In this document: one piece after another, positions 1 to 64,000 of the stretch
How the letters are laid out: each line of letters begins with the position of its first letter
Numbering within the stretch: position 1 is the stretch's first letter
From: Peristeroidobacter soli
Lineage (GTDB): Bacteria > Pseudomonadota > Gammaproteobacteria > Steroidobacterales > Steroidobacteraceae
Direction of reading: 5' to 3'
Assembly (NCBI RefSeq): GCF_004138485.1
Contig: NZ_RYEV01000004.1
Location: 432,803 to 496,802 of the forward strand
Length of the DNA: 64,000 bases
Position numbers and translations under genes: made by a program
The notes under the pieces: model-generated
Seen by the model: the letters and a program-made list of their open reading frames with translations, nothing else
What the model was told of the DNA's origin: nothing
The model's database searches: none

Positions 1-1539
1 CCGTTTGTCCAGCTCGACGCCGAGGGCGCAGCCGATCTTCTTGATGAGCTCCGCCCCGCTGCTGCCGGTCAGCGCCGCCGGCGGCGTGCGCATGGCCTGC
101 AGACGATGCAGGAAACCGTAGATGGCGCGGATGACGACGGCGTTCAGACGCACGCGCTCCGCCCAGGACCATTCCCGATCGACCACGGTGCAACCGCCGT
201 CCCGCGGATAGACATTGGACCAGGTGCAATCGACGTACTCACCATCCAGATAGCGAACCCCTTCGTGCGTCGTGCTTTGTTCCTGCAGCATGCGCAGCCA
301 GTCCCGGCACGGCTCGAAGATTTCCTGGAGCGAACGCCGGGCTGACCGGCAGCGCAGGTCCAGTGTGGTCTGTAGCGAATAACTGTCGATCCAGTCGGAG
401 TGCGTTTCCCGCCAGCGCATGGGTCCGCTCTCGGCCGTGGCGCTGCCCCTCAGCGAGCGCTTGTGAACGCGCAGCGGGTGGCTCGGAGTCTCCGCGGCGA
501 TCGTGGTTCTCGTCCGGAATTGCGCTTGTCGCGGCGGCGAGAAGAGCACGCCCTGCTGGCCGAACGCGACACCCGCGAGCCCCTGTTTGCCGGCCACCAC
601 CAGAAAGGAATTCGCGAAGAACGGCAAGGCGCCATTGCGCGCCAGCTCCAGCGACACCAGCGATTCTTCCCAGCTGGGCCGCAGGTCGCCCGCGTAGTCG
701 CGCGAATGCATTTGTGAAATCAGCTCGCCGCCGCGACCGGAGGCGACGAACTCCTCGGCCAGCACGCAGTCGGGCAGCTTGTAGTCCGGATAGGGATAGT
801 AGAACTGCATCGCCGGGAAATACCGGCCGATGCGCCGCTGCAGCTCCTCGCGGCCGAAGGTGCGGACCTTGTTCGGCAAGCGGTGATACCCCTCGAGACC
901 CTCGAACAGCGTGCCGAGGTGGTCCTCCCGAGCCGAATTGAAATATTTCAAGCCGAACTGATTTTCGATCGCCACGATCAGGATGCCATTCGGCGCGAGC
1001 ATGTCGGCGAAGTACCGCAGCGCCGCGTCGTATGGATCGTCGCCGGCGACGAACGAGGCGGAATATTCCAGCACGCCTATGCAGAACACCACGTCGAACT
1101 TGCTGGTGAACTGGATCTCCTGGAACGGCGCGCAAACCACCGCGACGCTGTTCAGATCGCGGGTACGCTGGCGCGCCAGCCGGGCCCGATTGAGACTGCC
1201 TTCGACCGACACGACCTGGTCGAACGTCTCGCCCAGAAAACGGGTGATGGCGCCGCAGCCGCAGCCCACTTCGAGCACTTTCAGCTGGCGATCGAACTGG
1301 AAGCCGCTCAACAGCTGCACGCGTTTGCTGGTGAGGTGATATTCGCTCGGCCAGTCCTTGATGTGACTCTCGAGCTCGACCGAACCGGCGCTCAGATCGC
1401 GCGCCTGCGAGAACACGCTCGCGAGATAACGCTCCGACTCCGCGCCATCCGAATAACCGAAATTGCGATGATCCTTCAGGACCCAGACCGAAGAGTCATC
1501 CTGGACCAGCTCGTTGCTGACTATGTTCTGCGGATTCAT
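1..1539 (-). CDS. Class I SAM-dependent methyltransferase, large, 3' end beyond the window
   Basis: The frame runs open from an ATG at 1539 to the window edge (513 codons), so the C-terminus is missing. An in-frame stop at 1549-1551, which is also the stop of the flippase gene upstream, limits the start to this ATG. Residues around 95-110 read VLEVGCGCGAITRFLGE, the SAM-binding motif I of Rossmann-fold methyltransferases, followed by FDVVFCIGVLEY and a motif-III-like stretch (MLAPNGILIVAIENQFGLK). About 300 residues follow the methyltransferase fold, so this is longer than a simple methyltransferase and may carry a second domain. Its position next to a flippase suggests it modifies a polysaccharide or its lipid-linked precursor; the substrate is not determinable here. 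Confidence 0.8.
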   Translation of the reverse strand, partial: MNPQNIVSNELVQDDSSVWVLKDHRNFGYSDGAESERYLASVFSQARDLSAGSVELESHIKDWPSEYHLTSKRVQLLSGFQFDRQLKVLEVGCGCGAITRFLGETFDQVVSVEGSLNRARLARQRTRDLNSVAVVCAPFQEIQFTSKFDVVFCIGVLEYSASFVAGDDPYDAALRYFADMLAPNGILIVAIENQFGLKYFNSAREDHLGTLFEGLEGYHRLPNKVRTFGREELQRRIGRYFPAMQFYYPYPDYKLPDCVLAEEFVASGRGGELISQMHSRDYAGDLRPSWEESLVSLELARNGALPFFANSFLVVAGKQGLAGVAFGQQGVLFSPPRQAQFRTRTTIAAETPSHPLRVHKRSLRGSATAESGPMRWRETHSDWIDSYSLQTTLDLRCRSARRSLQEIFEPCRDWLRMLQEQSTTHEGVRYLDGEYVDCTWSNVYPRDGGCTVVDREWSWAERVRLNAVVIRAIYGFLHRLQAMRTPPAALTGSSGAELIKKIGCALGVELDKR

Positions 1540-1548
1540 GCTGACGAC

Positions 1549-2901
1549 CTAGTTGTTCCGTGGGCGGATCGAGCCGGCCAGACAGGCGCGAGCCAGCCAC
1601 CACAGCGCGATGGTACTCAAGGTGACGCGCACCACCCAGGCGATGGCGGCACCATCGATGCCCTGCCTGTCGATCAACCACCACAGATAGGGCACATACG
1701 CCAGCAACTCGGCGACGTGCAGCTTGGCGGTCAGATCCGGCCTGCCGTACGCCTGCACCAGCGCCTGCGAAAGATGACCGAAGCTGTTGATGAAAATCCC
1801 GACAGCGAGCAGCTGCGCGACCCGAGAGCCGTGCGCGGCAAAGTCCGGGTTGATCCACCATGCCAGCCCCGGCTCGGCCAGCAGATACACCACCAGCGCC
1901 GCCGGCGCCATGATGGCCGCGATGATGAGTAGGTATCTATTGTACAGGGATCGCACCATCCCGGGATCGCTCTGGAACAGCTGACTGAAGGAAGGAAACA
2001 ACACGCCGACCAGCACGCCGGGAACGATCAACAGATTGATCACCACATCGTAGGGCGTCGAAAAATAGGCGACCGCCTGCGCCGAGACCAGCACGGCGAT
2101 CAACAGTCTGCCCAGATACAGCAGCAGCGGCGCGGCCACGTTGCTGACGGTCATCCAGCCGCCGAAGGCCAGCAGTTGCCTGAGCATCGCGCCACCTACC
2201 GGGCGGAAGTTGCGTCGCAGTTGCGGGTGGTGATGCAAACAAATCAGCAGATAGACGACGAAGGAGATCACGCGTGCCGCGAGCAGCGTCGTGACCAGCG
2301 CCGGCAACTGCGTCGAAAACGGCAGCACCGCCAGCGGGCCCAGATAGCTGGCCAGGCCGAGCGGCACCCGCACGACGTTGACCAGGCCGAATTGCTGATA
2401 CGCCTCGAGAATGCCTCGCAGCGCCGTGGTCAGGATCACGAAGGGAATGGAGACGGCGAGGATATAAAACGCGGTCAGGGTTTCCGCCTGCAGCTGCGGC
2501 GGCACTTGCAAGCGGTGGTGAACCAGCCAGGGCGACAGCAGCGCGACCACCACCGCGCCGAACAGACCGAGCGCCGTCATGATTCCCATGGCGGTGCCCA
2601 CCAGCGGCGGTATCTCCTGCTCCTGCCGGCGGCCGAGCTTGTCGGCGATGAGCTGCGTGACCGCGCGCCCCAGACCGAAATCGAACAGGCTGAAATAACC
2701 GACCACGATCCAGGCGAGCGACAGAATGCCGAAACGATCCACGCCGGCCTGCGCGATGAGCGGCGGGATCGCCACCACGGCAGCGAGCATGGGCAGCGCC
2801 GTGCCCAGGAAATTCCACAGTACGTTCTTGCTCAGGCGTCGGTGACTGAACGCCTCCTTCCTCGGCTCTGCCTGCGACGATCGTTCAGCCGCTACCGTCA
2901 T
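1549..2901 (-). CDS. Polysaccharide flippase, MOP superfamily (Wzx/RfbX-like)
   Basis: A multi-pass inner-membrane protein of about 450 residues with long hydrophobic segments throughout, for example GTALPMLAAVVAIPPLIAQA near the N-terminus. The size and layout fit the MOP exporter superfamily, which moves lipid-linked sugar repeat units across the inner membrane. The frame could begin at TTG 2940, TTG 2907 or ATG 2901; an AAGGA box lies 7 nt before TTG 2907 and 13 nt before ATG 2901, so either of the last two is plausible. It lies directly upstream of the methyltransferase (9 bp gap) and downstream of the Wzz-like gene, consistent with a Wzx/Wzy-type polymer system. The Wzy polymerase and glycosyltransferases are not in the window. 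Confidence 0.85.
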   Translation of the reverse strand: MTVAAERSSQAEPRKEAFSHRRLSKNVLWNFLGTALPMLAAVVAIPPLIAQAGVDRFGILSLAWIVVGYFSLFDFGLGRAVTQLIADKLGRRQEQEIPPLVGTAMGIMTALGLFGAVVVALLSPWLVHHRLQVPPQLQAETLTAFYILAVSIPFVILTTALRGILEAYQQFGLVNVVRVPLGLASYLGPLAVLPFSTQLPALVTTLLAARVISFVVYLLICLHHHPQLRRNFRPVGGAMLRQLLAFGGWMTVSNVAAPLLLYLGRLLIAVLVSAQAVAYFSTPYDVVINLLIVPGVLVGVLFPSFSQLFQSDPGMVRSLYNRYLLIIAAIMAPAALVVYLLAEPGLAWWINPDFAAHGSRVAQLLAVGIFINSFGHLSQALVQAYGRPDLTAKLHVAELLAYVPYLWWLIDRQGIDGAAIAWVVRVTLSTIALWWLARACLAGSIRPRNN

Positions 2902-2982
2902 AGTCAACCAGCAATCCTTGATTAGGCCGTGCGCCGGCAACGGGTCGTGGCGAGCGTCTTCGGAGCGACGCTCGCCGGCGGC

Positions 2983-3861
2983 CTAGGCGCGTTTGAAGAC
3001 GAGCGCTGCGCTGGCGCCCAATAACAGGCCGAGACACGCACCGATGGCGATGATCATCGCCTTCTTCGGGCGCACGATGTCTTCCTTGCGATCCGGCTCC
3101 AGCGCGCGATCGACGACGCGCAGCGCATATTCTTCGGTCACGTTGGCGAACATGCGCCGATTGATCTGCGCTTCCATCAACCGGCCGATCGATTGCCTGG
3201 CCTCGACCATGTTGGTGCCCGCCAGCTCGTTCTGCAGATAAGTCACCGATGAGTTGGTCGTGGCGATGGCACGCGCACGCATCTCCGCATTGAGACGGGA
3301 CACCAGCTCGTTGGCCCAGGCCGCCGCGGTGGCACGATCCCGCCAGTCGATGTTCATGGTGATCAGCCCGCTCTTCTTGTCCTGCGACAGCCGGCGCACT
3401 TTCTTATCGAAGTATTTGCAGGCCTGCGCCAGCGTGGGGTACTTCTCCGGATCGCCCTTCCATTGTTGTTTGTCCTTGTCCCAGCGTTTTTCGAACAGCT
3501 GCGGCATCAGGTTGTTGTCGCGGATGAAGGCCTCGGTGAACTCGCGCGAGCGCAACACTGCGAGCGATTCTTCGGCGGCGGCATTGCCCGAGCCCAGATT
3601 CAAGCCAGCCAGCGAAGCCAAGCCGCCGAACTGACCCAGCGCCGAGCCCAGCATGCCCATACCGTTCTTCTCGATATCGACCGCGACCATCACGGTCGTG
3701 GCGCGATAGACCGGCGTGATGATAAACGCCGCGGCGGCCGAGACGAGGGTGAACAACACCACACATGCGGCGATCCACCAGCGGCGCGCCCACAGTATCG
3801 CGGCCAGCGTGGCCAGATCCACGAAGCTGGCGGGCTCCTGAGTGTGAACTTGCGTATTCAA
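2983..3861 (-). CDS. Wzz-type polysaccharide chain-length determinant protein
   Basis: 292 residues with the polysaccharide co-polymerase layout: a cytoplasmic start, a first membrane segment near residues 28-55 (WWIAACVVLFTLVSAAAAF), a proline-rich exit (ITPVYRATTVMVAV), a large periplasmic region, and a second membrane segment near the C-terminus (KKAMIIAIGACLGLLLGASA). Wzz proteins of this class set polymer length with the Wzy polymerase. There is no C-terminal tyrosine-kinase domain, so it resembles O-antigen Wzz rather than Wzc. It begins 11 bp after the SLBB export gene ends and is probably co-transcribed with it. Confidence 0.88.
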   Translation of the reverse strand: MNTQVHTQEPASFVDLATLAAILWARRWWIAACVVLFTLVSAAAAFIITPVYRATTVMVAVDIEKNGMGMLGSALGQFGGLASLAGLNLGSGNAAAEESLAVLRSREFTEAFIRDNNLMPQLFEKRWDKDKQQWKGDPEKYPTLAQACKYFDKKVRRLSQDKKSGLITMNIDWRDRATAAAWANELVSRLNAEMRARAIATTNSSVTYLQNELAGTNMVEARQSIGRLMEAQINRRMFANVTEEYALRVVDRALEPDRKEDIVRPKKAMIIAIGACLGLLLGASAALVFKRA

Positions 3862-3872
3862 GAACCCTCGCC

Positions 3873-6824
3873 TCAGAACGAGTTGACCGCAGCCGCCGCG
3901 ATGGACAGGTTATAGATGATGGTGGTCACGGCGATCCAGAACGGCAACGGGCGCATTCTCTCGGTATCCAGCGGCGCGACGATGGTGTCGCCCGTCTTGA
4001 TATCGACGCCGCCGCCGTTGAACCAGGCACTGCCCGAGCGCGTCACGACACTGCCGTCTGCTCTCACCACGTAGATGCGCTCGTCGTCGGCTCGCGGCGT
4101 CAGGCCGCCACTCATCGCGATGTATTCATCGCGAGACAGATCCTTGCGGTACAGATGCGAGGTGGCGCTCTGCACCTCGCCGATCACCGTCACTTCCTGC
4201 GTCACGCGCGGCACCAGCAGCTGGTCGCCATCTTTCAGGACGATGTCCTGTTCGGAGCCCTGCCGGGCCGCGCTGGCGCGATCCAGATCGATGACCAGGC
4301 GCCCCACCGGTTTGGCATCGCGCAGATTGGCCAGCAAAGACTGCCCCACGGCCAGCGCCTGCGTCGCGTCCTTGCCGGTTTCCTGTGCCGACATCAACGA
4401 GGCCTGCGCCAGATCGGATTCCATTCGGGTCGCGAGACTGGCGAGCTGCTTACGCTCGCGTTCCTTCAATTCCTCGCGGGTGAAGATCGCGCCTTCGGGG
4501 AATGCCAGATCGGTCAGGCCGCCGGCACGCTCCATCACCGAGCGCAGCGTCTCGCCCCGATAGATCGGATACCGGCCGGGGAAGCGTACCTCGCCGCGAA
4601 TCTCCACTTCTTCCTGCGCCGCCCACAATGGCACTTCCTTGATCACGAGGTAGTCGAAGGGCCGCAGCGCCAGGTCGGCCGCCGGGTCGCCATCGAGCGC
4701 GCGACGCAGATCGATCGAGATCAGCTCGGCTTGCCGGGCTCCCGAGCCCGCCACCTCGTACCGCGTAAGTTCGGCCTGGCCGCCGTAGGCAGCTTCATCG
4801 AGGCTGCCGCCGGCGCGCAACAGGTCGCTGACCCGCATGCCCGGCTCGAGCGGATACTTGCCAGGAATCTTGATCTTGCCGGCGACGCTCACTTCGGCGG
4901 TGGGCTCGTCGATCCGCGATTGCAGGCGCAGCTCGCGCATCAGCGGCTCGATGATGCGGTCGCGGCCGGACTCCTGATCGAATACGAAGATCTGATCGCG
5001 CGGTGCCAGCTCGAAGTTCGCCGCGGACTGCGGATTCTGCAAGGCGCTGGAAAGGTCGGCGGAAAACACGCGGACGCGCCGGTCCGCAATCTCGCGACGA
5101 ACCAGGATGTAGCGCTGATCGGCTCCCTGCTGCAGCTCATCCAACGACGGAATCACATCCGTGAGGCGCATGCCGGGACGGAACTGATATTCGCCAGGCC
5201 GGTGCACGTGACCGCTGATCGTCACCGAATGCTCCAGCACCGGCCGGATCGTCGGCACCCGCAACGTGTCGCCGCTGCGCAGCTGCGTGCCCCGTCCGCT
5301 CGCCGCATTCAGATTCACGTCGATCGTGATGCGCTGGCGCTCTTCATTGACACGCTCGAGCGTCGCGATGCTCGCATCCGCCTCGGGCAGCAGACCGCCA
5401 CCGAGCTGCATCAGCTGCTGCGCCGTGGTCTCCTGCTTCAACTCGTAAATCGCCGGCCGCCGCACTTCTCCCGCCAGTCCCACGCTCGCCCCGACCGGCG
5501 GAATGAAAATGACGTCGCCAGGCAACAAGCGCACATCGTTGCTGGTGTCGCCGTGCAGGAGCAGATCGTAGAGGTCCAGTCTGGAGACCATGCGCCCGGC
5601 GCGCTTCAGTTCGATGTTACGCAACGAGCCGATCTTCTTGACTCCTCCACTCACGAACAATGCGTTGGTGATCGTGGACAGACCGCTGACCGTGTACGAG
5701 CCCGGAGTCTCGGCGTCGCCCAGCACGAAGACGCGGATCGAGCGCAACTCGCCGATGCTGACGCTGGCCTGGGTGCCGATCATCTGGTTCTGCACCCGAG
5801 CCTCGAGGTCCTCGCGCACCTCCTCGAAGCGCCGGCCACTGACCGCGACCGGACCGATCTCGGGAAAATTGACTCGTCCGTCGCGTCCGACCGACAGCGA
5901 ATAACGTCCTTTGGTGTTGCCGATCAGCTGGACCTGAATGGTATCGCCGGGCCCGACCACGTACTCCGCCGGCACCGGCACGTCGGTGGCCGGCGCGAAC
6001 GTCGACGGCGAGCCCGCGAACAGGTCATATCCGAACGGCTTCAGCGCCTGGGTGCCCGTCGGCTTCAGCGGCAGCCGGGTCACGGTGACGATGTAGTCGG
6101 TCAGGCGCAGCTCGGCGGACAGGCGCTGAGTCGCCTCCTCCATGGTCAGCCCCGCCAGCGGAATCGGCCCGAGCTCGGCAATGTTCAGAATGCCCCATTT
6201 GTCGAGTTTGTAAGGATTACGGCGCAGGACTCGTTCACGGAACTCTTCGAGCCGGGCAGTCTCATCTGCGGAGCGCTCGAGCAATTTGGGCTCCGCGGCG
6301 TTGTCCCCAGAACGCCGCTCCGCGCTGGGGGGCGCAGCCGGCAGGGTGACGCCACGCCCCGGGATGGCCGGCTGCGTCGCCGCCTGCTCCCGTTCGCGCC
6401 GCTCACGTTCCTCGATCTCGGGCGCGCGCCGCTGGTATTGACGAATCTCCAGCGTCAGCAGCACAGTGTCATTGGCTTTCAGTCGGGCTGGTTTCGGGAC
6501 GCCGGTGGCGGTGAGCCGCCCGTCCTCATCCCCATCCTCGTTCTCGCCGGTCCGGGGACGTACCGTCTGGGGGAAGTTCAGCCGCCGGTCCGAACGCACG
6601 CCGCCGGTGCTGCCGGTGCCCAGGGAACCGGTGCCGCCGCCGTTGTTCAGAGATTCCAGAATCGCCTGCTGCTGCTCCGGCGACAGGTTGCGAAACATTT
6701 CGATCTGATCCGGGCTCGGATTCTGAGCCGCGGCGACCGACAGGAGGGTCTGCTCAAGAAAACAGCATATAGCAGCGGTAACCAGCCACAGCTTCCGGCC
6801 GGACAATCTGAATCTGAACATCAA
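3873..6824 (-). CDS. Polysaccharide export protein with multiple SLBB domains (Wza-like, 983 aa)
   Basis: A secreted protein with a hydrophobic leader near residues 10-33 and a poly-export domain around residues 285-360 (YVVGPGDTIQVQLIG, then DGRVNFPEIGPV). Several SLBB beta-grasp repeats follow, recognisable by V.GEV..PG.Y patterns such as GEVRRPAIYELK, GHVHRPGEYQFRPG, GKIKIPGKYPLEPG and GEVRFPGRYPIYRG. The C-terminus is hydrophobic (PFWIAVTTIIYNLSIAAAAV), as expected for the outer-membrane helix of Wza-type translocons. At 983 residues it is well over twice the size of E. coli Wza (about 380). It probably forms the outer-membrane and periplasmic channel for the polymer made by this locus. 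No lipobox cysteine is evident at the leader end. Confidence 0.88.
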   Translation of the reverse strand: MMFRFRLSGRKLWLVTAAICCFLEQTLLSVAAAQNPSPDQIEMFRNLSPEQQQAILESLNNGGGTGSLGTGSTGGVRSDRRLNFPQTVRPRTGENEDGDEDGRLTATGVPKPARLKANDTVLLTLEIRQYQRRAPEIEERERREREQAATQPAIPGRGVTLPAAPPSAERRSGDNAAEPKLLERSADETARLEEFRERVLRRNPYKLDKWGILNIAELGPIPLAGLTMEEATQRLSAELRLTDYIVTVTRLPLKPTGTQALKPFGYDLFAGSPSTFAPATDVPVPAEYVVGPGDTIQVQLIGNTKGRYSLSVGRDGRVNFPEIGPVAVSGRRFEEVREDLEARVQNQMIGTQASVSIGELRSIRVFVLGDAETPGSYTVSGLSTITNALFVSGGVKKIGSLRNIELKRAGRMVSRLDLYDLLLHGDTSNDVRLLPGDVIFIPPVGASVGLAGEVRRPAIYELKQETTAQQLMQLGGGLLPEADASIATLERVNEERQRITIDVNLNAASGRGTQLRSGDTLRVPTIRPVLEHSVTISGHVHRPGEYQFRPGMRLTDVIPSLDELQQGADQRYILVRREIADRRVRVFSADLSSALQNPQSAANFELAPRDQIFVFDQESGRDRIIEPLMRELRLQSRIDEPTAEVSVAGKIKIPGKYPLEPGMRVSDLLRAGGSLDEAAYGGQAELTRYEVAGSGARQAELISIDLRRALDGDPAADLALRPFDYLVIKEVPLWAAQEEVEIRGEVRFPGRYPIYRGETLRSVMERAGGLTDLAFPEGAIFTREELKERERKQLASLATRMESDLAQASLMSAQETGKDATQALAVGQSLLANLRDAKPVGRLVIDLDRASAARQGSEQDIVLKDGDQLLVPRVTQEVTVIGEVQSATSHLYRKDLSRDEYIAMSGGLTPRADDERIYVVRADGSVVTRSGSAWFNGGGVDIKTGDTIVAPLDTERMRPLPFWIAVTTIIYNLSIAAAAVNSF

Positions 6825-6962
6825 TGCCGCGCTTAATTGAGTTGTGGTCCCTGCGTGAGGGCCGCAAGTTTACACAAGAATATCCGCGTGGATGCGACTA
6901 ATTGGCGGCCGCGCCGGTCCCCTTGTCTGAGCCCGCGACCGATGCGACTCCCGCGAGTGAGG

Positions 6963-7901
6963 TTAGCGCGCGTTCGCGGTGAACCAGCTATAGGTGGCTG
7001 CGATCCCCGCCCGCAGCTCGATTCTCGCCTGCCATCCCAGGCTGCTTAGCCGCGTCACATCCAGCAGCTTGCGAGGCGTGCCGTCCGGCTTGGACGTATC
7101 GAAACGCAGCTCGCCCTGGAAGCCGACGATCTCCCCGATCAGCGCCGCCAGCTCGCCAATGGAAATGTCCTGACCGGTGCCGACGTTGACCGGCTCGTAG
7201 CCCTGGTAGTTGTTCAGCAAATACCAGCAAGCGTCGGCCAGGTCGTCGACATGCAGGAATTCCCGGCGCGGCGTGCCGGTGCCCCATACCACGACCTCCC
7301 GATCGCCGCGTGCCTTGGCCTCGTGAAACTTTCTGAGCAACGCCGGCAACACGTGCGATGTTTGCAAATCGAAATTGTCGCCCGGGCCATACAGATTGGT
7401 CGGCATCAACGCCACGGCGTCGAAGCCGTACTGGCGCCGATAGGCCTGACACAGCTTGATGCCGGCGATCTTGGCGACCGCATACCACTCGTTGGTCGGC
7501 TCCAGCGGCCCGGTGAGCAGACAGCTCTCCGGCATGGGCTGCGGCGCGAACTTGGGATAGATGCAGCTGGAGCCGAGGAACAGCAGTTTGCGGGCACCGT
7601 GCCGATAGCTGCCGTCGATGACGTTGGTCTGGATCTGCAGGTTGTCGCGCAGGAAGTCGACCGGGTAGCTGTCGTTCGCCAGAATGCCACCGACCTTGGC
7701 GGCCGCCAGTACTACGATCTCGGGTCGCGTTTCGGCAAAGAAACGCTCGACCGCCGCCTGATCGCGCAGATCGAGCTCGGCGCTGGTACGCAGGATCAGG
7801 TTGGCGCAACCCGCGGCCTGCAGCCGACGCACGATCGCACTCCCCGCCAGTCCGCGATGCCCGGCGACAAAAATACGCGCATTCTGTGCAGACATGGTCA
7901 T
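6963..7901 (-). CDS. fcl: GDP-L-fucose synthase
   Basis: 312 residues of the short-chain dehydrogenase superfamily. It starts with an NADP-binding Rossmann motif ([17 protein letters not shown]) and has [19 protein letters not shown] and the catalytic Y-x3-K ([10 protein letters not shown]). The enzyme epimerises and reduces GDP-4-keto-6-deoxymannose to GDP-L-fucose. The start is fixed by an ATGA overlap with the gmd stop (7898-7901), indicating translational coupling. The frame stays open upstream into gmd, but that extension is arginine-rich shadow sequence. With gmd it implies fucose, or a fucose derivative, in the exported polysaccharide. Confidence 0.95.
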
Positions 7902-8983
7902 TCGTGGCGTCGATAGGTGCGAAAGCCTTCGCGCGCCACCAACGCGTCGCGCTGGGCGCTCTGCAGATCCGCCTCGACCATTTCCTTCACCAGCGTGTCG
8001 AAGCTGGTCTCGGCACGCCAGCCGAGCTTCGCTCGAGCCTTGGTCGGATCGCCCAGCAACGTGTCGACTTCGGTGGGCCTGAAATAGCGGCTGTCGACTT
8101 TGACGATGGCGCGGCCGGAAGTGGCATCGATGCCTTGCTCTTCGATACCCTCGCCCCGCCACTCGATCCGCATGCCGAGCTCAGTGCCCGCGAGCTCGAC
8201 GAACTCCCGCACCGAGTGCTGTTCGCCGGTGGCGATGACGAAATCCTCCGCCTGCGCCTGTTGCAACATCAGCCACTGCGCCTTGACGTAGTCGCGCGCG
8301 TGGCCCCAATCCCGCAACGAATCCAGATTGCCGAGATAGATCGTGTCCTGCAGCCCTTCCTTGATTCGAGCCAGACCGCGGGTGATCTTGCGAGTCACGA
8401 ACGTCTCGCCACGAATCGGCGACTCGTGGTTGAACAGGATGCCGTTGCAGGCGTAGATGCCGTACGCCTCGCGATAATTGACGGTGATCCAATATCCATA
8501 GACCTTCGCAGCACCATAGGGCGAGCGAGGATAGAACGGGGTCGTCTCGCGCTGAGGCACTTCCTGAACCTTGCCGAACATCTCCGACGTCGAGGCCTGA
8601 TAGAAACGGGTCTTCTGCTCCAGTCCCAGGATCCGAATGGCCTCGAGAATGCGCAGGGTGCCGACCGCATCGGAGTTGGCGGTGTACTCCGGCGTCTCGA
8701 ACGAAACGTGCACGTGACTCTGCGCGGCGAGGTTGTAGATCTCGTCCGGCTGCACCTGCTGAATGATACGGATCAGATTGGTGGCGTCGGTCAGATCGCC
8801 GTAGTGCAGGAACAGCTTGACGCCGCGCTCGTGCGGGTCCTGATACAGATGATCGATGCGATCGGTATTGAACGACGAGGCCCGCCGCTTGATGCCGTGG
8901 ACTTCATAGCCCCGCTCGAGCAGGAACTCGGCGAGATAGGCGCCATCCTGGCCTGTTATTCCGGTAATCAGCGCTTTTTTCAC
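7898..8983 (-). CDS. gmd: GDP-mannose 4,6-dehydratase
   Basis: 361 residues, the usual length. The N-terminus carries the Rossmann motif [18 protein letters not shown] and the family signature [17 protein letters not shown]. The active site shows STSEMFG and YGAAK (Y-x3-K). It converts GDP-mannose to GDP-4-keto-6-deoxymannose, the substrate of the overlapping fcl gene. No mannose-1-phosphate guanylyltransferase is present in the window, so GDP-mannose must come from elsewhere. Confidence 0.97.
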
Positions 8984-9010
8984 CGCATCCTCGCATCAGA
9001 CGACGCTCCG

Positions 9011-10657
9011 CTAGCCGCGCCAGCGGGCCACATGCTCCAACAGATTCTTCAACGACGCCTCCGCCCCCACCGCCGCGTCCGCCGGCTTCTCCAGCGCTGG
9101 GGCGAGCGATTCCGCCAGCTTCTTGCCCAGCTCCACGCCCCATTGGTCGAACGCGTTGATGCCCCAGATCACGCTCTGCGTGAACACCTTGTGTTCATAC
9201 AAAGAGATCAGCCGGCCCAGCGTCTTCGGCCCGAGGCGCGGGAACAGAATCACCGTGCTCGGCCGGTTGCCCGGATGCAGCTTGTGCGGAATCAGCCGCG
9301 CGATCTCGCTGTCGCTGGTGCCCTTCGCCGCCAGATCCTGGCGCACCTGCGCCTCGGTCTGACCGAACGCGAACGCCTGAGCCTGCGCGAAACAATTCGC
9401 CAGCGCCAGATTCTGCTGTTGCTGGAACGGGCTCGATGCGTTCACCGGCGCGAGCAAATCCAGCGCCACTCGCGCCGTGCCCTGATGCAACAGCTGAAAG
9501 AACGAATGCTGTGCATTCGAGCCCGGCTCGCCCCACAACACCGCGCCGCTGTCGTACGACAACGCCGTGCCTTCCAGCGTCACGCTCTTGCCGTTGGATT
9601 CCATTTCCAACTGCTGCAGATACGCGGGGAAGCGATGCAGCCGCTGGTCATAAGGCAGCACCGCGAGCGAATCCAGGCCGAGGAAATTCCGGTTCCAGAC
9701 GCCGAGCAATCCCATCAGCACCGGCAGATTGTTCTCGAACGGCGCGTTACGGAAGTGCTCATCCATCTCGTGGCCGCCGTCCAGCATCAGCTCGAACTGG
9801 TCCATGCCCAGCGCCAGCGCCACCGACAGCCCCACCGCCGACCACACCGAATAGCGACCGCCCACCCAGTCCCACATCGTAAAGCGGTTTTGTGGCGGAA
9901 TTAAGAAAGCATCCATCGCCTTCGCGTTGGTCGACACGGCGGCAAAGTGCCGCGCCGGCGCGCCCTCGCCCAGGCGATCGACGATCCACTGGCGCGCCAG
10001 TTTCGCGTTGGTGAGCGTTTCCAGCGTCGAGAAGGTCTTCGAGCACACGACGAACAGCGTGCGCGCGGCATCGACTTTCTCCAGCACATCGCCGAGCTGC
10101 ACGCCGTCGATGTTCGAAACACAGTGCAGACGCAGATTGCGATTGCGATATCTCGCCAGCGCCTCGGTCGCCATCACGATGCCCAGATCGGAGCCGCCGA
10201 TGCCGATATTGACGATGTCGGTGAAGGTCTTGCCGGTGTGACCATGAATGCGGCCGCCATGAATGCCTTCGACGAACGCCCGCATCTTCTGCAGGCTGGC
10301 GCGCACTTCAGGCATCACATCCTGTCCGTCGACGAGGACGGGCCGGTCGGAGCGATTGCGCAGCGCCGTGTGCAGCACCGCACGGTTCTCAGTGGTGTTG
10401 ATTTTTTCGCCACTGAACATGGCGTCGATGCGGGCGCGCAAGCCACGCGCGTTCGCGAGTGAGAGCAGCAGACGCAACGTCTCGGCGTCGACACGCTGCC
10501 TGGAGAAATCGAACAGCAGGTTGAGCTCGGAGGTCCGCGAGAACGTCACCGCGCGCTGCGGGTCGTTCGCGAACAGCTCCCGCAGATGCCGACCCCGCAT
10601 GCTCGCAGCGTGAGATTCGAGCGCCTGCCACTCAGGCGTCGTGTTCGCTAGCGTCAT
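9011..10657 (-). CDS. pgi: Glucose-6-phosphate isomerase
   Basis: 548 residues matching phosphoglucose isomerase: FTDIVNIGIGGSDLG (sugar-phosphate loop), FVVCSKTFSTLETLTNA, the active-site segment VGGRYSVWSAVGL and, near the C-terminus, SVIWGINAFDQWGVELGK, which is a family signature. The ATG at 10657 is chosen because AGGAGG lies 8 nt upstream; the frame could be extended by 10 codons without a better ribosome site. It interconverts glucose-6-phosphate and fructose-6-phosphate, supplying both the UDP-glucose and GDP-mannose branches used by the surrounding polysaccharide genes. Confidence 0.97.
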   Translation of the reverse strand: MTLANTTPEWQALESHAASMRGRHLRELFANDPQRAVTFSRTSELNLLFDFSRQRVDAETLRLLLSLANARGLRARIDAMFSGEKINTTENRAVLHTALRNRSDRPVLVDGQDVMPEVRASLQKMRAFVEGIHGGRIHGHTGKTFTDIVNIGIGGSDLGIVMATEALARYRNRNLRLHCVSNIDGVQLGDVLEKVDAARTLFVVCSKTFSTLETLTNAKLARQWIVDRLGEGAPARHFAAVSTNAKAMDAFLIPPQNRFTMWDWVGGRYSVWSAVGLSVALALGMDQFELMLDGGHEMDEHFRNAPFENNLPVLMGLLGVWNRNFLGLDSLAVLPYDQRLHRFPAYLQQLEMESNGKSVTLEGTALSYDSGAVLWGEPGSNAQHSFFQLLHQGTARVALDLLAPVNASSPFQQQQNLALANCFAQAQAFAFGQTEAQVRQDLAAKGTSDSEIARLIPHKLHPGNRPSTVILFPRLGPKTLGRLISLYEHKVFTQSVIWGINAFDQWGVELGKKLAESLAPALEKPADAAVGAEASLKNLLEHVARWRG

Positions 10658-10765
10658 GGGAAAGTCCTCCTGCAGGTAACTCGGCACGGGAATGGTGCCG
10701 GAGGCTACCTCACTGACGGCGCAGGGTGAAGCTTTTATGACGGGGCGTGGGCGCCGCCCACGGGC

Positions 10766-11773
10766 CTACTTGCCGTAGTAGCCCACGTACCACTCGATGA
10801 AGCGACGCACGCCCTCTTCCACCGGGGTCGCCGGCCTGTAGCCCACGTCCTGCACCAGATCGTCCACATCGGCCGAGGTGTCGGGCACGTCACCCGCCTG
10901 CAGCGGCAACAGGTTCTTGATGGCCTTCTTGCCGAGGTTGGTCTCGATGCACTCGATGTACTTCATCAGCTCCACCGGCGAGTTGTTGCCGATGTTGTAG
11001 AGCCGGTACGGTGCCTTGCTGGTGGCCGGATCCGGCGCATCGCTGTTCCAATCGGGATTCGGCTTGGCCGGACGATCCATGGCCCGCACCACGCCCTGCG
11101 CGATGTCGTCGACGTACGTGAAATCGCGGCGATGGTTGCCGTAGTTGAAGACGTCGATGGGCTTGCCGGCCAGGATGTTCTTGGTGAAAAGAAACAACGC
11201 CATGTCCGGACGGCCCCACGGGCCGTATACCGTAAAGAAGCGCAGGCCCGTGACGGGCAGGTTGTAGAGATGCGCGTAGGTGTGCGCCATCAGCTCGTTC
11301 GCCTTCTTGGTCGCGGCGTAGAACGACAAGGGATGATCGACGTTCTGATGCACCGAGAACGGCATCTTCGTATTCGCGCCGTACACCGAGCTGGTCGATG
11401 CATACACCAGATGCTCGACGCCGTTGTGCCGGCAGCCTTCCAGGATGTTCGCGAAGCCGACCACGTTGCTGTCGATGTAGGCCAGCGGGTTCTGAATCGA
11501 ATAACGCACGCCGGCCTGCGCGGCCAGGTGAATCACGCGCTGAAACTTCTCCTGCTTGAACAGCGTGGCCATGCCCTCGCGATCGGCCACGTCCATTTTC
11601 ACGAACCGGAAGTTGGGAAACTTCTGCAGGATCGCCAGCCGCGCCTGCTTCAACGTCACATCGTAGTAGTCGTTGAGATTGTCCAGACCGACGACCTCGT
11701 CGCCGCGCGCGAGCAGGATCTGGGCCGTGGTGAAACCGATGAATCCGGCGGCGCCGGTCAGAAGCAATTTCAT
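10766..11773 (-). CDS. capI: UDP-glucuronate 4-epimerase-like NAD-dependent epimerase (CapI type)
   Basis: 335 residues of the extended SDR family. It starts with [20 protein letters not shown], followed by the CapI-like stretch [16 protein letters not shown]. The catalytic Y-x3-K is YAATK, after [14 protein letters not shown]. CapI enzymes convert UDP-glucuronate to UDP-galacturonate. The nearby TviB-type dehydrogenase could supply a uronate substrate. The frame is open 24 codons upstream, but that part translates the 5' repeat region and is not conserved-looking, so the ATG at 11773 is used. A GC-rich hairpin (10746-10762) follows the stop without a U-tract. Confidence 0.88.
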
Positions 11774-11781
11774 ATGCGGTT

Positions 11782-11802
11782 GGCGGTTAGCGGTTGGCGG
11801 TT
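11782..11802. repeat. Left 21-bp inverted repeat flanking the four-helix-bundle gene
   Basis: This 21-bp arm begins GGCGGTTAGCGGTTGG and is the exact reverse complement of 12281-12301. It lies within a longer array of GCGGTTG/GCGGTTA heptamers (about 11776-11805), so it may form a strong hairpin with the right arm or mark an insertion boundary. Confidence 0.85.
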
Positions 11803-11882
11803 GGCAAAAGACAGCGAATAACTCGGCGAACGGCCAATTTTTCAATCAACCGGGCCACGGCGACACACGTACCCTGGCACCT

Positions 11883-12296
11883 ATGGACAAAATCATCAGC
11901 CACAAGGATCTGGTCGTATGGCAAAAATCGATCGCGTTGGCGTGCAAAGTGTACGCCTCGACCAGCGCCCTTCCCAGGGAAGAACGCTATGGCTTGCAAA
12001 GTCAGCTCAGGCGCGCTGCGGTCTCCATATCGAGCAACGTTGCCGAAGGATCCGCACGACGAAGTCGCGCAGAATTCATTCAGTTCCTGCATATCGCACG
12101 AGGCTCACTTGCGGAGCTCGAGAGCACCTATACGATTGCAGCCCGGCTGGCCCTGATCAGCGACGCGGCGGCGACCCTGGAACAAATTGCCGAGGTGGCC
12201 CGCCTGCTCAACGGTTTGATACGGAGCCTGGTTTCGTCGAGTCAGACGGCGCACGCCAAAGCCTGCGCCCACCAACCACAAACCGCCAACCGCTAA
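11883..12296 (+). CDS. Four-helix-bundle protein (23S rRNA intervening-sequence / S23 family)
   Basis: 137 residues starting MDKIISHKDLVVWQKSIALA, the usual opening of the four helix bundle family (H+DL.VWQ+a..La). Conserved blocks LRRAAVSISSNVAEGSARR and EFIQFLHIARGSLAELES are present. Family members occur inside 23S rRNA intervening sequences and as solitary chromosomal genes; the molecular role is unsettled, though the related Avd protein is an accessory of diversity-generating retroelements. No reverse transcriptase or variable repeat was seen here. It is the only plus-strand gene inside the polysaccharide cluster. The last codons (QTANR) are encoded by the right inverted repeat. Confidence 0.88.
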   Translation: MDKIISHKDLVVWQKSIALACKVYASTSALPREERYGLQSQLRRAAVSISSNVAEGSARRSRAEFIQFLHIARGSLAELESTYTIAARLALISDAAATLEQIAEVARLLNGLIRSLVSSSQTAHAKACAHQPQTANR

Positions 12297-12301
12297 CCGC
12301 C
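12281..12301. repeat. Right 21-bp inverted repeat flanking the four-helix-bundle gene
   Basis: Exact reverse complement of 11782-11802. It contains the TAA stop of the four-helix-bundle gene (12294-12296) and ends 1 bp before the tviB-like stop codon at 12302, so both neighbouring genes abut the repeat. Confidence 0.85.
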
Positions 12302-13585
12302 TCAGAGCCGGCCGTCGACCTCGTCGGCATCGAACACATACTTGATGTCGTACAACACATGCGGCTTCTTCGCGAACGAGCGGATCTCATCGATCCCCAT
12401 CTCGCGGAACTGCTTGTGTGCGACCGCCATCACGATCGCGTCGTACTTGCCCGCGGCCGGCTTGCGGATCGGCTTGATGCCGTACTCGTGCTCGCACTCC
12501 TCGGCGTCGATCCACGGATCGAACACATCGACCTTGGCGCCGAACTTCTTCAGCTCGCCCACCACGTCGGCGACCTTTGAATTACGCAGGTCGGGGCAGT
12601 TCTCCTTGAACGTCAGCCCCATCATCAGAATGCGCGAGCCATTCACGTGGATGCGCTTCTTGATCATGAGCTGCGCGATGCGCTCGGCGACGTAGATCGC
12701 CATGTTGTCGTTGATGCGACGGCCGGCCAGGATCATTTCGGGGTGATAACCGATCTCCTGCGCCTTGTGCGTCAGGTAGTACGGATCCACGCCGATGCAA
12801 TGACCGCCGACCAGGCCCGGGCGGAACGGCAGGAAGTTCCATTTGGTTCCGGCGGCTTCCAGCACTTCCTCGGTATCGATGCCGAGGCGGTTGAAGATCA
12901 GCGCCAGCTCGTTGATCAGCGCGATGTTCACGTCGCGCTGCGTGTTCTCGATGACCTTGGCGGCTTCGGCGACGCGAATGCTGGAAGCCTTGTGCGTGCC
13001 CGCCTTGACGATGCTGCCGTAGAGCGCGTCGACGAAGCTGGCCACCTCGGGCGTCGAGCCGGAGGTGATTTTCTTGATGGTGGTCAGACGATGCGTCTTG
13101 TCGCCCGGGTTGATGCGCTCGGGGCTGTAGCCGGCGAAGAAATCCTTGTTGAAAGTCAGGCCGGACAGACGCTCCAGGATGGGCACCGCCACTTCCTCGG
13201 TGCAGCCGGGGTACACGGTGGATTCGAACACCACGATGTCGCCCTTCTTCAGCACCTGGCCGATCAGCTCGCTGGCCTTCTCGATGGGCGTCAGGTCCGG
13301 ACGCTTGTAGCTGTCGATCGGCGTCGGCACCGTGACGATGTAAACCTGGCACGGTTTCAGATCTTTCAAATTCGTGGTGTACGTGAGGCGCTTGGCCGAT
13401 TTGAGCTCCGCAGGCTCCACTTCCAGGGTGCTGTCCTTGCCCTTCTTCAACTCGGCGACGCGCGCCGCCTTGATGTCGAAGCCAACCGTGTTGAAGGACT
13501 TGCCGAACTCCACCGCCAGCGGCAGCCCGACATAGCCGAGACCGATCACGCCGAGCTTGCAATCGCGCAGACTGAATTGAGACAT
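12302..13585 (-). CDS. tviB: Nucleotide-sugar dehydrogenase, TviB/WbpO-like
   Basis: 427 residues of the UDP-glucose/GDP-mannose dehydrogenase superfamily. Near the N-terminus, [19 protein letters not shown] binds NAD. The catalytic cysteine is in [21 protein letters not shown], and the C-terminal domain has [19 protein letters not shown]. The opening and the [13 protein letters not shown] block resemble TviB/WbpO/CapL enzymes, which oxidise UDP-N-acetylhexosamines to the uronic acid, rather than classic UDP-glucose dehydrogenase. The ATG at 13585 begins the conserved sequence; 18 upstream codons are open but do not look conserved. It probably supplies an acidic sugar for the polymer. Confidence 0.9.
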
Positions 13586-13717
13586 AACTGTCCGGGGTGT
13601 AACCGAAGGGGTTGATCGCAAAGGGCGCAAGAATGCCACAGAACCGGAGTCAAAATAGAGACATAGGTCTAAAGGACGCTGATCGCACCGGCGCCCGGAA
13701 CACTGTCGGATTGCTTG

Positions 13718-15217
13718 TCAAAGCAAGGTCAGCACGGCCCAGAGACCGCTCAGGGTCAAGGTGAAGGTGTAGGGCAACGCCATCCAGACCATCCTTCCAT
13801 AGGACAGCCGGATCAGCGGTGCCACCGCCGAGGTCAGCAGGAACAGCAGCGCCGCCTGGCCATTGGGCGTGGCGATGCTCGGAATATTGGTCCCCGTATT
13901 GATGGCCACCGCCAGCCGGCCGAACTCCGGCGCGGTGATCGTGCCCTCCAGAAAGGCGGCCTTCACTTCCGTGATGTAGATCGTGGCCACGAACACATTG
14001 TCGCTGACCGCGGACAACAGGCCGCTGGCCAGGTAGAAGATCGCCGCCCTCGTCTCCCCCGGCTGCTGTAGCGCCCAGCCGATCACCGGCTCGAACAAAT
14101 GCTGATCGTGGATTTGCGCCACGATGACGAAGAACACGACGATCAGCGCGGTGAACGGCAAGGCCGCCTCGAACGCCTTGCCCAAGCGCTGTTCCTCGGT
14201 CACGCCGGTGAACGCCGTTGCCAGAACGATCACCAGCAGGCCGATCAGCCCGACCGCCGCGAGGTGGAGCGCCAGTGCGAACACCAGAATCAATGCCGTG
14301 ATGGCCTGCACCACGATGATGGCCATATCGCGCTGCGTGCGATGCGCCTGCTGTTGCTGATCGTAGGCTTCGAGCACGTGACGAACTGCATCCGGCAGGC
14401 GCGTGCCGTAGCCGAACCATTTCATGTGCTCGATCAGCACACAGGTGACGATGCCGACCACGAACACCGGCAGCGCGACCGGCGCGACCTGCGAGAAGAA
14501 CTCCACGAAATTCCAACCGGCCTGCTCGGCGACCAGCACGTTCTGCGGCTGCCCCACCGGCGTCATCACGCCACCGAGGACGGTGCCCGCCCCCGCGTGC
14601 ATCAACAGCCCTCGCAGCACCGCGCGAAACGCATCCAGATCCGATCGATGCAACTCACCGACGTGCTCATCGGCGGAGCTGTCGTGCGGATCGTGATGAG
14701 ACTTGCCGGAGGCGACCTTGTGATAAACCTCGTAGAAGCCCATCGCGACCGTGATGACGACCGCGAGCACGGTGAGCGCATCGAGAAATGCCGCGAGTAC
14801 CGCCGGCACCAGGCAGAACAAGAAGGCCAGCCACAGATTCGAGCGCACCCTCAGCAGCAGCTTGGTGAAACAGAACACCAGCATCTCTTTCAGGAAGTAG
14901 ATGCCGGCCACCATGAAGATCAGCAGCAGGATGATGGGGAACGCGGTGAGCGTGTGCTGATACACCGAGTCGGAGTGCGTCAGCCCGAGCAGCACCGCTT
15001 CCAGCGCCAGCAGACCGCCGGGCTGCAACGGATAGCACTTCAGCGCCATCGCCAGCGTAAAAATGAACTGCAGCAGGATGAGCCACGCGGCGACCGTCGC
15101 GCCGTGCGCGCCACCCAACCACACCACCAGCGGGTTGAGCAGCAAGAAAGCGACGATGGTCAGCTTGTACCAGCGCGGCGCATGTCCCAGGAACAGATTG
15201 CGAAACGCGTGCAGCAT
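13718..15217 (-). CDS. nhaB: Na+/H+ antiporter NhaB
   Basis: 499 residues, highly hydrophobic, with about twelve membrane segments. The opening (LGHAPRWYKLTIVAFLLLNP) and the block AAFLDALTVLAVVITVAMGFY are characteristic of NhaB, which exchanges sodium for protons at the inner membrane. The stretch GGVMTPVGQPQNVLVAEQ is also typical. It lies 13 bp downstream of dnaQ on the same strand, so some read-through is likely. No role in the polysaccharide locus is implied. Confidence 0.95.
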   Translation of the reverse strand: MLHAFRNLFLGHAPRWYKLTIVAFLLLNPLVVWLGGAHGATVAAWLILLQFIFTLAMALKCYPLQPGGLLALEAVLLGLTHSDSVYQHTLTAFPIILLLIFMVAGIYFLKEMLVFCFTKLLLRVRSNLWLAFLFCLVPAVLAAFLDALTVLAVVITVAMGFYEVYHKVASGKSHHDPHDSSADEHVGELHRSDLDAFRAVLRGLLMHAGAGTVLGGVMTPVGQPQNVLVAEQAGWNFVEFFSQVAPVALPVFVVGIVTCVLIEHMKWFGYGTRLPDAVRHVLEAYDQQQQAHRTQRDMAIIVVQAITALILVFALALHLAAVGLIGLLVIVLATAFTGVTEEQRLGKAFEAALPFTALIVVFFVIVAQIHDQHLFEPVIGWALQQPGETRAAIFYLASGLLSAVSDNVFVATIYITEVKAAFLEGTITAPEFGRLAVAINTGTNIPSIATPNGQAALLFLLTSAVAPLIRLSYGRMVWMALPYTFTLTLSGLWAVLTLL

Positions 15218-15230
15218 GAGCCGTCGCGGA

Positions 15231-16004
15231 TCAGGCCATGGCCGCCGCGGGTTGCGCCGCTGCGGGCACCGGCGCCGGTGGGATTTCAGGCAACGCCAAT
15301 TGTTTGAACAGCGTCTTGCCGCCGCTGCTCTTGTCGATTGTCGTCAGCATGCGCTCGTGCGCGACCAATTCCTCCTCGGTCGCCCGCAGGACACGCAGCA
15401 CGCCTCGAGGCCGCATGACCACAGCGACCGGCTCGAATCCGACATCCTTGCTGGCTGCAGTTTCCTCGCCGAGGATCAGCGCGGTCTGGCCACCGGTCAT
15501 CGCCAGATAGACTTCGAGCAGGATCTGCGCGTCGAGCAACGCGCCGTGCAGCTCGCGATGCGAGTTGTCGATTTCGTAGCGTTTACACAGGGCGTCCAGG
15601 CTGTTGCGCTGACCCGGATGCATCTGGCGCGCGAGCGGCAACGTGTCGATGACGTTGCAGAGCTTGCGGGTCTGTCGCGGCGGCCCCGGCAGACGCTTGA
15701 ACTCGGCGTCGAGGAAGGCCAGGTCGAACGCCGCGTTGTGAATGATCAGCTCGGCGCCGCTGATGAACTCGATCAGCTCATCGACCACGTCGGCGAAGCG
15801 CGGCTGCTGCGCCAGGAATTCGTTGGTCAGGCCGTGCACCTGGATGGCGCCGCGATCCACTTCGCGATCCGGCCGCAGATAGCGATGGAAGGTGCGACCG
15901 GTCTTGCGCCGGTTCATCATTTCGACGCAGCCGATTTCGATGATGCGGTGGCCCTGCTCGGGCTCGAGGCCGGTGGTTTCCGTATCGAGGATGATTTGAC
16001 GCAT
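15231..16004 (-). CDS. dnaQ: DNA polymerase III epsilon subunit (3'-5' proofreading exonuclease)
   Basis: 257 residues. The DEDDh nuclease motifs are visible: ILDTETTGLEPEQGHRI (Exo I, catalytic Asp and Glu), HNAAFDLAFLDAE (Exo II) and HGALLDAQILLEVY (Exo III). The residues after the nuclease core correspond to the tail that binds the polymerase alpha subunit. It follows the aminotransferase gene by 6 bp. In many gammaproteobacteria dnaQ sits next to rnhA; here an aminotransferase separates them. Confidence 0.96.
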   Translation of the reverse strand: MRQIILDTETTGLEPEQGHRIIEIGCVEMMNRRKTGRTFHRYLRPDREVDRGAIQVHGLTNEFLAQQPRFADVVDELIEFISGAELIIHNAAFDLAFLDAEFKRLPGPPRQTRKLCNVIDTLPLARQMHPGQRNSLDALCKRYEIDNSHRELHGALLDAQILLEVYLAMTGGQTALILGEETAASKDVGFEPVAVVMRPRGVLRVLRATEEELVAHERMLTTIDKSSGGKTLFKQLALPEIPPAPVPAAAQPAAAMA

Positions 16005-16010
16005 CAGCCG

Positions 16011-17135
16011 TTAGCCCAACACCGATTCCTTGAGCGCGTTCACGACTTCCACCTGCTGTGCTTCGGTCAGATACGGGTGCATGGGCAAACTGATCACTCG
16101 GTTGCCGACGGCTTCGGCAACCGGGAACGTGCCTACGCCCTGGCCGAGGCTCGCGAACACGGGCTGCAAATGTAACGGCACGGGGTAATGAACGGCAGTG
16201 GGAACACTACGCGCCTTCATGCCCTGCTCCACCTTGGCCCGATCCGCCACTTCAACCGTGTACTGCGCATAGACGCTCGTGCAGTCGGGCGCGATGTACG
16301 GGGTGACGACCTTGCGCGCAGGATCGCTCTGCTTCGCGAACGCTTCGTCGATCAGCTCGGAGTAACGCGCGCCGATCCTGATCCGGGCGTCGACTTCGTC
16401 CGGGAAGATTTCCATTTTCGCCAGCAACACCGCCGCCTGCAGCGTGTCGAGGCGGCCGTTGATGCCGAGACGCGGATGGTGATAACGACGATCCTGGCCG
16501 TGCACGCGAATCTCGCGCATCAACTTGGCCAGATTGTCGTCGTCGGTGAACAGTGCGCCGCCATCGCCATACGCGCCCAGCGGCTTGGAAGGAAAGAACG
16601 ACGTCGAGCCCACCTCGGAGACCGCGCACGAGCGCTTGCCTTTGTAGCTCGCACCGAAACTCTGCGCCGCGTCCTCGATGACCGGAATGCGATGCTTGCG
16701 CGCGATCGCGTTGATCGAGTCCATATCGGCGCACTGGCCGTACAGCGACACCGGCATGATGGCCTTGGTCTGCGGCGTGATCGCTTGCTCGATCAGCTTC
16801 GGATCGATGTTGTAAGTGCGCGCGTCGATATCGACGTACACCGGCTTCGCGCCGGCCAGCGCGATCATTTCGCCCGTCGCGATGAACGTGAACGGCGAGG
16901 TGATGACTTCATCGCCCGGCCCGATGCCGTACGCCATCAACGCGATCAGCAGCGTGTCCGTGCCGCTCGAGGCACCGATGCAATGTTTCGCGCCGACGTA
17001 TTCGGCAAGCTTGTTCTCGAGCTCGACCGTCTCCGAGCCGAGGATGTACTGGCCGTGCTCCAGCACCGTGCGGATGCGCGCATTGACCGAGTCCTGCACG
17101 CGGCGGTACTGGGTTTTGAGATCGATGAAGTCCAT
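16011..17135 (-). CDS. DegT/DnrJ/EryC1/StrS-family sugar aminotransferase (WbpE-like)
   Basis: 374 residues of the PLP-dependent sugar aminotransferase family. Typical blocks are HCIGASSGTDTLLIALMA (phosphate-binding turn), ITSPFTFIATGEMIALAGA, VIEDAAQSFGASYKGK (Asp contacting PLP) and TSFFPSKPLGAYGDGGALF, containing the PLP-binding lysine. These enzymes transaminate a keto group on a nucleotide sugar; the sequence most resembles WbpE/WlbC-type enzymes acting on 3-keto-uronates, which would fit the TviB-like dehydrogenase nearby. No WbpB-type 3-dehydrogenase is in the window. It is wedged between rnhA and dnaQ. Confidence 0.9.
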   Translation of the reverse strand: MDFIDLKTQYRRVQDSVNARIRTVLEHGQYILGSETVELENKLAEYVGAKHCIGASSGTDTLLIALMAYGIGPGDEVITSPFTFIATGEMIALAGAKPVYVDIDARTYNIDPKLIEQAITPQTKAIMPVSLYGQCADMDSINAIARKHRIPVIEDAAQSFGASYKGKRSCAVSEVGSTSFFPSKPLGAYGDGGALFTDDDNLAKLMREIRVHGQDRRYHHPRLGINGRLDTLQAAVLLAKMEIFPDEVDARIRIGARYSELIDEAFAKQSDPARKVVTPYIAPDCTSVYAQYTVEVADRAKVEQGMKARSVPTAVHYPVPLHLQPVFASLGQGVGTFPVAEAVGNRVISLPMHPYLTEAQQVEVVNALKESVLG

Positions 17136-17214
17136 GGAGAAACCCGGCGGTTGGTCGCAAACTGGCGCGCATGATAGCGCATGGCGCGACGTTGCTGATC
17201 TGCAATGATGCGGG

Positions 17215-17667
17215 TCAGCCGACCGGCTGGCGCGCCAGCATTTCGTCGATGGCTTGGTTCGCCAGCCGATCCGCGCGCTCGTTGCCCGGCACGCCGGCGT
17301 GACCTTTCACCCAATGCCATTCGATCTTGTGCCGCGCGATCTCGCGTTCCAGCGCCTGCCACAGATCGACGTTCTTTACCGGCTTCTTGTCGGCGGTTCG
17401 CCAGTCGCGCAACTTCCACTGCGCCATCCATTCGAGGATGCCTTTGCGCACGTACTGCGAATCGGTGTACAGCGCCACCTCGCAGCCGCGCTTCAACGCC
17501 GCGAGCGCCTGGATCGCCGCGGTCAGCTCCATGCGATTGTTGGTGGTGAGCGGTTCGCTGCCCTTGAGCTCTTTCTCATGGCCGCCCGAGCGCAGGATCG
17601 CGCCCCATCCGCCCGGCCCGGGATTGCCGCGGCAGGCACCGTCGGTATAGATCTCGACTGCGGCCAT
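17215..17667 (-). CDS. rnhA: Ribonuclease HI
   Basis: 150 residues, the full family length. Catalytic acidic residues lie in [32 protein letters not shown] and [12 protein letters not shown], with [19 protein letters not shown] closing the active site. It degrades the RNA strand of RNA-DNA hybrids. It lies 20 bp downstream of the small methyltransferase gene, an arrangement shared with many gammaproteobacteria. Confidence 0.96.
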
Positions 17668-17687
17668 TTATTGACAGCGGCGGTGAA

Positions 17688-18437
17688 TCACATGCGATTC
17701 GCGTTGCGCGGCGTGCTCGGCTCGATGAGACCGCCGACCACTTTGGGACGCAACCGCCAGCGCGGACGAATCGGCGTCAGCGTGTACACGCGTTTGCGTG
17801 CCTTGATCAGATAGCCGCCGGCGAACATCGGCCAGAGATAATTGCCGCTGCGCTCGAAAAATCGTTGCGACGACGGCGAGCTCGCACTGAACGGCAAGCT
17901 GAACAGATAACGTCGCGAGTCGACGATCTCGAACCCGAGCAGCTTGAGCCAGTCGCGCAACCGGCCTTCACCGATCATCCGCTCCATGCCGGGCGGAAAT
18001 CCATTCTTCGCGAACCAGTGGCGCAGTCCCCAGCTGGAGAACGGCCGGAAACCGAACACGATCAAATGCCCTTCGCCAGACAGAATGCGTCCCACCTCGC
18101 GCACGATCTCGTGCGGTTCAGGTTCGTATTCCAGGGTGTGCGGTAACAAAACGGCATCGACCGAATCCGACTGAATCGCGAGCGAGTCGGTGCGCGAGCG
18201 AATCGCGGTCGCGGCCCCTGGCGCACGAGCGCCGTGCCAGGCCAGCACTGTTTTGCGTTGAGTACGCGCTTCGGCCATCAAACCATCGTCGTCGCCCCAC
18301 TGGCCGATCTGCAGCAGCTGCCAACCGAACACCTGGGCGAGCGCCTCGCCCGCCAGCTTGCGCTCGAGCGCATAGACCCGCTGACCGAGCGGCGAGCGCA
18401 GCCAGGCTTGCAGGTCGAGGGCGGAGGGTTCGGTCAT
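17688..18437 (-). CDS. Class I SAM-dependent methyltransferase (YafS-like)
   Basis: 249 residues. The central part has the Methyltransf_11 pattern, with a degenerate motif I region and a clear VDAVLLPHTLEYEPEPHEIVREVGRIL block, followed by GHLIVFGFRPFSSWGLRHWF. Its place between gloB (divergent) and rnhA matches YafS-type methyltransferases; the biochemical substrate of that family is unknown to me. The C-terminal stretch SGNYLWPMFAGGYLIKARKR is typical of this subgroup. Confidence 0.85.
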   Translation of the reverse strand: MTEPSALDLQAWLRSPLGQRVYALERKLAGEALAQVFGWQLLQIGQWGDDDGLMAEARTQRKTVLAWHGARAPGAATAIRSRTDSLAIQSDSVDAVLLPHTLEYEPEPHEIVREVGRILSGEGHLIVFGFRPFSSWGLRHWFAKNGFPPGMERMIGEGRLRDWLKLLGFEIVDSRRYLFSLPFSASSPSSQRFFERSGNYLWPMFAGGYLIKARKRVYTLTPIRPRWRLRPKVVGGLIEPSTPRNANRM

Positions 18438-18558
18438 AACGCGAGAATAACGGATCCGCGGCAGCCTGGGTTCGGTACATGGATTAACTCTTGCCGCTCA
18501 GCGACATGGCATGTTTAATACCCCCTGGTACGGTTCTTTCTGGGGTCGGTCCACAACG

Positions 18559-19338
18559 ATGCTGCAAGTGACCCCGGTTCGGGCATTTACTGACAATTAC
18601 ATCTGGCTGATTCATTCGCCACGCGATCCCTCGCACGTCGTTGCCGTCGATCCGGGCGATGCCCAACCTGTCGAACGCGCCCTCGCCTCCCGGAATCTCA
18701 CGCTCGCCGGACTGCTGATCACCCACCATCACGGCGATCACGTCGGCGGCGTCGCTGAACTGCTGCAAAACCGCGCTGGAATTCCGATCTACGGACCGGC
18801 CAGCGAAGTCATTCCCGGCAATCCCCAGCGGCTGCGTGAAGGCGATCGCGCCCTTTTTCCTGAGCTCGCGCTGGCGTTCGACGTGCTAGACGTCCCCGGG
18901 CACACGGCCGGTCACATCGCCTACGTCGGTCATGGCGCCGTGTTCTGCGGCGACACCCTGTTCAGCGCCGGCTGTGGTCGATTGTTCGAGGGCACCGCGG
19001 AACAAATGCACGATTCGTTGTCCAAGCTTGCGGCCCTGCCTGCCGAAACGTTGGTGTACTGCGCCCACGAGTACACGCTAAGTAACTTGAAGTTCGGCCT
19101 GGCGGTGCAGCCGGATAACGAAGCCGCGGCGAGCTATATGGCTCAGTGCCGCGAATTGCGGGCTCGGGATGAGGCGACGATTCCATCGGACATCAGGCGG
19201 GAGAGGAATGTGAACCCGTTCCTGCGCTGTAACGATCAGACTGTGAAACAGGCCGCTGAAGCCTATGCCGGTCGCGGGTTACCTAGTGAGCCAGAAGTAT
19301 TCGCTGTCATCCGGCAGTGGAAGGACAGTTTTCGCTAG
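18559..19338 (+). CDS. gloB: Hydroxyacylglutathione hydrolase (glyoxalase II)
   Basis: 259 residues of the metallo-beta-lactamase fold. The metal-binding motif THHHGDH appears in LLITHHHGDHVGGV, and the further ligands lie in VPGHTAGHIAY and FCGDTLFSAGCGRLFEGT; YCAHEYTLSNLKF is a glyoxalase II signature. It hydrolyses S-lactoylglutathione to lactate and glutathione. The ATG at 18559 opens the conserved MLQVTPVRAFTDNYIW; the 16 open codons upstream are not conserved-looking. The glutathione-dependent formaldehyde genes at 36-37.7 kb show glutathione is a working thiol in this cell. Confidence 0.96.
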   Translation: MLQVTPVRAFTDNYIWLIHSPRDPSHVVAVDPGDAQPVERALASRNLTLAGLLITHHHGDHVGGVAELLQNRAGIPIYGPASEVIPGNPQRLREGDRALFPELALAFDVLDVPGHTAGHIAYVGHGAVFCGDTLFSAGCGRLFEGTAEQMHDSLSKLAALPAETLVYCAHEYTLSNLKFGLAVQPDNEAAASYMAQCRELRARDEATIPSDIRRERNVNPFLRCNDQTVKQAAEAYAGRGLPSEPEVFAVIRQWKDSFR

Positions 19339-19484
19339 TGTCCGCCGAGGTGACGGCATGCAAGGACACGGCACGTATTACGTTCGATATTCAAGCAAGG
19401 TGCACGGGCACCGGAGAGTGATGGGAGTCGCCCGCCGGCTCGGCTGACGCCGAGTATCAAGGGCCGACCATTTTTGTTTTGGCG

Positions 19485-19519
19485 CCTGCCTCCTTACGAA
19501 TCATAAGGGGCGAGGCAGG
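19485..19519 (+). promoter_or_regulatory. Stem-loop immediately upstream of the mltD ribosome-binding site
   Basis: CCTGCCTC (19485-19492) pairs with GAGGCAGG (19512-19519), and an inner CTTA/TAAG pair encloses a short loop. The GGAGGG box (19521-19526) and ATG (19532) follow at once. This could modulate translation or mark processing of the leader. A T-rich run (19471-19480) precedes it. Confidence 0.5.
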
Positions 19520-19531
19520 TGGAGGGATCAG

Positions 19532-21214
19532 ATGTATCAGTGGCGACCAGCGTCCGCGCTGCCAGCGTTCTTAGCAATGACCTTCGCGGTCCTGACGGCT
19601 GGCTGCAGCCACCTGGCCTCGAACGCCGAGGGCGACGAAGACGACGAAGATTCGGTCGAATTCGTGGAACTGGATCCCACCATCACCAAGCTCGATGAAG
19701 CCGCGATCGGCGTGTCCGGTCCGGAGCAGATCGAGGAAGCCATCGAAGCCCTCGACCAGACCGGTCCGCGCCTGGTGCGAGAGCTGGGCCAGGACGGCGC
19801 CCCGGTTCCCGAAGGCGGCGACCTGTTCGAACGCATCCGCAAGGGCTACACCCTGAGCGACGTCGATCATCCGTCCGTCGACGTGGAGCTGCGCTGGTTC
19901 GTCAATCATCCCGATTACCTGGATCGCACCTTCAAGCGCGGCGAGCGCTATCTGCACTACATCGTCGGTGAGCTCGAAGCCCGCAACATGCCGCTCGAGC
20001 TGGCGCTGCTGCCGGTGGTCGAGAGCGCCTTCAATCCCGTCGCCTTCTCCCGCGCCCGCGCCTCCGGCTTGTGGCAATTCATCGCCGAGACCGGCCGCCG
20101 TTATGGTCTGAAGCAGAACTGGTACTACGACGGTCGCCGCGACGTGGTCGCGTCCACCAATGCCGCGCTGGACTATCTGCAATTCCTGCACGACGAATTC
20201 GATGGCGACTGGCTGCTCGCCGTCGCCGCGTACAACTGCGGCGAGGCCCGCGTCGCTCGCGAGCTGGAAAAGAATCAGAACGCCGGCCTGCCCACCGACT
20301 ATTTCAGTCTGAAGCTGCCGCGCGAGACCAAAGCTTATGTACCGAAGCTGCTCGCCATGCGCCGCATCGTCGGCGACCCGACCGCCCAGGGCCTGGCGTT
20401 CTCGCCGATTCCGAACTCGCCCTACTTCGTGAAGGTCGATGTCGGCGGCCAGCTCGATCTGCACGTCGCCGCCGAGCTCGCCGACCTGTCCAAGGAAGAG
20501 ATCCTGGCGCTGAACCCGGCCTTCAATCACTGGATCACCGATCCGGACGGTCCGCACCAGATCCTGGTCCCGATCGATCGTCACGAGCGTTTCAAGACCG
20601 GCATCGCCGCCCTGCCCCCGATGGAGCGCGTGCGCGTGGTGTATCACCGCGTGCGTCGTGGCGACACGCTGGGCGGCATCGCCGACAAGTACGGCCTGTC
20701 GGTCGCGGCGATCAAGAGCGCGAACAAGATTCGCGGCACCATGATTCATCCGGGTCAGGAGCTGCTGATCGCAGCCGCGCCGACGGGCGTGAAACTGCCC
20801 AGCGCCGCGCAGCTCGCCTCGTATGAAGAGCCAACGCCTGCACGCAGCCGGGCGGCCGCCGACAAGCACGTCGTGCGCTCTGGTGACACGCTGTGGAGCA
20901 TCGCCAAGACCTATGGCGTTCCCATGGAGCGGCTGGCGAACACCAACAACCTGGACAGCGACGACACGCTGAGCGTCGGCCAGAAGCTCTCGATCCCCGG
21001 CACCGCCAGGCTCGCCGCCACCGACAGCAGCAACGTGGCTCGTTCGACCACGTACGTAGTTCGCCGCGGCGATTCGCTGTCGACCATCGCCACCAAGTTC
21101 CGCGTGCGCCTGACCGACCTGCTGGGCTGGAACAACCTGACCAAGCGCAGCGTGATCAAACCCGGCCAGCGCCTGGTGATGTACATCGAAGACCGGCGCC
21201 GCGCGGGAATCTAG
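19532..21214 (+). CDS. mltD: Membrane-bound lytic murein transglycosylase D with three LysM domains
   Basis: 560 residues beginning with a lipoprotein signal (lipobox LTAGC near residue 25). The transglycosylase domain has ELALLPVVESAFNPVAFSRA with the catalytic Glu, then GLWQFIAETGRRYGL. Three LysM modules follow: VRRGDTLGGIADKYGLS, VRSGDTLWSIAKTYGV and VRRGDSLSTIATKFRV. MltD cleaves peptidoglycan glycan strands to 1,6-anhydromuropeptides at the outer membrane, with LysM repeats holding the wall. An acidic DDEDD patch follows the lipid anchor. It is next to gloB, as in E. coli. Confidence 0.96.
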   Translation: MYQWRPASALPAFLAMTFAVLTAGCSHLASNAEGDEDDEDSVEFVELDPTITKLDEAAIGVSGPEQIEEAIEALDQTGPRLVRELGQDGAPVPEGGDLFERIRKGYTLSDVDHPSVDVELRWFVNHPDYLDRTFKRGERYLHYIVGELEARNMPLELALLPVVESAFNPVAFSRARASGLWQFIAETGRRYGLKQNWYYDGRRDVVASTNAALDYLQFLHDEFDGDWLLAVAAYNCGEARVARELEKNQNAGLPTDYFSLKLPRETKAYVPKLLAMRRIVGDPTAQGLAFSPIPNSPYFVKVDVGGQLDLHVAAELADLSKEEILALNPAFNHWITDPDGPHQILVPIDRHERFKTGIAALPPMERVRVVYHRVRRGDTLGGIADKYGLSVAAIKSANKIRGTMIHPGQELLIAAAPTGVKLPSAAQLASYEEPTPARSRAAADKHVVRSGDTLWSIAKTYGVPMERLANTNNLDSDDTLSVGQKLSIPGTARLAATDSSNVARSTTYVVRRGDSLSTIATKFRVRLTDLLGWNNLTKRSVIKPGQRLVMYIEDRRRAGI

Positions 21215-21229
21215 TATCCGTTAAACTAC

Positions 21230-21251
21230 GCTCCAGTTTTTTCACTGGAGC
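21230..21251 (+). promoter_or_regulatory. Stem-loop covering the fabI ribosome-binding site
   Basis: GCTCCAGT (21230-21237) is complementary to ACTGGAGC (21244-21251) around a TTTTTC loop. The right arm contains the CTGGAG ribosome-binding sequence 6 nt before the fabI ATG at 21257, so folding would hide it. It lies in the 42-bp gap after mltD. Confidence 0.6.
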
Positions 21252-21256
21252 GGTTC

Positions 21257-22045
21257 ATGGCATTCCTCGCAGGCAAACGCGCCCTCATCATCGGACTGGC
21301 GACCGAGCGGTCCATCGCCTACGGCATCGCTCAGGCCATGAAGCGTGAAGGCGCGGAACTGGCGTTCAGCTATCAGGAACGCTTCAAGGATCGCGTCGAA
21401 GGCATGGGCAAGGAGTTCGGCGCGGCGTCCGTGTTCGAAATGGATGTGGCCAGCGACGAGAGCATCGCCGCCGGTTTCGAAGCTCTCAAGAAGAGCTGGG
21501 ACAAGCTCGACATCATCGTCCATGCCGTGGCCTTCGCGCCGTCCGATGCGATTCGCGGCGGCTTCGTCGAATCGACGACGCGTGAGAACTTCCGCATCGC
21601 GCACGACATCTCCAGCTACAGCCTGACCGCCGTCATCAAAGCGGCCGAGCCGATGCTCGAAGGCCGCGCCGGCTCCATCCTCACCCTCACCTACCTCGGC
21701 GCCGTGCGTTCGCTGCCGAGCTACAACGTGATGGGCCTCGCGAAGGCGAGCCTGGAAGCGGGTGTGCGTTTCCTCGCCGCCGACCTCGGCCCGAAGAACA
21801 TTCGCGTCAACGGCATTTCCGCCGGTCCGATCAAGACGCTCGCGGCCGCCGGCATCGGTGGCTTCCGCAAGATGCTGAGCCACGTCGCGTCGATCGCGCC
21901 GCTGCGCCGGAATGTCACGACCGAAGACGTGGGCAACACTGCAGCGTTCCTCGCCTCAGATCTCGCGGCCGGCATCACCGGCGAGATCATCTATGTCGAC
22001 GCCGGCTTCAGCACCGTCGGCATGTCCTTCCCGGAAGGCGATTGA
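21257..22045 (+). CDS. fabI: Enoyl-[acyl-carrier-protein] reductase (NADH)
   Basis: 262 residues. The N-terminus has the divergent SDR nucleotide motif of FabI ([20 protein letters not shown]). The catalytic pair follows Y-x6-K in [16 protein letters not shown], with LTYLGAVR before it. FabI performs the last reduction of each fatty-acid elongation cycle. A bidirectional hairpin terminator follows. Confidence 0.97.
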
Positions 22046-22058
22046 TATCTCTCAAATG

Positions 22059-22099
22059 AAAAACGCCGCGGCTTCTGACGAAGACCGCGGCGTTTTTTT
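22059..22099 (+). terminator. Rho-independent terminator after fabI, probably bidirectional
   Basis: ACGCCGCGG (22063-22071) pairs with CCGCGGCGT (22085-22093); a T7 run follows on the plus strand and an A-tract precedes the left arm. It can therefore end fabI transcripts and also those of the convergent ppiD gene. Confidence 0.88.
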
Positions 22100-22134
22100 G
22101 CCTCGACATCGCCGGCGACTGCCCCTGCCGCAAC

Positions 22135-22210
22135 GACGACCAGTTTGATTGCCGACCTTTCCTCTCCAAGCCGACGACCGGCTTGATTGCCGACCTTTCC
22201 TCTCCGAGCC
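22135..22210. repeat. Two tandem 38-bp direct repeats between fabI and ppiD
   Basis: Two copies of a 38-bp unit containing TTGATTGCCGACCTTTCC, starting at 22135 and 22173, with a few substitutions between them. They fill the space between the terminator and the end of ppiD. No coding function is apparent. Confidence 0.8.
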
Positions 22211-22244
22211 GGCGATCAGCGTCTAAAAATTCAACGCGGCTGCG

Positions 22245-24140
22245 TTATTCGAAGACCTTGTCGTTGCGCACGATGTCCGCGTTGCGCTGAGCTTCGTCGA
22301 CGTACGCCGTCAACTCTTCATTGCCCGCTCGCACTTCGGCCTGACGGCGACGCGCCGTACGTTCCTGCGCCGGCTCCTTGTCCGCCTCGCCGCTACGAAC
22401 CTGCGAGACCGCCACCACCGCGTAGTTGCCATCGTCCGTGGTGACGCCAGTGACATACGGCTTGGCTTCGGAAAACTCCGACTTCGACGCCTGGAACACC
22501 GAGCGCAGCACCGCGGGCGGCGCAATCGAATCATCGCGGGTGACGAAGCGCTTGCCGACCGGCTTCAATCCCAGCGCGCTCAACGACTCCCAGCTCTCGC
22601 CCTTCTGCAGACGAGCCACCGCATCCGCACCCTTCGCAGCCGCGGCTTCGCGCGCCGCCTGCGAACGCAGACGCGCTTCGATCTGACCGCGAACTTCCGC
22701 CAGCGGACGCGGCTCAGCTTCCTTGTGAGCAGTGACGCGCAACACCACCGCCTTGTCCTCGCCAACCGCAACCAGCGGGCTGTTCTGCCGGCGATCCAGC
22801 ACGTCTTCGCTGAACGCCGCGTCGATCACGCCCTTGTCGGCGCCGAACTCACCGCCGCCTTCGCGAGTGAAACCTTTGATGTCATGGAGCTGCAGGTTCA
22901 TCGACTTCGCCACCGTATCGAGTTCGGTCAGCGCCGCGAACGCCGCGTCGGCCATCTTCTGCGAATCGTCGTAGAAGGCCGTCTGTGCCTTGTCCTTGCG
23001 GAACTCCGCTTCGACCTCGGCGCGCGCCTCATCGAAGGTCTGCTGACGACCGGCTTCGACATTCTCCAACTGCAGCACGTGGTAGCCGAACTGGGTCTTC
23101 ACCGGGCCGCGGATCTCACCGGGCTTCATGCTGAACAGCGCATCTTCGAACGGACCGACGAACATGCCCTTCTGCGCCCAGCCCAGATCGCCGCCCTGCG
23201 CGGCCGAGCCCGGATCCTTGGAGTTCTGCTTCGCGAGCTGCGCGAAGTCGGCACCGCCCTTGGCCTTGTCGGTCAGCTCCTGCGCCTTCTTTTGAGCAGC
23301 GGCATCGTCGAGGCCGTCGGTCGCGGTGATGAGGATGTGACGCCCCTTGCGACGCTCAGGCGAGGTGAAGCGGTCCTTCACCTGCTCGAAATGCTCCTTC
23401 AACGCCTGCTCGCTGACATCGACCTTGGATTCCGCCTGCTCGCGCGTCAGCTCGATGTACTGCAGATCCACCGTCTCGGGCAGCAGGAAGTCCTTGCTGT
23501 TCTGCTCGTAGAACTTCTGGATCTGCTCATCGGTCACGGTCACCGACGGCAGGAAGTCGTTCGCTGCGATCAGCACGTAATCGACTTCGCGCTGCTGTTT
23601 CTCCAACGCGTAGCGCCGGTCGAGCTCGTAAGGCACGGCGAACGCCGAGTCCACCACACCCTTCTGCAACTGTTCCAGCAACAGATCGCCCTGCAGCTGC
23701 GACTCGAAGCGCGCCTCGGTCAGGCCGTTCTGCCGGAGCAGGCCGTTGTAACGGTCCGCGTTGAACTTGCCCTCGACCTGGAACTCGGGAATTTCCATCA
23801 CGCGCCGGGCCAGTGCCTCGTCGCTGACCTTGTAGCCGAAGTCGTTGGCCCGCTGCGTGAGCAGCGTCTGCTGGATGTACTGATCGAGGATGGCCTTCTG
23901 CTGAGCCTTGGCCATCTCCGGCGGCAGTTCGTTACGCAGCATCTGCTGCAACTGGGACTGCCGGCGCTGCCAGGCCTGACGCACGGTTTCCACCGGAATG
24001 CGCTCGCCGTCCACCTTGGCCGCGAACGCGGCGTTGGTCGACTGGAAGTCGATCCCCCAGAACACGAACACGACGCCAATGGCACCGAGGAACAGTCCGG
24101 CGACCCAGCCGGTGATCTTGTCGCGGATGGTTTGTAGCAT
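22245..24140 (-). CDS. ppiD: Periplasmic folding chaperone / peptidyl-prolyl isomerase PpiD
   Basis: 631 residues. It opens with a short cytoplasmic segment and one membrane anchor (WVAGLFLGAIGVVFVFWGI), followed by a SurA-N-like chaperone region and a parvulin PPIC domain around residues 260-360 (RKGRHILITA through FGYHVLQLENVE). The layout is that of PpiD, the membrane-tethered periplasmic chaperone near the Sec translocon. The tail is rich in charged helices. The gene is convergent with fabI and ends just beyond the tandem repeats. Confidence 0.93.
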   Translation of the reverse strand: MLQTIRDKITGWVAGLFLGAIGVVFVFWGIDFQSTNAAFAAKVDGERIPVETVRQAWQRRQSQLQQMLRNELPPEMAKAQQKAILDQYIQQTLLTQRANDFGYKVSDEALARRVMEIPEFQVEGKFNADRYNGLLRQNGLTEARFESQLQGDLLLEQLQKGVVDSAFAVPYELDRRYALEKQQREVDYVLIAANDFLPSVTVTDEQIQKFYEQNSKDFLLPETVDLQYIELTREQAESKVDVSEQALKEHFEQVKDRFTSPERRKGRHILITATDGLDDAAAQKKAQELTDKAKGGADFAQLAKQNSKDPGSAAQGGDLGWAQKGMFVGPFEDALFSMKPGEIRGPVKTQFGYHVLQLENVEAGRQQTFDEARAEVEAEFRKDKAQTAFYDDSQKMADAAFAALTELDTVAKSMNLQLHDIKGFTREGGGEFGADKGVIDAAFSEDVLDRRQNSPLVAVGEDKAVVLRVTAHKEAEPRPLAEVRGQIEARLRSQAAREAAAAKGADAVARLQKGESWESLSALGLKPVGKRFVTRDDSIAPPAVLRSVFQASKSEFSEAKPYVTGVTTDDGNYAVVAVSQVRSGEADKEPAQERTARRRQAEVRAGNEELTAYVDEAQRNADIVRNDKVFE

Positions 24141-24230
24141 GTGACGGGCGGGTTTGGTCCCTAAGCGATTGATTCCGAACGACTTGCCGGGCGCGCCATA
24201 CGGCCGGGGGCCGCGATAGTAACACGTACT

Positions 24231-24992
24231 TTATTTAGCGGCGGAGCGGCGGGCCGATGAATACCGGATCTGACAGCGATCGCAAAAGAAAGTGCGCCGG
24301 TGGGTGGTGCCCAGGTGGGCGCGATGCAGTTTGATCTCACAGCGCGGACACACGCCTTTGTTGTGGACCAGCCAGTGCTGCCTCAGCACGAACGCCCGCT
24401 TCCATTCCAGGAACTGGAAGCTGTAGATCCGCGCCTCCTCCACCATCTTGCGCAGCCTGGCGGGCGGTAGCGCGCCGACCTTGGAGCACGGATGCACGTG
24501 GATCCGAAACAGCACCTCGTTCTTGATGATGTTGCCGACGCCGGCGAACACGTTCTGATCCAGCAGTGCATCGCAGACCAGCGTCTGCGGCATGGCGCGC
24601 AACTTCTTGCGGGCAGCGGCGGCATCCCATGAAGCCGACATGACATCGCCGCCCCAGTCGTACGTGTCGTCGAGATTGCCTTCGATGTATCGAACCGCGC
24701 AGTTGTAGAAGTTCAGCTCCTGCCCGCGCGCGAAGCGCAAGCCGAGACGAATCGGCTTAGCCGGCTTGCGTTCGTTGATGCAGTAACGACCGAACATCAA
24801 GAGATGAATCCGGATCGTGAAGGCGGGAAACTCGATCAGGAAATGTTTGCCCCAGGTGCGCAACGACACGATGCGCTGACCGGCGAGGCGCGACTTGTCG
24901 ATCTTCGAGTTGCCTTCGGCGGCAAGCACGCGCTTGCCTTTGAATATCTGCGCCTGCTCACGCAGGATGACCAGCGACGGACCTTCAGGCAT
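24231..24992 (-). CDS. Fpg/Nei-family DNA glycosylase, endonuclease VIII-like
   Basis: 253 residues. The start is fixed by the catalytic N-terminus MPEGPSLVIL: Pro2 is the Schiff-base nucleophile and Glu3 the general acid, so the 21 upstream open codons are excluded. The H2TH region contains LLDQNVFAGVGNIIKNEVLF. A C-terminal zinc finger (C-x2-C-x18-C-x2-C) runs from CPRC to CDRC. Such enzymes excise oxidised bases and nick the strand. MPEGPS and the finger favour Nei over Fpg, but the exact subgroup is uncertain. Confidence 0.9.
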   Translation of the reverse strand: MPEGPSLVILREQAQIFKGKRVLAAEGNSKIDKSRLAGQRIVSLRTWGKHFLIEFPAFTIRIHLLMFGRYCINERKPAKPIRLGLRFARGQELNFYNCAVRYIEGNLDDTYDWGGDVMSASWDAAAARKKLRAMPQTLVCDALLDQNVFAGVGNIIKNEVLFRIHVHPCSKVGALPPARLRKMVEEARIYSFQFLEWKRAFVLRQHWLVHNKGVCPRCEIKLHRAHLGTTHRRTFFCDRCQIRYSSARRSAAK

Positions 24993-25114
24993 GACTTTCC
25001 AATCCGGCGTGACGGGCGACGTCGCCCGCCTCTCACGCGTCATGGAAATAATCAATCCAGCACGCCAAGGTTCCTCATGTATCGTTGCGGACTGCCGCAG
25101 CGGCGCGTGCTTGC

Positions 25115-26788
25115 TCAGTGCTCCAGCCGCGCGTGTGGTCCAAGCGTCGCGCCGACGAATCCTCCTGCGACCTCGGTGCTCAGAATGGAGCCGTCATCGT
25201 TCTTCAGCAGCGGCTGCCAGCCGCGGGCATCGTAGTAGAACGAATACTCACGGCCTTCGCCGGTGATCTTCAGCTTGATGTCACCCGTCGATTTCAGCGT
25301 CGCGGCCGCCAGCTGCTGTGTCGTCGCGCCATTCTGCTTTTCCAGAAAAACCTGCACGGCATCGCCGTCTCGGCGCGCGCCCAGGAAGTACCAATGCTGG
25401 CCGTTTTGAAAGGCCGCGATGCCGGCCGCCACGCCCGGCTCCTTCGGCAAGCGCAGCGACGTGCCGGCTTCGAAGGCGAGATGTTGCTGCCGTCGGCCCA
25501 GGTAAGCGGGGTTGGCTTTGCCATCGAGACGCTCATCGGTGGGTGCGACGTTCAAACGACCGGGTTCACTCGCGAGATCGAACCACTGTCGCTTCGGCGC
25601 GCGCACTTGCAGCCAGGCCGGATTCAACTCGCGGCGGTCGAACTCATCGCGCCAGGTGAAATTGCCGGTCAGCGGCGCGACGTCGCGATTGGCATTGGGA
25701 AGCTTCGGCGCAGTCGCGATATGAGGAATGGGCCTGCCCTGTTCCAGAATCACCGGCCAATCGTTCTTCCAGGTCACGGGCAGCAGATAGGTCTCGCGAC
25801 CGGTGTGATAATTCACGCCGTCATACGGCCGCGAGCCCAGCAACGTCGCCCACCACGTGCCATCGGGCGCTTCCACCAGGTCCGCATGACCGGCGTTGAT
25901 GACGGGATTCGCGCGCTCCTTCGGTAAATCCCGCTGCGTCAGAATCGGATTGTTCTCATACGGAGCATACGGTCCCCACACCGCTCTGGAGCGCAGGATC
26001 ACTTCGGAATGATTCACGCTCGTGCCGCCTTCGGCACACATGAGGTAATACCACTCGCCCCGTTTGAACAGATGCGGCCCTTCGATCCAGACCGGTTGCT
26101 TGGAAATATCCACTCCGCCATTCAACAACACACGGCGTGGACCGATCAGCTTCATCCGCTGCAGATCGAATTCCTGCATCCAGATCGCACGATGACCGTC
26201 ATATTTCGGCGGCTCGGGTGGCACGCCATTGTTGAGCACGTACGCCTTGCCGTCTGCATCCACGAACAATGACGGATCGATACCGTCGATCTCGGCAAGC
26301 CAGACTGGATCCGACCACGGCCCCGCGGGGTTCTTCGCGGTGCTGATGAAGTTGCCGCCGCTGTCCACCAGCGTGTTCAGCACATAGAACACGCCGTCGT
26401 GATGATGAATCGCCGGCGCGAACACGCCTCGCGAAATCCCCAAGCCGTCGAAGCGCAATTGCGACGGCCGCTCGAGCACGTGACCCAACAGCCGCCAGTG
26501 CACCAGATCGCTGCTTTCGAACACGGGAATGCCGGGGAAATAGCCGAACGTCGAGTTCACCAGATAAAACTTCCCGCCGACGCGAGTGACGCTCGGGTCG
26601 GGATAGAAGCCGGCGAGGATGGGATTGCGATAGCTGCCGGCCGGCAGCGGCGATTCGAACACCGCATCCTTGCCCGTGTATTCGAACCAATCGAACGAAA
26701 CCGTCGGCGCGCTGCCCTGTCGTTCCAGACGCGGTGCGGCCTGTGCAACGGAGAAGAATGCGGCGAGAAGGACCAGGACCCAGGCCAT
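25115..26788 (-). CDS. Glycoside hydrolase family 43 (beta-xylosidase / arabinofuranosidase type), secreted
   Basis: 557 residues with an N-terminal signal (VLVLLAAFFSVAQAAP). The five-bladed GH43 domain shows the three catalytic acids in context: GFYPDPSVTRVGGKFYLV (base Asp), EIDGIDPSLFVDADGKAYV (Asp) and VWIEGPHLFKRGEWYYLM (acid Glu). The C-terminal part after about residue 350 looks like the beta-sandwich found in GH43 xylosidases. It would act outside the inner membrane on xylan- or arabinan-derived oligosaccharides. No transporter or other plant-polymer gene neighbours it. Confidence 0.9.
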   Translation of the reverse strand: MAWVLVLLAAFFSVAQAAPRLERQGSAPTVSFDWFEYTGKDAVFESPLPAGSYRNPILAGFYPDPSVTRVGGKFYLVNSTFGYFPGIPVFESSDLVHWRLLGHVLERPSQLRFDGLGISRGVFAPAIHHHDGVFYVLNTLVDSGGNFISTAKNPAGPWSDPVWLAEIDGIDPSLFVDADGKAYVLNNGVPPEPPKYDGHRAIWMQEFDLQRMKLIGPRRVLLNGGVDISKQPVWIEGPHLFKRGEWYYLMCAEGGTSVNHSEVILRSRAVWGPYAPYENNPILTQRDLPKERANPVINAGHADLVEAPDGTWWATLLGSRPYDGVNYHTGRETYLLPVTWKNDWPVILEQGRPIPHIATAPKLPNANRDVAPLTGNFTWRDEFDRRELNPAWLQVRAPKRQWFDLASEPGRLNVAPTDERLDGKANPAYLGRRQQHLAFEAGTSLRLPKEPGVAAGIAAFQNGQHWYFLGARRDGDAVQVFLEKQNGATTQQLAAATLKSTGDIKLKITGEGREYSFYYDARGWQPLLKNDDGSILSTEVAGGFVGATLGPHARLEH

Positions 26789-26896
26789 GCCGCGAGCGCC
26801 TCCCCCTCGACAGAAATCAGAACCGCTTTTGTATGAGTTAAGTATTCAACGGGCGTGCGCGCCTTGTCAAACCTGGGTCACGCGCAGGTTCGCTTT

Positions 26897-27172
26897 TCAG
26901 TCCTTCGCACCGAACCTGATGGCATTGCGCGCGCGGGCCCGCTCCGCCTCAATCTCGCGATTCTTCGGCTCGGCATGGGTGGTCATCGACTGGATCAAGG
27001 TGCGCGCGGCGGCGGCAACCTCCGCCACCGCGCGCTCGAAGGCCGCTTCATTGGCCTTCGATGGAATGGTGAACCCGCTGAGCTTGCGAACGAATTGCAG
27101 GGATGCGTCGTGAATCTCGCTGTCCGTGGCTGGCGGCTCGAAATTGAACAGGGTTTTGATGTTCCGACACAT
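26897..27172 (-). CDS. DUF2277 family protein
   Basis: 91 residues starting MCRNIKTLFNFEPPATDSEI, the conserved opening of DUF2277, with FVRKLSGFTIPSKANEAAFE following. A GGAG box lies 6 nt before the chosen ATG, so the five upstream codons are excluded. Short, soluble and of unknown function. It is 11 bp from the DUF1428 gene and probably in its operon. Confidence 0.88.
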   Translation of the reverse strand: MCRNIKTLFNFEPPATDSEIHDASLQFVRKLSGFTIPSKANEAAFERAVAEVAAAARTLIQSMTTHAEPKNREIEAERARARNAIRFGAKD

Positions 27173-27183
27173 GCCGCACTCCG

Positions 27184-27537
27184 TCACAAACTGAACAACA
27201 TCTCGAAACCGCCGAAAATCATGCGCCTTGCATCGATCGGCATTTCCTCGAACATGGCCTTCATGCGCGGATCTTCCATCACTTTCGCATTGACCGCATC
27301 GCGCTGCTGACGCGATTCATAGGTGATCCAGGAAAAGATCACGGTCTCCTCGGGCTTCACCTGCACGGCGCGCGGGAACGACGTGAGCTCGCCATAAGGA
27401 ACATCGTCGGCGACGCATTCGACGTAACTCAAGGCGCCATGGCTCTTCCAGACCTCGCCACAGATCCGGGCCTTCTCTTTATAAACCTGCACCTGGTCCT
27501 TCGGCACGGGCACTACGAAACCGTCTACATAGGCCAT
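27184..27537 (-). CDS. DUF1428 family protein
   Basis: 117 residues starting MAYVDGFVVPVPKDQVQVY, a DUF1428 (ferredoxin-like, dimeric alpha-beta barrel) opening. Other conserved stretches are FSWITYESRQQRD and MPIDARRMIFGGFEML. An AGGAGA box 6 nt upstream supports the ATG at 27537. Function is unknown. Confidence 0.9.
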   Translation of the reverse strand: MAYVDGFVVPVPKDQVQVYKEKARICGEVWKSHGALSYVECVADDVPYGELTSFPRAVQVKPEETVIFSWITYESRQQRDAVNAKVMEDPRMKAMFEEMPIDARRMIFGGFEMLFSL

Positions 27538-27722
27538 CGGGGCTCTCCTGTCGGTGAATCTCACCTCGAGGACGTGCCGGCCAGGCAGGTTCCGACACTC
27601 GCTTTGACATTTTGTTGCGCCACGCCTTTGTCAGCCAAAAGTCAACTGCCTTGACGGGACATGGACCACGACGAAACGGCATGCGAGCCTGCGCGCATCC
27701 TACTACCCGTGCAGGAACCCCC

Positions 27723-28757
27723 ATGAAGAAAGCGTGCGCGTTAGTGCTGCTCACCTGTGCCGGCACCTCGCTGGCCCTGGCCCAGGGCATCGAAGGCGAG
27801 AAGTGGAAGGTCACCAACCAGATGCAGATGGGCGGCATGTCCATGCCCGGCCAGACCTCCGAAATCTGCAAACAGCCCGGCGACGATTCGGCGCCGGTCC
27901 GCACCGACGACTCGTGTCAGATCTACGACAACAAGCGCGTCGGCAACGTGCAGAGCTTCAAAATGCGTTGTACCGGCGAGAATGCCGCCGAGGGCTCGGC
28001 GCAGCTCACCTACATGGGCCCCGATCACTACAAGGGCAAGATGGAAATCACCAGCGGCGGCGAGACCATGGTGATGAACTACGAAGGCCAGAAGGTCGGC
28101 AAGTGCGACGGCAGCGAAGTCAACTTCATGGCCAAGAAAATCCAGGCCGACGCCGAGCGCCAGCAGAAGCTCGCCGAGCAACAGATGAAACAGCGCTGCC
28201 ACGAAATGGCCGCCGAAGCGAACGATCCTTTCTTCCTCGCTCAGTGCAAGGATCCCGCGGACAAGCGCACCTACTGCGACGCCGTGCGCAAGCCCGAGAA
28301 CTTCCGTCGTCTCTCCCAGCAGGAACGCCGCGCCGCTCGCTTCAACCCGAATGATGCACGAGCCAAGCCGCTCACCGAGTCGGCACGAGCCTGCGGCTTC
28401 TCGCTCGAGCAGGAACGCGATTCGATGTGCAAGCTCGCCGAGCAGAAGAACGATCTGAACTACATCGCGACCGAATGTCCGACCCTGGCCGCGGGCCTCG
28501 CGGCTCAGCAGTGTGCCGGCCGTCGCTATACCGCGATCAACGAGCGTTATCGCAGCTTCTGTTCCGAGTACGCCAGCAACCAGGACGAGCAGCGGCGCCA
28601 GTCGCGTGCTGGCGGCGAATCTGCGCAAATGGATCCAACGGAGCAGCAGGCGCAGGAACAGCCGCAGGATCCGGAACAGCCTGCGACCACCGGCGAGAAG
28701 GCCAAGGGTCTGTTCAACAAGGGCAAGAAGGCGCTGGGTGGCCTGTTCTCGAACTGA
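27723..28757 (+). CDS. Secreted DUF3617-domain protein
   Basis: 344 residues. The ATG at 27723 starts a signal peptide (MKKACALVLLTCAGTSLALA), and AGGA lies 6 nt upstream. The following region (WKVTNQMQMGGMSMPGQTSEIC) is the usual start of DUF3617. The C-terminal half is charged, with several paired cysteines, ending in a Gln/Glu/Pro-rich stretch and KGKKALGGLFSN. Probably periplasmic; function unknown. The carboxypeptidase gene overlaps or follows at once. Confidence 0.85.
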   Translation: MKKACALVLLTCAGTSLALAQGIEGEKWKVTNQMQMGGMSMPGQTSEICKQPGDDSAPVRTDDSCQIYDNKRVGNVQSFKMRCTGENAAEGSAQLTYMGPDHYKGKMEITSGGETMVMNYEGQKVGKCDGSEVNFMAKKIQADAERQQKLAEQQMKQRCHEMAAEANDPFFLAQCKDPADKRTYCDAVRKPENFRRLSQQERRAARFNPNDARAKPLTESARACGFSLEQERDSMCKLAEQKNDLNYIATECPTLAAGLAAQQCAGRRYTAINERYRSFCSEYASNQDEQRRQSRAGGESAQMDPTEQQAQEQPQDPEQPATTGEKAKGLFNKGKKALGGLFSN

Positions 28758-29592
28758 CAATCGTCACATCGCGCGCCGATCATGGAGGCAAGCCGTTGTC
28801 TCCGTGGCCGGCGCGTTGACATTGACGCTCACCTCGCCCCTGTACGCAGAGACGCCGGATCCCTACCCCTCGGCGGCACGCAGCTATCTGCTCGTACTCG
28901 ATCAGCAACCGCTGTGGCAACGAGCGCCGAGCCAGCGACTGCAGCCCGCCTCGCTCGCGAAGTTGCTCACCGCACTCGTCGTTCTCGATTCGGATTGGAA
29001 TGCGGAACGATGGATCGCTGTCAGCAAGTACGCCGCCAGCGTCCCGCCTTCCCGGCTCGGTCTGAAGGAAGGCGAGCAGATCACGGCGGGGGCGGCGCTG
29101 GCCGCCATGCTGATTCGTTCCGCCAACGACGCGTGCCGTACTCTCGTCGAGAGCGTCACGTCCGATCTCACCGTGTTTCGTTCGCGCATGAAAGCGCGTG
29201 CCGCCCGGCTCGGCATGAGCGATTCGAACTTCGTGGATCCGTGCGGCTTCGACGCGCCCGGCCAGTTCACCACGGCCAATGATTTACTGAAGCTCGCTCG
29301 CGCCGCGCGGGCGCAGCCGCTCGTGGCCCATCTCACCGCGCTGCCCGAAGCACAGCTGACGACTCGTGCCGGACGCACCCTCAAGTTTCTGAGCACCAAC
29401 GCGCTGCTCGGGCGCCTGCAAGGCACCGAAGGCCTGAAGACCGGCAATACCTCGCAGGCCGGACAATGTTTGATCGCCTACGTGCGCCGTCAGAATCACG
29501 ACGTCTGGCTGGTCATGCTGGGCGGCACGGAGCGATGGTGGCTGGCGCACGGAATGATCGAAGATGCGTTCGGCTCCCTCCTTGCGAACTGA
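28738..29592 (+). CDS. D-alanyl-D-alanine carboxypeptidase / endopeptidase, peptidase S11 (PBP5/7-like)
   Basis: About 284 residues carrying the three penicillin-binding motifs in order: SLAK (S-x-x-K), SAN (S-x-N) within IRSANDACRTL, and KTG in GLKTGNTSQAGQCL. It trims peptide stems in the periplasm. The start is uncertain: no ATG opens the frame near the signal. GTG 28738, preceded by an AGAAGG box, overlaps the DUF3617 gene by 20 bp and gives a good leader (RRSWRQAVVSVAGALTLTL); GTG 28804 would give a leader without a positive N-terminus. The large PBP5 C-terminal domain is absent, so it is nearer PBP7 size. Confidence 0.85.
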   Translation: MACSRTDNRHIARRSWRQAVVSVAGALTLTLTSPLYAETPDPYPSAARSYLLVLDQQPLWQRAPSQRLQPASLAKLLTALVVLDSDWNAERWIAVSKYAASVPPSRLGLKEGEQITAGAALAAMLIRSANDACRTLVESVTSDLTVFRSRMKARAARLGMSDSNFVDPCGFDAPGQFTTANDLLKLARAARAQPLVAHLTALPEAQLTTRAGRTLKFLSTNALLGRLQGTEGLKTGNTSQAGQCLIAYVRRQNHDVWLVMLGGTERWWLAHGMIEDAFGSLLAN

Positions 29593-30964
29593 CACGAACA
29601 TTCCCTGGCTCGCGCTGCTGCCGGCCCTGGCCGTGGTGGTGCTGTGGTGGCCGTCGCTCTGCGCGAGCTTTCAGTTCGACGATTGGAACGTCATCGTCAA
29701 CGAGCCGCGCGTGCACTCGCTGGCCGCGTGGTGGCAATCGATGCCGGGCATCCGCCCGCTGCTGAAACTCAGCTACGCCTCGAATCTCACGCTCGGTTCG
29801 GATCCGATCGGCTTCCGCATCGTGAACGTCCTGATTCACGCGTTGAGTGCGACGCTGGTGGGGTCGCTGCTTCGAACCCGCGGACTGCGTGCCGGCCTGT
29901 CTGAATCGAGCGCATCGCAGGCCGCTCTACTGGCCGCACTGCTGTTCGCCTTGCATCCTGTGCAGACCGAGGCCGTCACATACATCTCCGGACGCTCCAG
30001 TTCACTCGCAGCGTGTTTGTGTTTGCTCAGTGTGTATTGCTGGGTTCGTAGCGAGGACAGCAAGCGAGGTTCGGCCTGGCTCGCGAGCTGCTGCGCATGT
30101 TTCGCACTGGCGGTCGCGACCAAGGAAACGGCACTGGTCCTGCCGCTCGCGCTGCTGCTCTACTCCGCCGATCGCCCGTGGTCGCAAACGCTGAAGCGCG
30201 TGACCCCCTTGCTCGTGCTCATGGCGGTCATGCTGGTGGCCGCGTTGAGCCTGCCGACCTATCGACGCCTGCTCGCCGTGAGCCTCGACACCCGCACGAT
30301 CGGCGAGAACCTGCTGACACAGTCACGCGCCCTCCTCTATCTGGCCGGCCAGCTGATCCGCATTACGAATGGCAATGCCGATCCACAACTCCCCGTCATC
30401 AGCTCCCCGGCGGATTGGCTCAGCGCGCTTCTGTGCGTCGCTTGGGCAATCATCGGCGTCGGAGCATTGCTCAACGTTCGCACGCGGCCCGTGGGAGCGT
30501 TCGCGGCGTTGTGGTTTCTGCTGTGGCTGGCACCGACGAACTCGCTCTTGCCGCGCCTCGATGTGGCCAACGATCGTCAGCTATATCTGGCGATGATCGG
30601 ACCGGCCTGGTGGCTGGCCGTACAGCTCACGTCGTGGCCCCGAGCTGTGCTGCGTCCGATGCTCATCGCTGTCGTGCTGGTCGCGCTGAGCTGGGCCACG
30701 TATCAGCGCAATCAGATCTACCAGACCGAAATCGCCTTCTGGGAAGACACCGCCGCTCGCAATCCCGACAACGCCCGCGCCGCGAACAACCTTGGCATGG
30801 CCTATGCGATCGAGTGTCGCTTTCAGGATGCCGAAACCGAGTTCGAGCGAGCCGTCGCATTGAGCGCCGATGATTATTACTCACGCATCAATCTGATCCT
30901 GCTGCGCAAGGGGCTGCTGCCCGGTGTCGATCGCAAACGCTGCCGGCACGCCACCTACAACTGA
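29564..30964 (+). CDS. Multi-pass membrane protein with C-terminal TPR, TMTC-like
   Basis: 466 residues with about ten hydrophobic segments and a C-terminal tetratricopeptide unit (NPDNARAANNLGMAYAIECRFQDAETEFERAV). After the first membrane helix, FQFDDWNVIVNEP carries the acidic pair typical of the first luminal/periplasmic loop of GT-C enzymes; LFALHPVQTEAVTYISGRSSSLA and WFLLWLAPTNSLLPRLDVANDRQLYL resemble TMTC proteins, which are O-mannosyltransferases in animals. In bacteria the substrate is not known to me. It overlaps the carboxypeptidase gene by 29 bp and is therefore probably co-translated. Confidence 0.8.
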   Translation: MRSAPSLRTDTNIPWLALLPALAVVVLWWPSLCASFQFDDWNVIVNEPRVHSLAAWWQSMPGIRPLLKLSYASNLTLGSDPIGFRIVNVLIHALSATLVGSLLRTRGLRAGLSESSASQAALLAALLFALHPVQTEAVTYISGRSSSLAACLCLLSVYCWVRSEDSKRGSAWLASCCACFALAVATKETALVLPLALLLYSADRPWSQTLKRVTPLLVLMAVMLVAALSLPTYRRLLAVSLDTRTIGENLLTQSRALLYLAGQLIRITNGNADPQLPVISSPADWLSALLCVAWAIIGVGALLNVRTRPVGAFAALWFLLWLAPTNSLLPRLDVANDRQLYLAMIGPAWWLAVQLTSWPRAVLRPMLIAVVLVALSWATYQRNQIYQTEIAFWEDTAARNPDNARAANNLGMAYAIECRFQDAETEFERAVALSADDYYSRINLILLRKGLLPGVDRKRCRHATYN

Positions 30965-31035
30965 CGTCGTCGGGAACATCCCGCCTCGTGCTTGCGTCAT
31001 TGCTCTGTCCACGAGCATGCGAGCAAGGGTTGGAA

Positions 31036-32043
31036 ATGCCTCCGTCCGTCGATCCCAACGAGATCGCCAGTTCCGAAGCGAATCGGGGACGACTGGCACA
31101 GCGACCGGTGGAAATCGCCTGGCGCGGCTGGTGGGATGTGATCTGGCGGGTGCAAGCTCAGCTGGACGCCGACAATGTGTCCATCGTTGCTGGCGGGCTC
31201 GCGCTGTTCGCGCTCCTGGCGGTCTTTCCGAGTCTCGCGGCCGCCGTCGCCATTTACGGCATCGTGGCTTCGCCCGAGGCCATCGCTGCTCAGATCCAAT
31301 CGTTCAGCGGCATGCTGCCCACCGCGACCCTGGAAATTCTGCAGAACCAGCTGCAGAACCTGGTCACTCAGCGCAATGAGACACTCAGCATCGGCGTCGT
31401 GATCGGCATCCTGGTTGCGATGTGGAGCGCGCGCAAAGGCATGGTCGCGCTCATCACTGCCGTGAATGTGGCGTACAACGAGCACGACCGCCGCTCGTTC
31501 CTGCAGCGACTGCTGCTGTCTTTCACATTCACGGTTTGTGGCGTGCTCGGGTTCGTGGTGATGGTGCTGATCGGCGTCGCCGTCCCCATCGTGCTCGCAT
31601 TCATTCCTTTGGGCACAGCGACGCAGTGGGTGTTGCTCGGTGTGCGCTGGCTGCTGCTGTGGATCGTCGCGGCGTTTGCCCTGTCGGTGCTATATCGTTT
31701 CGCGCCTCATCGCACGCGTCCGCGTTGGGAATGGGTCAATGCCGGTTCCATCATCGCCGCGACGTTGTGGCTGCTCGGCGGTGCCGTGTTCGCGATCTAC
31801 GTTCGCAACTTCGATTCGTTCGGCCAGGCGTATGGCGCGATCGGCGGCGTGGTCGTGATGTTGATGTGGTTTTATGTGTCCGCGTACGTCGTGATCCTCG
31901 GCGCGGAGATCAACTCCGAGCTCGAGCGACAGACGGTGCACGACACGACCGTCGGTCCGGTCAAACCCATCGGCGAGCGCGGCGCGTTCTCGGCCGACAC
32001 GGTCGGCCCGCGCGGCTGGGAATGGAAGCGCACCAGGCATTGA
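31036..32043 (+). CDS. YihY/BrkB-family inner-membrane protein
   Basis: 335 residues with six hydrophobic segments. Diagnostic stretches are DNVSIVAGGLALFALLAVFPSLAAAVAIYG, GILVAMWSARKGMVALITAVNVAYNE and VMLMWFYVSAYVVILGAEINSELERQT (quoted here in part as family hallmarks). These proteins were once called ribonuclease BN by mistake; some act as transporters or envelope factors and the true function is unresolved. The ATG at 31036 has AGGG 8 nt upstream; a start at 30988 is also open. Confidence 0.88.
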   Translation: MPPSVDPNEIASSEANRGRLAQRPVEIAWRGWWDVIWRVQAQLDADNVSIVAGGLALFALLAVFPSLAAAVAIYGIVASPEAIAAQIQSFSGMLPTATLEILQNQLQNLVTQRNETLSIGVVIGILVAMWSARKGMVALITAVNVAYNEHDRRSFLQRLLLSFTFTVCGVLGFVVMVLIGVAVPIVLAFIPLGTATQWVLLGVRWLLLWIVAAFALSVLYRFAPHRTRPRWEWVNAGSIIAATLWLLGGAVFAIYVRNFDSFGQAYGAIGGVVVMLMWFYVSAYVVILGAEINSELERQTVHDTTVGPVKPIGERGAFSADTVGPRGWEWKRTRH

Positions 32044-32142
32044 GCGATCAATAACGATATGTAATGTGCCCGGCCGGCCGGCTGGCGGCCAACCTGCTAT
32101 GCTCCCGCCCGACTCGAACAACGACGACTGAAGGGAAAGCGG

Positions 32143-34959
32143 GTGAGTTCCGATTCGCGATTGAGCCGGGCGCTGTGGGGCGCCTCGCTCGCCATGCTGG
32201 CCACCCACAGCCAGGCCGGCATCAATACCTGGACCACCAACGGTCCTCCGGGCGGCATTTTTCACGACGTTCGGGCCAGCTCGAGCGACGCCAACGTCTT
32301 CTACGCAACCTACGGCAGCAGCGTGCATCGCTCGACCGACGGCGGTGTCCACTGGACCACCCTTCGGGATTTCGCCAGCCAGGCCAACACCCTCGCGGTC
32401 GATCCCACCGACGGCAATCGGCTGTACGTCGCCGTCATCGACGACGGCCTGTTTCGCTCCGACGATGGCGGCCAGAGTTTCGTGCAAGTGGCGTTGCCGG
32501 GCTCCGGCATGTGGGGCGTTGGCACCAACGGCGCGACCACCTACTACGCCATGCAGAATCAGGTCTATCGCAGCGTGGATCGTGGCCAGTCCTGGTCGCA
32601 GGCGACGACCACTGCCCTCGCCTACACGCCGAGCAAATTCGTCGTCGATCCGCAGAACGGCGACGTGCTCTACTCTTTCAGTGAGCCCAAGGCCGCTCGC
32701 AGTATCGATGGCGGCGTCACGTGGTCGGAGGCCGAAATAAATCCGGGCTCCACCACCACCAAAATTTATGACATCGCGCGGCTGTCGGCGACCCAGCTCA
32801 TCGTCGCGGCCAACGATGGTCTGTATGTTTCCAACGATCGCGGCGACACCTGGAATCGCACCGCCAGCGGCTCCTTCCTCGCCGTCGCCGTCGATCCGTC
32901 GACGCCGGGCCGAGCCGTTGCCACGAGCCGCACCACCGCGCCGCTGCTACTGACGACGGACCATGGCGCGACCTGGACGACCTTCGGCAACCTGCCCGTT
33001 CTCAGATTCGAAGGCGCGAGCTTCGCCGCCAACACGCCCTCCCGCATCGTCATTCTCGGACAGCAGGGCGCGCTATATACAAACGACAATGCGTTGAACT
33101 GGACCGAAGCGGCGCTCTCACCCGCCGCGTCTCATCCGACGCAATTCGCCACCACGCCCGCCGCGAGCTCCAAGGTCTACACCTATACCGCGAATACCGG
33201 CGGCGGACTGTTTGCAACCAGCGGCGACACCGGTTGGCAGCGGCTGAATCTGGCGGCGGCGCAAGCGTTGAATCCGAGCGCCGAATTTGGCGAGGCCAGC
33301 CTCGCGGTCAAGCCGGGCGCGCCGGACTCGATCTTTTTCGGCGTGTTCAATCGCGGCGTGTTCCGTTCGACGGATGGCGGACAATCGTGGACCGCGCCCA
33401 ACACGGACCTCGCAGGCTTTGCCGCCAAAGTATTCGCGTTCGATCCGCAGGATGCGAACACGATGTACGTCAGCGTTTCCCCAGCCTCCTCGGCACCCGC
33501 TGCGGGAATCTATCGCAGCACCGATGGCGGTGTGACGTGGTCGCCTCACAGCACCGATCTTCCCCCGGATCTGCTCAGCACGGATCTGCAGATCGATCCC
33601 GCCGATCCCACACGGATGTTCCTGGGCGTTTCACAAGGGAACGAGCCCGGCAGTCCGGGCGGCCTGTATCGCTCGACCGATCGCGGCCTCACCTGGGCTC
33701 AGTCATTCAATGGCCGGGACGTGAACAGCGTCGCGATCGATCCCTCCGACTCGGCACGCATGTACGTTGCGACGGAGAATGGTCTGCGGGTCAGCAACGA
33801 CGGCGGCAGTTCCTTTTTCTCGAATACGGCGTTCAGCGCCATCACCAATAAATCGGCGAACAACGTCGTCATCGATCCGGTGGTGCCGACGACGCTCTAC
33901 GTCGCGAGCCTCGATCCCTACTCGCCCGGCATGAAAGAGTCGTCCTGGATTCTTCGCTCGGTGGACGCGGGCGATACCTGGGAAGTCCTCCGTAGCGCTG
34001 CGGACGCCGGCGGCCCGTGGTATGTCGACCGACTCGCGCTCGATCCCAATCATCCGACGTTGCTCTATGCCGGCACCAGCCTGCGTGGCGCGGCCACGCT
34101 GGAAATCGCTCCGGACCTGCATGTCGAGATCAGCGATCACAGCGGTTCGCGGCCCAGAGGCGCGGAATCAACCTTCAACGTGCGCGCCGTCAACAACGGC
34201 CCCTATAGCGCAACGGTCGTGAAACTCTCGACCACCTTACCGGCCGGATTGACGAATGTGAGCATCACCGCCGATCGCGGCACATGCTCGATGACGACGT
34301 GCACGGTGCCCGTGCTCGGAGTCGGTGAGGCCGTGAACGCAGTTGTGAGATACACGACGCCCACAGCTGCTCTCTTCCTTCCCGTGACCGCGACCGTGAC
34401 GGCACACGAGAACGACTACGTCGCGGGCGACAACTCGGCTCGAGCATCAGCGGTCGCCGGTGACGCAGGCGATCTCGGCATCACCATCGCCCCCTCCACC
34501 AGCAGTGTCACGCAAGGAAGTAACGTCACTTACACCGTGACGGTGACGAACCATGGCGCGACGAGCTCGGCCGAAGGCACGCTCGATTTTCGTCTGGGCT
34601 CGGGCTTCACATTGAGCACGCTACCCGGTGGCTGTAGCGCGGCCACGGGCGGTGCGACTTGCACTCTGGAGACACTTGCGACAGGCGCATCGCGAGTGTT
34701 CACATTCACCGCGGTGGCGACCAACGCCGGCTCGGTCGAAGCTACGGCGAATGTGATATTCGGCCCGACCACCGCCGACACCAACCCTGCGGACAATGTC
34801 GCGACCAGTTCGGTCACCGCGACGAGCGCCCCCTCGGGCGGCGGTAACCCGAGCAGTGGCGGCCATAGCGGCGGTGGCGGTGGTGGCGCGATGAATCTCG
34901 CGGCGCTGCTCGGTGGATTGCTTCTGCTCTTCTTCCGCCGGCGCTCGATGCGCGCGTAA
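32143..34959 (+). CDS. Exported Asp-box (BNR) beta-propeller protein with DUF11-like domains and a GlyGly-CTERM-like tail
   Basis: 938 residues from GTG 32143 (AAGGGA 7 nt upstream), with a signal ending near THSQA. Residues about 25-620 hold roughly eleven Asp-box motifs of the form S-x-D-x-G-x-x-W, for example STDGGVHWTT, SIDGGVTWSE, STDGGQSWTA and STDRGLTWAQ, as in sialidase-like or sortilin-like propellers. Two DUF11/CARDB-like beta-sandwich repeats follow (about 630-880). The end has a Gly/Ser linker, a single hydrophobic helix (NLAALLGGLLLLFF) and RRRSMRA, the pattern of GlyGly-CTERM substrates of rhombosortase. It is likely anchored, then cleaved and displayed or secreted. No rhombosortase is nearby. 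Confidence 0.85.
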   Translation: MSSDSRLSRALWGASLAMLATHSQAGINTWTTNGPPGGIFHDVRASSSDANVFYATYGSSVHRSTDGGVHWTTLRDFASQANTLAVDPTDGNRLYVAVIDDGLFRSDDGGQSFVQVALPGSGMWGVGTNGATTYYAMQNQVYRSVDRGQSWSQATTTALAYTPSKFVVDPQNGDVLYSFSEPKAARSIDGGVTWSEAEINPGSTTTKIYDIARLSATQLIVAANDGLYVSNDRGDTWNRTASGSFLAVAVDPSTPGRAVATSRTTAPLLLTTDHGATWTTFGNLPVLRFEGASFAANTPSRIVILGQQGALYTNDNALNWTEAALSPAASHPTQFATTPAASSKVYTYTANTGGGLFATSGDTGWQRLNLAAAQALNPSAEFGEASLAVKPGAPDSIFFGVFNRGVFRSTDGGQSWTAPNTDLAGFAAKVFAFDPQDANTMYVSVSPASSAPAAGIYRSTDGGVTWSPHSTDLPPDLLSTDLQIDPADPTRMFLGVSQGNEPGSPGGLYRSTDRGLTWAQSFNGRDVNSVAIDPSDSARMYVATENGLRVSNDGGSSFFSNTAFSAITNKSANNVVIDPVVPTTLYVASLDPYSPGMKESSWILRSVDAGDTWEVLRSAADAGGPWYVDRLALDPNHPTLLYAGTSLRGAATLEIAPDLHVEISDHSGSRPRGAESTFNVRAVNNGPYSATVVKLSTTLPAGLTNVSITADRGTCSMTTCTVPVLGVGEAVNAVVRYTTPTAALFLPVTATVTAHENDYVAGDNSARASAVAGDAGDLGITIAPSTSSVTQGSNVTYTVTVTNHGATSSAEGTLDFRLGSGFTLSTLPGGCSAATGGATCTLETLATGASRVFTFTAVATNAGSVEATANVIFGPTTADTNPADNVATSSVTATSAPSGGGNPSSGGHSGGGGGGAMNLAALLGGLLLLFFRRRSMRA

Positions 34960-34999
34960 TTTGCTAGTCTCCGGTTACTTCTTGTTCCGGGAGTAACTC

Positions 35000-35992
35000 A
35001 TGACTCAGCACACCCGCCCCTTCGGCCGCACTGGCTGGAACATTGCCGACATCGGCTTCGGCGCGTGGGCCATCGGTGGCTCGTGGGGCGACGTCGATGA
35101 AGCTCAGGCGCGCGACGCACTTCGAGCGGCACTGGAAGCCGGAACGAATTTCATCGACACCGCCGACGTCTACGGCGACGGTCGCTCCGAGCGCATCATT
35201 CGCGATGTATTGAAAGGCTGGCAGGGTCCGCGTCCCATCGTCGCGACCAAGGCCGGCCGTCGTCTGTCACCGCACGTCGCCGACGGCTACCACCGCAAGA
35301 ATCTCGAAGCCTTCATCGATCGCAGCCTGCAGAACCTCGGCGTCGAGACGCTCGACCTCGTGCAGCTGCATTGTCCGCCCACCGAGGTGTACTACCGCCC
35401 CGAGGTCTTCGAAGCACTCGATGCGCTGGTGATCGTCGGCAAGCTTCGCTACTACGGTGTGTCGGTGGAGAAAGTCGAGGAGGCGCTCAAGGCCATCGAG
35501 TATCCGGGCGTTACCTCGGTGCAGATCATCTACAACCTGTTCCGCCAGCGTCCCGCTGAATTGTTCTTTCGCGAAGCCGCGGCTCGCAACGTGGCCGTCA
35601 TCGCGCGAGTGCCGCTGGCCAGCGGCCTGCTCACCGGCAAGTTGACGCGCGACTCGCAGTTCGCGCCCGACGATCATCGCAATTTCAATCGTCACGGCGA
35701 GGCCTTCGACGTGGGCGAGACGTTCGCAGGCGTGCCGTACGAAGTCGCACTCGAGGCTGTCGAGAAGATTCGTCCGCTGGTGCCGCAGGGCGTGTCGATG
35801 GCGGCATTCGCTCTGCGCTGGATTCTGATGAACGACGCCATCTCGGTCGTCATTCCCGGCGCCAGATCGCCGGCGCAGGCGCTGGCGAACGCGGCCGCAA
35901 CCGAAGTTGCGTCATTGTCCCCAGAAACAATGCAGGCGCTGCGCTCGATGTACGAGCAGAGCATCGCCCGCCACGTTCACCATCGCTGGTGA
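35000..35992 (+). CDS. Aldo/keto reductase
   Basis: 330 residues. Tetrad residues are visible: Asp and Tyr in NFIDTADVYGDGRSERI, Lys in IVATKAGRR and His in LDLVQLHCPPTEVY. NADPH-binding VIPGARSPAQALANAAA lies near the C-terminus. The substrate is unknown. It is convergent with gfa, with only 2 bp between stop codons. Reduction of an aldehyde generated by the oxidation operon is possible but speculative. Confidence 0.92.
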   Translation: MTQHTRPFGRTGWNIADIGFGAWAIGGSWGDVDEAQARDALRAALEAGTNFIDTADVYGDGRSERIIRDVLKGWQGPRPIVATKAGRRLSPHVADGYHRKNLEAFIDRSLQNLGVETLDLVQLHCPPTEVYYRPEVFEALDALVIVGKLRYYGVSVEKVEEALKAIEYPGVTSVQIIYNLFRQRPAELFFREAAARNVAVIARVPLASGLLTGKLTRDSQFAPDDHRNFNRHGEAFDVGETFAGVPYEVALEAVEKIRPLVPQGVSMAAFALRWILMNDAISVVIPGARSPAQALANAAATEVASLSPETMQALRSMYEQSIARHVHHRW

Positions 35993-35994
35993 CG

Positions 35995-36570
35995 TTACGC
36001 CGCCAGCACGCCTTTCGCTTTCGCGGTGTGAGTCGCGATCAGATCCATCAACGTCGGCGACAGGCAGTCGTACGGAGTCAGGCCCAGCTCGTTCAGACGC
36101 GAGCGCACCGCGCTCATGCCGTCCGGCTTGTAACCCGACTCGATGATGGAGGACACGAACGCCGCGAATTCCGGCGCCGCCCAGCCCTGATCGCTGGACA
36201 GCTCGGTGTGTACGAAGTCGAAGCCATAGAACGGATGGTTCTTGTTTTCGATGCGACCGTACATGTGCACGCCGCAGCCGGTGCAGGCATGACGTTGAAT
36301 CGCCGCCGACGTGTCGACGACCTTCAGCTTCTGTTCGTTGGCCGTGACTTTGAGCTTGTCGCGGGGAATGACCGCGACCATGGAGAAGGTCGCGCCTTCC
36401 GGCTTCCAGCACTTGGTGCAGCCGCAGACGTGATTGAAGGCAACGTCGCCCGCCAGCTGCACCGTCACCTGATTGTCCTTGCACTTGCAAACCAGCGTGC
36501 CCCCCGCGAAGCCCGATTTGCCGGCTTTAACGCCGCCATCCACGGACGGATGAATTTTCAAAGCGCTCAT
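35995..36570 (-). CDS. gfa: S-(hydroxymethyl)glutathione synthase (glutathione-dependent formaldehyde-activating enzyme)
   Basis: 191 residues with the Gfa zinc ligands: [25 protein letters not shown] and [12 protein letters not shown]. Gfa promotes condensation of formaldehyde with glutathione to give S-hydroxymethylglutathione, the substrate of the dehydrogenase encoded 32 bp upstream. It is last in the xoxFGJ operon, which supports formaldehyde as the product being handled. Confidence 0.95.
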
Positions 36571-36602
36571 GTGGATACCCTCAGTCGTTGTTGATCGAAT
36601 CC

Positions 36603-37712
36603 TCAGAAGATCGCGACGCTACGAATCGACTCGCCCTTGTGCATCAGATCGAACGCCTCGTTGATGCGCTCGATCGGCATCTGGTGCGTGATCAGCTCGT
36701 CGATCTTGATCTTGCCCTCCATGTACCAGTCGACGATCTTCGGCACGTCGGTGCGGCCCCGCGCGCCACCGAACGCCGTGCCTTTCCACACACGGCCCGT
36801 CACCAGCTGGAACGGACGCGTGCGGATCTCCTGCCCGGCCCCCGCCACGCCGATGATCACCGACACGCCCCAGCCGCGATGACAGCACTCCAGCGCCTGA
36901 CGCATCAGATCGACATTGCCGACGCACTCGAAGCTGTAATCGGCGCCGCCATCGGTGACATTCACCAGATGTGCCACCAGGTCGCCGCCGACCTCTTTCG
37001 GATTCACAAAATGCGTCATGCCGAACTCCTCGGCGAGCTTCACGCGGCCGGGATTGATGTCGACGCCGACGATCTTGTTGGCGCCGGCGAGCCGGGCGCC
37101 TTGAATCACATTCAAGCCGATGCCGCCCAGGCCGAACACGACCACGTTGGCGCCCACCTCGACTTTGGCGGTGTTGATCACGGCACCGATGCCGGTCGTG
37201 ACACCGCAGCCGATGTAACAAACCTTGTCGAACGGCGCGTCCTCGCGGATCTTCGCCAGCGCGATCTCGGGCAGCACCGTGAAGTTCGCGAACGTGGAGC
37301 AACCCATGTAGTGATGGATCATCTCCTTACCGACCGAGAAACGGCTGGTGCCGTCGGGCATCACCCCTTTGCCCTGCGTGGCGCGAATCGCCGTGCACAG
37401 ATTGGTCTTGCGCGACAGACACGATTTGCACTGACGGCATTCGGGCGTGTACAGCGGAATGACGTGATCGCCCTTCTTCAGCGTCGTCACGCCCGGCCCG
37501 ACATCGACCACGACGCCGGCGCCCTCGTGACCGAAAATCACCGGGAACAACCCTTCAGGATCCGCGCCCGAGCGCGTGAACTCGTCGGTGTGACAGATGC
37601 CGGTGGCCTTGATCTCCACCAGCACCTCGCCGGCACGGGGCCCGTCGAGATCCACGGTGGTGACTTCGAGCGGCTTGCCTGCGGCATACGCGATTGCGGC
37701 TTTGACTTTCAT
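36603..37712 (-). CDS. frmA: S-(hydroxymethyl)glutathione dehydrogenase / class III alcohol dehydrogenase
   Basis: 369 residues of the zinc-dependent medium-chain family. Catalytic zinc ligands appear in [11 protein letters not shown] and [15 protein letters not shown], and structural zinc cysteines in [34 protein letters not shown] binds NAD. It oxidises S-hydroxymethylglutathione to S-formylglutathione. The ATG at 37712 opens the conserved [17 protein letters not shown]; more than 100 upstream codons are open but lie over xoxJ and are shadow sequence. No S-formylglutathione hydrolase is in the window. Confidence 0.96.
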
Positions 37713-37731
37713 ACTCACTCCACGGATGGAT

Positions 37732-38631
37732 TCACTTGACCTTGCCGCTGGCATCCAGCAGTGGCACGCGATAGCTCGCCAGGATCTCGTCGATCCTGGC
37801 CTGGTGCGTGTCGATCCAGTTGTCGAGCACGCCCTGCCATTGTTTTTCGCCAAAGCGCACGCCCATGGCGATTTCGTAATCGAAACGGATCTGCGGGTCC
37901 GGTAGAAAAGGCACGGCGCGCCACTCGGCCTGTTGCGACGACGCCGTGTGTCGCTGTACCAGATACGCAGCCATCGGCCCCCACAGGATGGCGACGTCGA
38001 TTTTTCCGTCGCCCAGGTCCCGTTCGATGATGTTTGCGGGATTCTCGTGCACATCGCCGCTCTGCGGCGCGTAGGCGACCGCTTGCTCGATCAACCCATG
38101 ACGTAGCAGCCAGTCCGAGCCGGGCGAGCGACTGAAGACGCCGAAACGCAACGCCTTCAGCTTCTCCGGCGGCAGCTTCAACAGATCGTCCGCCGTCTGC
38201 ACGCTGCCCTGTTTCGCCAGATCGGGGAACAGCAGCGCATACGTCGAGCGCATGTAGGGCCGCGTCGTGGCGGTGAGCTCGTAACCCTTCGGCACGCCGA
38301 TGATCACATCGCATTTGAATTGTTGAGTGGCCTCGTCGCGCTGACGCAGCGTGTTGCGAACGAAGCCCATGCGCTGGGGAAAGAAAGTGTATTCGACACG
38401 ACGGCCCAGATCGCTCGCCAACGCTTCGGCGATCTTGTTCTCATAGCCCTCGCCGCGCTGATTGGACAACGGCAGGTTGTCCGGATCGGCGCAGACCCGC
38501 AGCACGGAGTCGGGCTGACCGGTCGCCGCCGCACCCGTTGCGACGAGCGACAGCAGGAGACAGACCAGCCCGGTCGTGCCCGTGAGCCTGCTATTCCATC
38601 GGATACAGGTGACCAGGCTGGATCTTGCCAT
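37732..38631 (-). CDS. xoxJ: XoxJ/MoxJ-like periplasmic binding protein (quinoprotein dehydrogenase-associated)
   Basis: 299 residues with a signal peptide (LVCLLLSLVATGAAA) and the bacterial solute-binding fold (VLRVCADPDNLPLSNQRGEGYENKI at the mature start). It matches the quinoprotein dehydrogenase-associated substrate-binding-protein family that includes XoxJ. XoxJ is thought to aid activation or assembly of XoxF, not nutrient uptake. The start overlaps the end of xoxG by 41 bp, and an AAGG box lies 9 nt upstream. No ABC permease is present, which fits a non-transport role. Confidence 0.88.
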   Translation of the reverse strand: MARSSLVTCIRWNSRLTGTTGLVCLLLSLVATGAAATGQPDSVLRVCADPDNLPLSNQRGEGYENKIAEALASDLGRRVEYTFFPQRMGFVRNTLRQRDEATQQFKCDVIIGVPKGYELTATTRPYMRSTYALLFPDLAKQGSVQTADDLLKLPPEKLKALRFGVFSRSPGSDWLLRHGLIEQAVAYAPQSGDVHENPANIIERDLGDGKIDVAILWGPMAAYLVQRHTASSQQAEWRAVPFLPDPQIRFDYEIAMGVRFGEKQWQGVLDNWIDTHQARIDEILASYRVPLLDASGKVK

Positions 38632-39010
38632 CGGAGCGACCTTTCAAGTACGCGTACAGGCCTTCCCAGTTCTTGTTGACCATGGCGCTGCCGCTAAAGG
38701 GCGGCATGCCTTTCTCGGGTCGGCCGTTCATGATGGTGGTGTGGAAGTCTTCCTTGCTGAGCTTCTTCAACGACTCCACCAGCGCCGGCCCGACCAGTCC
38801 TTCCTGTTGAGCGCCGTGGCAGCGCTCGCAAGCGAGCGCGCGCCACGTCTTCCAGCCGTCCAGTGTTTTCGCATCGACTTTGTTGCCATCTTTCACCTGG
38901 TAGGGAGCACCCGCCGCGGGTGCGTCGTTGGCACTCGTGCACACCGCGGCGATGCTCAAAGCCAGGAACCCGATCGACCACGTCGCGACCCTCACTTTCG
39001 ATGAGCTCAT
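38591..39010 (-). CDS. xoxG: c-type cytochrome, XoxG-like electron acceptor of XoxF
   Basis: 139 residues with a signal peptide (WSIGFLALSIAAVCTS). There is a single haem-binding CxxCH in ALACERCHGAQQEGLVGP and a likely axial Met in GRPEKGMPPFSG. Class I cytochromes in this position accept electrons from XoxF and pass them to the respiratory chain. It starts 11 bp after the xoxF stop, within a 15-bp duplication. The frame is open upstream into xoxF, but the leader begins at ATG 39010. Confidence 0.92.
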   Translation of the reverse strand: MSSSKVRVATWSIGFLALSIAAVCTSANDAPAAGAPYQVKDGNKVDAKTLDGWKTWRALACERCHGAQQEGLVGPALVESLKKLSKEDFHTTIMNGRPEKGMPPFSGSAMVNKNWEGLYAYLKGRSDGKIQPGHLYPME

Positions 39011-39024
39011 TTTCAATGAGCTCA
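38996..39024. repeat. 15-bp tandem duplication at the xoxF stop / xoxG start
   Basis: Two copies of TTTC[G/A]ATGAGCTCA, at 38996-39009 and 39011-39024, 15 bp apart. One copy contains the xoxF stop and the other the ATG of xoxG, so the duplication sets the spacing and coupling between the two genes. Confidence 0.8.
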
Positions 39025-40848
39025 CTTCAACGCGGTCGTGGCCGAGCCCGTGTTGTCCGGCAGGCCGAAGACGAACAACGAGCCGCCGAGCGTCGTGTAT
39101 TTCGCCAGGTCCTTGTAACCGCCCACCGCGCCGAGGCCTTCGGTGGATTCGGTCAGACCCGCGGCCATGCCGATGCCGGCCCAACCGCCGATGCCGGAGT
39201 ACACGCCGACGTACTGTTTGCCGCCATACTCATACGTGAACACGTTGCCGATGATTCCGGAGGGCGTCTTGAACTTCCACAGCTCCTTGCCGTCCTTCGG
39301 CGAGACCGCTTTGATATAACCCTCCAGCGTGCCGTAGAACACCACGTCGCCGGCGGTCGTGAGCGCGCCCGACCACACCGAGAAACGCTCCGGCTTCGAC
39401 CACATGATCTTGCCCTGCGCCGGATCCCACGCGATGAAGTTGCCCATGCCGCCGTGACTGCCCGGCGTCGGATACATGGTCAGCGTCGCGCCGACGAATG
39501 GCTGCCCCGCCGTGTACTCGACCTGGAAGGGCTCGTAGGTCATGCACACGTGATTGGTCGGCACCATGACCATACCGCTCTTGCGATCGTAGCTGGCGGG
39601 CTGCTGGTCCTTGGTACCGAGCGCGGCCGGGCAAATGTCTTTCACATTCACGTCCGGTCCGGTGGTGCCCGGCGAATATTTCTTATCGACGATGGGGCGG
39701 CCGGTCTTCATGTCGACCTTGGTGGCCCAGTTCACCGTCGGATCATATTTTTCGGCCACCAGCAGCTCGCCGGTATCGCGGTTCAAGGTATAGCCGAAGC
39801 CGTTGCGATCGAAGTGCACCACCGCCGGCACTTTCTGGCCCTTGATGTTCACATCGATCAGCAGCATCTCGTTGACGCCGTCGTAGTCCCATTCGTCGTG
39901 CGGCGTCATCTGATACACCCACTTGGCCATGCCGGTGTTCAGATCGCGGGCGAAGATGGTCATGGACCATTTGTTGTCGCCCGGCCGCTGCGAGGGGTTC
40001 CAGGTGCCTGGATTGCCGCTGCCGTAATAGACCAGATTCAATTTCGGGTCATAGGCATACCAGCCCCAGGTGGTGCCGCCGCCGAGCTTCCATTGATCGC
40101 CCTTCCAGGTCTTGATCGAGGAGTCGGCGCCGACCGGTGCCATCTTGCCGTTGGTCCAGGTCATGGTCTTGGCCGGATCGAGCAGGATCTCTTTATCCGG
40201 GCCGGTGCTCCACGCGGTCCATTTCTTCTTGCCGGTGGCGAGATCGTAGGCGATCAGGCGGCCGCGCACGCCGAACTCACCGCCGGAGATGCCGGTGATC
40301 ACCGTGTCCTTGAACACGTGCGGCGCGTTGGTGTTGGTCTCGCCGATCTTCGGATCGCCGTTCTTCGCGCTCCACAGCACCTTGCCGGTGTTCGCGTCGA
40401 GCGCCACCAGCGTCGTGTCGGCCTGTTGCAGCAGAATCTTGCCGTCGCCGTAAGCGAGACCGCGGTTCACGGTGTCACAGCACATCACTGGGACAACCGA
40501 CGTGTCCTGCTTGGGCTCATACTTCCATTTGTAGGATTGGTCCTTCAGATTCACTGCGAACACGTTGTTCGGAAATGGCGTGTGGATGTACATGGTGTCG
40601 CCGATGACCAGAGGCGATCCCTCGTGGCCACGCAACACGCCGGTGGACATCGTCCATGCCACTTGCATGCGACCAACGTTACTGGCGTTGATCTGTTTCA
40701 ATTCGCTGTAGCGATGATTGGCGTAGTCGCCGGCCTGGGCGGCCCAGTTCGACGACTTACTCATGGCCTGTTCCACATCCGCGGCCGAAGCCAATGTGAC
40801 GGTGGACGAGGCAGCCACCAGCAGGATCAAGCGTTGCTGACGTTTCAT
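39022..40848 (-). CDS. xoxF: XoxF-type lanthanide-dependent PQQ methanol dehydrogenase
   Basis: 608 residues with a signal cleaved after ASA (residue 22). The eight-bladed quinoprotein propeller has the XoxF hallmarks: vicinal Cys123-Cys124 in [10 protein letters not shown], Glu191 in [11 protein letters not shown], Asn279 in [11 protein letters not shown] and, in [14 protein letters not shown], catalytic Asp321 plus Asp323. The extra Asp two residues after the catalytic one distinguishes lanthanide XoxF from calcium MxaF, which has Ala there. In the periplasm it oxidises methanol or other short alcohols, handing electrons to XoxG. GGGGGA lies 6 nt before ATG 40848. The closest type by recall is XoxF5. 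Confidence 0.95.
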
Positions 40849-40892
40849 GTTCAATCCCCCGAGACTGACCGAAATTTTTTGTTGGCGGCCGT

Positions 40893-40908
40893 TGGCGCGT
40901 CGCATGCA
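40893..40908 (+). promoter_or_regulatory. Candidate sigma54 (-24/-12) promoter for the small secreted protein gene
   Basis: TGGCGCGTCGCATGCA matches the consensus TGGCACRNNNNTTGCW at 14 of 16 positions, with the GG and GC doublets at correct spacing. The predicted start near 40919 would give a leader of about 35 nt before ATG 40954. A sigma54 activator is encoded at 42631-44616. Confidence 0.5.
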
Positions 40909-40920
40909 CAATCATGCTTC
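40902..40920. promoter_or_regulatory. Inverted repeat and shared element in the xoxF divergent promoter
   Basis: GCATG-N6-CATGC (40902-40917) is a 5-6-5 inverted repeat. It overlaps ACAATCATGCTTC (40908-40920), which matches ACAATCATGATTC in the pqqA divergent promoter at 12 of 13 bases. Confidence 0.45.
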
Positions 40921-40953
40921 ACACCAACTTCATTCCACCTCCGCGAGGCGACC

Positions 40954-41346
40954 ATGACGATGCAACGCCTGTGCCAGCAAACCACTCTCGGGCTGATGTC
41001 GTGCGCTTTAGTGATATTCAGCCTGCCGGCCAGCGGCGACGAGGACGCGCCGGTGTACAACTACCCCACGCAGGCGCGCGTCGAATATGTGAACGAATGC
41101 ATCGCCAGGCACGAGGACAGCCTGGCGAACATGTATCAATGTTCCTGCGCCATCGATCGCATCGCCAACGTTCTGAACTACGACGAGTTCGTCAATGCGA
41201 TCACCTTCGCGCGCTACTCCGGCTTGCCCGGCGAAGGGGGCGGCATCTTCCGGGATTCGGATCAGGCCCGCGCCACGGCCAAACGTTTCCGCGAGCTGGA
41301 AACCCAGGCCCAGCGCGAATGCGGGCTGCTCAAATCCAAATCCTGA
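40954..41346 (+). CDS. Small secreted four-cysteine protein of unknown function, divergent from xoxF
   Basis: 130 residues (an alternative ATG at 40960 is possible). The leader SCALVIFSLPASG ends near residue 28. The mature part is short and helical, with Cys49, Cys63, Cys65 and Cys123 and the stretches EYVNECIARHEDSLANMYQC, CAIDRIANVLNYDEFV and ARYSGLPGEGGGIFRDSDQA (each part of the conserved-looking core). I do not recognise a characterised family. It is transcribed away from xoxF over a 105-bp shared promoter and ends 5 bp from the convergent YVTN gene. It may be a periplasmic partner of XoxF; no motif identifies a metal or haem site (no CxxCH). Confidence 0.8.
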   Translation: MTMQRLCQQTTLGLMSCALVIFSLPASGDEDAPVYNYPTQARVEYVNECIARHEDSLANMYQCSCAIDRIANVLNYDEFVNAITFARYSGLPGEGGGIFRDSDQARATAKRFRELETQAQRECGLLKSKS

Positions 41347-41351
41347 ACGGA

Positions 41352-42413
41352 TCAGGGCGGCGCCGGTCCGAGCACGATGCCCCAAGGCGATTTGCCGACG
41401 GGAATTCGTTTTACTTCCGTGAGCGCTCTCGTATCCACGACGCTCACGTCGTTCGATGGCCCATTTGCGGTATACAAATGATGTCCGTCGGCGGCGAGCG
41501 CCATCCCCCAGGGCCGCTTACCGACCGGAATCTCCTTGATCAGCTTCGGCGCCGCTTTCATATCCACGACCGCCACCGTTCCGCCGCGCCCGGTACTCAA
41601 ATACAAGCGGTTGCGTGGTGAATCCAGGATGACGGCCATTGGCCGTGCGTCTTCGCGCAGCTGTAACAGGCGTTGCACTGGAGCGTCACCCGTGACAGAC
41701 ATCCGGTACAGCGATGCATCCATCTCGCCAGAAACATAGGCGGTGCTGCCATCGGGCGTGAATGCCATGTCGCGCGGCCGCTTGCCGACTGGAACTGTTT
41801 TCGTTCCCTTGAGTGTCGTCGTATCGATGACAGAAACCGAGTTGTCCGACTCGTTGGTGACCAGCACCCGGCGTCCATTCGGTGTCAGCGCCACACCCTC
41901 GGGCTCCAGTCCCACCTCGATGCGCTCGATGACCTTGCCGGCGTCCGCATCGACGACCGAGAGCGTCCCGGTGTCCTCGTTGGCGACGTACAGACGTTTG
42001 CCATCGTTGCTCATAGCGAACTGTTCGGGATCGGACCCGGCCGCCAGCACTTTGATGACCTTGCGCGCCGAGGTGTCGACGACGGCAATGCCGTCGGCCT
42101 GCAGATCGCGCTCGAGCCTGGCGCACTCCTCGTCGGGCACGGTGGGCGGACATTTCGGCAAGCCGCTCACCGCGACGAACAATCGCGAACCGTCGCGAGA
42201 TAATTTCAAGCCGCGCGGCCGCTTACCCACATCGATCGTTGCGATAGTGGTCGCGCTTTGCGTATCCAGTACCGATACCGATGCACCGTCTTCGTTGGAA
42301 ACATAGGCGCGGGCGCTGGCAGCCTGAGTGGAGGCTGCGGCAACTTCGAATATGTATCCGCAGACACCGCACGCGATCATCACCAGCAGTGGCCGCCAAG
42401 CGACAGGTGGCAT
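41352..42413 (-). CDS. YVTN-type beta-propeller protein (PQQ-dependent catabolism-associated)
   Basis: 353 residues with an N-terminal signal (WRPLLVMIACGVCGYIFEVAAA) and seven or so YVTN repeats, for example SRDGSRLFVAVSG, SNDGKRLYVANEDTGTLSVV, TPNGRRVLVTNESDNSVSVI and AADGHHLYTANGPSNDVSVV. It resembles beta-propeller proteins recurrently found beside PQQ-dependent dehydrogenases; these do not bind PQQ themselves as far as I know. GAGGA lies 6 nt before ATG 42413, preferred over ATG 42434 and the longer open frame. It is divergent from the sigma54 activator. Confidence 0.87.
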   Translation of the reverse strand: MPPVAWRPLLVMIACGVCGYIFEVAAASTQAASARAYVSNEDGASVSVLDTQSATTIATIDVGKRPRGLKLSRDGSRLFVAVSGLPKCPPTVPDEECARLERDLQADGIAVVDTSARKVIKVLAAGSDPEQFAMSNDGKRLYVANEDTGTLSVVDADAGKVIERIEVGLEPEGVALTPNGRRVLVTNESDNSVSVIDTTTLKGTKTVPVGKRPRDMAFTPDGSTAYVSGEMDASLYRMSVTGDAPVQRLLQLREDARPMAVILDSPRNRLYLSTGRGGTVAVVDMKAAPKLIKEIPVGKRPWGMALAADGHHLYTANGPSNDVSVVDTRALTEVKRIPVGKSPWGIVLGPAPP

Positions 42414-42547
42414 GCGATGTCCTCGTTGAGTCATTAACACCGGTTTAGCATGCCGTATGCCAGCGGGTTCCATCTTGGTTAAACTTCGTCTCGCTGGCTG
42501 CGACGACACTGCATTGGATGCGGTGAGATAAATCAATCCGCGGGCTG

Positions 42548-42601
42548 AGTGTGTCAGGGGCGATACAGACCGTGACACTGTCACGGGACAGTTGACACAC
42601 T
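42548..42601. promoter_or_regulatory. Nested inverted repeats between the YVTN gene and the sigma54 activator gene
   Basis: A perfect palindrome CCGTGACA-C-TGTCACGG occupies 42570-42586. Around it, AGTGTGTCA (42548-42556) is the exact reverse complement of TGACACACT (42593-42601). The repeated TGACAC half-sites look like an operator or enhancer for the neighbouring activator. Confidence 0.6.
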
Positions 42602-42630
42602 GCCGCATCAGGATGAACCAAGGAGAATTC

Positions 42631-44616
<1,986 letters not shown>

Positions 44617-44650
44617 ACCAACAATACCAGGGACGGCAAGGAGTCCGGGG

Positions 44651-47143
44651 ATGCGTATCGCCACGATCAGCACGGCCGCGCTGTCTGCGCTCACGCTATT
44701 GAGCACGGCGCGTGCGGACGAGATCATCGATACAGTAACGGTCATCGGCGTCACCCCGCTGATCGGCTCGCAAATTGACCGCAGCCGGATCGCAGCGCCC
44801 GTTCAAACCGCGACCTCTCGCCAGATCGAGCGCTCGCACGCGCTGGATGTCACCGCCTATCTGAACCGGCAGATCGGCAGTGTCTACGTCAACGATATCC
44901 AGAACAACGCGCTGCAGCCGGATATCAACTATCGCGGTTACACCGCCTCGCCGTTGCTCGGCACGCCGCAGGGACTCTCTGTTTATCTCGACGGCATGCG
45001 ACTCAACCAGCCGTTCGGCGATGTGGTGAGCTGGGACCTGCTGCCCAAGGAGGCGCTGTCGTCGATGACCCTGATTCCCGGATCCAATCCGGTGTTCGGC
45101 TCCAACACGCTGGGCGGCGCGCTGTCGCTGCAGACCAAGGACGGCTTCAGCTATCCGGGCTATGGCGTCGAGGTCAATTACGGCTCGTATGATCGCCGCC
45201 GGATCGCGGCGACCGCCGCATCTCACGGCGACAGCGGCCTGCATTGGTTCGTCACCGGCAACGACCTCCGCGACGACGGCTGGCGCGACGATTCGCCGAC
45301 CAAAGCACGCCAATTCTTCGGCAAGCTCGGCTGGCGCAACGAAACCACCGATGTTTCGCTGAGCGGCTCGTATGCGGATACCGACCTGACCGGCAATGGC
45401 CTGCAGGACCAGCAGTTGCTGAATCAGGACTACGAGAGCGTCTACACCAAACCCGACCAGACCAAGAACGAGTCGTACCTGTTCAATCTGGTGCTGACTC
45501 ACAAAGTCAGCGACACGATCGCGCTGTCCGCCAACGCGCACTACCGACACATCGAAACCCGCACCTTCAACGGCGACATCAACGACGACTCGCTGGGCGA
45601 ATCGTTGTATCAACCGAACGCCGACGAGCGGGAGGCGCTCGAGGAAGCGGGCTACACCGGCTTCCCGACCAGCGGCGAGACCCAGGCAAACACGCCCTTC
45701 CCGTTCTGGCGCTGTATCGCCAACGCGCTCACCAACGAGGAGCCGAACGAGACGTGCAATGGCCTCGCCAACCGGACTCGCACCCGGCAGCATGACGCCG
45801 GCGTGTCGCTGCAAGCGGCCTTCACGGCCTCCCTCGGATCTCACAGCAATCAGTTCATCCTCGGCATGTCCGGGTTGAAGAGCAACGCGACGTTCGAACA
45901 ATCTTCGCAGTTCGGCTATCTGCTGCCTGACCGGAGCATTCAACCCGTGGACGGCCCCGGCGCCTTTGCCGATGGCACCCAGGATTCCGAGAATACCTTC
46001 GACTCCCGCGTCGATCTCGATGGCGACACGACCGCCTACGGCGTGTACTTCACCGATACATTCGAGCTGTCGCGCCTGATGCAACTCACGCTGTCGGGCC
46101 GCTACGACCGCACCACCGTCGACAATGTCGATGGCATCACCGACGCCGGCGAGCCCGGCTCGCTCACCGCCAGACATCACTTCAGCCGCTTCAATCCGGC
46201 GCTCGGAGTGACGTTCAATCCCAGTGAAGTGCTGTCGGGTTACATCGGCTATAGCGAAGGCAGTCGCGCCCCCTCCTCGATCGAGCTGGGCTGCGCCGAT
46301 CCTGAGAATCCCTGCCGCTTGCCCAACGCGATGGCGGGCGACCCGCCGCTCGATCAAGTCGTCACCCGTACCGTCGAAGCCGGCGCGCGCGGTCTGCTGG
46401 CCAAGCGGCTCGCCTGGAACATCGGTGTGTTCCGCGCCGACAACCGCGACGACATTCTCTTCGTCGCCGACGACACCTCCGGCTTTGGCTACTTCAAGAA
46501 CTTCGGCAAAACCCGCCGCCAGGGCGTCGAGCTCGGCGTCAACAGCCAGCTCGGGCCGGTGTATGTGGGCGCCAACTACACTTATCTGGATGCGACCTAT
46601 CGCAGCCCCGAGGAACTGCTCGGTGAGGGCAACAGCAGTAACGAAGAAGGTCCCGGCTTCGAAGGCACCATCGAGGTCGAACCCGGCGATCGCATTCCCC
46701 TGGTCCCACGACACATCTTCAAAGCATTCGCCGCCTGGGATGTGACGGAGCAGATCTCACTCAGTCTCGATGCCATCAACATCGGCAGCTCCTATGCGCG
46801 TGGCAACGAGAACAACCGGCACCAGGCCGAGGCGCCCTATTATCTCGGGTCCGGAGAGATTGGTGGCTATACGGTTTTCAACCTGGGCGTGGAATATCGC
46901 CCCCTGCAGGCGCTGACGCTGTTTGCACAGATCAACAATGCGTTGGACCGGGAGTACTACACGGGCGCGCAACTCGGCTCGACCGGATTCAACGCGAACG
47001 GAGAATTTGTAGCTCGACCCTTCGCAGGCCCGGTCGTCGATGGCGAACGACCGCTATTGGGCTCGACGTTCCTTGCGCCCGGCGCGCCGCGCATGTTCTG
47101 GCTGGGCGCGCGATTCGCGTTCGCTGGCGCTGCGAAACGCTGA
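44651..47143 (+). CDS. TonB-dependent outer-membrane receptor in the xoxF/pqq island
   Basis: 830 residues; AAGGAG lies 7 nt before ATG 44651. A signal peptide (STAALSALTLLSTARA) is followed by a TonB-box-like DTVTVIG, a plug domain (LSVYLDGMRLNQPFGDVVSWDLLPKEAL in part, and PVFGSNTLGGALSLQT) and a 22-strand barrel ending in ARFAFAGAAKR. It belongs to the FepA/CirA-like receptor superfamily. It is 34 bp after the sigma54 activator and may be co-transcribed. The ligand is unknown: a metal chelate, a lanthanide carrier or PQQ are the candidates suggested by context. Confidence 0.9.
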   Translation: MRIATISTAALSALTLLSTARADEIIDTVTVIGVTPLIGSQIDRSRIAAPVQTATSRQIERSHALDVTAYLNRQIGSVYVNDIQNNALQPDINYRGYTASPLLGTPQGLSVYLDGMRLNQPFGDVVSWDLLPKEALSSMTLIPGSNPVFGSNTLGGALSLQTKDGFSYPGYGVEVNYGSYDRRRIAATAASHGDSGLHWFVTGNDLRDDGWRDDSPTKARQFFGKLGWRNETTDVSLSGSYADTDLTGNGLQDQQLLNQDYESVYTKPDQTKNESYLFNLVLTHKVSDTIALSANAHYRHIETRTFNGDINDDSLGESLYQPNADEREALEEAGYTGFPTSGETQANTPFPFWRCIANALTNEEPNETCNGLANRTRTRQHDAGVSLQAAFTASLGSHSNQFILGMSGLKSNATFEQSSQFGYLLPDRSIQPVDGPGAFADGTQDSENTFDSRVDLDGDTTAYGVYFTDTFELSRLMQLTLSGRYDRTTVDNVDGITDAGEPGSLTARHHFSRFNPALGVTFNPSEVLSGYIGYSEGSRAPSSIELGCADPENPCRLPNAMAGDPPLDQVVTRTVEAGARGLLAKRLAWNIGVFRADNRDDILFVADDTSGFGYFKNFGKTRRQGVELGVNSQLGPVYVGANYTYLDATYRSPEELLGEGNSSNEEGPGFEGTIEVEPGDRIPLVPRHIFKAFAAWDVTEQISLSLDAINIGSSYARGNENNRHQAEAPYYLGSGEIGGYTVFNLGVEYRPLQALTLFAQINNALDREYYTGAQLGSTGFNANGEFVARPFAGPVVDGERPLLGSTFLAPGAPRMFWLGARFAFAGAAKR

Positions 47144-47269
47144 ACGACAGCGACCCTGCACTTGTTACTTACCATCTTCCATATTGTGTTTCTTTGTTGC
47201 TGGCGCTATACGAACCCGGTCACAAACAATCTCGCGGCAGGGAGGCCATGGCGTTGAGTAACAAATCTC

Positions 47270-48421
47270 ATGCTGCAGCTGGCCAGAGGCGGCGGCGCCC
47301 TTTGCTTGGTGTTGCTGTGTTCTTGCACTAGCAAGGCGCCCCCCGCGCCGCCACCGCCCGAAGTGCGGGTGGTCACCGCGAAAGCGCAATCCATCGAAAA
47401 CATCACCGAAGTTCCTGGCCGCGTGCAGGCCGTTCGCACCGCGCAGGTGCGCGCCCGCGTGGACGGCATCGTCGAGCGCCGGCTTTATGAGGAAGGCACC
47501 GACGTCAAAGCGAATCAGACGTTGTTCGTAATCGACCCTCGTGAGTATCGATCCAACGTGAGCGCCGTCGGCGCCACGCTGACGCGCGCTCAGGCCACCG
47601 CGGCTAATGCTCGACAGGATGTCGAGCGTTACAAAGGCCTGGTCAAGGAACAAGCGATCAGTCAGCAGGAATTCGACGCGGCGATGGCACGCTTGCGCAC
47701 CGCTGAAGCGGACGTGGCGCAAACGCAAGCACAACTCGAAAGCGCGAAGCTCAACCTGAGCTACACGACCGTGAGCGCGCCGATCGCCGGTCGCGCCGGA
47801 CGCGCTCAGGTCACCGAAGGCGCTCTGGTCAGCGCCTCCTCGGCGACCCTGCTCACCACCATCGAACAGCTCGAACCGATCTATGTGAATTTCTCGCAGT
47901 CGAGCGCTTATCTGCTGGCCATAAGACGTGAAATCTCAGCCGGCACGCTCAAGGTGCCCGAGTTGGGCAAAGTCGCGGTCACGCTGAAGCTCGAGGACGG
48001 CAGCACTTATCCGCATGCCGGTCATCTGAACTTTCTGGATCTGTCCATCGATCAGGCGACCGGCACCGCGGCGGTCCGCGCAGAGTTTCCGAATCCGGAG
48101 CAGATATTGCTGCCAGGGCAGTTCGTGCGCGCACGCATCGAGGCCGGCATCCGGCCGCATGGATTTGCGATTCCTCAGCGTGCCATTCAACTGAGCTCGT
48201 CGGGAGCCGCGGTATTGACCATCGCCGAGGGCGACACGATCGCGCCCCGGCCCGTGAAGCTCGGCGATCAGCGCGGCGATCAATGGATCGTGCTGGACGG
48301 GCTCCACGATGGAGATCGTGTGGTCGTGGATGGCATTCAGAAAGTTCAGCCCGGCGCGCACGTTCGCGTGATCGACGCGGACGAGCCCGCTGCAAGCGCC
48401 GCCAAACCCGCGGAGCGCTGA
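47270..48421 (+). CDS. RND efflux periplasmic adaptor lipoprotein (MexA/AcrA-like)
   Basis: 383 residues with a lipoprotein signal (lipobox LLCSC) and a proline-rich linker. The biotinyl-lipoyl and hairpin region includes VPGRVQAVRTAQVRARVDG, QAISQQEFDAAMARLRTAEA and LSYTTVSAPIAGRAGRAQVTE. It bridges the inner-membrane pump and the outer-membrane channel encoded next. The ribosome site is weak (GGAGG is 24 nt away), but an in-frame stop at 47255 leaves no better upstream start. Confidence 0.94.
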   Translation: MLQLARGGGALCLVLLCSCTSKAPPAPPPPEVRVVTAKAQSIENITEVPGRVQAVRTAQVRARVDGIVERRLYEEGTDVKANQTLFVIDPREYRSNVSAVGATLTRAQATAANARQDVERYKGLVKEQAISQQEFDAAMARLRTAEADVAQTQAQLESAKLNLSYTTVSAPIAGRAGRAQVTEGALVSASSATLLTTIEQLEPIYVNFSQSSAYLLAIRREISAGTLKVPELGKVAVTLKLEDGSTYPHAGHLNFLDLSIDQATGTAAVRAEFPNPEQILLPGQFVRARIEAGIRPHGFAIPQRAIQLSSSGAAVLTIAEGDTIAPRPVKLGDQRGDQWIVLDGLHDGDRVVVDGIQKVQPGAHVRVIDADEPAASAAKPAER

Positions 48422-48424
48422 GGC

Positions 48425-51400
48425 GTGTCGCCGCGCTTCTTCATCGATCGCCCGATTTTCTCCTGGGTGATCGCGCTCGGCATTCTGCTCGCCGGCACGC
48501 TGGCCTTGCGGTCACTGCCGATCGAGCAGTATCCCGCCATCGCCCCACCCTCCTTGACCATCGCGGTCACCTATCCCGGCGCGGATGCCGCGACGCTCGA
48601 AACCAACGTCACGCAGGTCATCGAGCAGGAATTGAACGGCGTCGAAGGCTTTTTATATATGGCCTCGACCAGCCGCTCGAACGGCACCGCGTCGATCACC
48701 GTGACCTTCGACTCGGGCACGGACATCGATGTCGCGCAAATGGACGTGCAGAACAAACTGCGTGCCATCGAGCAGCGGCTGCCCGAAGAGGTGCGCCGTC
48801 AAGGCATCCTGGTGAACGAGGCGTCGTCGAGCTTTTTGATGATCGTGGCGCTGCAGTCGAAAACGGGGGCGACGCCTTCGCTCGAGCTCGGCAACTTCGC
48901 GGCCACCCGCGTGATCGACGAGCTGCGCCGCGTGCCCGGCGTCGGCGACATTCGTTCGTTCTCTTCCGAGTACGCGATGCGCGTGTGGCTCGATCCGGAC
49001 CGCCTCACGACCTACAGCCTGTCGGCCGCCGAAGTGCTGGCGGCGGTCCAGGAACAGAACACGCAGTCCCCCGGTGGCCAGCTCGGCGACCGGCCGCTCG
49101 CCAACCGGACCGAGCTGAACGCCCCCATCCTCACCCAGAACCGGTTCACGACGCCCGAGCAATTTGCATCGATCATCCTGCGCGCCAACCCCGACGGCTC
49201 GACCGTGCGAGTGGGCGATGTGGGTCGAGTCGAGCTGGGAGCGCAAAGCTATCTTTCCGACATGGAGCTGAACGGCAAGCCGGCCGCAGGCATGGGCATC
49301 CAGCTTTCGACCGGCGCCAATGCGCTCGCGACCGCGACCGGCGTCAAGGAGCGCCTGACACAACTCCAGCACTCCTTTCCGGAGGACATCACCTGGGCCG
49401 TGCCATACGACACCACCCCCTTCATCAGCATCTCGATCGATGAGGTGGTGAAGACGCTCGTCGAAGCCATGGTGCTGGTGTTCCTGGTGATGTTTCTGTT
49501 TCTACAGAACTGGCGCGCCACCCTGATTCCCACCATCGTCGTGCCGATCGCGCTGGCCGGCGCCTGTCTGGGATTGTGGGTGCTCGGCTTCTCCATCAAC
49601 GTGCTGACCTTGTTCGGCATGGTGCTCGCCATCGGCATTCTGGTCGACGATGCCATCGTGGTGATCGAGAACGTCGAGCGCATCATGACGGAGGAAGGTC
49701 TGCCGCCGCATGAGGCGACCGTGAAGGCGATGACGCAGATCACCTCCGCAATCATCGGCATCACGCTGGTGCTGGTCGCGGTGTTCGTGCCGATGGCGTT
49801 TTTTCCGGGCTCGACGGGCGGTATCTACCGGCAATTCTCACTGACGCTCACCTTGTCGATTGCGTTCTCCGCGTTGCTCGCGCTCACGCTGACCCCTGCA
49901 CTGTGTGCGACCCTGCTCAAGTCCGAGCCCCTGCATTGCCGTGCGGATGCCGAGCGATCCACCAGCCGGCTGGGCCGCTGGTCCGCGCGCTTCTTCGGCG
50001 GCTTCAACGACTGGTTCGGTCGGGTGACGCATCGCTATCAGGCGCTGGTCGGCGGCATCCTCGCCAGATCGCTGCGCTTCCTCGCCATCTTCGTATTGCT
50101 GGTGGGCATCGCGCTGCTGCTGTTCTCACGCCTGCCCGGCAGCTTTCTGCCGGCCGAAGATCAGGGCGCGATCATCACCGTCGTGCAAGCACCGCCGGGC
50201 GCCACGATCGATCGCACCGACGAGGCCATCGACCAGGTCCGAGGTTTCTATCGCGCCCAACCACAAACCCGAAGCATCATCTTCATCCGAGGCTTCAGTT
50301 TCTTCGGCCAGGGTCAGTCGAACGCCATGGCCTTTGTTTCGCTCACCCCCTGGGATGAGCGTCCCGGCGAACAGAACAACGCGCTAACCCTCGTCGGCAA
50401 GGCCAACGCCCTGCTCTCGCAAGTGAAACAGGCGCTGATATTTACGCTCAACCCGCCATCGATTCCGTCGCTCGGCGTCGCCGCGGGCTTCACGTTCAAG
50501 CTGCAGGATCGCGCCGGTCTCGGACAGCAGGCGCTGGTCAACGCGCGCAATCAAATCCTGATGGCCGCGAGTCGAAGCCCGGTGCTCACGGCGGTTCGAC
50601 CGGAGGGTCAGGCGGACTCGCCGCAGCTGCGCGTGCTCATCGATCGGGTCAAGGCCCGAGCCTTGGGACTGTCGATCGCCGACGTGAACGCGACACTCGC
50701 CATCGCCTTTGGCAGTGCGTACGCCAACGACTTCAGTCGCGAGGGGCGCATCCTGCGCGTGCTGTTACAAGCCGACGCTCCGTATCGAATGACACCCGCG
50801 GACGTGCTCGCGCTCAGAGTAAGGAACACGCAAGGAGAGATGGTGCCATTCGGGGCGTTCACGACCACCGAGTGGACTGCCGGTCCGCCACAAACGGATC
50901 GCTACAACGGCTATCCGGCGATGACCCTCTCAGGCTCGCCCGCCCCCGGTCGCTCCAGCGGCGAGGCGATGAACGAAATGGCACGACTCGCGGGGCAGCT
51001 GCCGGAAGGGTTCGATTTCGAATGGACCGGCATTTCTTTCGAGGAGCAACAGGCCGGCGGCCAGGTGGGCGCCTTGCTGGGCCTGTCGCTGATCGTCGTG
51101 TTCCTGTTGCTCGCCGCCTTGTATGAAAGCTGGACGGTGCCGCTCGCGGTGTTGCTGGTCGTGCCGCTCGGCGTGCTGGGCGCGGTGCTGTTTACGATGC
51201 TCCGGGGGTTGCCCGCGGATGTCTATTTCAACGTCGGGTTGATCGCGATCATCGGCCTCGCCGCCAAGAACGCCATTCTGATCGTGGAGTTCGCGCTGGA
51301 AGAAGAAGCGGCAGGTAAATCCACCTTCGATGCCACCATGAACGCGGTGAAACTGCGCCTGCGCCCCATCATCATGACCTCGCTCGCGTTCATCCTGGGC

Positions 51401-51577
51401 ATGGTGCCTCTGGTACTGTCGGCCGGCGCGGGCGCGGCCAGTCGTATCGCGGTGGGCACGGGCGTCATGGGCGGCATGATCGCCGCAACCGTGCTGGGCA
51501 TCTTCTTCATCCCGGTGCTTTACCTGTCCGTGCGACGCTGGTTGACGCGCGGAAAGTTGAAGACAGCCCATGAGTAG
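48425..51577 (+). CDS. RND efflux inner-membrane pump, HAE1 family (MexB/AcrB-like)
   Basis: 1050 residues starting with GTG 48425 (MSPRFFIDRPIFSWVIALGI). The essential proton-relay acids are in TM4, GILVDDAIVVIENVERI. Two duplicated halves of six membrane segments each enclose large periplasmic porter loops (ITVTYPGADA at the first, WTGISFEEQQAGGQ at the second). It exports hydrophobic or amphipathic compounds using the proton gradient; the natural cargo cannot be read from the sequence. It follows the adaptor by 3 bp. Confidence 0.96.
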   Translation: MSPRFFIDRPIFSWVIALGILLAGTLALRSLPIEQYPAIAPPSLTIAVTYPGADAATLETNVTQVIEQELNGVEGFLYMASTSRSNGTASITVTFDSGTDIDVAQMDVQNKLRAIEQRLPEEVRRQGILVNEASSSFLMIVALQSKTGATPSLELGNFAATRVIDELRRVPGVGDIRSFSSEYAMRVWLDPDRLTTYSLSAAEVLAAVQEQNTQSPGGQLGDRPLANRTELNAPILTQNRFTTPEQFASIILRANPDGSTVRVGDVGRVELGAQSYLSDMELNGKPAAGMGIQLSTGANALATATGVKERLTQLQHSFPEDITWAVPYDTTPFISISIDEVVKTLVEAMVLVFLVMFLFLQNWRATLIPTIVVPIALAGACLGLWVLGFSINVLTLFGMVLAIGILVDDAIVVIENVERIMTEEGLPPHEATVKAMTQITSAIIGITLVLVAVFVPMAFFPGSTGGIYRQFSLTLTLSIAFSALLALTLTPALCATLLKSEPLHCRADAERSTSRLGRWSARFFGGFNDWFGRVTHRYQALVGGILARSLRFLAIFVLLVGIALLLFSRLPGSFLPAEDQGAIITVVQAPPGATIDRTDEAIDQVRGFYRAQPQTRSIIFIRGFSFFGQGQSNAMAFVSLTPWDERPGEQNNALTLVGKANALLSQVKQALIFTLNPPSIPSLGVAAGFTFKLQDRAGLGQQALVNARNQILMAASRSPVLTAVRPEGQADSPQLRVLIDRVKARALGLSIADVNATLAIAFGSAYANDFSREGRILRVLLQADAPYRMTPADVLALRVRNTQGEMVPFGAFTTTEWTAGPPQTDRYNGYPAMTLSGSPAPGRSSGEAMNEMARLAGQLPEGFDFEWTGISFEEQQAGGQVGALLGLSLIVVFLLLAALYESWTVPLAVLLVVPLGVLGAVLFTMLRGLPADVYFNVGLIAIIGLAAKNAILIVEFALEEEAAGKSTFDATMNAVKLRLRPIIMTSLAFILGMVPLVLSAGAGAASRIAVGTGVMGGMIAATVLGIFFIPVLYLSVRRWLTRGKLKTAHE

Positions 51578-53003
51578 GCTCTCCAACGCACTGCGCGCCC
51601 TCAGCATCGGAATGTTTCTTTCCGCGTGCTCGTTCGCACCTCGCGACGAGCGCCCTGCGCTACCGACTGCGCAGCGATATGCGGAAGGCTACGTCGACGG
51701 TCCCGCAGCCGGCACACGAGCCGTCGAATTCGGATGGCGAGATTTCTTTGCCGACCCACGGCTGGAAGTCTTGATCGCGACGGCGCTGAAAAACAATCGC
51801 GACCTGACGATCGCGGTCGCGCAGATCGAAGAAGCGCGCGGCCTGTATCGCGTCCAACGATCCGATCTGCTACCGAAGATCAACGTCAACGCAGAAGTCA
51901 CGCGCAACGGCGTCGGTCCGGAGAGCGCCGGGCTCACGGGGGCGACACCGCTGGGCACCAGCGAGACGTTCACCCAGTACTTCGTGGGCGCGGGTGTCGC
52001 CGCCTTCGAGCTGGATTTCTGGGGTCGCGTTCGCAATCTATCTCGGGCCGCGCGCGCCGAGTATCTCGCGACCGTCGAGGCGGCCCGGGCGTTTCAACTT
52101 TCGCTGATTCGGGACGTCGCCTCCGCATATTTCGCAGCGCTCGAAGCCCGCGAGCGCCTGGAATTGGCGGAAGCCACCGTCGACAGTCGTCGCGAAGGCC
52201 TGCGTATCGCAAAGAAGCGCCTGGATGCCGGTGTCACGTCCGCTCTGGATTTCCGCCAGGCTGAAACGCTGCTGACGCAGGCAGAAACCGAGCTTGCATC
52301 ATTACGCTTCACCAAGGCACAGAACGAGAACCTGCTCGCGACCCTCGTCGGCAGCGCCATCGCCGAACCGCTGCCCGAGCCATTGCCGCTCGCGGACCAG
52401 GACCGAATGGAAACATTGGCCGCGGGGATGCCATCGGATTTGTTGGTAAACCGACCCGACATTCTGGCCGCTGAGCATCGGCTGCGTGGCGCTCGCGCGA
52501 ACATCGGCGCGGCGCGCGCGGCATTCTTTCCTTCGATCACCCTGACCGGCAGCTACGGCTTCGCGTCGACGGAGCTGGACTCGCTGGTCGGCAACGATCG
52601 ACGCACCTGGTCCTACGGGCCGTCGATCTCGCTGCCGATCTTCGACTTTGGCGCCCGCCGCGCCAACCTGACCGTCGCCGAGGCGCGCCAGAACATCGCG
52701 ATCGCCGACTACGAGCGCACCATTCAAACCAGCTTTCAGGAAGTCTCGGACGCGCTCGCCGGTCGCAAGTTTCTTGCCGAGCAAGTGAGTGCCCAGGAGC
52801 GGGGAACGAAGGCACAACGACAACTCGCGGAGCTCGCGCATCGCCGTTATAACGAAGGCGTCGTCAGCTACCTCGAGGTGCTGGATGCGGAGCGCAATCT
52901 GTTCTCAGCGGAGCAGGCACTGCTGCAGGTCCGTCGCGCCGAGGTGTCCAATCTCGTGTCTCTGTATATCGCGCTGGGTGGCGGACAGATCGAGACGCGC
53001 TAG
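51570..53003 (+). CDS. RND outer-membrane factor lipoprotein (OprM/NodT-like)
   Basis: 477 residues with a lipobox (LSAC) near residue 19. Two TolC-like repeats contain the periplasmic helices, for example NNRDLTIAVAQIEEARGLYRV and LVNRPDILAAEHRLRGARAN, the latter an OprM-family hallmark. It overlaps the pump gene by 8 bp. Its stop and that of the convergent pqqE share a CTAG at 53000-53003. Confidence 0.94.
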   Translation: MSRLSNALRALSIGMFLSACSFAPRDERPALPTAQRYAEGYVDGPAAGTRAVEFGWRDFFADPRLEVLIATALKNNRDLTIAVAQIEEARGLYRVQRSDLLPKINVNAEVTRNGVGPESAGLTGATPLGTSETFTQYFVGAGVAAFELDFWGRVRNLSRAARAEYLATVEAARAFQLSLIRDVASAYFAALEARERLELAEATVDSRREGLRIAKKRLDAGVTSALDFRQAETLLTQAETELASLRFTKAQNENLLATLVGSAIAEPLPEPLPLADQDRMETLAAGMPSDLLVNRPDILAAEHRLRGARANIGAARAAFFPSITLTGSYGFASTELDSLVGNDRRTWSYGPSISLPIFDFGARRANLTVAEARQNIAIADYERTIQTSFQEVSDALAGRKFLAEQVSAQERGTKAQRQLAELAHRRYNEGVVSYLEVLDAERNLFSAEQALLQVRRAEVSNLVSLYIALGGGQIETR

Positions 53004-54127
53004 GCGAGACGACTGGAATTCTCGCGACGCCTGAAGATCAACGGCGCCTCGGGCACCTGCGGCTGCTGCGCCCGGTCGAGCGCCGCCAGGACCACCTGAT
53101 GATGCGGACTCTTGGAGCACACCGGATCCGCCACCGCCGGGTCATGGGCCAGCAAATACGCCTGACACCGACACCCGCCCAGATCCTTCTCCCGCTCCTC
53201 ACAACTCGCGCACGGCTCTTTCATCCAGCCAAAGCCGCGAAACTTGTTGAACGCCTCGGACTGAAACCAGATCTCCCGCATGCCCTTCGTGCGAACATTC
53301 GGAAAGCTCAACCCCGGCAGCATCCTCGCCGTGTGACACGGCAGCGCCGTCCCGTCCGGCGCGATGGTCGCAAGCGTCGTGCCCCAGCCATTCACACATC
53401 GCTTCGGGCGCTGCTCGTAGTAATCCGGCACCACGAACAGAATCCGCATCTTGCCTTTCATCCGCTCGCGCCACTCGAGCATCGTCCGCTCGGCTCTCTG
53501 CAACTGCTCTCGCGACGGCAGCAGGTGCTCCCGATTCAGATGGGCCCACGAGTAATACTGCGTGTTCGCCAGCTCCAGATAGTCCGCGCCCATTTGCACC
53601 GCCATGTCGATGATGGTGTCGAGATGATCGATGTTGAGCCGATGGATCACGCAGTTGACCACCATCGGATAGCCGTGCGACTTGATCCACTCCGCGCAGC
53701 GCTTCTTCAGCTCGAACGTTCTGGTGTGCGACAGGAAATCATTCATCTCCCGGGTCGAGTCCTGAAACGACAGCTGGATGTGATCCAGCCCCACCCGTTT
53801 CAACTCACTCAAGCGCTCGCGCGACAAACCGACGCCCGATGTAATCAGATTCGTGTAGTACCCCAACCGATGCGCCTCGGCCGCGATCTGCTCGACGTCA
53901 TCCCGCACCAACGGCTCGCCACCCGACAATCCCAATTGCACCGACCCGAGCGCCCGCGCCTCGCGCAGCACTCGCAGCCATTCCCCGGTCGTCAACTCAT
54001 CCTCGACCTTGGCGAAGTCGATCGGGTTGTAACAGAACACACATTGCAACGGACATCGATACGTCAGCTCGAGCAGCAGCCACAAGGGCGGCCCGACAGA
54101 CGGCGATGTTGTCACTGCCGCTTTCAT
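53000..54127 (-). CDS. pqqE: PqqE, radical SAM peptide cyclase of PQQ synthesis
   Basis: 375 residues. The radical-SAM cluster motif C-x3-C-x2-C is Cys25, Cys29, Cys32 in LTYRCPLQCVFCYNP. The SPASM domain near the C-terminus has CVNGWGTTLATIAPDG and CASCEEREKDLGGCRCQAYL. PqqE cross-links Glu and Tyr of PqqA as the first step of PQQ formation, working with PqqD. It starts in an ATGA overlap with pqqD. Confidence 0.97.
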   Translation of the reverse strand: MKAAVTTSPSVGPPLWLLLELTYRCPLQCVFCYNPIDFAKVEDELTTGEWLRVLREARALGSVQLGLSGGEPLVRDDVEQIAAEAHRLGYYTNLITSGVGLSRERLSELKRVGLDHIQLSFQDSTREMNDFLSHTRTFELKKRCAEWIKSHGYPMVVNCVIHRLNIDHLDTIIDMAVQMGADYLELANTQYYSWAHLNREHLLPSREQLQRAERTMLEWRERMKGKMRILFVVPDYYEQRPKRCVNGWGTTLATIAPDGTALPCHTARMLPGLSFPNVRTKGMREIWFQSEAFNKFRGFGWMKEPCASCEEREKDLGGCRCQAYLLAHDPAVADPVCSKSPHHQVVLAALDRAQQPQVPEAPLIFRRRENSSRLA

Positions 54128-54396
54128 GACACCGCCGCACTGAGCCAGCCTTGCGCTCTGGCCAGCTGCAGGAATTGTTCGATGTCGCCTTGCAGCCCCT
54201 TGCGATTGAACGCCGACTCCAGGTCCGCCACGATCTCATCGACACTGCGCTCGCCATCGCACCGACGCAGAATCTCCGCGGCACTGGTGTTCAACTTCAC
54301 CATGCCCTCCGGATACAGCAGCACATATGCCTTCTGCACTTCCTCCCACTGCAGCCGGAAGCCAGGGCGCATGCTCGGCCGGTCGGCCTGGGTCAT
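54124..54396 (-). CDS. pqqD: PqqD, PqqA-binding chaperone
   Basis: 90 residues: an N-terminal region, then [19 protein letters not shown] and [20 protein letters not shown], the PqqD winged-helix core. It binds PqqA and presents it to PqqE. The ATG at 54396 overlaps the pqqC stop as ATGA and the end overlaps pqqE the same way. A longer open frame upstream lies over pqqC and is shadow. Confidence 0.96.
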
Positions 54397-55094
54397 GACT
54401 GAACTCCGTAATGCTGTGCCATGGCGTCGTTCATCGCCCACAGGATGTCGAGCTTGAACTTCAGCACCTGCAACGCCCGCTGCTGTTGCTCGCGAGTCTT
54501 GAAACAGGCGAGCGTCACGGCCAGCCCGTGATTCACGTCGCGTTGGGCGAGCGAAACGCGGCTGCGAAAGTACTGCAGTCCGTCCTGCTCGATCCACGGA
54601 TAGTGCTCCGGCCACGACGACAACCGTTGGCGATGAATGGCGGGCGCAAACAACTCCGTCAGCGATGAGCACACCGCTTCCTGCCACGGCGCCTGTCGGG
54701 CGAAATTCACATAGGCGTCGACCGCGAAACGCACGCCGGGAATCAACCACTGCAATTCCTCCACCTCGGCGCGTTCCAAACCGACCGCTTCGGCCAATCG
54801 CAGCCAGGCCTCGATGCCGCCGGGATCGTCGCCATGGCCGTCGTGATCCAGGATGCGTTCGACCCAGCGCCGTCGCACCTCCCGATCCGGGCAGTTCGCC
54901 AGAATCGCCGCGTCCTTGCGCGGGATGCTGATCTGATAATAGAAGCGATTCGCCACCCAGCCCTGGATCTGTTGGCGGCTCGCCTTGCCGGTATTCAGCA
55001 TCACGTTGAACGGATGATGGATGTGATACGCCTGCCCCTGCTCCCGCAAGTGCAGCTCGAACTCCGCCTCATTCCAGGGAACGTCGCCGCTCAC
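54393..55094 (-). CDS. pqqC: PqqC, pyrroloquinoline-quinone synthase
   Basis: 233 residues with GTG start inside a GTGA overlap with the pqqB stop. Core blocks [37 protein letters not shown] and [19 protein letters not shown] match PqqC, the cofactor-free oxidase that closes and oxidises the PQQ ring in the last step. Confidence 0.97.
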
Positions 55095-55996
55095 AGCACG
55101 ATCTCCATACCGTCGTACGCAACCTCGATGCGGCGTTCGCTCAACAGCGCGCGCTCGGGCGAGTCCTCGACCAGGATCGGGTTGGTATTGTTGATGTGAA
55201 TCAGCACGCGCCGCGTGGTCGCCGGCAGCCGGTCGAGCCAGGTGATCATGCCGCCGGTCTGCGATAGATGCCCCATGTCGGCCGCGCGCTTGTGAGATAC
55301 GCCGAGCCGCACGAGCTCGTCATCGGTCCAGAACGTGCCATCGACCAGCACGCACTGAGCACTGCTCATCAACTCGAACAACCACGAATCGATGTTGGCG
55401 ACGCCGGGCGCGTAGCACAGCCGCGCCTCGGTTCTCACATCCTCGACGATCAGTCCGATGACATCGCCCAGCGCCGGGGCACGCGTGGAATACGGCGGCG
55501 GCCGGCCGGGCAACGCGATCGCCTGCCAGCGCAGATCGTCGCTGCCTTCGACCGTGAACCACTCGCCCGTCACGATGCGCTGCCGGTCGATGCCACAGTA
55601 CCGCTGCAGGACCTGCAGAATGGGGTTCGAGATCGTGAGATCGGCGAAGGCATTGTCCGTACACCACAGCGGCCACGGCCGCGTCGCCTCGCGTAGCATC
55701 AACAGGCCGGTGGTGTGATCGATCTGCGAGTCGGTCAGGACGATATTGCGGATACCGGTGTCGCGATAAGCCCGGCCCGGCTGCAGTTGAGGATTGGCCT
55801 GCAGTTGCGCCAGGATGTCGGGCGACGCGTTGACCAGCGTCCAGGCGGTTTCATCCGCGCCGCGGATCGCGATGGACGACTGGGTGCGCGGGCGGGCGTC
55901 AAGCTCCTCCCGTCGCACGCCGCCGCAGTTGGGGCAGTTGCAATTCCACTGAGGAAAGCCACCGCCAGCGGCAGCGCCTAGAATTCGTATGTGCAT
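55091..55996 (-). CDS. pqqB: PqqB, metallo-beta-lactamase-fold enzyme of PQQ synthesis
   Basis: 301 residues starting [19 protein letters not shown]. Further family marks are NCNCPNC, the degenerate histidine region [16 protein letters not shown] and [18 protein letters not shown]. PqqB hydroxylates an intermediate in the pathway. The ATG at 55996 is preferred because it opens the conserved sequence. It follows pqqA by 52 nt, with a hairpin in that gap. Confidence 0.97.
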
Positions 55997-56007
55997 GGGC
56001 AAGGCGA

Positions 56008-56031
56008 GGCTCCGGGACACTCCCGGCAGCC
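56008..56031 (-). promoter_or_regulatory. Stem-loop between pqqA and pqqB
   Basis: On the minus strand CCGGGA-GTG-TCCCGG forms a 6-bp stem, extended by GGCT/AGCC pairs, just after the pqqA stop. Such a hairpin could protect or attenuate transcripts so that the PqqA peptide is made in excess over the enzymes. There is no U-tract, so it is not a strong terminator. Confidence 0.6.
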
Positions 56032-56048
56032 CCGCCCTCTTTCAACGA

Positions 56049-56123
56049 TCAACGGTGCTCGGCATACATGGTGATTTCCATGCCCAGACGCAGATCGATG
56101 GCCACAGGGGTTTCCCAAGTCAT
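56049..56123 (-). CDS. pqqA: PqqA, precursor peptide of PQQ
   Basis: A 24-residue peptide beginning MTWETPVAIDLRLG. Glu16 and Tyr20, in EITMYAEHR, are the two residues that PqqE joins to make the PQQ skeleton, at their canonical positions. AAGGAG lies 6 nt before the ATG at 56123. It is first in the pqqABCDE order. Confidence 0.97.
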   Translation of the reverse strand: MTWETPVAIDLRLGMEITMYAEHR

Positions 56124-56197
56124 GGTGGACTCCTTGTAGGGACCAACCGCGGTCCCGACACCACCATGACGCCATCCCACCGCCCCGGCTACTCGAC

Positions 56198-56229
56198 AAT
56201 CATGATTCGCGACTCATGATTTTCATGAG
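56198..56229. promoter_or_regulatory. Palindromes in the pqqA / sensor kinase divergent promoter
   Basis: AATCATGATT (56198-56207) is a perfect palindrome, and CTCATGA-TTT-TCATGAG (56213-56229) is a perfect 7-3-7 inverted repeat. Both contain TCATGA cores. They lie between the divergent starts at 56123 and 56278. The response regulator at 57621 is a natural candidate binder. Confidence 0.55.
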
Positions 56230-56277
56230 CGCGGCCTGCCTCATACTTCGCGCCCCGCCGCCGGCAAGGAAGGACCG

Positions 56278-57624
56278 TTGAAACTTCGCACCCACGTCAA
56301 CCTGATCGTCGCCAGCCTGAGCGCGGCCTTCGTGATCCTGGCGGCGTGGCTGCAATTCGACGGCACCCGGCGTGCAGTGCGCGAGGAGATCGCCGGGGCC
56401 AACGTCGTGGCCACCCAGCTGCTGAGCCGGATTCTGATCGGTTACGACCAGCGCGACGATGAGCAGCTGCTGACCTTCCTGCAGCACCTCGGCCGGGTGC
56501 GCGCCCACGAGATCACGGTGCGCGATGCAAACCGGCAGATCATCTATGAATCCCCGCCTTCGCCCTACAAGGCCGGCCGCGAAGCACCCGCCTGGTATGC
56601 ATCCTTCATTCTGCCCACGACCCCGGTGCACATCTTTCCGCTCGCGAACGGCTCGGAGGTGCGGATCGAAGCGAATGCCTCGCGCGCCATTCTCGATGGC
56701 TGGGACGATTTCAAACATCTGATGATGGTCGGTGGCATTGCGTTCGCGATACTCAACGCCGCGGTGTTCTGGCTGGTCGGTCGCGCGGTGGCGCCCTGGC
56801 CCATCATCGTCGAGGGGCTCACTCGCATCGAGCAAGGCGATCTGCGCCACCGCCTGCCGAAACTGAAAGGTTACGAAGCCAACATGATCGGCTCGACCTT
56901 CAACCGCATGGCAGTGTCGCTCGAAGAGAAATTGCTCAGCGATCGCAAAGCCGTCGAAGCCGAACAGCGTCTGCAGCAGCGCCGTGAGCTCGACCAGCTC
57001 ATCGAGCAGCGACTGGATGAGGAACGACGCGTCATCGCGCGCGAGCTGCACGATGAGTTCGCGCAATCGGTGACCGCGATTCGCAGCTTCGCGGTCGTGA
57101 TCGCGAACCAACACCCGGTCGACTCGCAGACGGCCGAAGTGGCTCGGCTCATTTCAAGCGAAGCGGCCCAGCTTTACGACGCCATGCACGGGTTGATTCC
57201 CCGCCTCGCGCCCCTGACGCTCGATACCCTGGGACTGGCGGAAACACTGGAGGGCTTCATCAAGCAATGGCAAGGCCGTCATCCCGCGATCCGCTTCTCG
57301 CTGCATCACGAGTTGCCCACCGAGCTCGGGACCAGCGCCACCATCGCGGTGTATCGTGTCGTTCAGGAAGCGGTGATCAATGCCGTGCGCCATGCGCGTC
57401 CCACGCAGGTCGAGGTCAGTGTCGTGCATTCCGACTCGCACATTCGAGTACGCGTCACCGACAACGGCATCGGCCTGCCCGAGGACTGGTCGCGGCCGGG
57501 ACATTTCGGACTGCGCGGCTTGCAGGAGCGCATGGCGATGTTGGGGGGCACACTTACTTTGAAGAACCGCGAGCCGGGCGGCGTGGCGCTGACGGCCGAG
57601 ATTCCGCTGGGAGAGCACGCATGA
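56278..57624 (+). CDS. Two-component sensor histidine kinase, NarX/UhpB type
   Basis: 448 residues from TTG 56278, with an AAGGA-rich box just upstream. One membrane helix at about residues 7-26, a periplasmic sensor loop to about 147, and a second helix (VGGIAFAILNAAVFWLV) precede HAMP. The HisKA_3 phospho-acceptor is His258 in RVIARELHDEFAQSV, followed by an HATPase domain with DNGIGLPEDW and HFGLRGLQERM. It overlaps the response regulator by ATGA. Adjacent to pqqA, it may sense alcohol, metal or quinone status. Confidence 0.93.
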   Translation: MKLRTHVNLIVASLSAAFVILAAWLQFDGTRRAVREEIAGANVVATQLLSRILIGYDQRDDEQLLTFLQHLGRVRAHEITVRDANRQIIYESPPSPYKAGREAPAWYASFILPTTPVHIFPLANGSEVRIEANASRAILDGWDDFKHLMMVGGIAFAILNAAVFWLVGRAVAPWPIIVEGLTRIEQGDLRHRLPKLKGYEANMIGSTFNRMAVSLEEKLLSDRKAVEAEQRLQQRRELDQLIEQRLDEERRVIARELHDEFAQSVTAIRSFAVVIANQHPVDSQTAEVARLISSEAAQLYDAMHGLIPRLAPLTLDTLGLAETLEGFIKQWQGRHPAIRFSLHHELPTELGTSATIAVYRVVQEAVINAVRHARPTQVEVSVVHSDSHIRVRVTDNGIGLPEDWSRPGHFGLRGLQERMAMLGGTLTLKNREPGGVALTAEIPLGEHA

Positions 57625-58250
57625 TCAGAGTGCTGCTCGTCGACGATCACACGGTGGTGCGCACCGGCTTTCGGCTGCTGCTGGAAACCGTGAGCGACGT
57701 GCGCGTAATTGCCGAAGCCGACAGCGGTGAAACGGCCTGCGTGCGTTTCGATGAAGATAAACCCGACGTGGTTGTGCTCGATCTTTCCATGCCCGGCATG
57801 GGCGGCCTGGAAACCCTGCGCCGCCTGCGAGCTCGCGACAAGGAGGTGAAAACCCTGGCCCTGTCCGCGCACGACGACGCCATCCATGCCCGGCGTGCAC
57901 TGAAACAAGGCGCCTTGGGCTTCCTTTCCAAACGCACCGCCCCGGAAACATTGCTCGAAGCGGTGCGGATGGTCGCGGCCGGTCAACGTTACATCGATCC
58001 CAAGCTCGCCCAGGAGATCGCCCTGGCCGAGGTCGGCGGCGCGACGCTGGTCGATGCCCTGTCTGAACGGGAGTTCGAAGTGTTCCTGCGCCTGGCCAAC
58101 GGCGCCGCCGTGCCGAAAATCGCCGCCGAGCTGAACCTGTCCACTTCCACGGTCGGCACCCATCTCTATAACATCAAACAAAAGCTGCACGCCGGCAATC
58201 AGGCCGAGCTGACCCTGATCGCGCTGCGCGCCGGGCTGATCGAGCGCTGA
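57621..58250 (+). CDS. NarL/LuxR-family response regulator (AgmR/ErbR-like by context)
   Basis: 209 residues. The receiver domain has acidic residues in LLVDDHTVVRTGF, phospho-acceptor Asp54 in VVLDLSMPGMGG, and Lys104 in LSKRT. The output domain is a LuxR-type HTH (LSEREFEVFLRLANGAAVPK and LNLSTSTVGTHLYNIKQKL). Its partner kinase overlaps it by ATGA. Regulators of this class beside pqq genes control PQQ and quinoprotein alcohol dehydrogenase expression in pseudomonads; a similar role is inferred here. Confidence 0.93.
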   Translation: MIRVLLVDDHTVVRTGFRLLLETVSDVRVIAEADSGETACVRFDEDKPDVVVLDLSMPGMGGLETLRRLRARDKEVKTLALSAHDDAIHARRALKQGALGFLSKRTAPETLLEAVRMVAAGQRYIDPKLAQEIALAEVGGATLVDALSEREFEVFLRLANGAAVPKIAAELNLSTSTVGTHLYNIKQKLHAGNQAELTLIALRAGLIER

Positions 58251-58322
58251 GGCCCGTCAAAAGTGTCGATTGCATCGGCCCCTTCGTCATAGCAGCAGGG
58301 AGACCAATGAGAGAGACGGCCG

Positions 58323-59923
58323 ATGCGACAACTGCGCGATACGATCTCGACCGTGCTGTGCGGGGCCCTGCTGGCGGCCACCGCCCAGACCAGCCTCGCC
58401 GCCGACACCATCGATCTGGCAGCGGCACCGCTGAACCATGCCTTGATGAATTTCGCCACGATGTGCGGAATTACCATCACCGTCCCGGCCGATCTGGCTC
58501 GCAATCGCCTGTCCGAACCTCTGAAGGGCGAACGTTGTGGCGAAGTCGCGCTCCAGCGTCTGCTGCAAGGGTCGGGTCTTTCCTATAAGAAGGCACCGGA
58601 CGGCGGCATCGCCATCGTCGCCATCGCGCCGTCCTTGCGGACCGCCGCCGCAGTGACGCCCGCACCGCGCCGACTCGCAGCTGCCGCAGCTCCCGCCCCG
58701 GCTCCGCAGACCAAAGCCGACGACGCACCCATCCTGGAAGAGGTGACCGTCACTGCCGGCAAGCGCGGTGAGGAACGGTTGCAGGATGTGCCCGTCAGCA
58801 TCACGGCGCTCACTCAGGAAACGATCGTGCAGGCCGGCATGGACAACTTCCTCGACTACGCTCGCAGCGTGCCGGGCGTGGGCTTCAAAATCACTTCTCC
58901 TGCCGGCGGACGTGACGACCTGCGCGGTGGACGTCGCGTGAACATTCGAGGTATCGAATCCGGCTTCGACAGCGTACCGACGACGGCCTTCTATCTCGAT
59001 GAAGCGCCAGTGCCCGTGATGGATCCGAAGCTGTTCGACGTCGAGCGCATCGAAGTCCTGCGCGGCCCGCAGGGCACGTTGTATGGCGCGAACTCGATGG
59101 GCGGCACGGTGCGCGTGGTGCTGAACAAGCCGCGCCTGGATGATTATTTCTACGACGCCGAGGTCACCGCCTCCGCCACCGCACACGGCGATGAAGGCTA
59201 TCGCGTCAACTCGATGGTCAATGCGCCGCTGATCGAAGACAAAGGTCGCTCGGACTCACCCGCGCGCCGTCGGATTTCGACGCGGACGAGCTCACCAGCT
59301 ATGAGGTCGGCTGGAAAGCGGAACTGGCCGATCGTCGCGTGCGCCTCAACACCTCGGCGTACTTCATCGATTGGAAGGACGTGCAGAAGACGGTGCAGAT
59401 GTTCAATTGCGGCTTCAGCTTCATCGGCAACATCGGCGCGGCGGAAAGCAAAGGCGCCGAGATCGAGCTCGCCGCGACGCCGATCAACGGCCTCGACATC
59501 GGCGCGAGCGCCGGCTACACCGATGCGCAATACACCAAGAGCAGCGTCGAAGCCGGCGTGATGGCGGGCGATCCCTTTCCCATCGTGCCGCAATGGACGG
59601 CATCGGCCTCCGTGCAATACCGCTTCCCCATCATCGGGGGGCGTTCGGCGCACGTGCGTGCCGATGCTCAGTATGTCGACAAATCCATTTCGGATTTCTT
59701 CTCGCACGACGGCCTGCCGGTCGTGCAGCCTTCCTACGAGCTGGTCAACATGCGCTTCGGCATGGATTTGACCGAGCGACTCGCGGTGACGGTCTCGGTC
59801 GACAACGTATTCGACGAGCGGCCCGTGCTCGACACCGTCGATTACGGCCCGCCGTATGGATTCATCACCTCGACATCGCGCCCGCGCACGTTCGGCCTGA
59901 CGTTTCGTTACAGCGGACGCTGA
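58323..59923 (+). pseudogene. TonB-dependent receptor with N-terminal secretin-like domain, broken by internal deletion and frameshift
   Basis: The first frame (from ATG 58323) has a signal, an STN domain (about 25-90), a Pro/Ala linker and a full plug domain (VNIRGIESGFDSVPTTAFYL, then RGPQGTLYGANSMGGTVRVV) up to NSMVNAPLIEDKG near 59245. It then loses sense. A different frame resumes with DFDADELTSYEVGWKAELAD near 59275 and reaches an intact receptor C-terminus (PRTFGLTFRYSGR) at 59923. About 300 or more barrel residues are missing compared with normal receptors of 750-900 residues. Unlike the receptor at 44651, it cannot form a barrel. Confidence 0.82.
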
Positions 59924-60008
59924 TCGGGCGCGGGAAGAATGCGGACCTGCGTGAGGAGGCGCTGCGAGCCGCCCGCGCCGCGTACTGATCGATCCGACGC
60001 CGCCGCGC

Positions 60009-61316
60009 ATGATGCGCGGAATGAACCGGTCGCTTCGTCTTTGCTCGTCGCTGCTAGCGAGCTTGCTGGCTCTGGTCCAGCCGGCGGCCCACTCTCAACA
60101 AACCCCACCGCAGCCGACGACGCCCTCCGCCGAAGATCAAGCAAAGGCCCAGCCCTTCAAGCCTGAAGAACTGGAGCAGATCGTCGCGCCCATCGCGCTC
60201 TATCCGGACGCGCTGCTGGCGCAGGTGCTCATGGCATCGACCTATCCGCTCGAGATCGTGCTCGCGGCGCGCTGGTCGGCGGACCATCCCGACGTCAAGG
60301 GCGACGCCGTTGCAAAGGCGGTGGAGAACGAGACCTGGGATGCGAGCGTCAAATCCATGGTCGCGTTTCCAGACGTGCTCAAGATGATGAACGAGAAGCT
60401 CGACTGGACCCAGAAGCTCGGCGACGCCGTGCTCGCGCAACGCAAGGACGTGATGGACGCCGTCCAGCGATTGCGGGTCAAGGCGAAAGACGCCGGCAAT
60501 CTGAAGAGCGGCAAGGAACAAACGGTCAAGACCGAAGCCGCGCCGGCGGGCTCGACCGCGCCTCAGGTCATCATCATCGAGTCGCCCAGTCCCGAAGTCG
60601 TCTACGTTCCGACCTACAACCCGACCGTGGTCTACGGGGCCTGGCCGTACCCTGCTTATCCACCCTATTACTACTACCCGCCCGGCTATGCGGCCGGCGC
60701 GGCGTTCTTCACTTTCAGCGCGGGCGTGATCGTCGGCGGCGCGCTGTGGGGTGGCTTCAATTGGGGCCACAGCGACATCGACATCAACGTCAATCGTTAC
60801 AACAATTTCAACCGCACCAACATCAACAACGTCAACCGCACGAATGTCAGCAATCGCTGGGAGCACAACTCGGCGCATCGTCAGGGCGTGGGCTATCGAG
60901 ACTCCGCGACTCAACAACGATATGGCCGTGGCAGCAGCCCGCAAGCGCTGCAGGCCCGCGAGAACTATCGCGGCCGCGATCTCAACAACGGCCAACTCGG
61001 CACAGGCGGTCAACAGAACCGCGATCTGGGCGCCAATGAGTCGCGGGATCTTGGCGGTCGCACGAACGAAAATCGCAACCTCGGTGGCGGCGGTGAAAAC
61101 CGCGATCTCGGCAATCGCGGCAATGAATATCGAGACCTCGGGGGTGGCGCCGAGAACCGGGATCTGGGCAGTGCGTCTCGCGACTTCGATCGCGGTGGCG
61201 GCGGATCGTCGGACGCGTTTCGCGGTGTCGACAGTGGAGCGAGCACGCGAGCCCACAGCAGTCGTGGCGCGGCGAGTCGCGGTGGCATGTCACGCGGTGG
61301 CGGACGGCGCAGATGA
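60009..61316 (+). CDS. Secreted DUF3300 family protein with Asn/Arg/Gly-rich repeat tail
   Basis: 435 residues with a signal peptide (LLASLLALVQPAAHS). The DUF3300 core begins ELEQIVAPIALYPDALLAQV and includes MASTYPLEIVLAARW and PEVVYVPTYNPTVVYGAWPY, then a hydrophobic stretch (AFFTFSAGVIVGGALWGG). The tail is low complexity, with NRDLG / ESRDLGG / ENRDLG units repeating about seven times and many Asn residues. The function is not known. Its stop overlaps the DUF2950 start as ATGA, a common pairing. Confidence 0.9.
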   Translation: MMRGMNRSLRLCSSLLASLLALVQPAAHSQQTPPQPTTPSAEDQAKAQPFKPEELEQIVAPIALYPDALLAQVLMASTYPLEIVLAARWSADHPDVKGDAVAKAVENETWDASVKSMVAFPDVLKMMNEKLDWTQKLGDAVLAQRKDVMDAVQRLRVKAKDAGNLKSGKEQTVKTEAAPAGSTAPQVIIIESPSPEVVYVPTYNPTVVYGAWPYPAYPPYYYYPPGYAAGAAFFTFSAGVIVGGALWGGFNWGHSDIDINVNRYNNFNRTNINNVNRTNVSNRWEHNSAHRQGVGYRDSATQQRYGRGSSPQALQARENYRGRDLNNGQLGTGGQQNRDLGANESRDLGGRTNENRNLGGGGENRDLGNRGNEYRDLGGGAENRDLGSASRDFDRGGGGSSDAFRGVDSGASTRAHSSRGAASRGGMSRGGGRRR

Positions 61317-62338
61317 AACAGCAAATCTCATCCACCTTGCGAATATTCATGCTCCTGCTGATGATGGCAGCGGCTGCGTGCAATCGCGGCACTCAGAGGG
61401 ATTTCGCATCGATCGATGACGCCGTGGGTGCACTGGTCGCAGCGGCCCGCTCGGACGACACGAGGGCACTGGTGAAAGTGCTCGGCGCCGAAGCCGAGCC
61501 CGCCATCTCATCCGGCGATCCCATCCAAGACCGAAATGCCCGCGAGCGATTCGTACGTGCCTACGAAACCGAACATACATTGAGTCGTGGCGCCGCCGGT
61601 GAAGCCACGCTGCTGGTCGGCACCGATCAATGGCCATTTCCGTTTCCGCTGGTTCAAAGCAATGGGCGCTGGCACTTCGACAGCGACGCCGGCACCGACG
61701 AAATCGTCAATCGCCGCGTCGGCGCCAACGAACTGGCCACCATCCAGTCCTGCCTCGCCTTCGTCGATGCCCAGCGCGAGTACTACATGCGCAACCCGCA
61801 AGGAGCTGCGCTGCTGCAGTTTTCACAGAGGCTGGTGAGCTCAAAGGGACAGAAGGACGGCCTGTATTGGCCAACGACCGGCAATGAGCCGCCGAGCCCG
61901 CTCGGCGAAGGCTTCGCCCGCGCGCAAGGCGAAGGCTATTTCCAGAATGGTCCGTCGAAGAATGAGCCGCTGCGCGGTTACATCTATCGGCTGCTGACGG
62001 CACAAGGCCCCAATGCGCGAGGCGGCGCGTATAGCTATTTGGTCGATGGCAAGATGATCGGGGGCTTCGCGCTGATCACCATTCCCGCCGAGTACGGGCG
62101 CAGCGGTGTAATGACCTTCATCGTGAATCACGACGGCGTCGTTTACTCAAAGGATCTCGGTCCCGATACGCCCACCGCCGCGCGGGCCATCCAGACGTTC
62201 GATCCAGATTCGAGCTGGCAGCCCGAAGTCGCAACCGGACAGCCAATGGCCGCGCAGATCGCCCCCGCCGTGGTTCAGTTTCTCGGTGAAGCCGGCTTCG
62301 ACCACGAACGAGACATCCTGATGGGAATCCTGCGCTGA
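61313..62338 (+). CDS. DUF2950 family lipoprotein
   Basis: 341 residues with a lipobox-type start (MMAAAACNRG). Conserved blocks include WPFPFPLVQSNGRWHFDSDA, GANELATIQSCLAFVDAQRE and GGFALITIPAEYGRSGVMTF. It forms a translationally coupled pair with the DUF3300 gene, and both products are probably exported. Function unknown. Confidence 0.9.
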   Translation: MKQQISSTLRIFMLLLMMAAAACNRGTQRDFASIDDAVGALVAAARSDDTRALVKVLGAEAEPAISSGDPIQDRNARERFVRAYETEHTLSRGAAGEATLLVGTDQWPFPFPLVQSNGRWHFDSDAGTDEIVNRRVGANELATIQSCLAFVDAQREYYMRNPQGAALLQFSQRLVSSKGQKDGLYWPTTGNEPPSPLGEGFARAQGEGYFQNGPSKNEPLRGYIYRLLTAQGPNARGGAYSYLVDGKMIGGFALITIPAEYGRSGVMTFIVNHDGVVYSKDLGPDTPTAARAIQTFDPDSSWQPEVATGQPMAAQIAPAVVQFLGEAGFDHERDILMGILR

Positions 62339-62537
62339 CGCCGGTCGAGTGATACGCCAGTCACATCCCCTGCGCCGGCGCTGACGAGCCGAGTCGGTGC
62401 CAGCAGTCAGCCCTGCTCCGGCGCCGTTACAGAGCGGTTATATCGTTGCCCGTTATGGCGACATTCGGATTCATTCCTTCTGCGTCGGCTGGGCATACCC
62501 TACGCTGTTCCTCACTGTGAACGGCAACGACTCCATC
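62339..62537. other. Intergenic stretch without a supported gene
   Basis: Between the DUF2950 stop and the small reading frame at 62538 there is no hairpin with a U-tract and no recognisable promoter. An open frame from 62397 crosses it but has no ribosome site. Confidence 0.5.
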
Positions 62538-62723
62538 ATGTCCACCGAACGGCCCAACAACGTGATCGCTCTGGCGCCCTATCGTTTCGCGCACCAGGCC
62601 AGCCAGCGCCGCTCGCGTCCCTACGTGACGTGGTATCCCAACGTGGGCTTCGTCGCCCCGACGCCGAACACACTCGCGCCGATCCGTCAGCTGCGCACCG
62701 CTCGCGGTCCGGAGTCGATGTGA
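62538..62723 (+). CDS. Hypothetical small protein, uncertain
   Basis: 61 residues from ATG 62538, basic and proline-rich (APYRFAHQASQRRSRPYVTW). The frame extends further upstream to 62397. No Shine-Dalgarno sequence precedes either start and no family is recognised, so it may not be expressed. Confidence 0.3.
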   Translation: MSTERPNNVIALAPYRFAHQASQRRSRPYVTWYPNVGFVAPTPNTLAPIRQLRTARGPESM

Positions 62724-62808
62724 TTTGTGGTCGACTCCAGCGCGCCGCCTCCGCTCCTGGATAGCGGACGAACGGCCGTGCGGACGGCCGTCCGGGCCGG
62801 AAGAGCGC

Positions 62809-63387
62809 TCAGCCGCCCTTCAGTTTCTGCACGATTTCCAGCGACTTGTTGACGTTCTCCACCGGGTTGAGGCCGCCGACCGTGGCCGCGACCTTGCCGT
62901 CCGGGGTCACGATGAACGTGGTGCGCTCGGCGAAGCCATGGTCGATATCCTGGCCCCGCGTGTCCTTCTTGCCGGTGCCAGCTTCACGCACCTGCAGTTC
63001 ATAGGACTTCGCAATCTTCCCGTCCACGTCCGAGGCCGTCGGGAACTTGCCCGCGCAATATTCGGGGTCCTTGGAGAAGTCGTTGAGCCGCTCGATGCTG
63101 TCGAGCGAAACGCCGATGATGCTGGCGCCGGCGGCGGCGAACTTATCCTTGTTGACGGCGAACGTACGAGCTTGCACGTTGCAGCCGCCGGTGTACGCGG
63201 ACGGATAGAAATAGACCACGACCGGGCCCTTCTTCAGCGCATCCTTGAGCGAATATGTAAACGGTTTGCCTGCCAGCGACGCCTGCGCCGTGAACTCGGG
63301 CGCCGGCGCCCCCTCCTGTAACGCGGCCAGTGCCGGCAGCGCGGTCAATCCCAACAGACCGGTCAAGAGCAAACCCTGCGTTTTCAT
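62809..63387 (-). CDS. Periplasmic peroxiredoxin (AhpC/TSA, Bcp-like)
   Basis: 192 residues with a signal peptide (LLGLTALPALA). The thioredoxin-fold peroxidatic cysteine is Cys69 in YFYPSAYTGGCNVQA, and Cys111 may be the resolving cysteine. GGAG lies 5 nt before ATG 63387; the 23 upstream codons are excluded. It would remove peroxides in the periplasm. The TGG before the cysteine replaces the more usual TPG, which is slightly atypical. Confidence 0.9.
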   Translation of the reverse strand: MKTQGLLLTGLLGLTALPALAALQEGAPAPEFTAQASLAGKPFTYSLKDALKKGPVVVYFYPSAYTGGCNVQARTFAVNKDKFAAAGASIIGVSLDSIERLNDFSKDPEYCAGKFPTASDVDGKIAKSYELQVREAGTGKKDTRGQDIDHGFAERTTFIVTPDGKVAATVGGLNPVENVNKSLEIVQKLKGG

Positions 63388-63511
63388 GAGGACTCCAGCA
63401 GCAGTGGACGGAACGCATGCATCGTAGCCCTCCGGCGGCCGGGCGTCATCCGACACGGTGCGGGCCGGTCGATATCTTCCAAAAACCCGCCCGGCCGCGC
63501 ATGACTGCAGT

Positions 63512-64000
63512 TCAGTCCTGGTTCACAGCGTTGCGCCAGTCTTTCAAAAAGCGCAGGCGTTTGATTTGATCGAGATTGGCCAGCAGTTCCGGCCCGACCC
63601 GGATCGCGCGCATGTTGGGCGCGTCGATGTGAGTTCCGGGCGGCGCGTCGACATCGCTGCGCACCGGCGTCATGTGCTTTTGAGCGAGGAACGCCTGGCC
63701 GCGCCTGGACAGGAGATAATCCAGAAACAGCTTGGCCGCGTCCGGATGACGCGCATCGGCGGGAATCAAGGCGATGCGGGACGCCACCAACGTGTAGTCG
63801 CTCGGCAGGATGACCCCGATGGCAGGATCGCGCGCCGCACGCTCCAGCGCATACGGTCCGATGGTGTTGTAGGCGAGCAGATGTTCGCCCGACGCCACGC
63901 GCTCGAGCATCGCGCCCGTCGACGAATAGAATTGCACCTTGGCTCGCCCCATGGCATGCACCAGACGCCAGTTGTCGCGAGTGACGCGAAGATCCTGCGT
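63512..64000 (-). CDS. ABC transporter substrate-binding protein, C-terminal part; 5' end beyond the window
   Basis: 163 codons to the window edge, open all the way. The residues (GEHLLAYNTIGPYALERAA, IGVILPSDYTLVASRIALIP, HPDAAKLFLDYLLSRRGQAF) match the C-terminal lobe of the Fe(3+)/thiamine-type extracellular binding protein family. The stop is at 63512. The ligand cannot be judged without the N-terminal lobe. Confidence 0.8.
   Translation of the reverse strand, partial: TQDLRVTRDNWRLVHAMGRAKVQFYSSTGAMLERVASGEHLLAYNTIGPYALERAARDPAIGVILPSDYTLVASRIALIPADARHPDAAKLFLDYLLSRRGQAFLAQKHMTPVRSDVDAPPGTHIDAPNMRAIRVGPELLANLDQIKRLRFLKDWRNAVNQD

What the first reader, a model, noticed from the sequence alone, without database searches (positions are those of the whole stretch)
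35995..58250. Coherent lanthanide-type alcohol oxidation island: xoxFGJ with formaldehyde handling, pqqABCDE and regulators
Seen: one operon places xoxF, xoxG and xoxJ before frmA and gfa, so methanol to S-formylglutathione is encoded in order. XoxF has Asp321-x-Asp323. About 12 kb away is a complete pqqABCDE operon with a divergent two-component system, and between them are a sigma54 activator, a TonB receptor, a YVTN protein and an RND pump. Known: XoxF needs a lanthanide and PQQ. Inferred: the region is one functional unit. No S-formylglutathione hydrolase or formate dehydrogenase is present, so completion of the pathway must be elsewhere.
Basis: partly seen in the sequence, partly recalled or inferred. 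Interest (0 to 1): 0.75.

Follow-up and report, generated by a model that had tools for sequence, protein, structure and literature searches.

The report
Lanthanide methanol-oxidation island with hidden partner
A soil bacterium's gene island for burning methanol with a rare-earth enzyme is real, and it hides a small, probably secreted protein that travels with this enzyme across Proteobacteria and is probably the counterpart of an unexplained gene needed for lanthanide-dependent methanol growth in a model methylotroph.

Summary
In detail: xoxF-xoxG-xoxJ-frmA-gfa, a YVTN gene, a sigma54 activator, a TonB receptor, an RND pump, pqqABCDE and a two-component system lie where stated; XoxF carries Asp321-x-Asp323. 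fghA and a formate dehydrogenase lie elsewhere in the genome; no second xoxF or mxaF was found. Synteny in four close relatives supports one unit for xox, YVTN, activator, pqq and two-component system, not for the RND pump (present in 2 of 4). pqq is the genome's only copy and probably serves other quinoproteins.

Two things were missed. (1) A 130-aa four-cysteine protein, 40954-41346 (+), divergent from xoxF, with no convincing Pfam, NCBIfam or PDB match. It tracks XoxF5-like enzymes: 30 of 30 genomes with XoxF >=60% among 369 of the class and 35 of 35 with XoxF >=57% among 398 of the phylum hold it; the exceptions are mostly contig ends. By gene order it is probably orf6 of Methylorubrum extorquens AM1, whose published deletion cripples methanol growth only with lanthanum. 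(2) A sigma54 promoter before xoxF, inside that gene's first codons, at 9 of 11 loci with the gene. The mechanism (XoxF maturation) is inferred.

The parts
35995..36570 (-). gfa, S-(hydroxymethyl)glutathione synthase
   Evidence: TIGR02820 329.6 bits, cut-off 234.55
36603..37712 (-). frmA, S-(hydroxymethyl)glutathione dehydrogenase
   Evidence: TIGR02818 611.6 bits, cut-off 543.95; start
37732..38631 (-). xoxJ, quinoprotein-associated periplasmic binding protein
   Evidence: TIGR03871 282.8 bits, cut-off 212.15
38591..39010 (-). cytochrome c in the xoxG place (one CxxCH, CERCH)
   Evidence: below the cut-off of TIGR03874
39022..40848 (-). xoxF, lanthanide-type methanol dehydrogenase, Asp321-x-Asp323, Cys123-Cys124
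   Evidence: 69% identical to a protein annotated XoxF5 in Phyllobacterium
40961..40976 (-). sigma54 -24/-12 site TGGCACAGGCGTTGCA upstream of xoxF, inside the first codons of the small gene
   Evidence: only zero-mismatch site in the window; pattern at this place in 9 of 11 loci that have the small gene, own included
40954..41346 (+). small four-cysteine protein (130 aa, signal-peptide-like N-terminus), companion of XoxF5; probable orf6 homologue
   Evidence: AF2 model; gene order
41352..42413 (-). YVTN beta-propeller gene (start placed at the ATG after the sigma54-like site; the longest ORF runs to 42632)
   Evidence: TIGR03866 253 bits, below cut-off 287; alignment A4
42447..42462 (-). degenerate sigma54-like site before YVTN (TGGCATACGGCATGCT; the full pattern in G074 and G129)
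42550..42599 (.). candidate activator-binding sites: TGTGTCA ... GTGACA.TGTCAC ... TGACACA, conserved in the 5 sequences aligned
42631..44616 (+). sigma54 activator, GAF-AAA+-Fis, GAFTGA motif (ATG placed at 42631)
   Evidence: PF00158 218.9 bits; GAFTGA
44582..47143 (+). TonB-dependent receptor
   Evidence: PF00593, PF07715; relatives at other xoxF loci
47270..53003 (+). RND efflux adaptor, pump and outer-membrane channel; accessory
   Evidence: absent at this place in G074 and G129
53000..54127 (-). pqqE
   Evidence: TIGR02109 517 bits, cut-off 381
54124..54396 (-). pqqD
   Evidence: TIGR03859 111 bits, cut-off 46; start
54393..55094 (-). pqqC
   Evidence: TIGR02111 340.5 bits, cut-off 240
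55091..56020 (-). pqqB
   Evidence: TIGR02108 375 bits, cut-off 245
56049..56123 (-). pqqA, 24 aa with E-x-x-x-Y
56278..57624 (+). sensor histidine kinase (HAMP, HisKA_3)
57621..58250 (+). NarL/LuxR-type response regulator

Best explanation
The island is a lanthanide-dependent methanol oxidation system built on XoxF5. XoxF5 oxidises methanol in the periplasm and passes electrons to the XoxG-type cytochrome (inferred from family); formaldehyde is taken through Gfa, FrmA, FghA and formate dehydrogenase (the last two encoded elsewhere; presence shown). The operon is driven by a sigma54 promoter just upstream of xoxF and switched by the GAF-type sigma54 activator encoded next door (promoter and activator shown by sequence, the link between them inferred). 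The small four-cysteine protein encoded divergently from xoxF is a dedicated partner without which XoxF5 does not work well: most likely a periplasmic maturation factor that acts on the apo-enzyme, for instance in forming its adjacent-cysteine disulfide or in loading metal and PQQ (co-occurrence shown; export and identity with AM1 orf6 inferred; biochemical step inferred).
For: Operon and motifs. Pathway completion; RuBisCO present; no fae. Small protein: T39, C49, C63, C65, D68, E94, F99, R100 and C123 invariant in a 73-row alignment. Co-occurrence: 30 of 30 genomes with XoxF >=60% hold it among 369 of the class, where 33 hold it (Fisher 5e-41); at the searches' own limits 31 are shared of 33 and 33. 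35 of 35 with XoxF >=57% among 398 of the phylum. 11 of 11 with XoxF >=80% among 150 of the family, where 12 hold it. These identity limits were set after seeing the lists. Adjacency: 61 of 80 loci have XoxF >=60% in the flank, 47 within 1 kb, in both orientations. It co-occurs also when more than 300 kb away on one contig (G397, G284, G685, G596). Tree of 54 rows: all 38 small-positive XoxFs lie in one clade (98/99), which also holds three small-negative rows of one genome (G856); the sister clade of six DxD rows lacks the protein. Gene order in G768 matches AM1 META1p1740-1750, where orf6 deletion gives 0.03 against 0.16 per h with La (PMC7391723, passages). Neighbours include SoxYZ-like, SoxH-like and CXXCW genes, linked in print to adjacent-cysteine quinoproteins (PMC12997753 section 15). 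Sigma54: TGGCAYN5TTGCW gives 33 hits in the 80 loci against 0-4 for seven other spacings, and ranks first of 720 letter permutations, median 1; 22 of the 33 stand before xoxF-like (13), TonB receptor (4), frmA (3) or YVTN (2) genes.
Against: No biochemical evidence for any maturation step. MxaF-type enzymes do without the protein, and so do lanthanide-type (DxD) MDHs of other branches: G389, five g18 genomes, and G856, where two of three copies show DxD; so a general disulfide role is not enough. A second xoxF copy in G060 (C177) has no small gene beside it. SoxYZ-like, SoxH-like and CXXCW are not in this window. The sigma54 pattern is missing at 2 of 11 loci with the gene (G004, G022) and in 55 of the 80 loci; with one mismatch allowed the window's 5 sites are not above chance (mean 2.5; 13 of 100 shuffles reach 5). 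The inverted repeats lie by the YVTN site, and none of the four heptamers was found close upstream of the xoxF promoter in the window. In the window the YVTN site has a mismatch in the -12 box. 8 of the 13 xoxF-type hits are from the window's own family.
Confidence: 0.6

Rival explanations
1. The small protein is not a maturation factor but a periplasmic adaptor between XoxF5 and its cytochrome, or the messenger by which XoxF controls gene expression.
For: The same co-occurrence data fit. XoxF5 is suggested to take part in the lanthanide switch in M. silvestris (PMC9291206, passages).
Against: SoxYZ-like and SoxH-like genes stand near it at 21 and 23 of 80 loci; Pfam reports no heme or DNA-binding domain in it.
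Confidence: 0.25
2. The small gene only travels with xoxF as part of a transferred cluster and has no role with XoxF.
For: 61 of 80 loci are clustered with xoxF, and transfer of clusters would give co-occurrence.
Against: It co-occurs also where far away on the same contig (G397, G284, G685, G596), in different orders and orientations, in records named Alpha-, Beta- and Gammaproteobacteria, and is absent where only other MDH branches are present. Probable AM1 orf6 has a lanthanum-specific growth defect.
Confidence: 0.07
3. The sigma54-like sequence before xoxF is conserved only because it codes for the first residues (MTMQRLC) of the small protein, and xoxF is controlled otherwise, for instance by the two-component system beside pqq.
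For: The site overlaps codons of the small gene; no inverted repeat was found close upstream of it in the window; G004 and G022 lack it.
Against: Letters of the spacer vary while both boxes stay; the pattern is enriched at the sigma54 spacing; it also stands before xoxF in other groups (L118, L133, L134, L162, L197) and before frmA and TonB receptor genes in Massilia; a GAFTGA activator is encoded beside it.
Confidence: 0.2
4. One reading: everything from gfa to the two-component system, RND pump included, is one functional unit.
For: All genes are there and contiguous.
Against: The RND trio is missing from 2 of 4 close relatives with the rest in place; pqq is the sole copy for a genome with many quinoproteins.
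Confidence: 0.1

Closest known systems
XoxF systems with GSH-linked formaldehyde oxidation and the Calvin cycle in Bradyrhizobium and Sinorhizobium (PMC12628762, abstract start and passages)
   Same: XoxF with GSH-linked formaldehyde genes adjacent; RuBisCO elsewhere in this genome; no fae found here.
   Different: Here a Steroidobacter-like genome, with xoxGJ in one operon, sigma54 activator and promoter, YVTN and TonB receptor beside it and pqq 12 kb away.
orf6 (META1p1746) of Methylorubrum extorquens AM1 (PMC7391723, passages)
   Same: By gene order in G768: between xoxFGJ plus about three genes and orf7-pqqE; needed for methanol growth only with La.
   Different: Published as a gene of unknown function in one organism; sequence identity not tested here; in the window it sits directly divergent from xoxF and holds the xoxF sigma54 site in its first codons.
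Quinoprotein-associated SoxYZ-like, SoxH-like and rhodanese-type proteins (PMC12997753 section 15)
   Same: Genomic company of quinoproteins with adjacent cysteines; often near the small gene.
   Different: Different families; none is in this window.
Sigma54 regulator MmoR beside soluble methane monooxygenase genes (PMC6778391, passages)
   Same: One-carbon oxidation genes beside a sigma54 regulator gene.
   Different: That gene lies beside methane monooxygenase genes; here the site lies before xoxF.
Lanmodulin and lanpepsy, periplasmic lanthanide-binding proteins (PMC11996626, PMC11845868, passages)
   Same: Small periplasmic proteins tied to lanthanide metabolism.
   Different: No EF-hand or PepSY match in any of 73 family members.

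Membership tests
XoxF5 lanthanide methanol dehydrogenase | Lanthanide Asp-x-Asp motif | tested here: met
   W320-D321-Y322-D323-G
XoxF5 lanthanide methanol dehydrogenase | Closest to XoxF, not MxaF or PedE/PedH, among solved structures | tested here: met
   6oc5 920 and 6dam 889 bits against 667 (MxaF 1g72) and 341 (6zcv)
XoxF5 lanthanide methanol dehydrogenase | Clade XoxF5 (as NCBI names it) | tested here: met
   69% identity to a Phyllobacterium protein annotated XoxF5; no reference tree of clades 1-5 was built
XoxF5 lanthanide methanol dehydrogenase | Lanthanide- and PQQ-dependent activity | not testable with these tools
   needs protein
Sigma54-dependent activator (bEBP) | AAA+ domain with GAFTGA loop and Fis-type HTH | tested here: met
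   PF00158, PF02954; GAFTGA at 441 of the longest ORF
Sigma54 promoter | -24 and -12 boxes at fixed spacing | tested here: met
   TGGCACAGGCGTTGCA, zero mismatches; spacing control over 80 loci
Sigma54 promoter | RpoN-dependent start of transcription | not testable with these tools
   needs RNA data
M. extorquens Orf6 | Same place in colinear gene order | tested here: met
   G768 contig, xoxF fragment to pqqB with fused pqqCD frame; that G768 is Methylobacterium-like is inferred
M. extorquens Orf6 | Sequence similarity | not testable with these tools
   no AM1 chromosome record was found by the searches used
Lanmodulin | EF-hand repeats | tested here: not met
   no EF-hand family in 73 members
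Lanpepsy | PepSY domains | tested here: not met
Any named Pfam/NCBIfam family or solved fold (small protein) | profile or fold match | tested here: not met
   window protein: none. Of 73 members, three Pfam models match one member each (best 7e-4) and an NCBIfam glucokinase model matches 4 (best 7e-5), taken as chance. Foldseek best E 2.8

The most novel reading that the evidence does not exclude
The four-cysteine protein is an unnamed family that is an obligate, clade-specific maturation factor of XoxF5 lanthanide methanol dehydrogenases throughout Proteobacteria, with a small helical fold not found in the PDB; it acts with the SoxYZ-like/SoxH-like/CXXCW thiol relay on the apo-enzyme, and XoxF4 and MxaF have dispensed with it. 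In Steroidobacter and Massilia relatives the whole system is under sigma54 and an alcohol- or aldehyde-sensing GAF activator.
Probability: 0.35. Interest if true: 0.8.

Novelty: new variant of a known kind. Interest (0 to 1): 0.62.

Why it matters
How XoxF is assembled in the periplasm with PQQ and a lanthanide is, to my knowledge, open. A protein that accompanies XoxF5-like enzymes in 30 of 30, 35 of 35 and 11 of 11 genomes examined here, is annotated as hypothetical or not at all in the plasmid records listed, and whose probable counterpart has a lanthanum-only growth defect is the sort of missing part that makes the question testable. It also offers a genome marker for XoxF5-based methanol oxidation. 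The sigma54 promoter offers a regulatory route for xoxF that the searches did not turn up, and it would tie lanthanide alcohol oxidation to alcohol- or nitrogen-sensing regulation outside classical methylotrophs.

Tried and rejected
Tried and dropped: (a) a structured RNA in the 500-bp gap before xoxF: Rfam gave nothing, and the conservation is that of codons on the other strand. (b) A RiPP reading of the PqqD-like gene after the activator in distant relatives: only an isolated 90-112-aa PqqD-like gene beside a TonB receptor was seen. (c) A lanthanide-receptor identity for the TonB receptor: below the cut-off of PqqU and of every named model listed; left open. (d) That the small protein follows all quinoprotein methanol dehydrogenases: refuted by genomes with only MxaF-like or other-branch enzymes and no small protein. 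(e) That AM1 orf6 is excluded because G542 and G861 place the small gene elsewhere: those two read as Bradyrhizobium-like (xoxF-cytochrome-frmA-gfa; the name is inferred), so I looked at G768 instead. (f) Fold search by Foldseek: nothing at E <= 0.001.

Rows dropped before counts: 8 of 80 loci were left out of A3, by eye (L078, L107, L139, L141, L142, L146 as near-copies of others; L119 without a clear start; L154 a false match). In one search, 5 of 41 genomes with E between 7e-6 and 7e-4 were not counted. The identity limits of 60, 57 and 80% were set after seeing the lists; three of the 30 class genomes (G346, G312, G267) and G714 have only partial XoxF matches. In some searches only part of the XoxF candidates of each genome were scored (at most 8, 3 and 3), so a missing XoxF is weak evidence there. 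The quick XoxF tree of 94 rows put four small-negative rows (three of G856, and L166) inside the small-positive group; the careful tree used 54 of the 94 (every second small-positive row; L166 and four rows of 37-39% identity left out) and still holds the three G856 rows inside. L020 was first searched on the wrong strand and repeated.

Literature limits: ten searches of the held open-access library. xoxF with sigma54, RpoN or sigma-54 gave 6, 3 and 2 papers, nine different ones; I read passages in four (PMC6778391, PMC5874634 for xoxF only, PMC12403871, PMC12997753) and opened none of the other five, so earlier reports of sigma54 control of xoxF are not excluded. PMC10875860 (passages) reports small ~110-aa hypothetical proteins beside XoxF3 in Acidobacteria; whether they belong to this family was not tested. 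Passages with nothing on the small gene: PMC12482762, PMC12542740, PMC8561711, PMC5784242.

Full report
What is there. The window lies in a 9.37-Mb genome of 17 contigs (C3:432803-496802). Its nearest named relatives at this locus are Steroidobacter agaridevorans and Peristeroidobacter agariperforans. On the minus strand the order is YVTN, xoxF, xoxG, xoxJ, frmA, gfa. On the plus strand follow the sigma54 activator, the TonB receptor and the RND trio. pqqABCDE is on the minus strand at 53000-56123, with a divergent HK/RR pair. XoxF counted from the ATG at 40848 has Asp321-x-Asp323 and the adjacent cysteines 123-124. Its best solved relatives are XoxF structures, and it is 69% identical to a Phyllobacterium protein annotated as XoxF5.

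Rest of the pathway. The genome holds fghA (C11:105086, 426.7 bits, cut-off 281.7) and a formate dehydrogenase alpha subunit (C2:1284141, 929 bits, cut-off 666). It also holds one RuBisCO large subunit and no fae. The methanol/ethanol quinoprotein family gives seven places over its cut-off, the window's XoxF among them. Of the seven next best places read, six carry a CxxCH near the C-terminus in frames of 666-786 aa, as quinohemoproteins do; the seventh frame could not be judged. No second XoxF or MxaF was found: one search scored 8 of 23 candidates with XoxF itself, all 23 with the family model. The design resembles the one reported for Bradyrhizobium and Sinorhizobium (XoxF, GSH pathway, Calvin cycle; PMC12628762, abstract start and passages). 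pqqE occurs once over cut-off, so this pqq set probably serves the other quinoproteins too.

Is it one unit? I read the neighbourhoods of the 11 other loci with XoxF of 82% identity or more that one search found in 150 genomes of the family. In the four closest genomes (G115, G106, G074, G129; XoxF 89-96% identical) xox, YVTN, the activator and pqq stay together. HK/RR is seen in three; in G129 my stretch ended inside pqqB, and the same contig as L079 adds pqqA and part of HK. The RND trio is present in G115 and G106 only. In G074 the activator gene abuts pqqE, and in G129 only the TonB receptor lies between. So the RND pump is an accessory. More distant relatives (G060, G135, G003) keep xox and the activator, but have an isolated PqqD-like gene there instead of pqq.

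The missed gene. YVTN and xoxF are 500 bp apart in the window and its close relatives. An alignment of eight upstream regions showed codon-like conservation on the other strand. Translation gave a protein of 126-144 aa with a signal-peptide-like start at 11 of 12 xoxF loci examined, own included; the second xoxF copy of G060 shows none beside it. In the window it is 40954-41346 (+), 130 aa, divergent from xoxF. The 11 share C49, C63, C65 and C123. A scan of a collection of 84,980 species' genomes returned 80 loci, the most a call gives. 61 of the 80 have XoxF of at least 60% identity in the flank, 47 within 1 kb and 59 within 3.5 kb, with xoxF on either strand relative to the small gene. Of the 19 others, four (L085, L091, L141, L153) begin within 1 kb of a contig end and one (L154) is a false match. 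A 73-row alignment (A3) leaves T39, C49, C63, C65, D68, E94, F99, R100 and C123 invariant. The window protein matches no Pfam or NCBIfam model; among the 73, three Pfam models match one member each and a glucokinase model matches four at 7e-5 or worse, which I take as chance. Profile search of the PDB gives nothing below E 0.5. AlphaFold2 gives a helical core, residues 41-122 mostly above pLDDT 90 (mean of all 83). Foldseek finds nothing in the PDB at E <= 0.001. In the plasmid rows listed (60 of 250) the gene is 'hypothetical protein', unannotated, or in a record without annotation; two of the four regions opened show it as hypothetical beside or near XoxF genes in full annotation, a third beside fae, and in the fourth no feature is listed on it.

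Co-occurrence. In 369 genomes of the class the small protein is in 33 and a XoxF-type match at E <= 1e-150 in 33; 31 are shared. XoxF of at least 60% identity is in 30, and all 30 hold the small protein. The three with the small protein but no such XoxF are G383 (contig ends 0.9 kb past it), G459 (an 8-kb contig of a 78%-complete assembly) and G308 (a 52-residue XoxF fragment at the contig end). Fisher's test gives 5e-41, ignoring relatedness and the limit chosen afterwards. In 398 genomes of the phylum 36 have strong matches to the small protein and 43 a XoxF-type match at 1e-120. XoxF of at least 57% is in 35, all of which hold the small protein. The 36th, G768, has a contig that ends inside a 75%-identical xoxF. 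The other seven of the 43 lack the small protein: six with best identities of 43-51%, and G856. In 150 genomes of the family the small protein is in 12 and XoxF of at least 80% in 11 of them; the twelfth, G096, has an 80%-identical xoxF cut by a contig end beside it. Four genomes of the same genus without XoxF also lack it (G028, G044, G085, G123). Lanthanide-type (DxD) enzymes of other branches occur without it: G389, five g18 genomes, and G856, where two of three copies show the DxD motif. In a careful tree of 54 rows all 38 small-positive XoxFs and the three G856 copies form one clade (98/99), and the other six DxD rows form its sister. G856 may be XoxF4, which PMC11996626 (passages) calls exclusive to Methylophilaceae; that label is my inference. 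In G397, G284, G685 and G596 small gene and xoxF share a contig but lie more than 300 kb apart, so adjacency alone does not explain the pattern.

What it probably is. In G768 the order is xoxF (cut), xoxG, xoxJ, about three genes (two clear ORFs and one frame that I take as a third), small gene, a 236-aa protein with a signal-like start, pqqE, a fused pqqCD frame, pqqB. PMC7391723 (passages) gives for M. extorquens AM1: META1p1740 xoxF1, 1741 xoxG, 1742 xoxJ, 1746 orf6, 1747 orf7, 1748 pqqE, 1749 pqqCD, 1750 pqqB. The small gene thus stands where orf6 stands. There the orf6 deletion grows at 0.03 per h on methanol with La, against 0.16 for wild type and 0.04 for the xoxF1 xoxF2 double mutant, and the authors say the need shows only if La is given. 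If the identity holds, the function 'needed for XoxF' is already shown by genetics, and what is new is the family, its range and its tie to one enzyme clade. The Orf7-like family occurs at 25 of the 80 loci, not in the window.

How it may work. SoxYZ-like and SoxH-like genes were found at 21 and 23 of the 80 loci, and at 11 each of 29 loci of which seven are among the 80. A review ties these and a rhodanese-type protein to quinoproteins with adjacent cysteines and suggests disulfide formation or cofactor stabilisation (PMC12997753, section 15). A protein with four invariant cysteines fits as another member of such a relay, acting on apo-XoxF5. This is inference. Against it, the same review says that Ca-dependent enzymes share the cysteine pair, MxaF-like enzymes occur without the small protein, and none of the relay genes is in this window.

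Regulation. TGGCACAGGCGTTGCA at 40961-40976 (-), about 110 bases before the xoxF start, is the only zero-mismatch sigma54 site in the window; with one mismatch the window has 5 sites, not above chance (mean 2.5, 13 of 100 shuffles reach 5). It lies inside the first codons of the small gene. The pattern TGGCAYN5TTGCW is at that place in 9 of the 11 loci with the small gene, missing in G004 and G022, and also in G096. Over the 80 loci (1.21 Mb) it occurs 33 times in 25 loci, against 0-4 times for seven other spacings, and ranks first among 720 letter permutations with a median of 1. The next permutation has 26, so conserved coding sequence can also repeat. Of the 33, 13 precede xoxF-like genes (8 of these in the window's family, two before 38-39% identical quinoproteins), 4 a TonB receptor, 3 frmA and 2 YVTN; 11 precede none of the queries. 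A sigma54 activator gene was found at 25 of the 80 loci. G856 shows the site before one xoxF with an activator gene (38%) divergent from it. The activator has GAF, AAA+, GAFTGA and Fis parts. Inverted repeats (TGTGTCA, GTGACA.TGTCAC, TGACACA) conserved in the five sequences aligned lie between the activator and YVTN and may be its binding sites; how they would reach the xoxF promoter 1.5 kb away is unclear.

Verdict. With the companion protein and the sigma54 promoter it becomes a new variant worth bench work.

Noticed in passing
58323-59988 (+): A TonB receptor gene is broken: the N-terminal part (plug domain) is open to 59561, and a C-terminal barrel end is readable in another frame from about 59330, with too little barrel between them.
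   Followed up: partly
L047:3551-3745, L048:13065-13337, L050:7075-7413, L200:5318-5548: An isolated PqqD-like gene follows the sigma54 activator in four distant relatives (G060, G135, G003, G096), with no pqq operon seen there; a TonB receptor follows in L048 and L050, and a weak match to one in L047.
   Followed up: partly
L096, L108, L110, L125 (Massilia): TonB receptors 33-34% identical to the window's receptor stand directly behind exact sigma54 sites in xox clusters, which hints that the receptor belongs to the regulon.
   Followed up: partly
G000, contigs C1, C2, C3, C5: The genome encodes seven quinoprotein dehydrogenases over the TIGR03075 cut-off (XoxF included) and more below it, six of the seven others read with a CxxCH near the C-terminus, but only one pqqE over cut-off.
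   Followed up: partly
25 of the loci L076-L155; L183:7124-7834: A second unnamed family (about 230 aa, signal-like start, Orf7-like) sits near the small gene or xoxF; in G593, G768, Salipiger and Sinorhizobium records it stands directly before the small gene; it is not in the window.
   Followed up: partly
L194 (Paraburkholderia largidicola plasmid): The small gene lies right after fae in an H4MPT gene cluster, with folB and then a sigma54-dependent regulator behind it and a PQQ dehydrogenase 8 kb away.
   Followed up: no
L147: The record is titled Klebsiella pneumoniae MAG, but its neighbourhood matches that of a betaproteobacterial MAG (L144) family by family; the label is probably wrong.
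   Followed up: no
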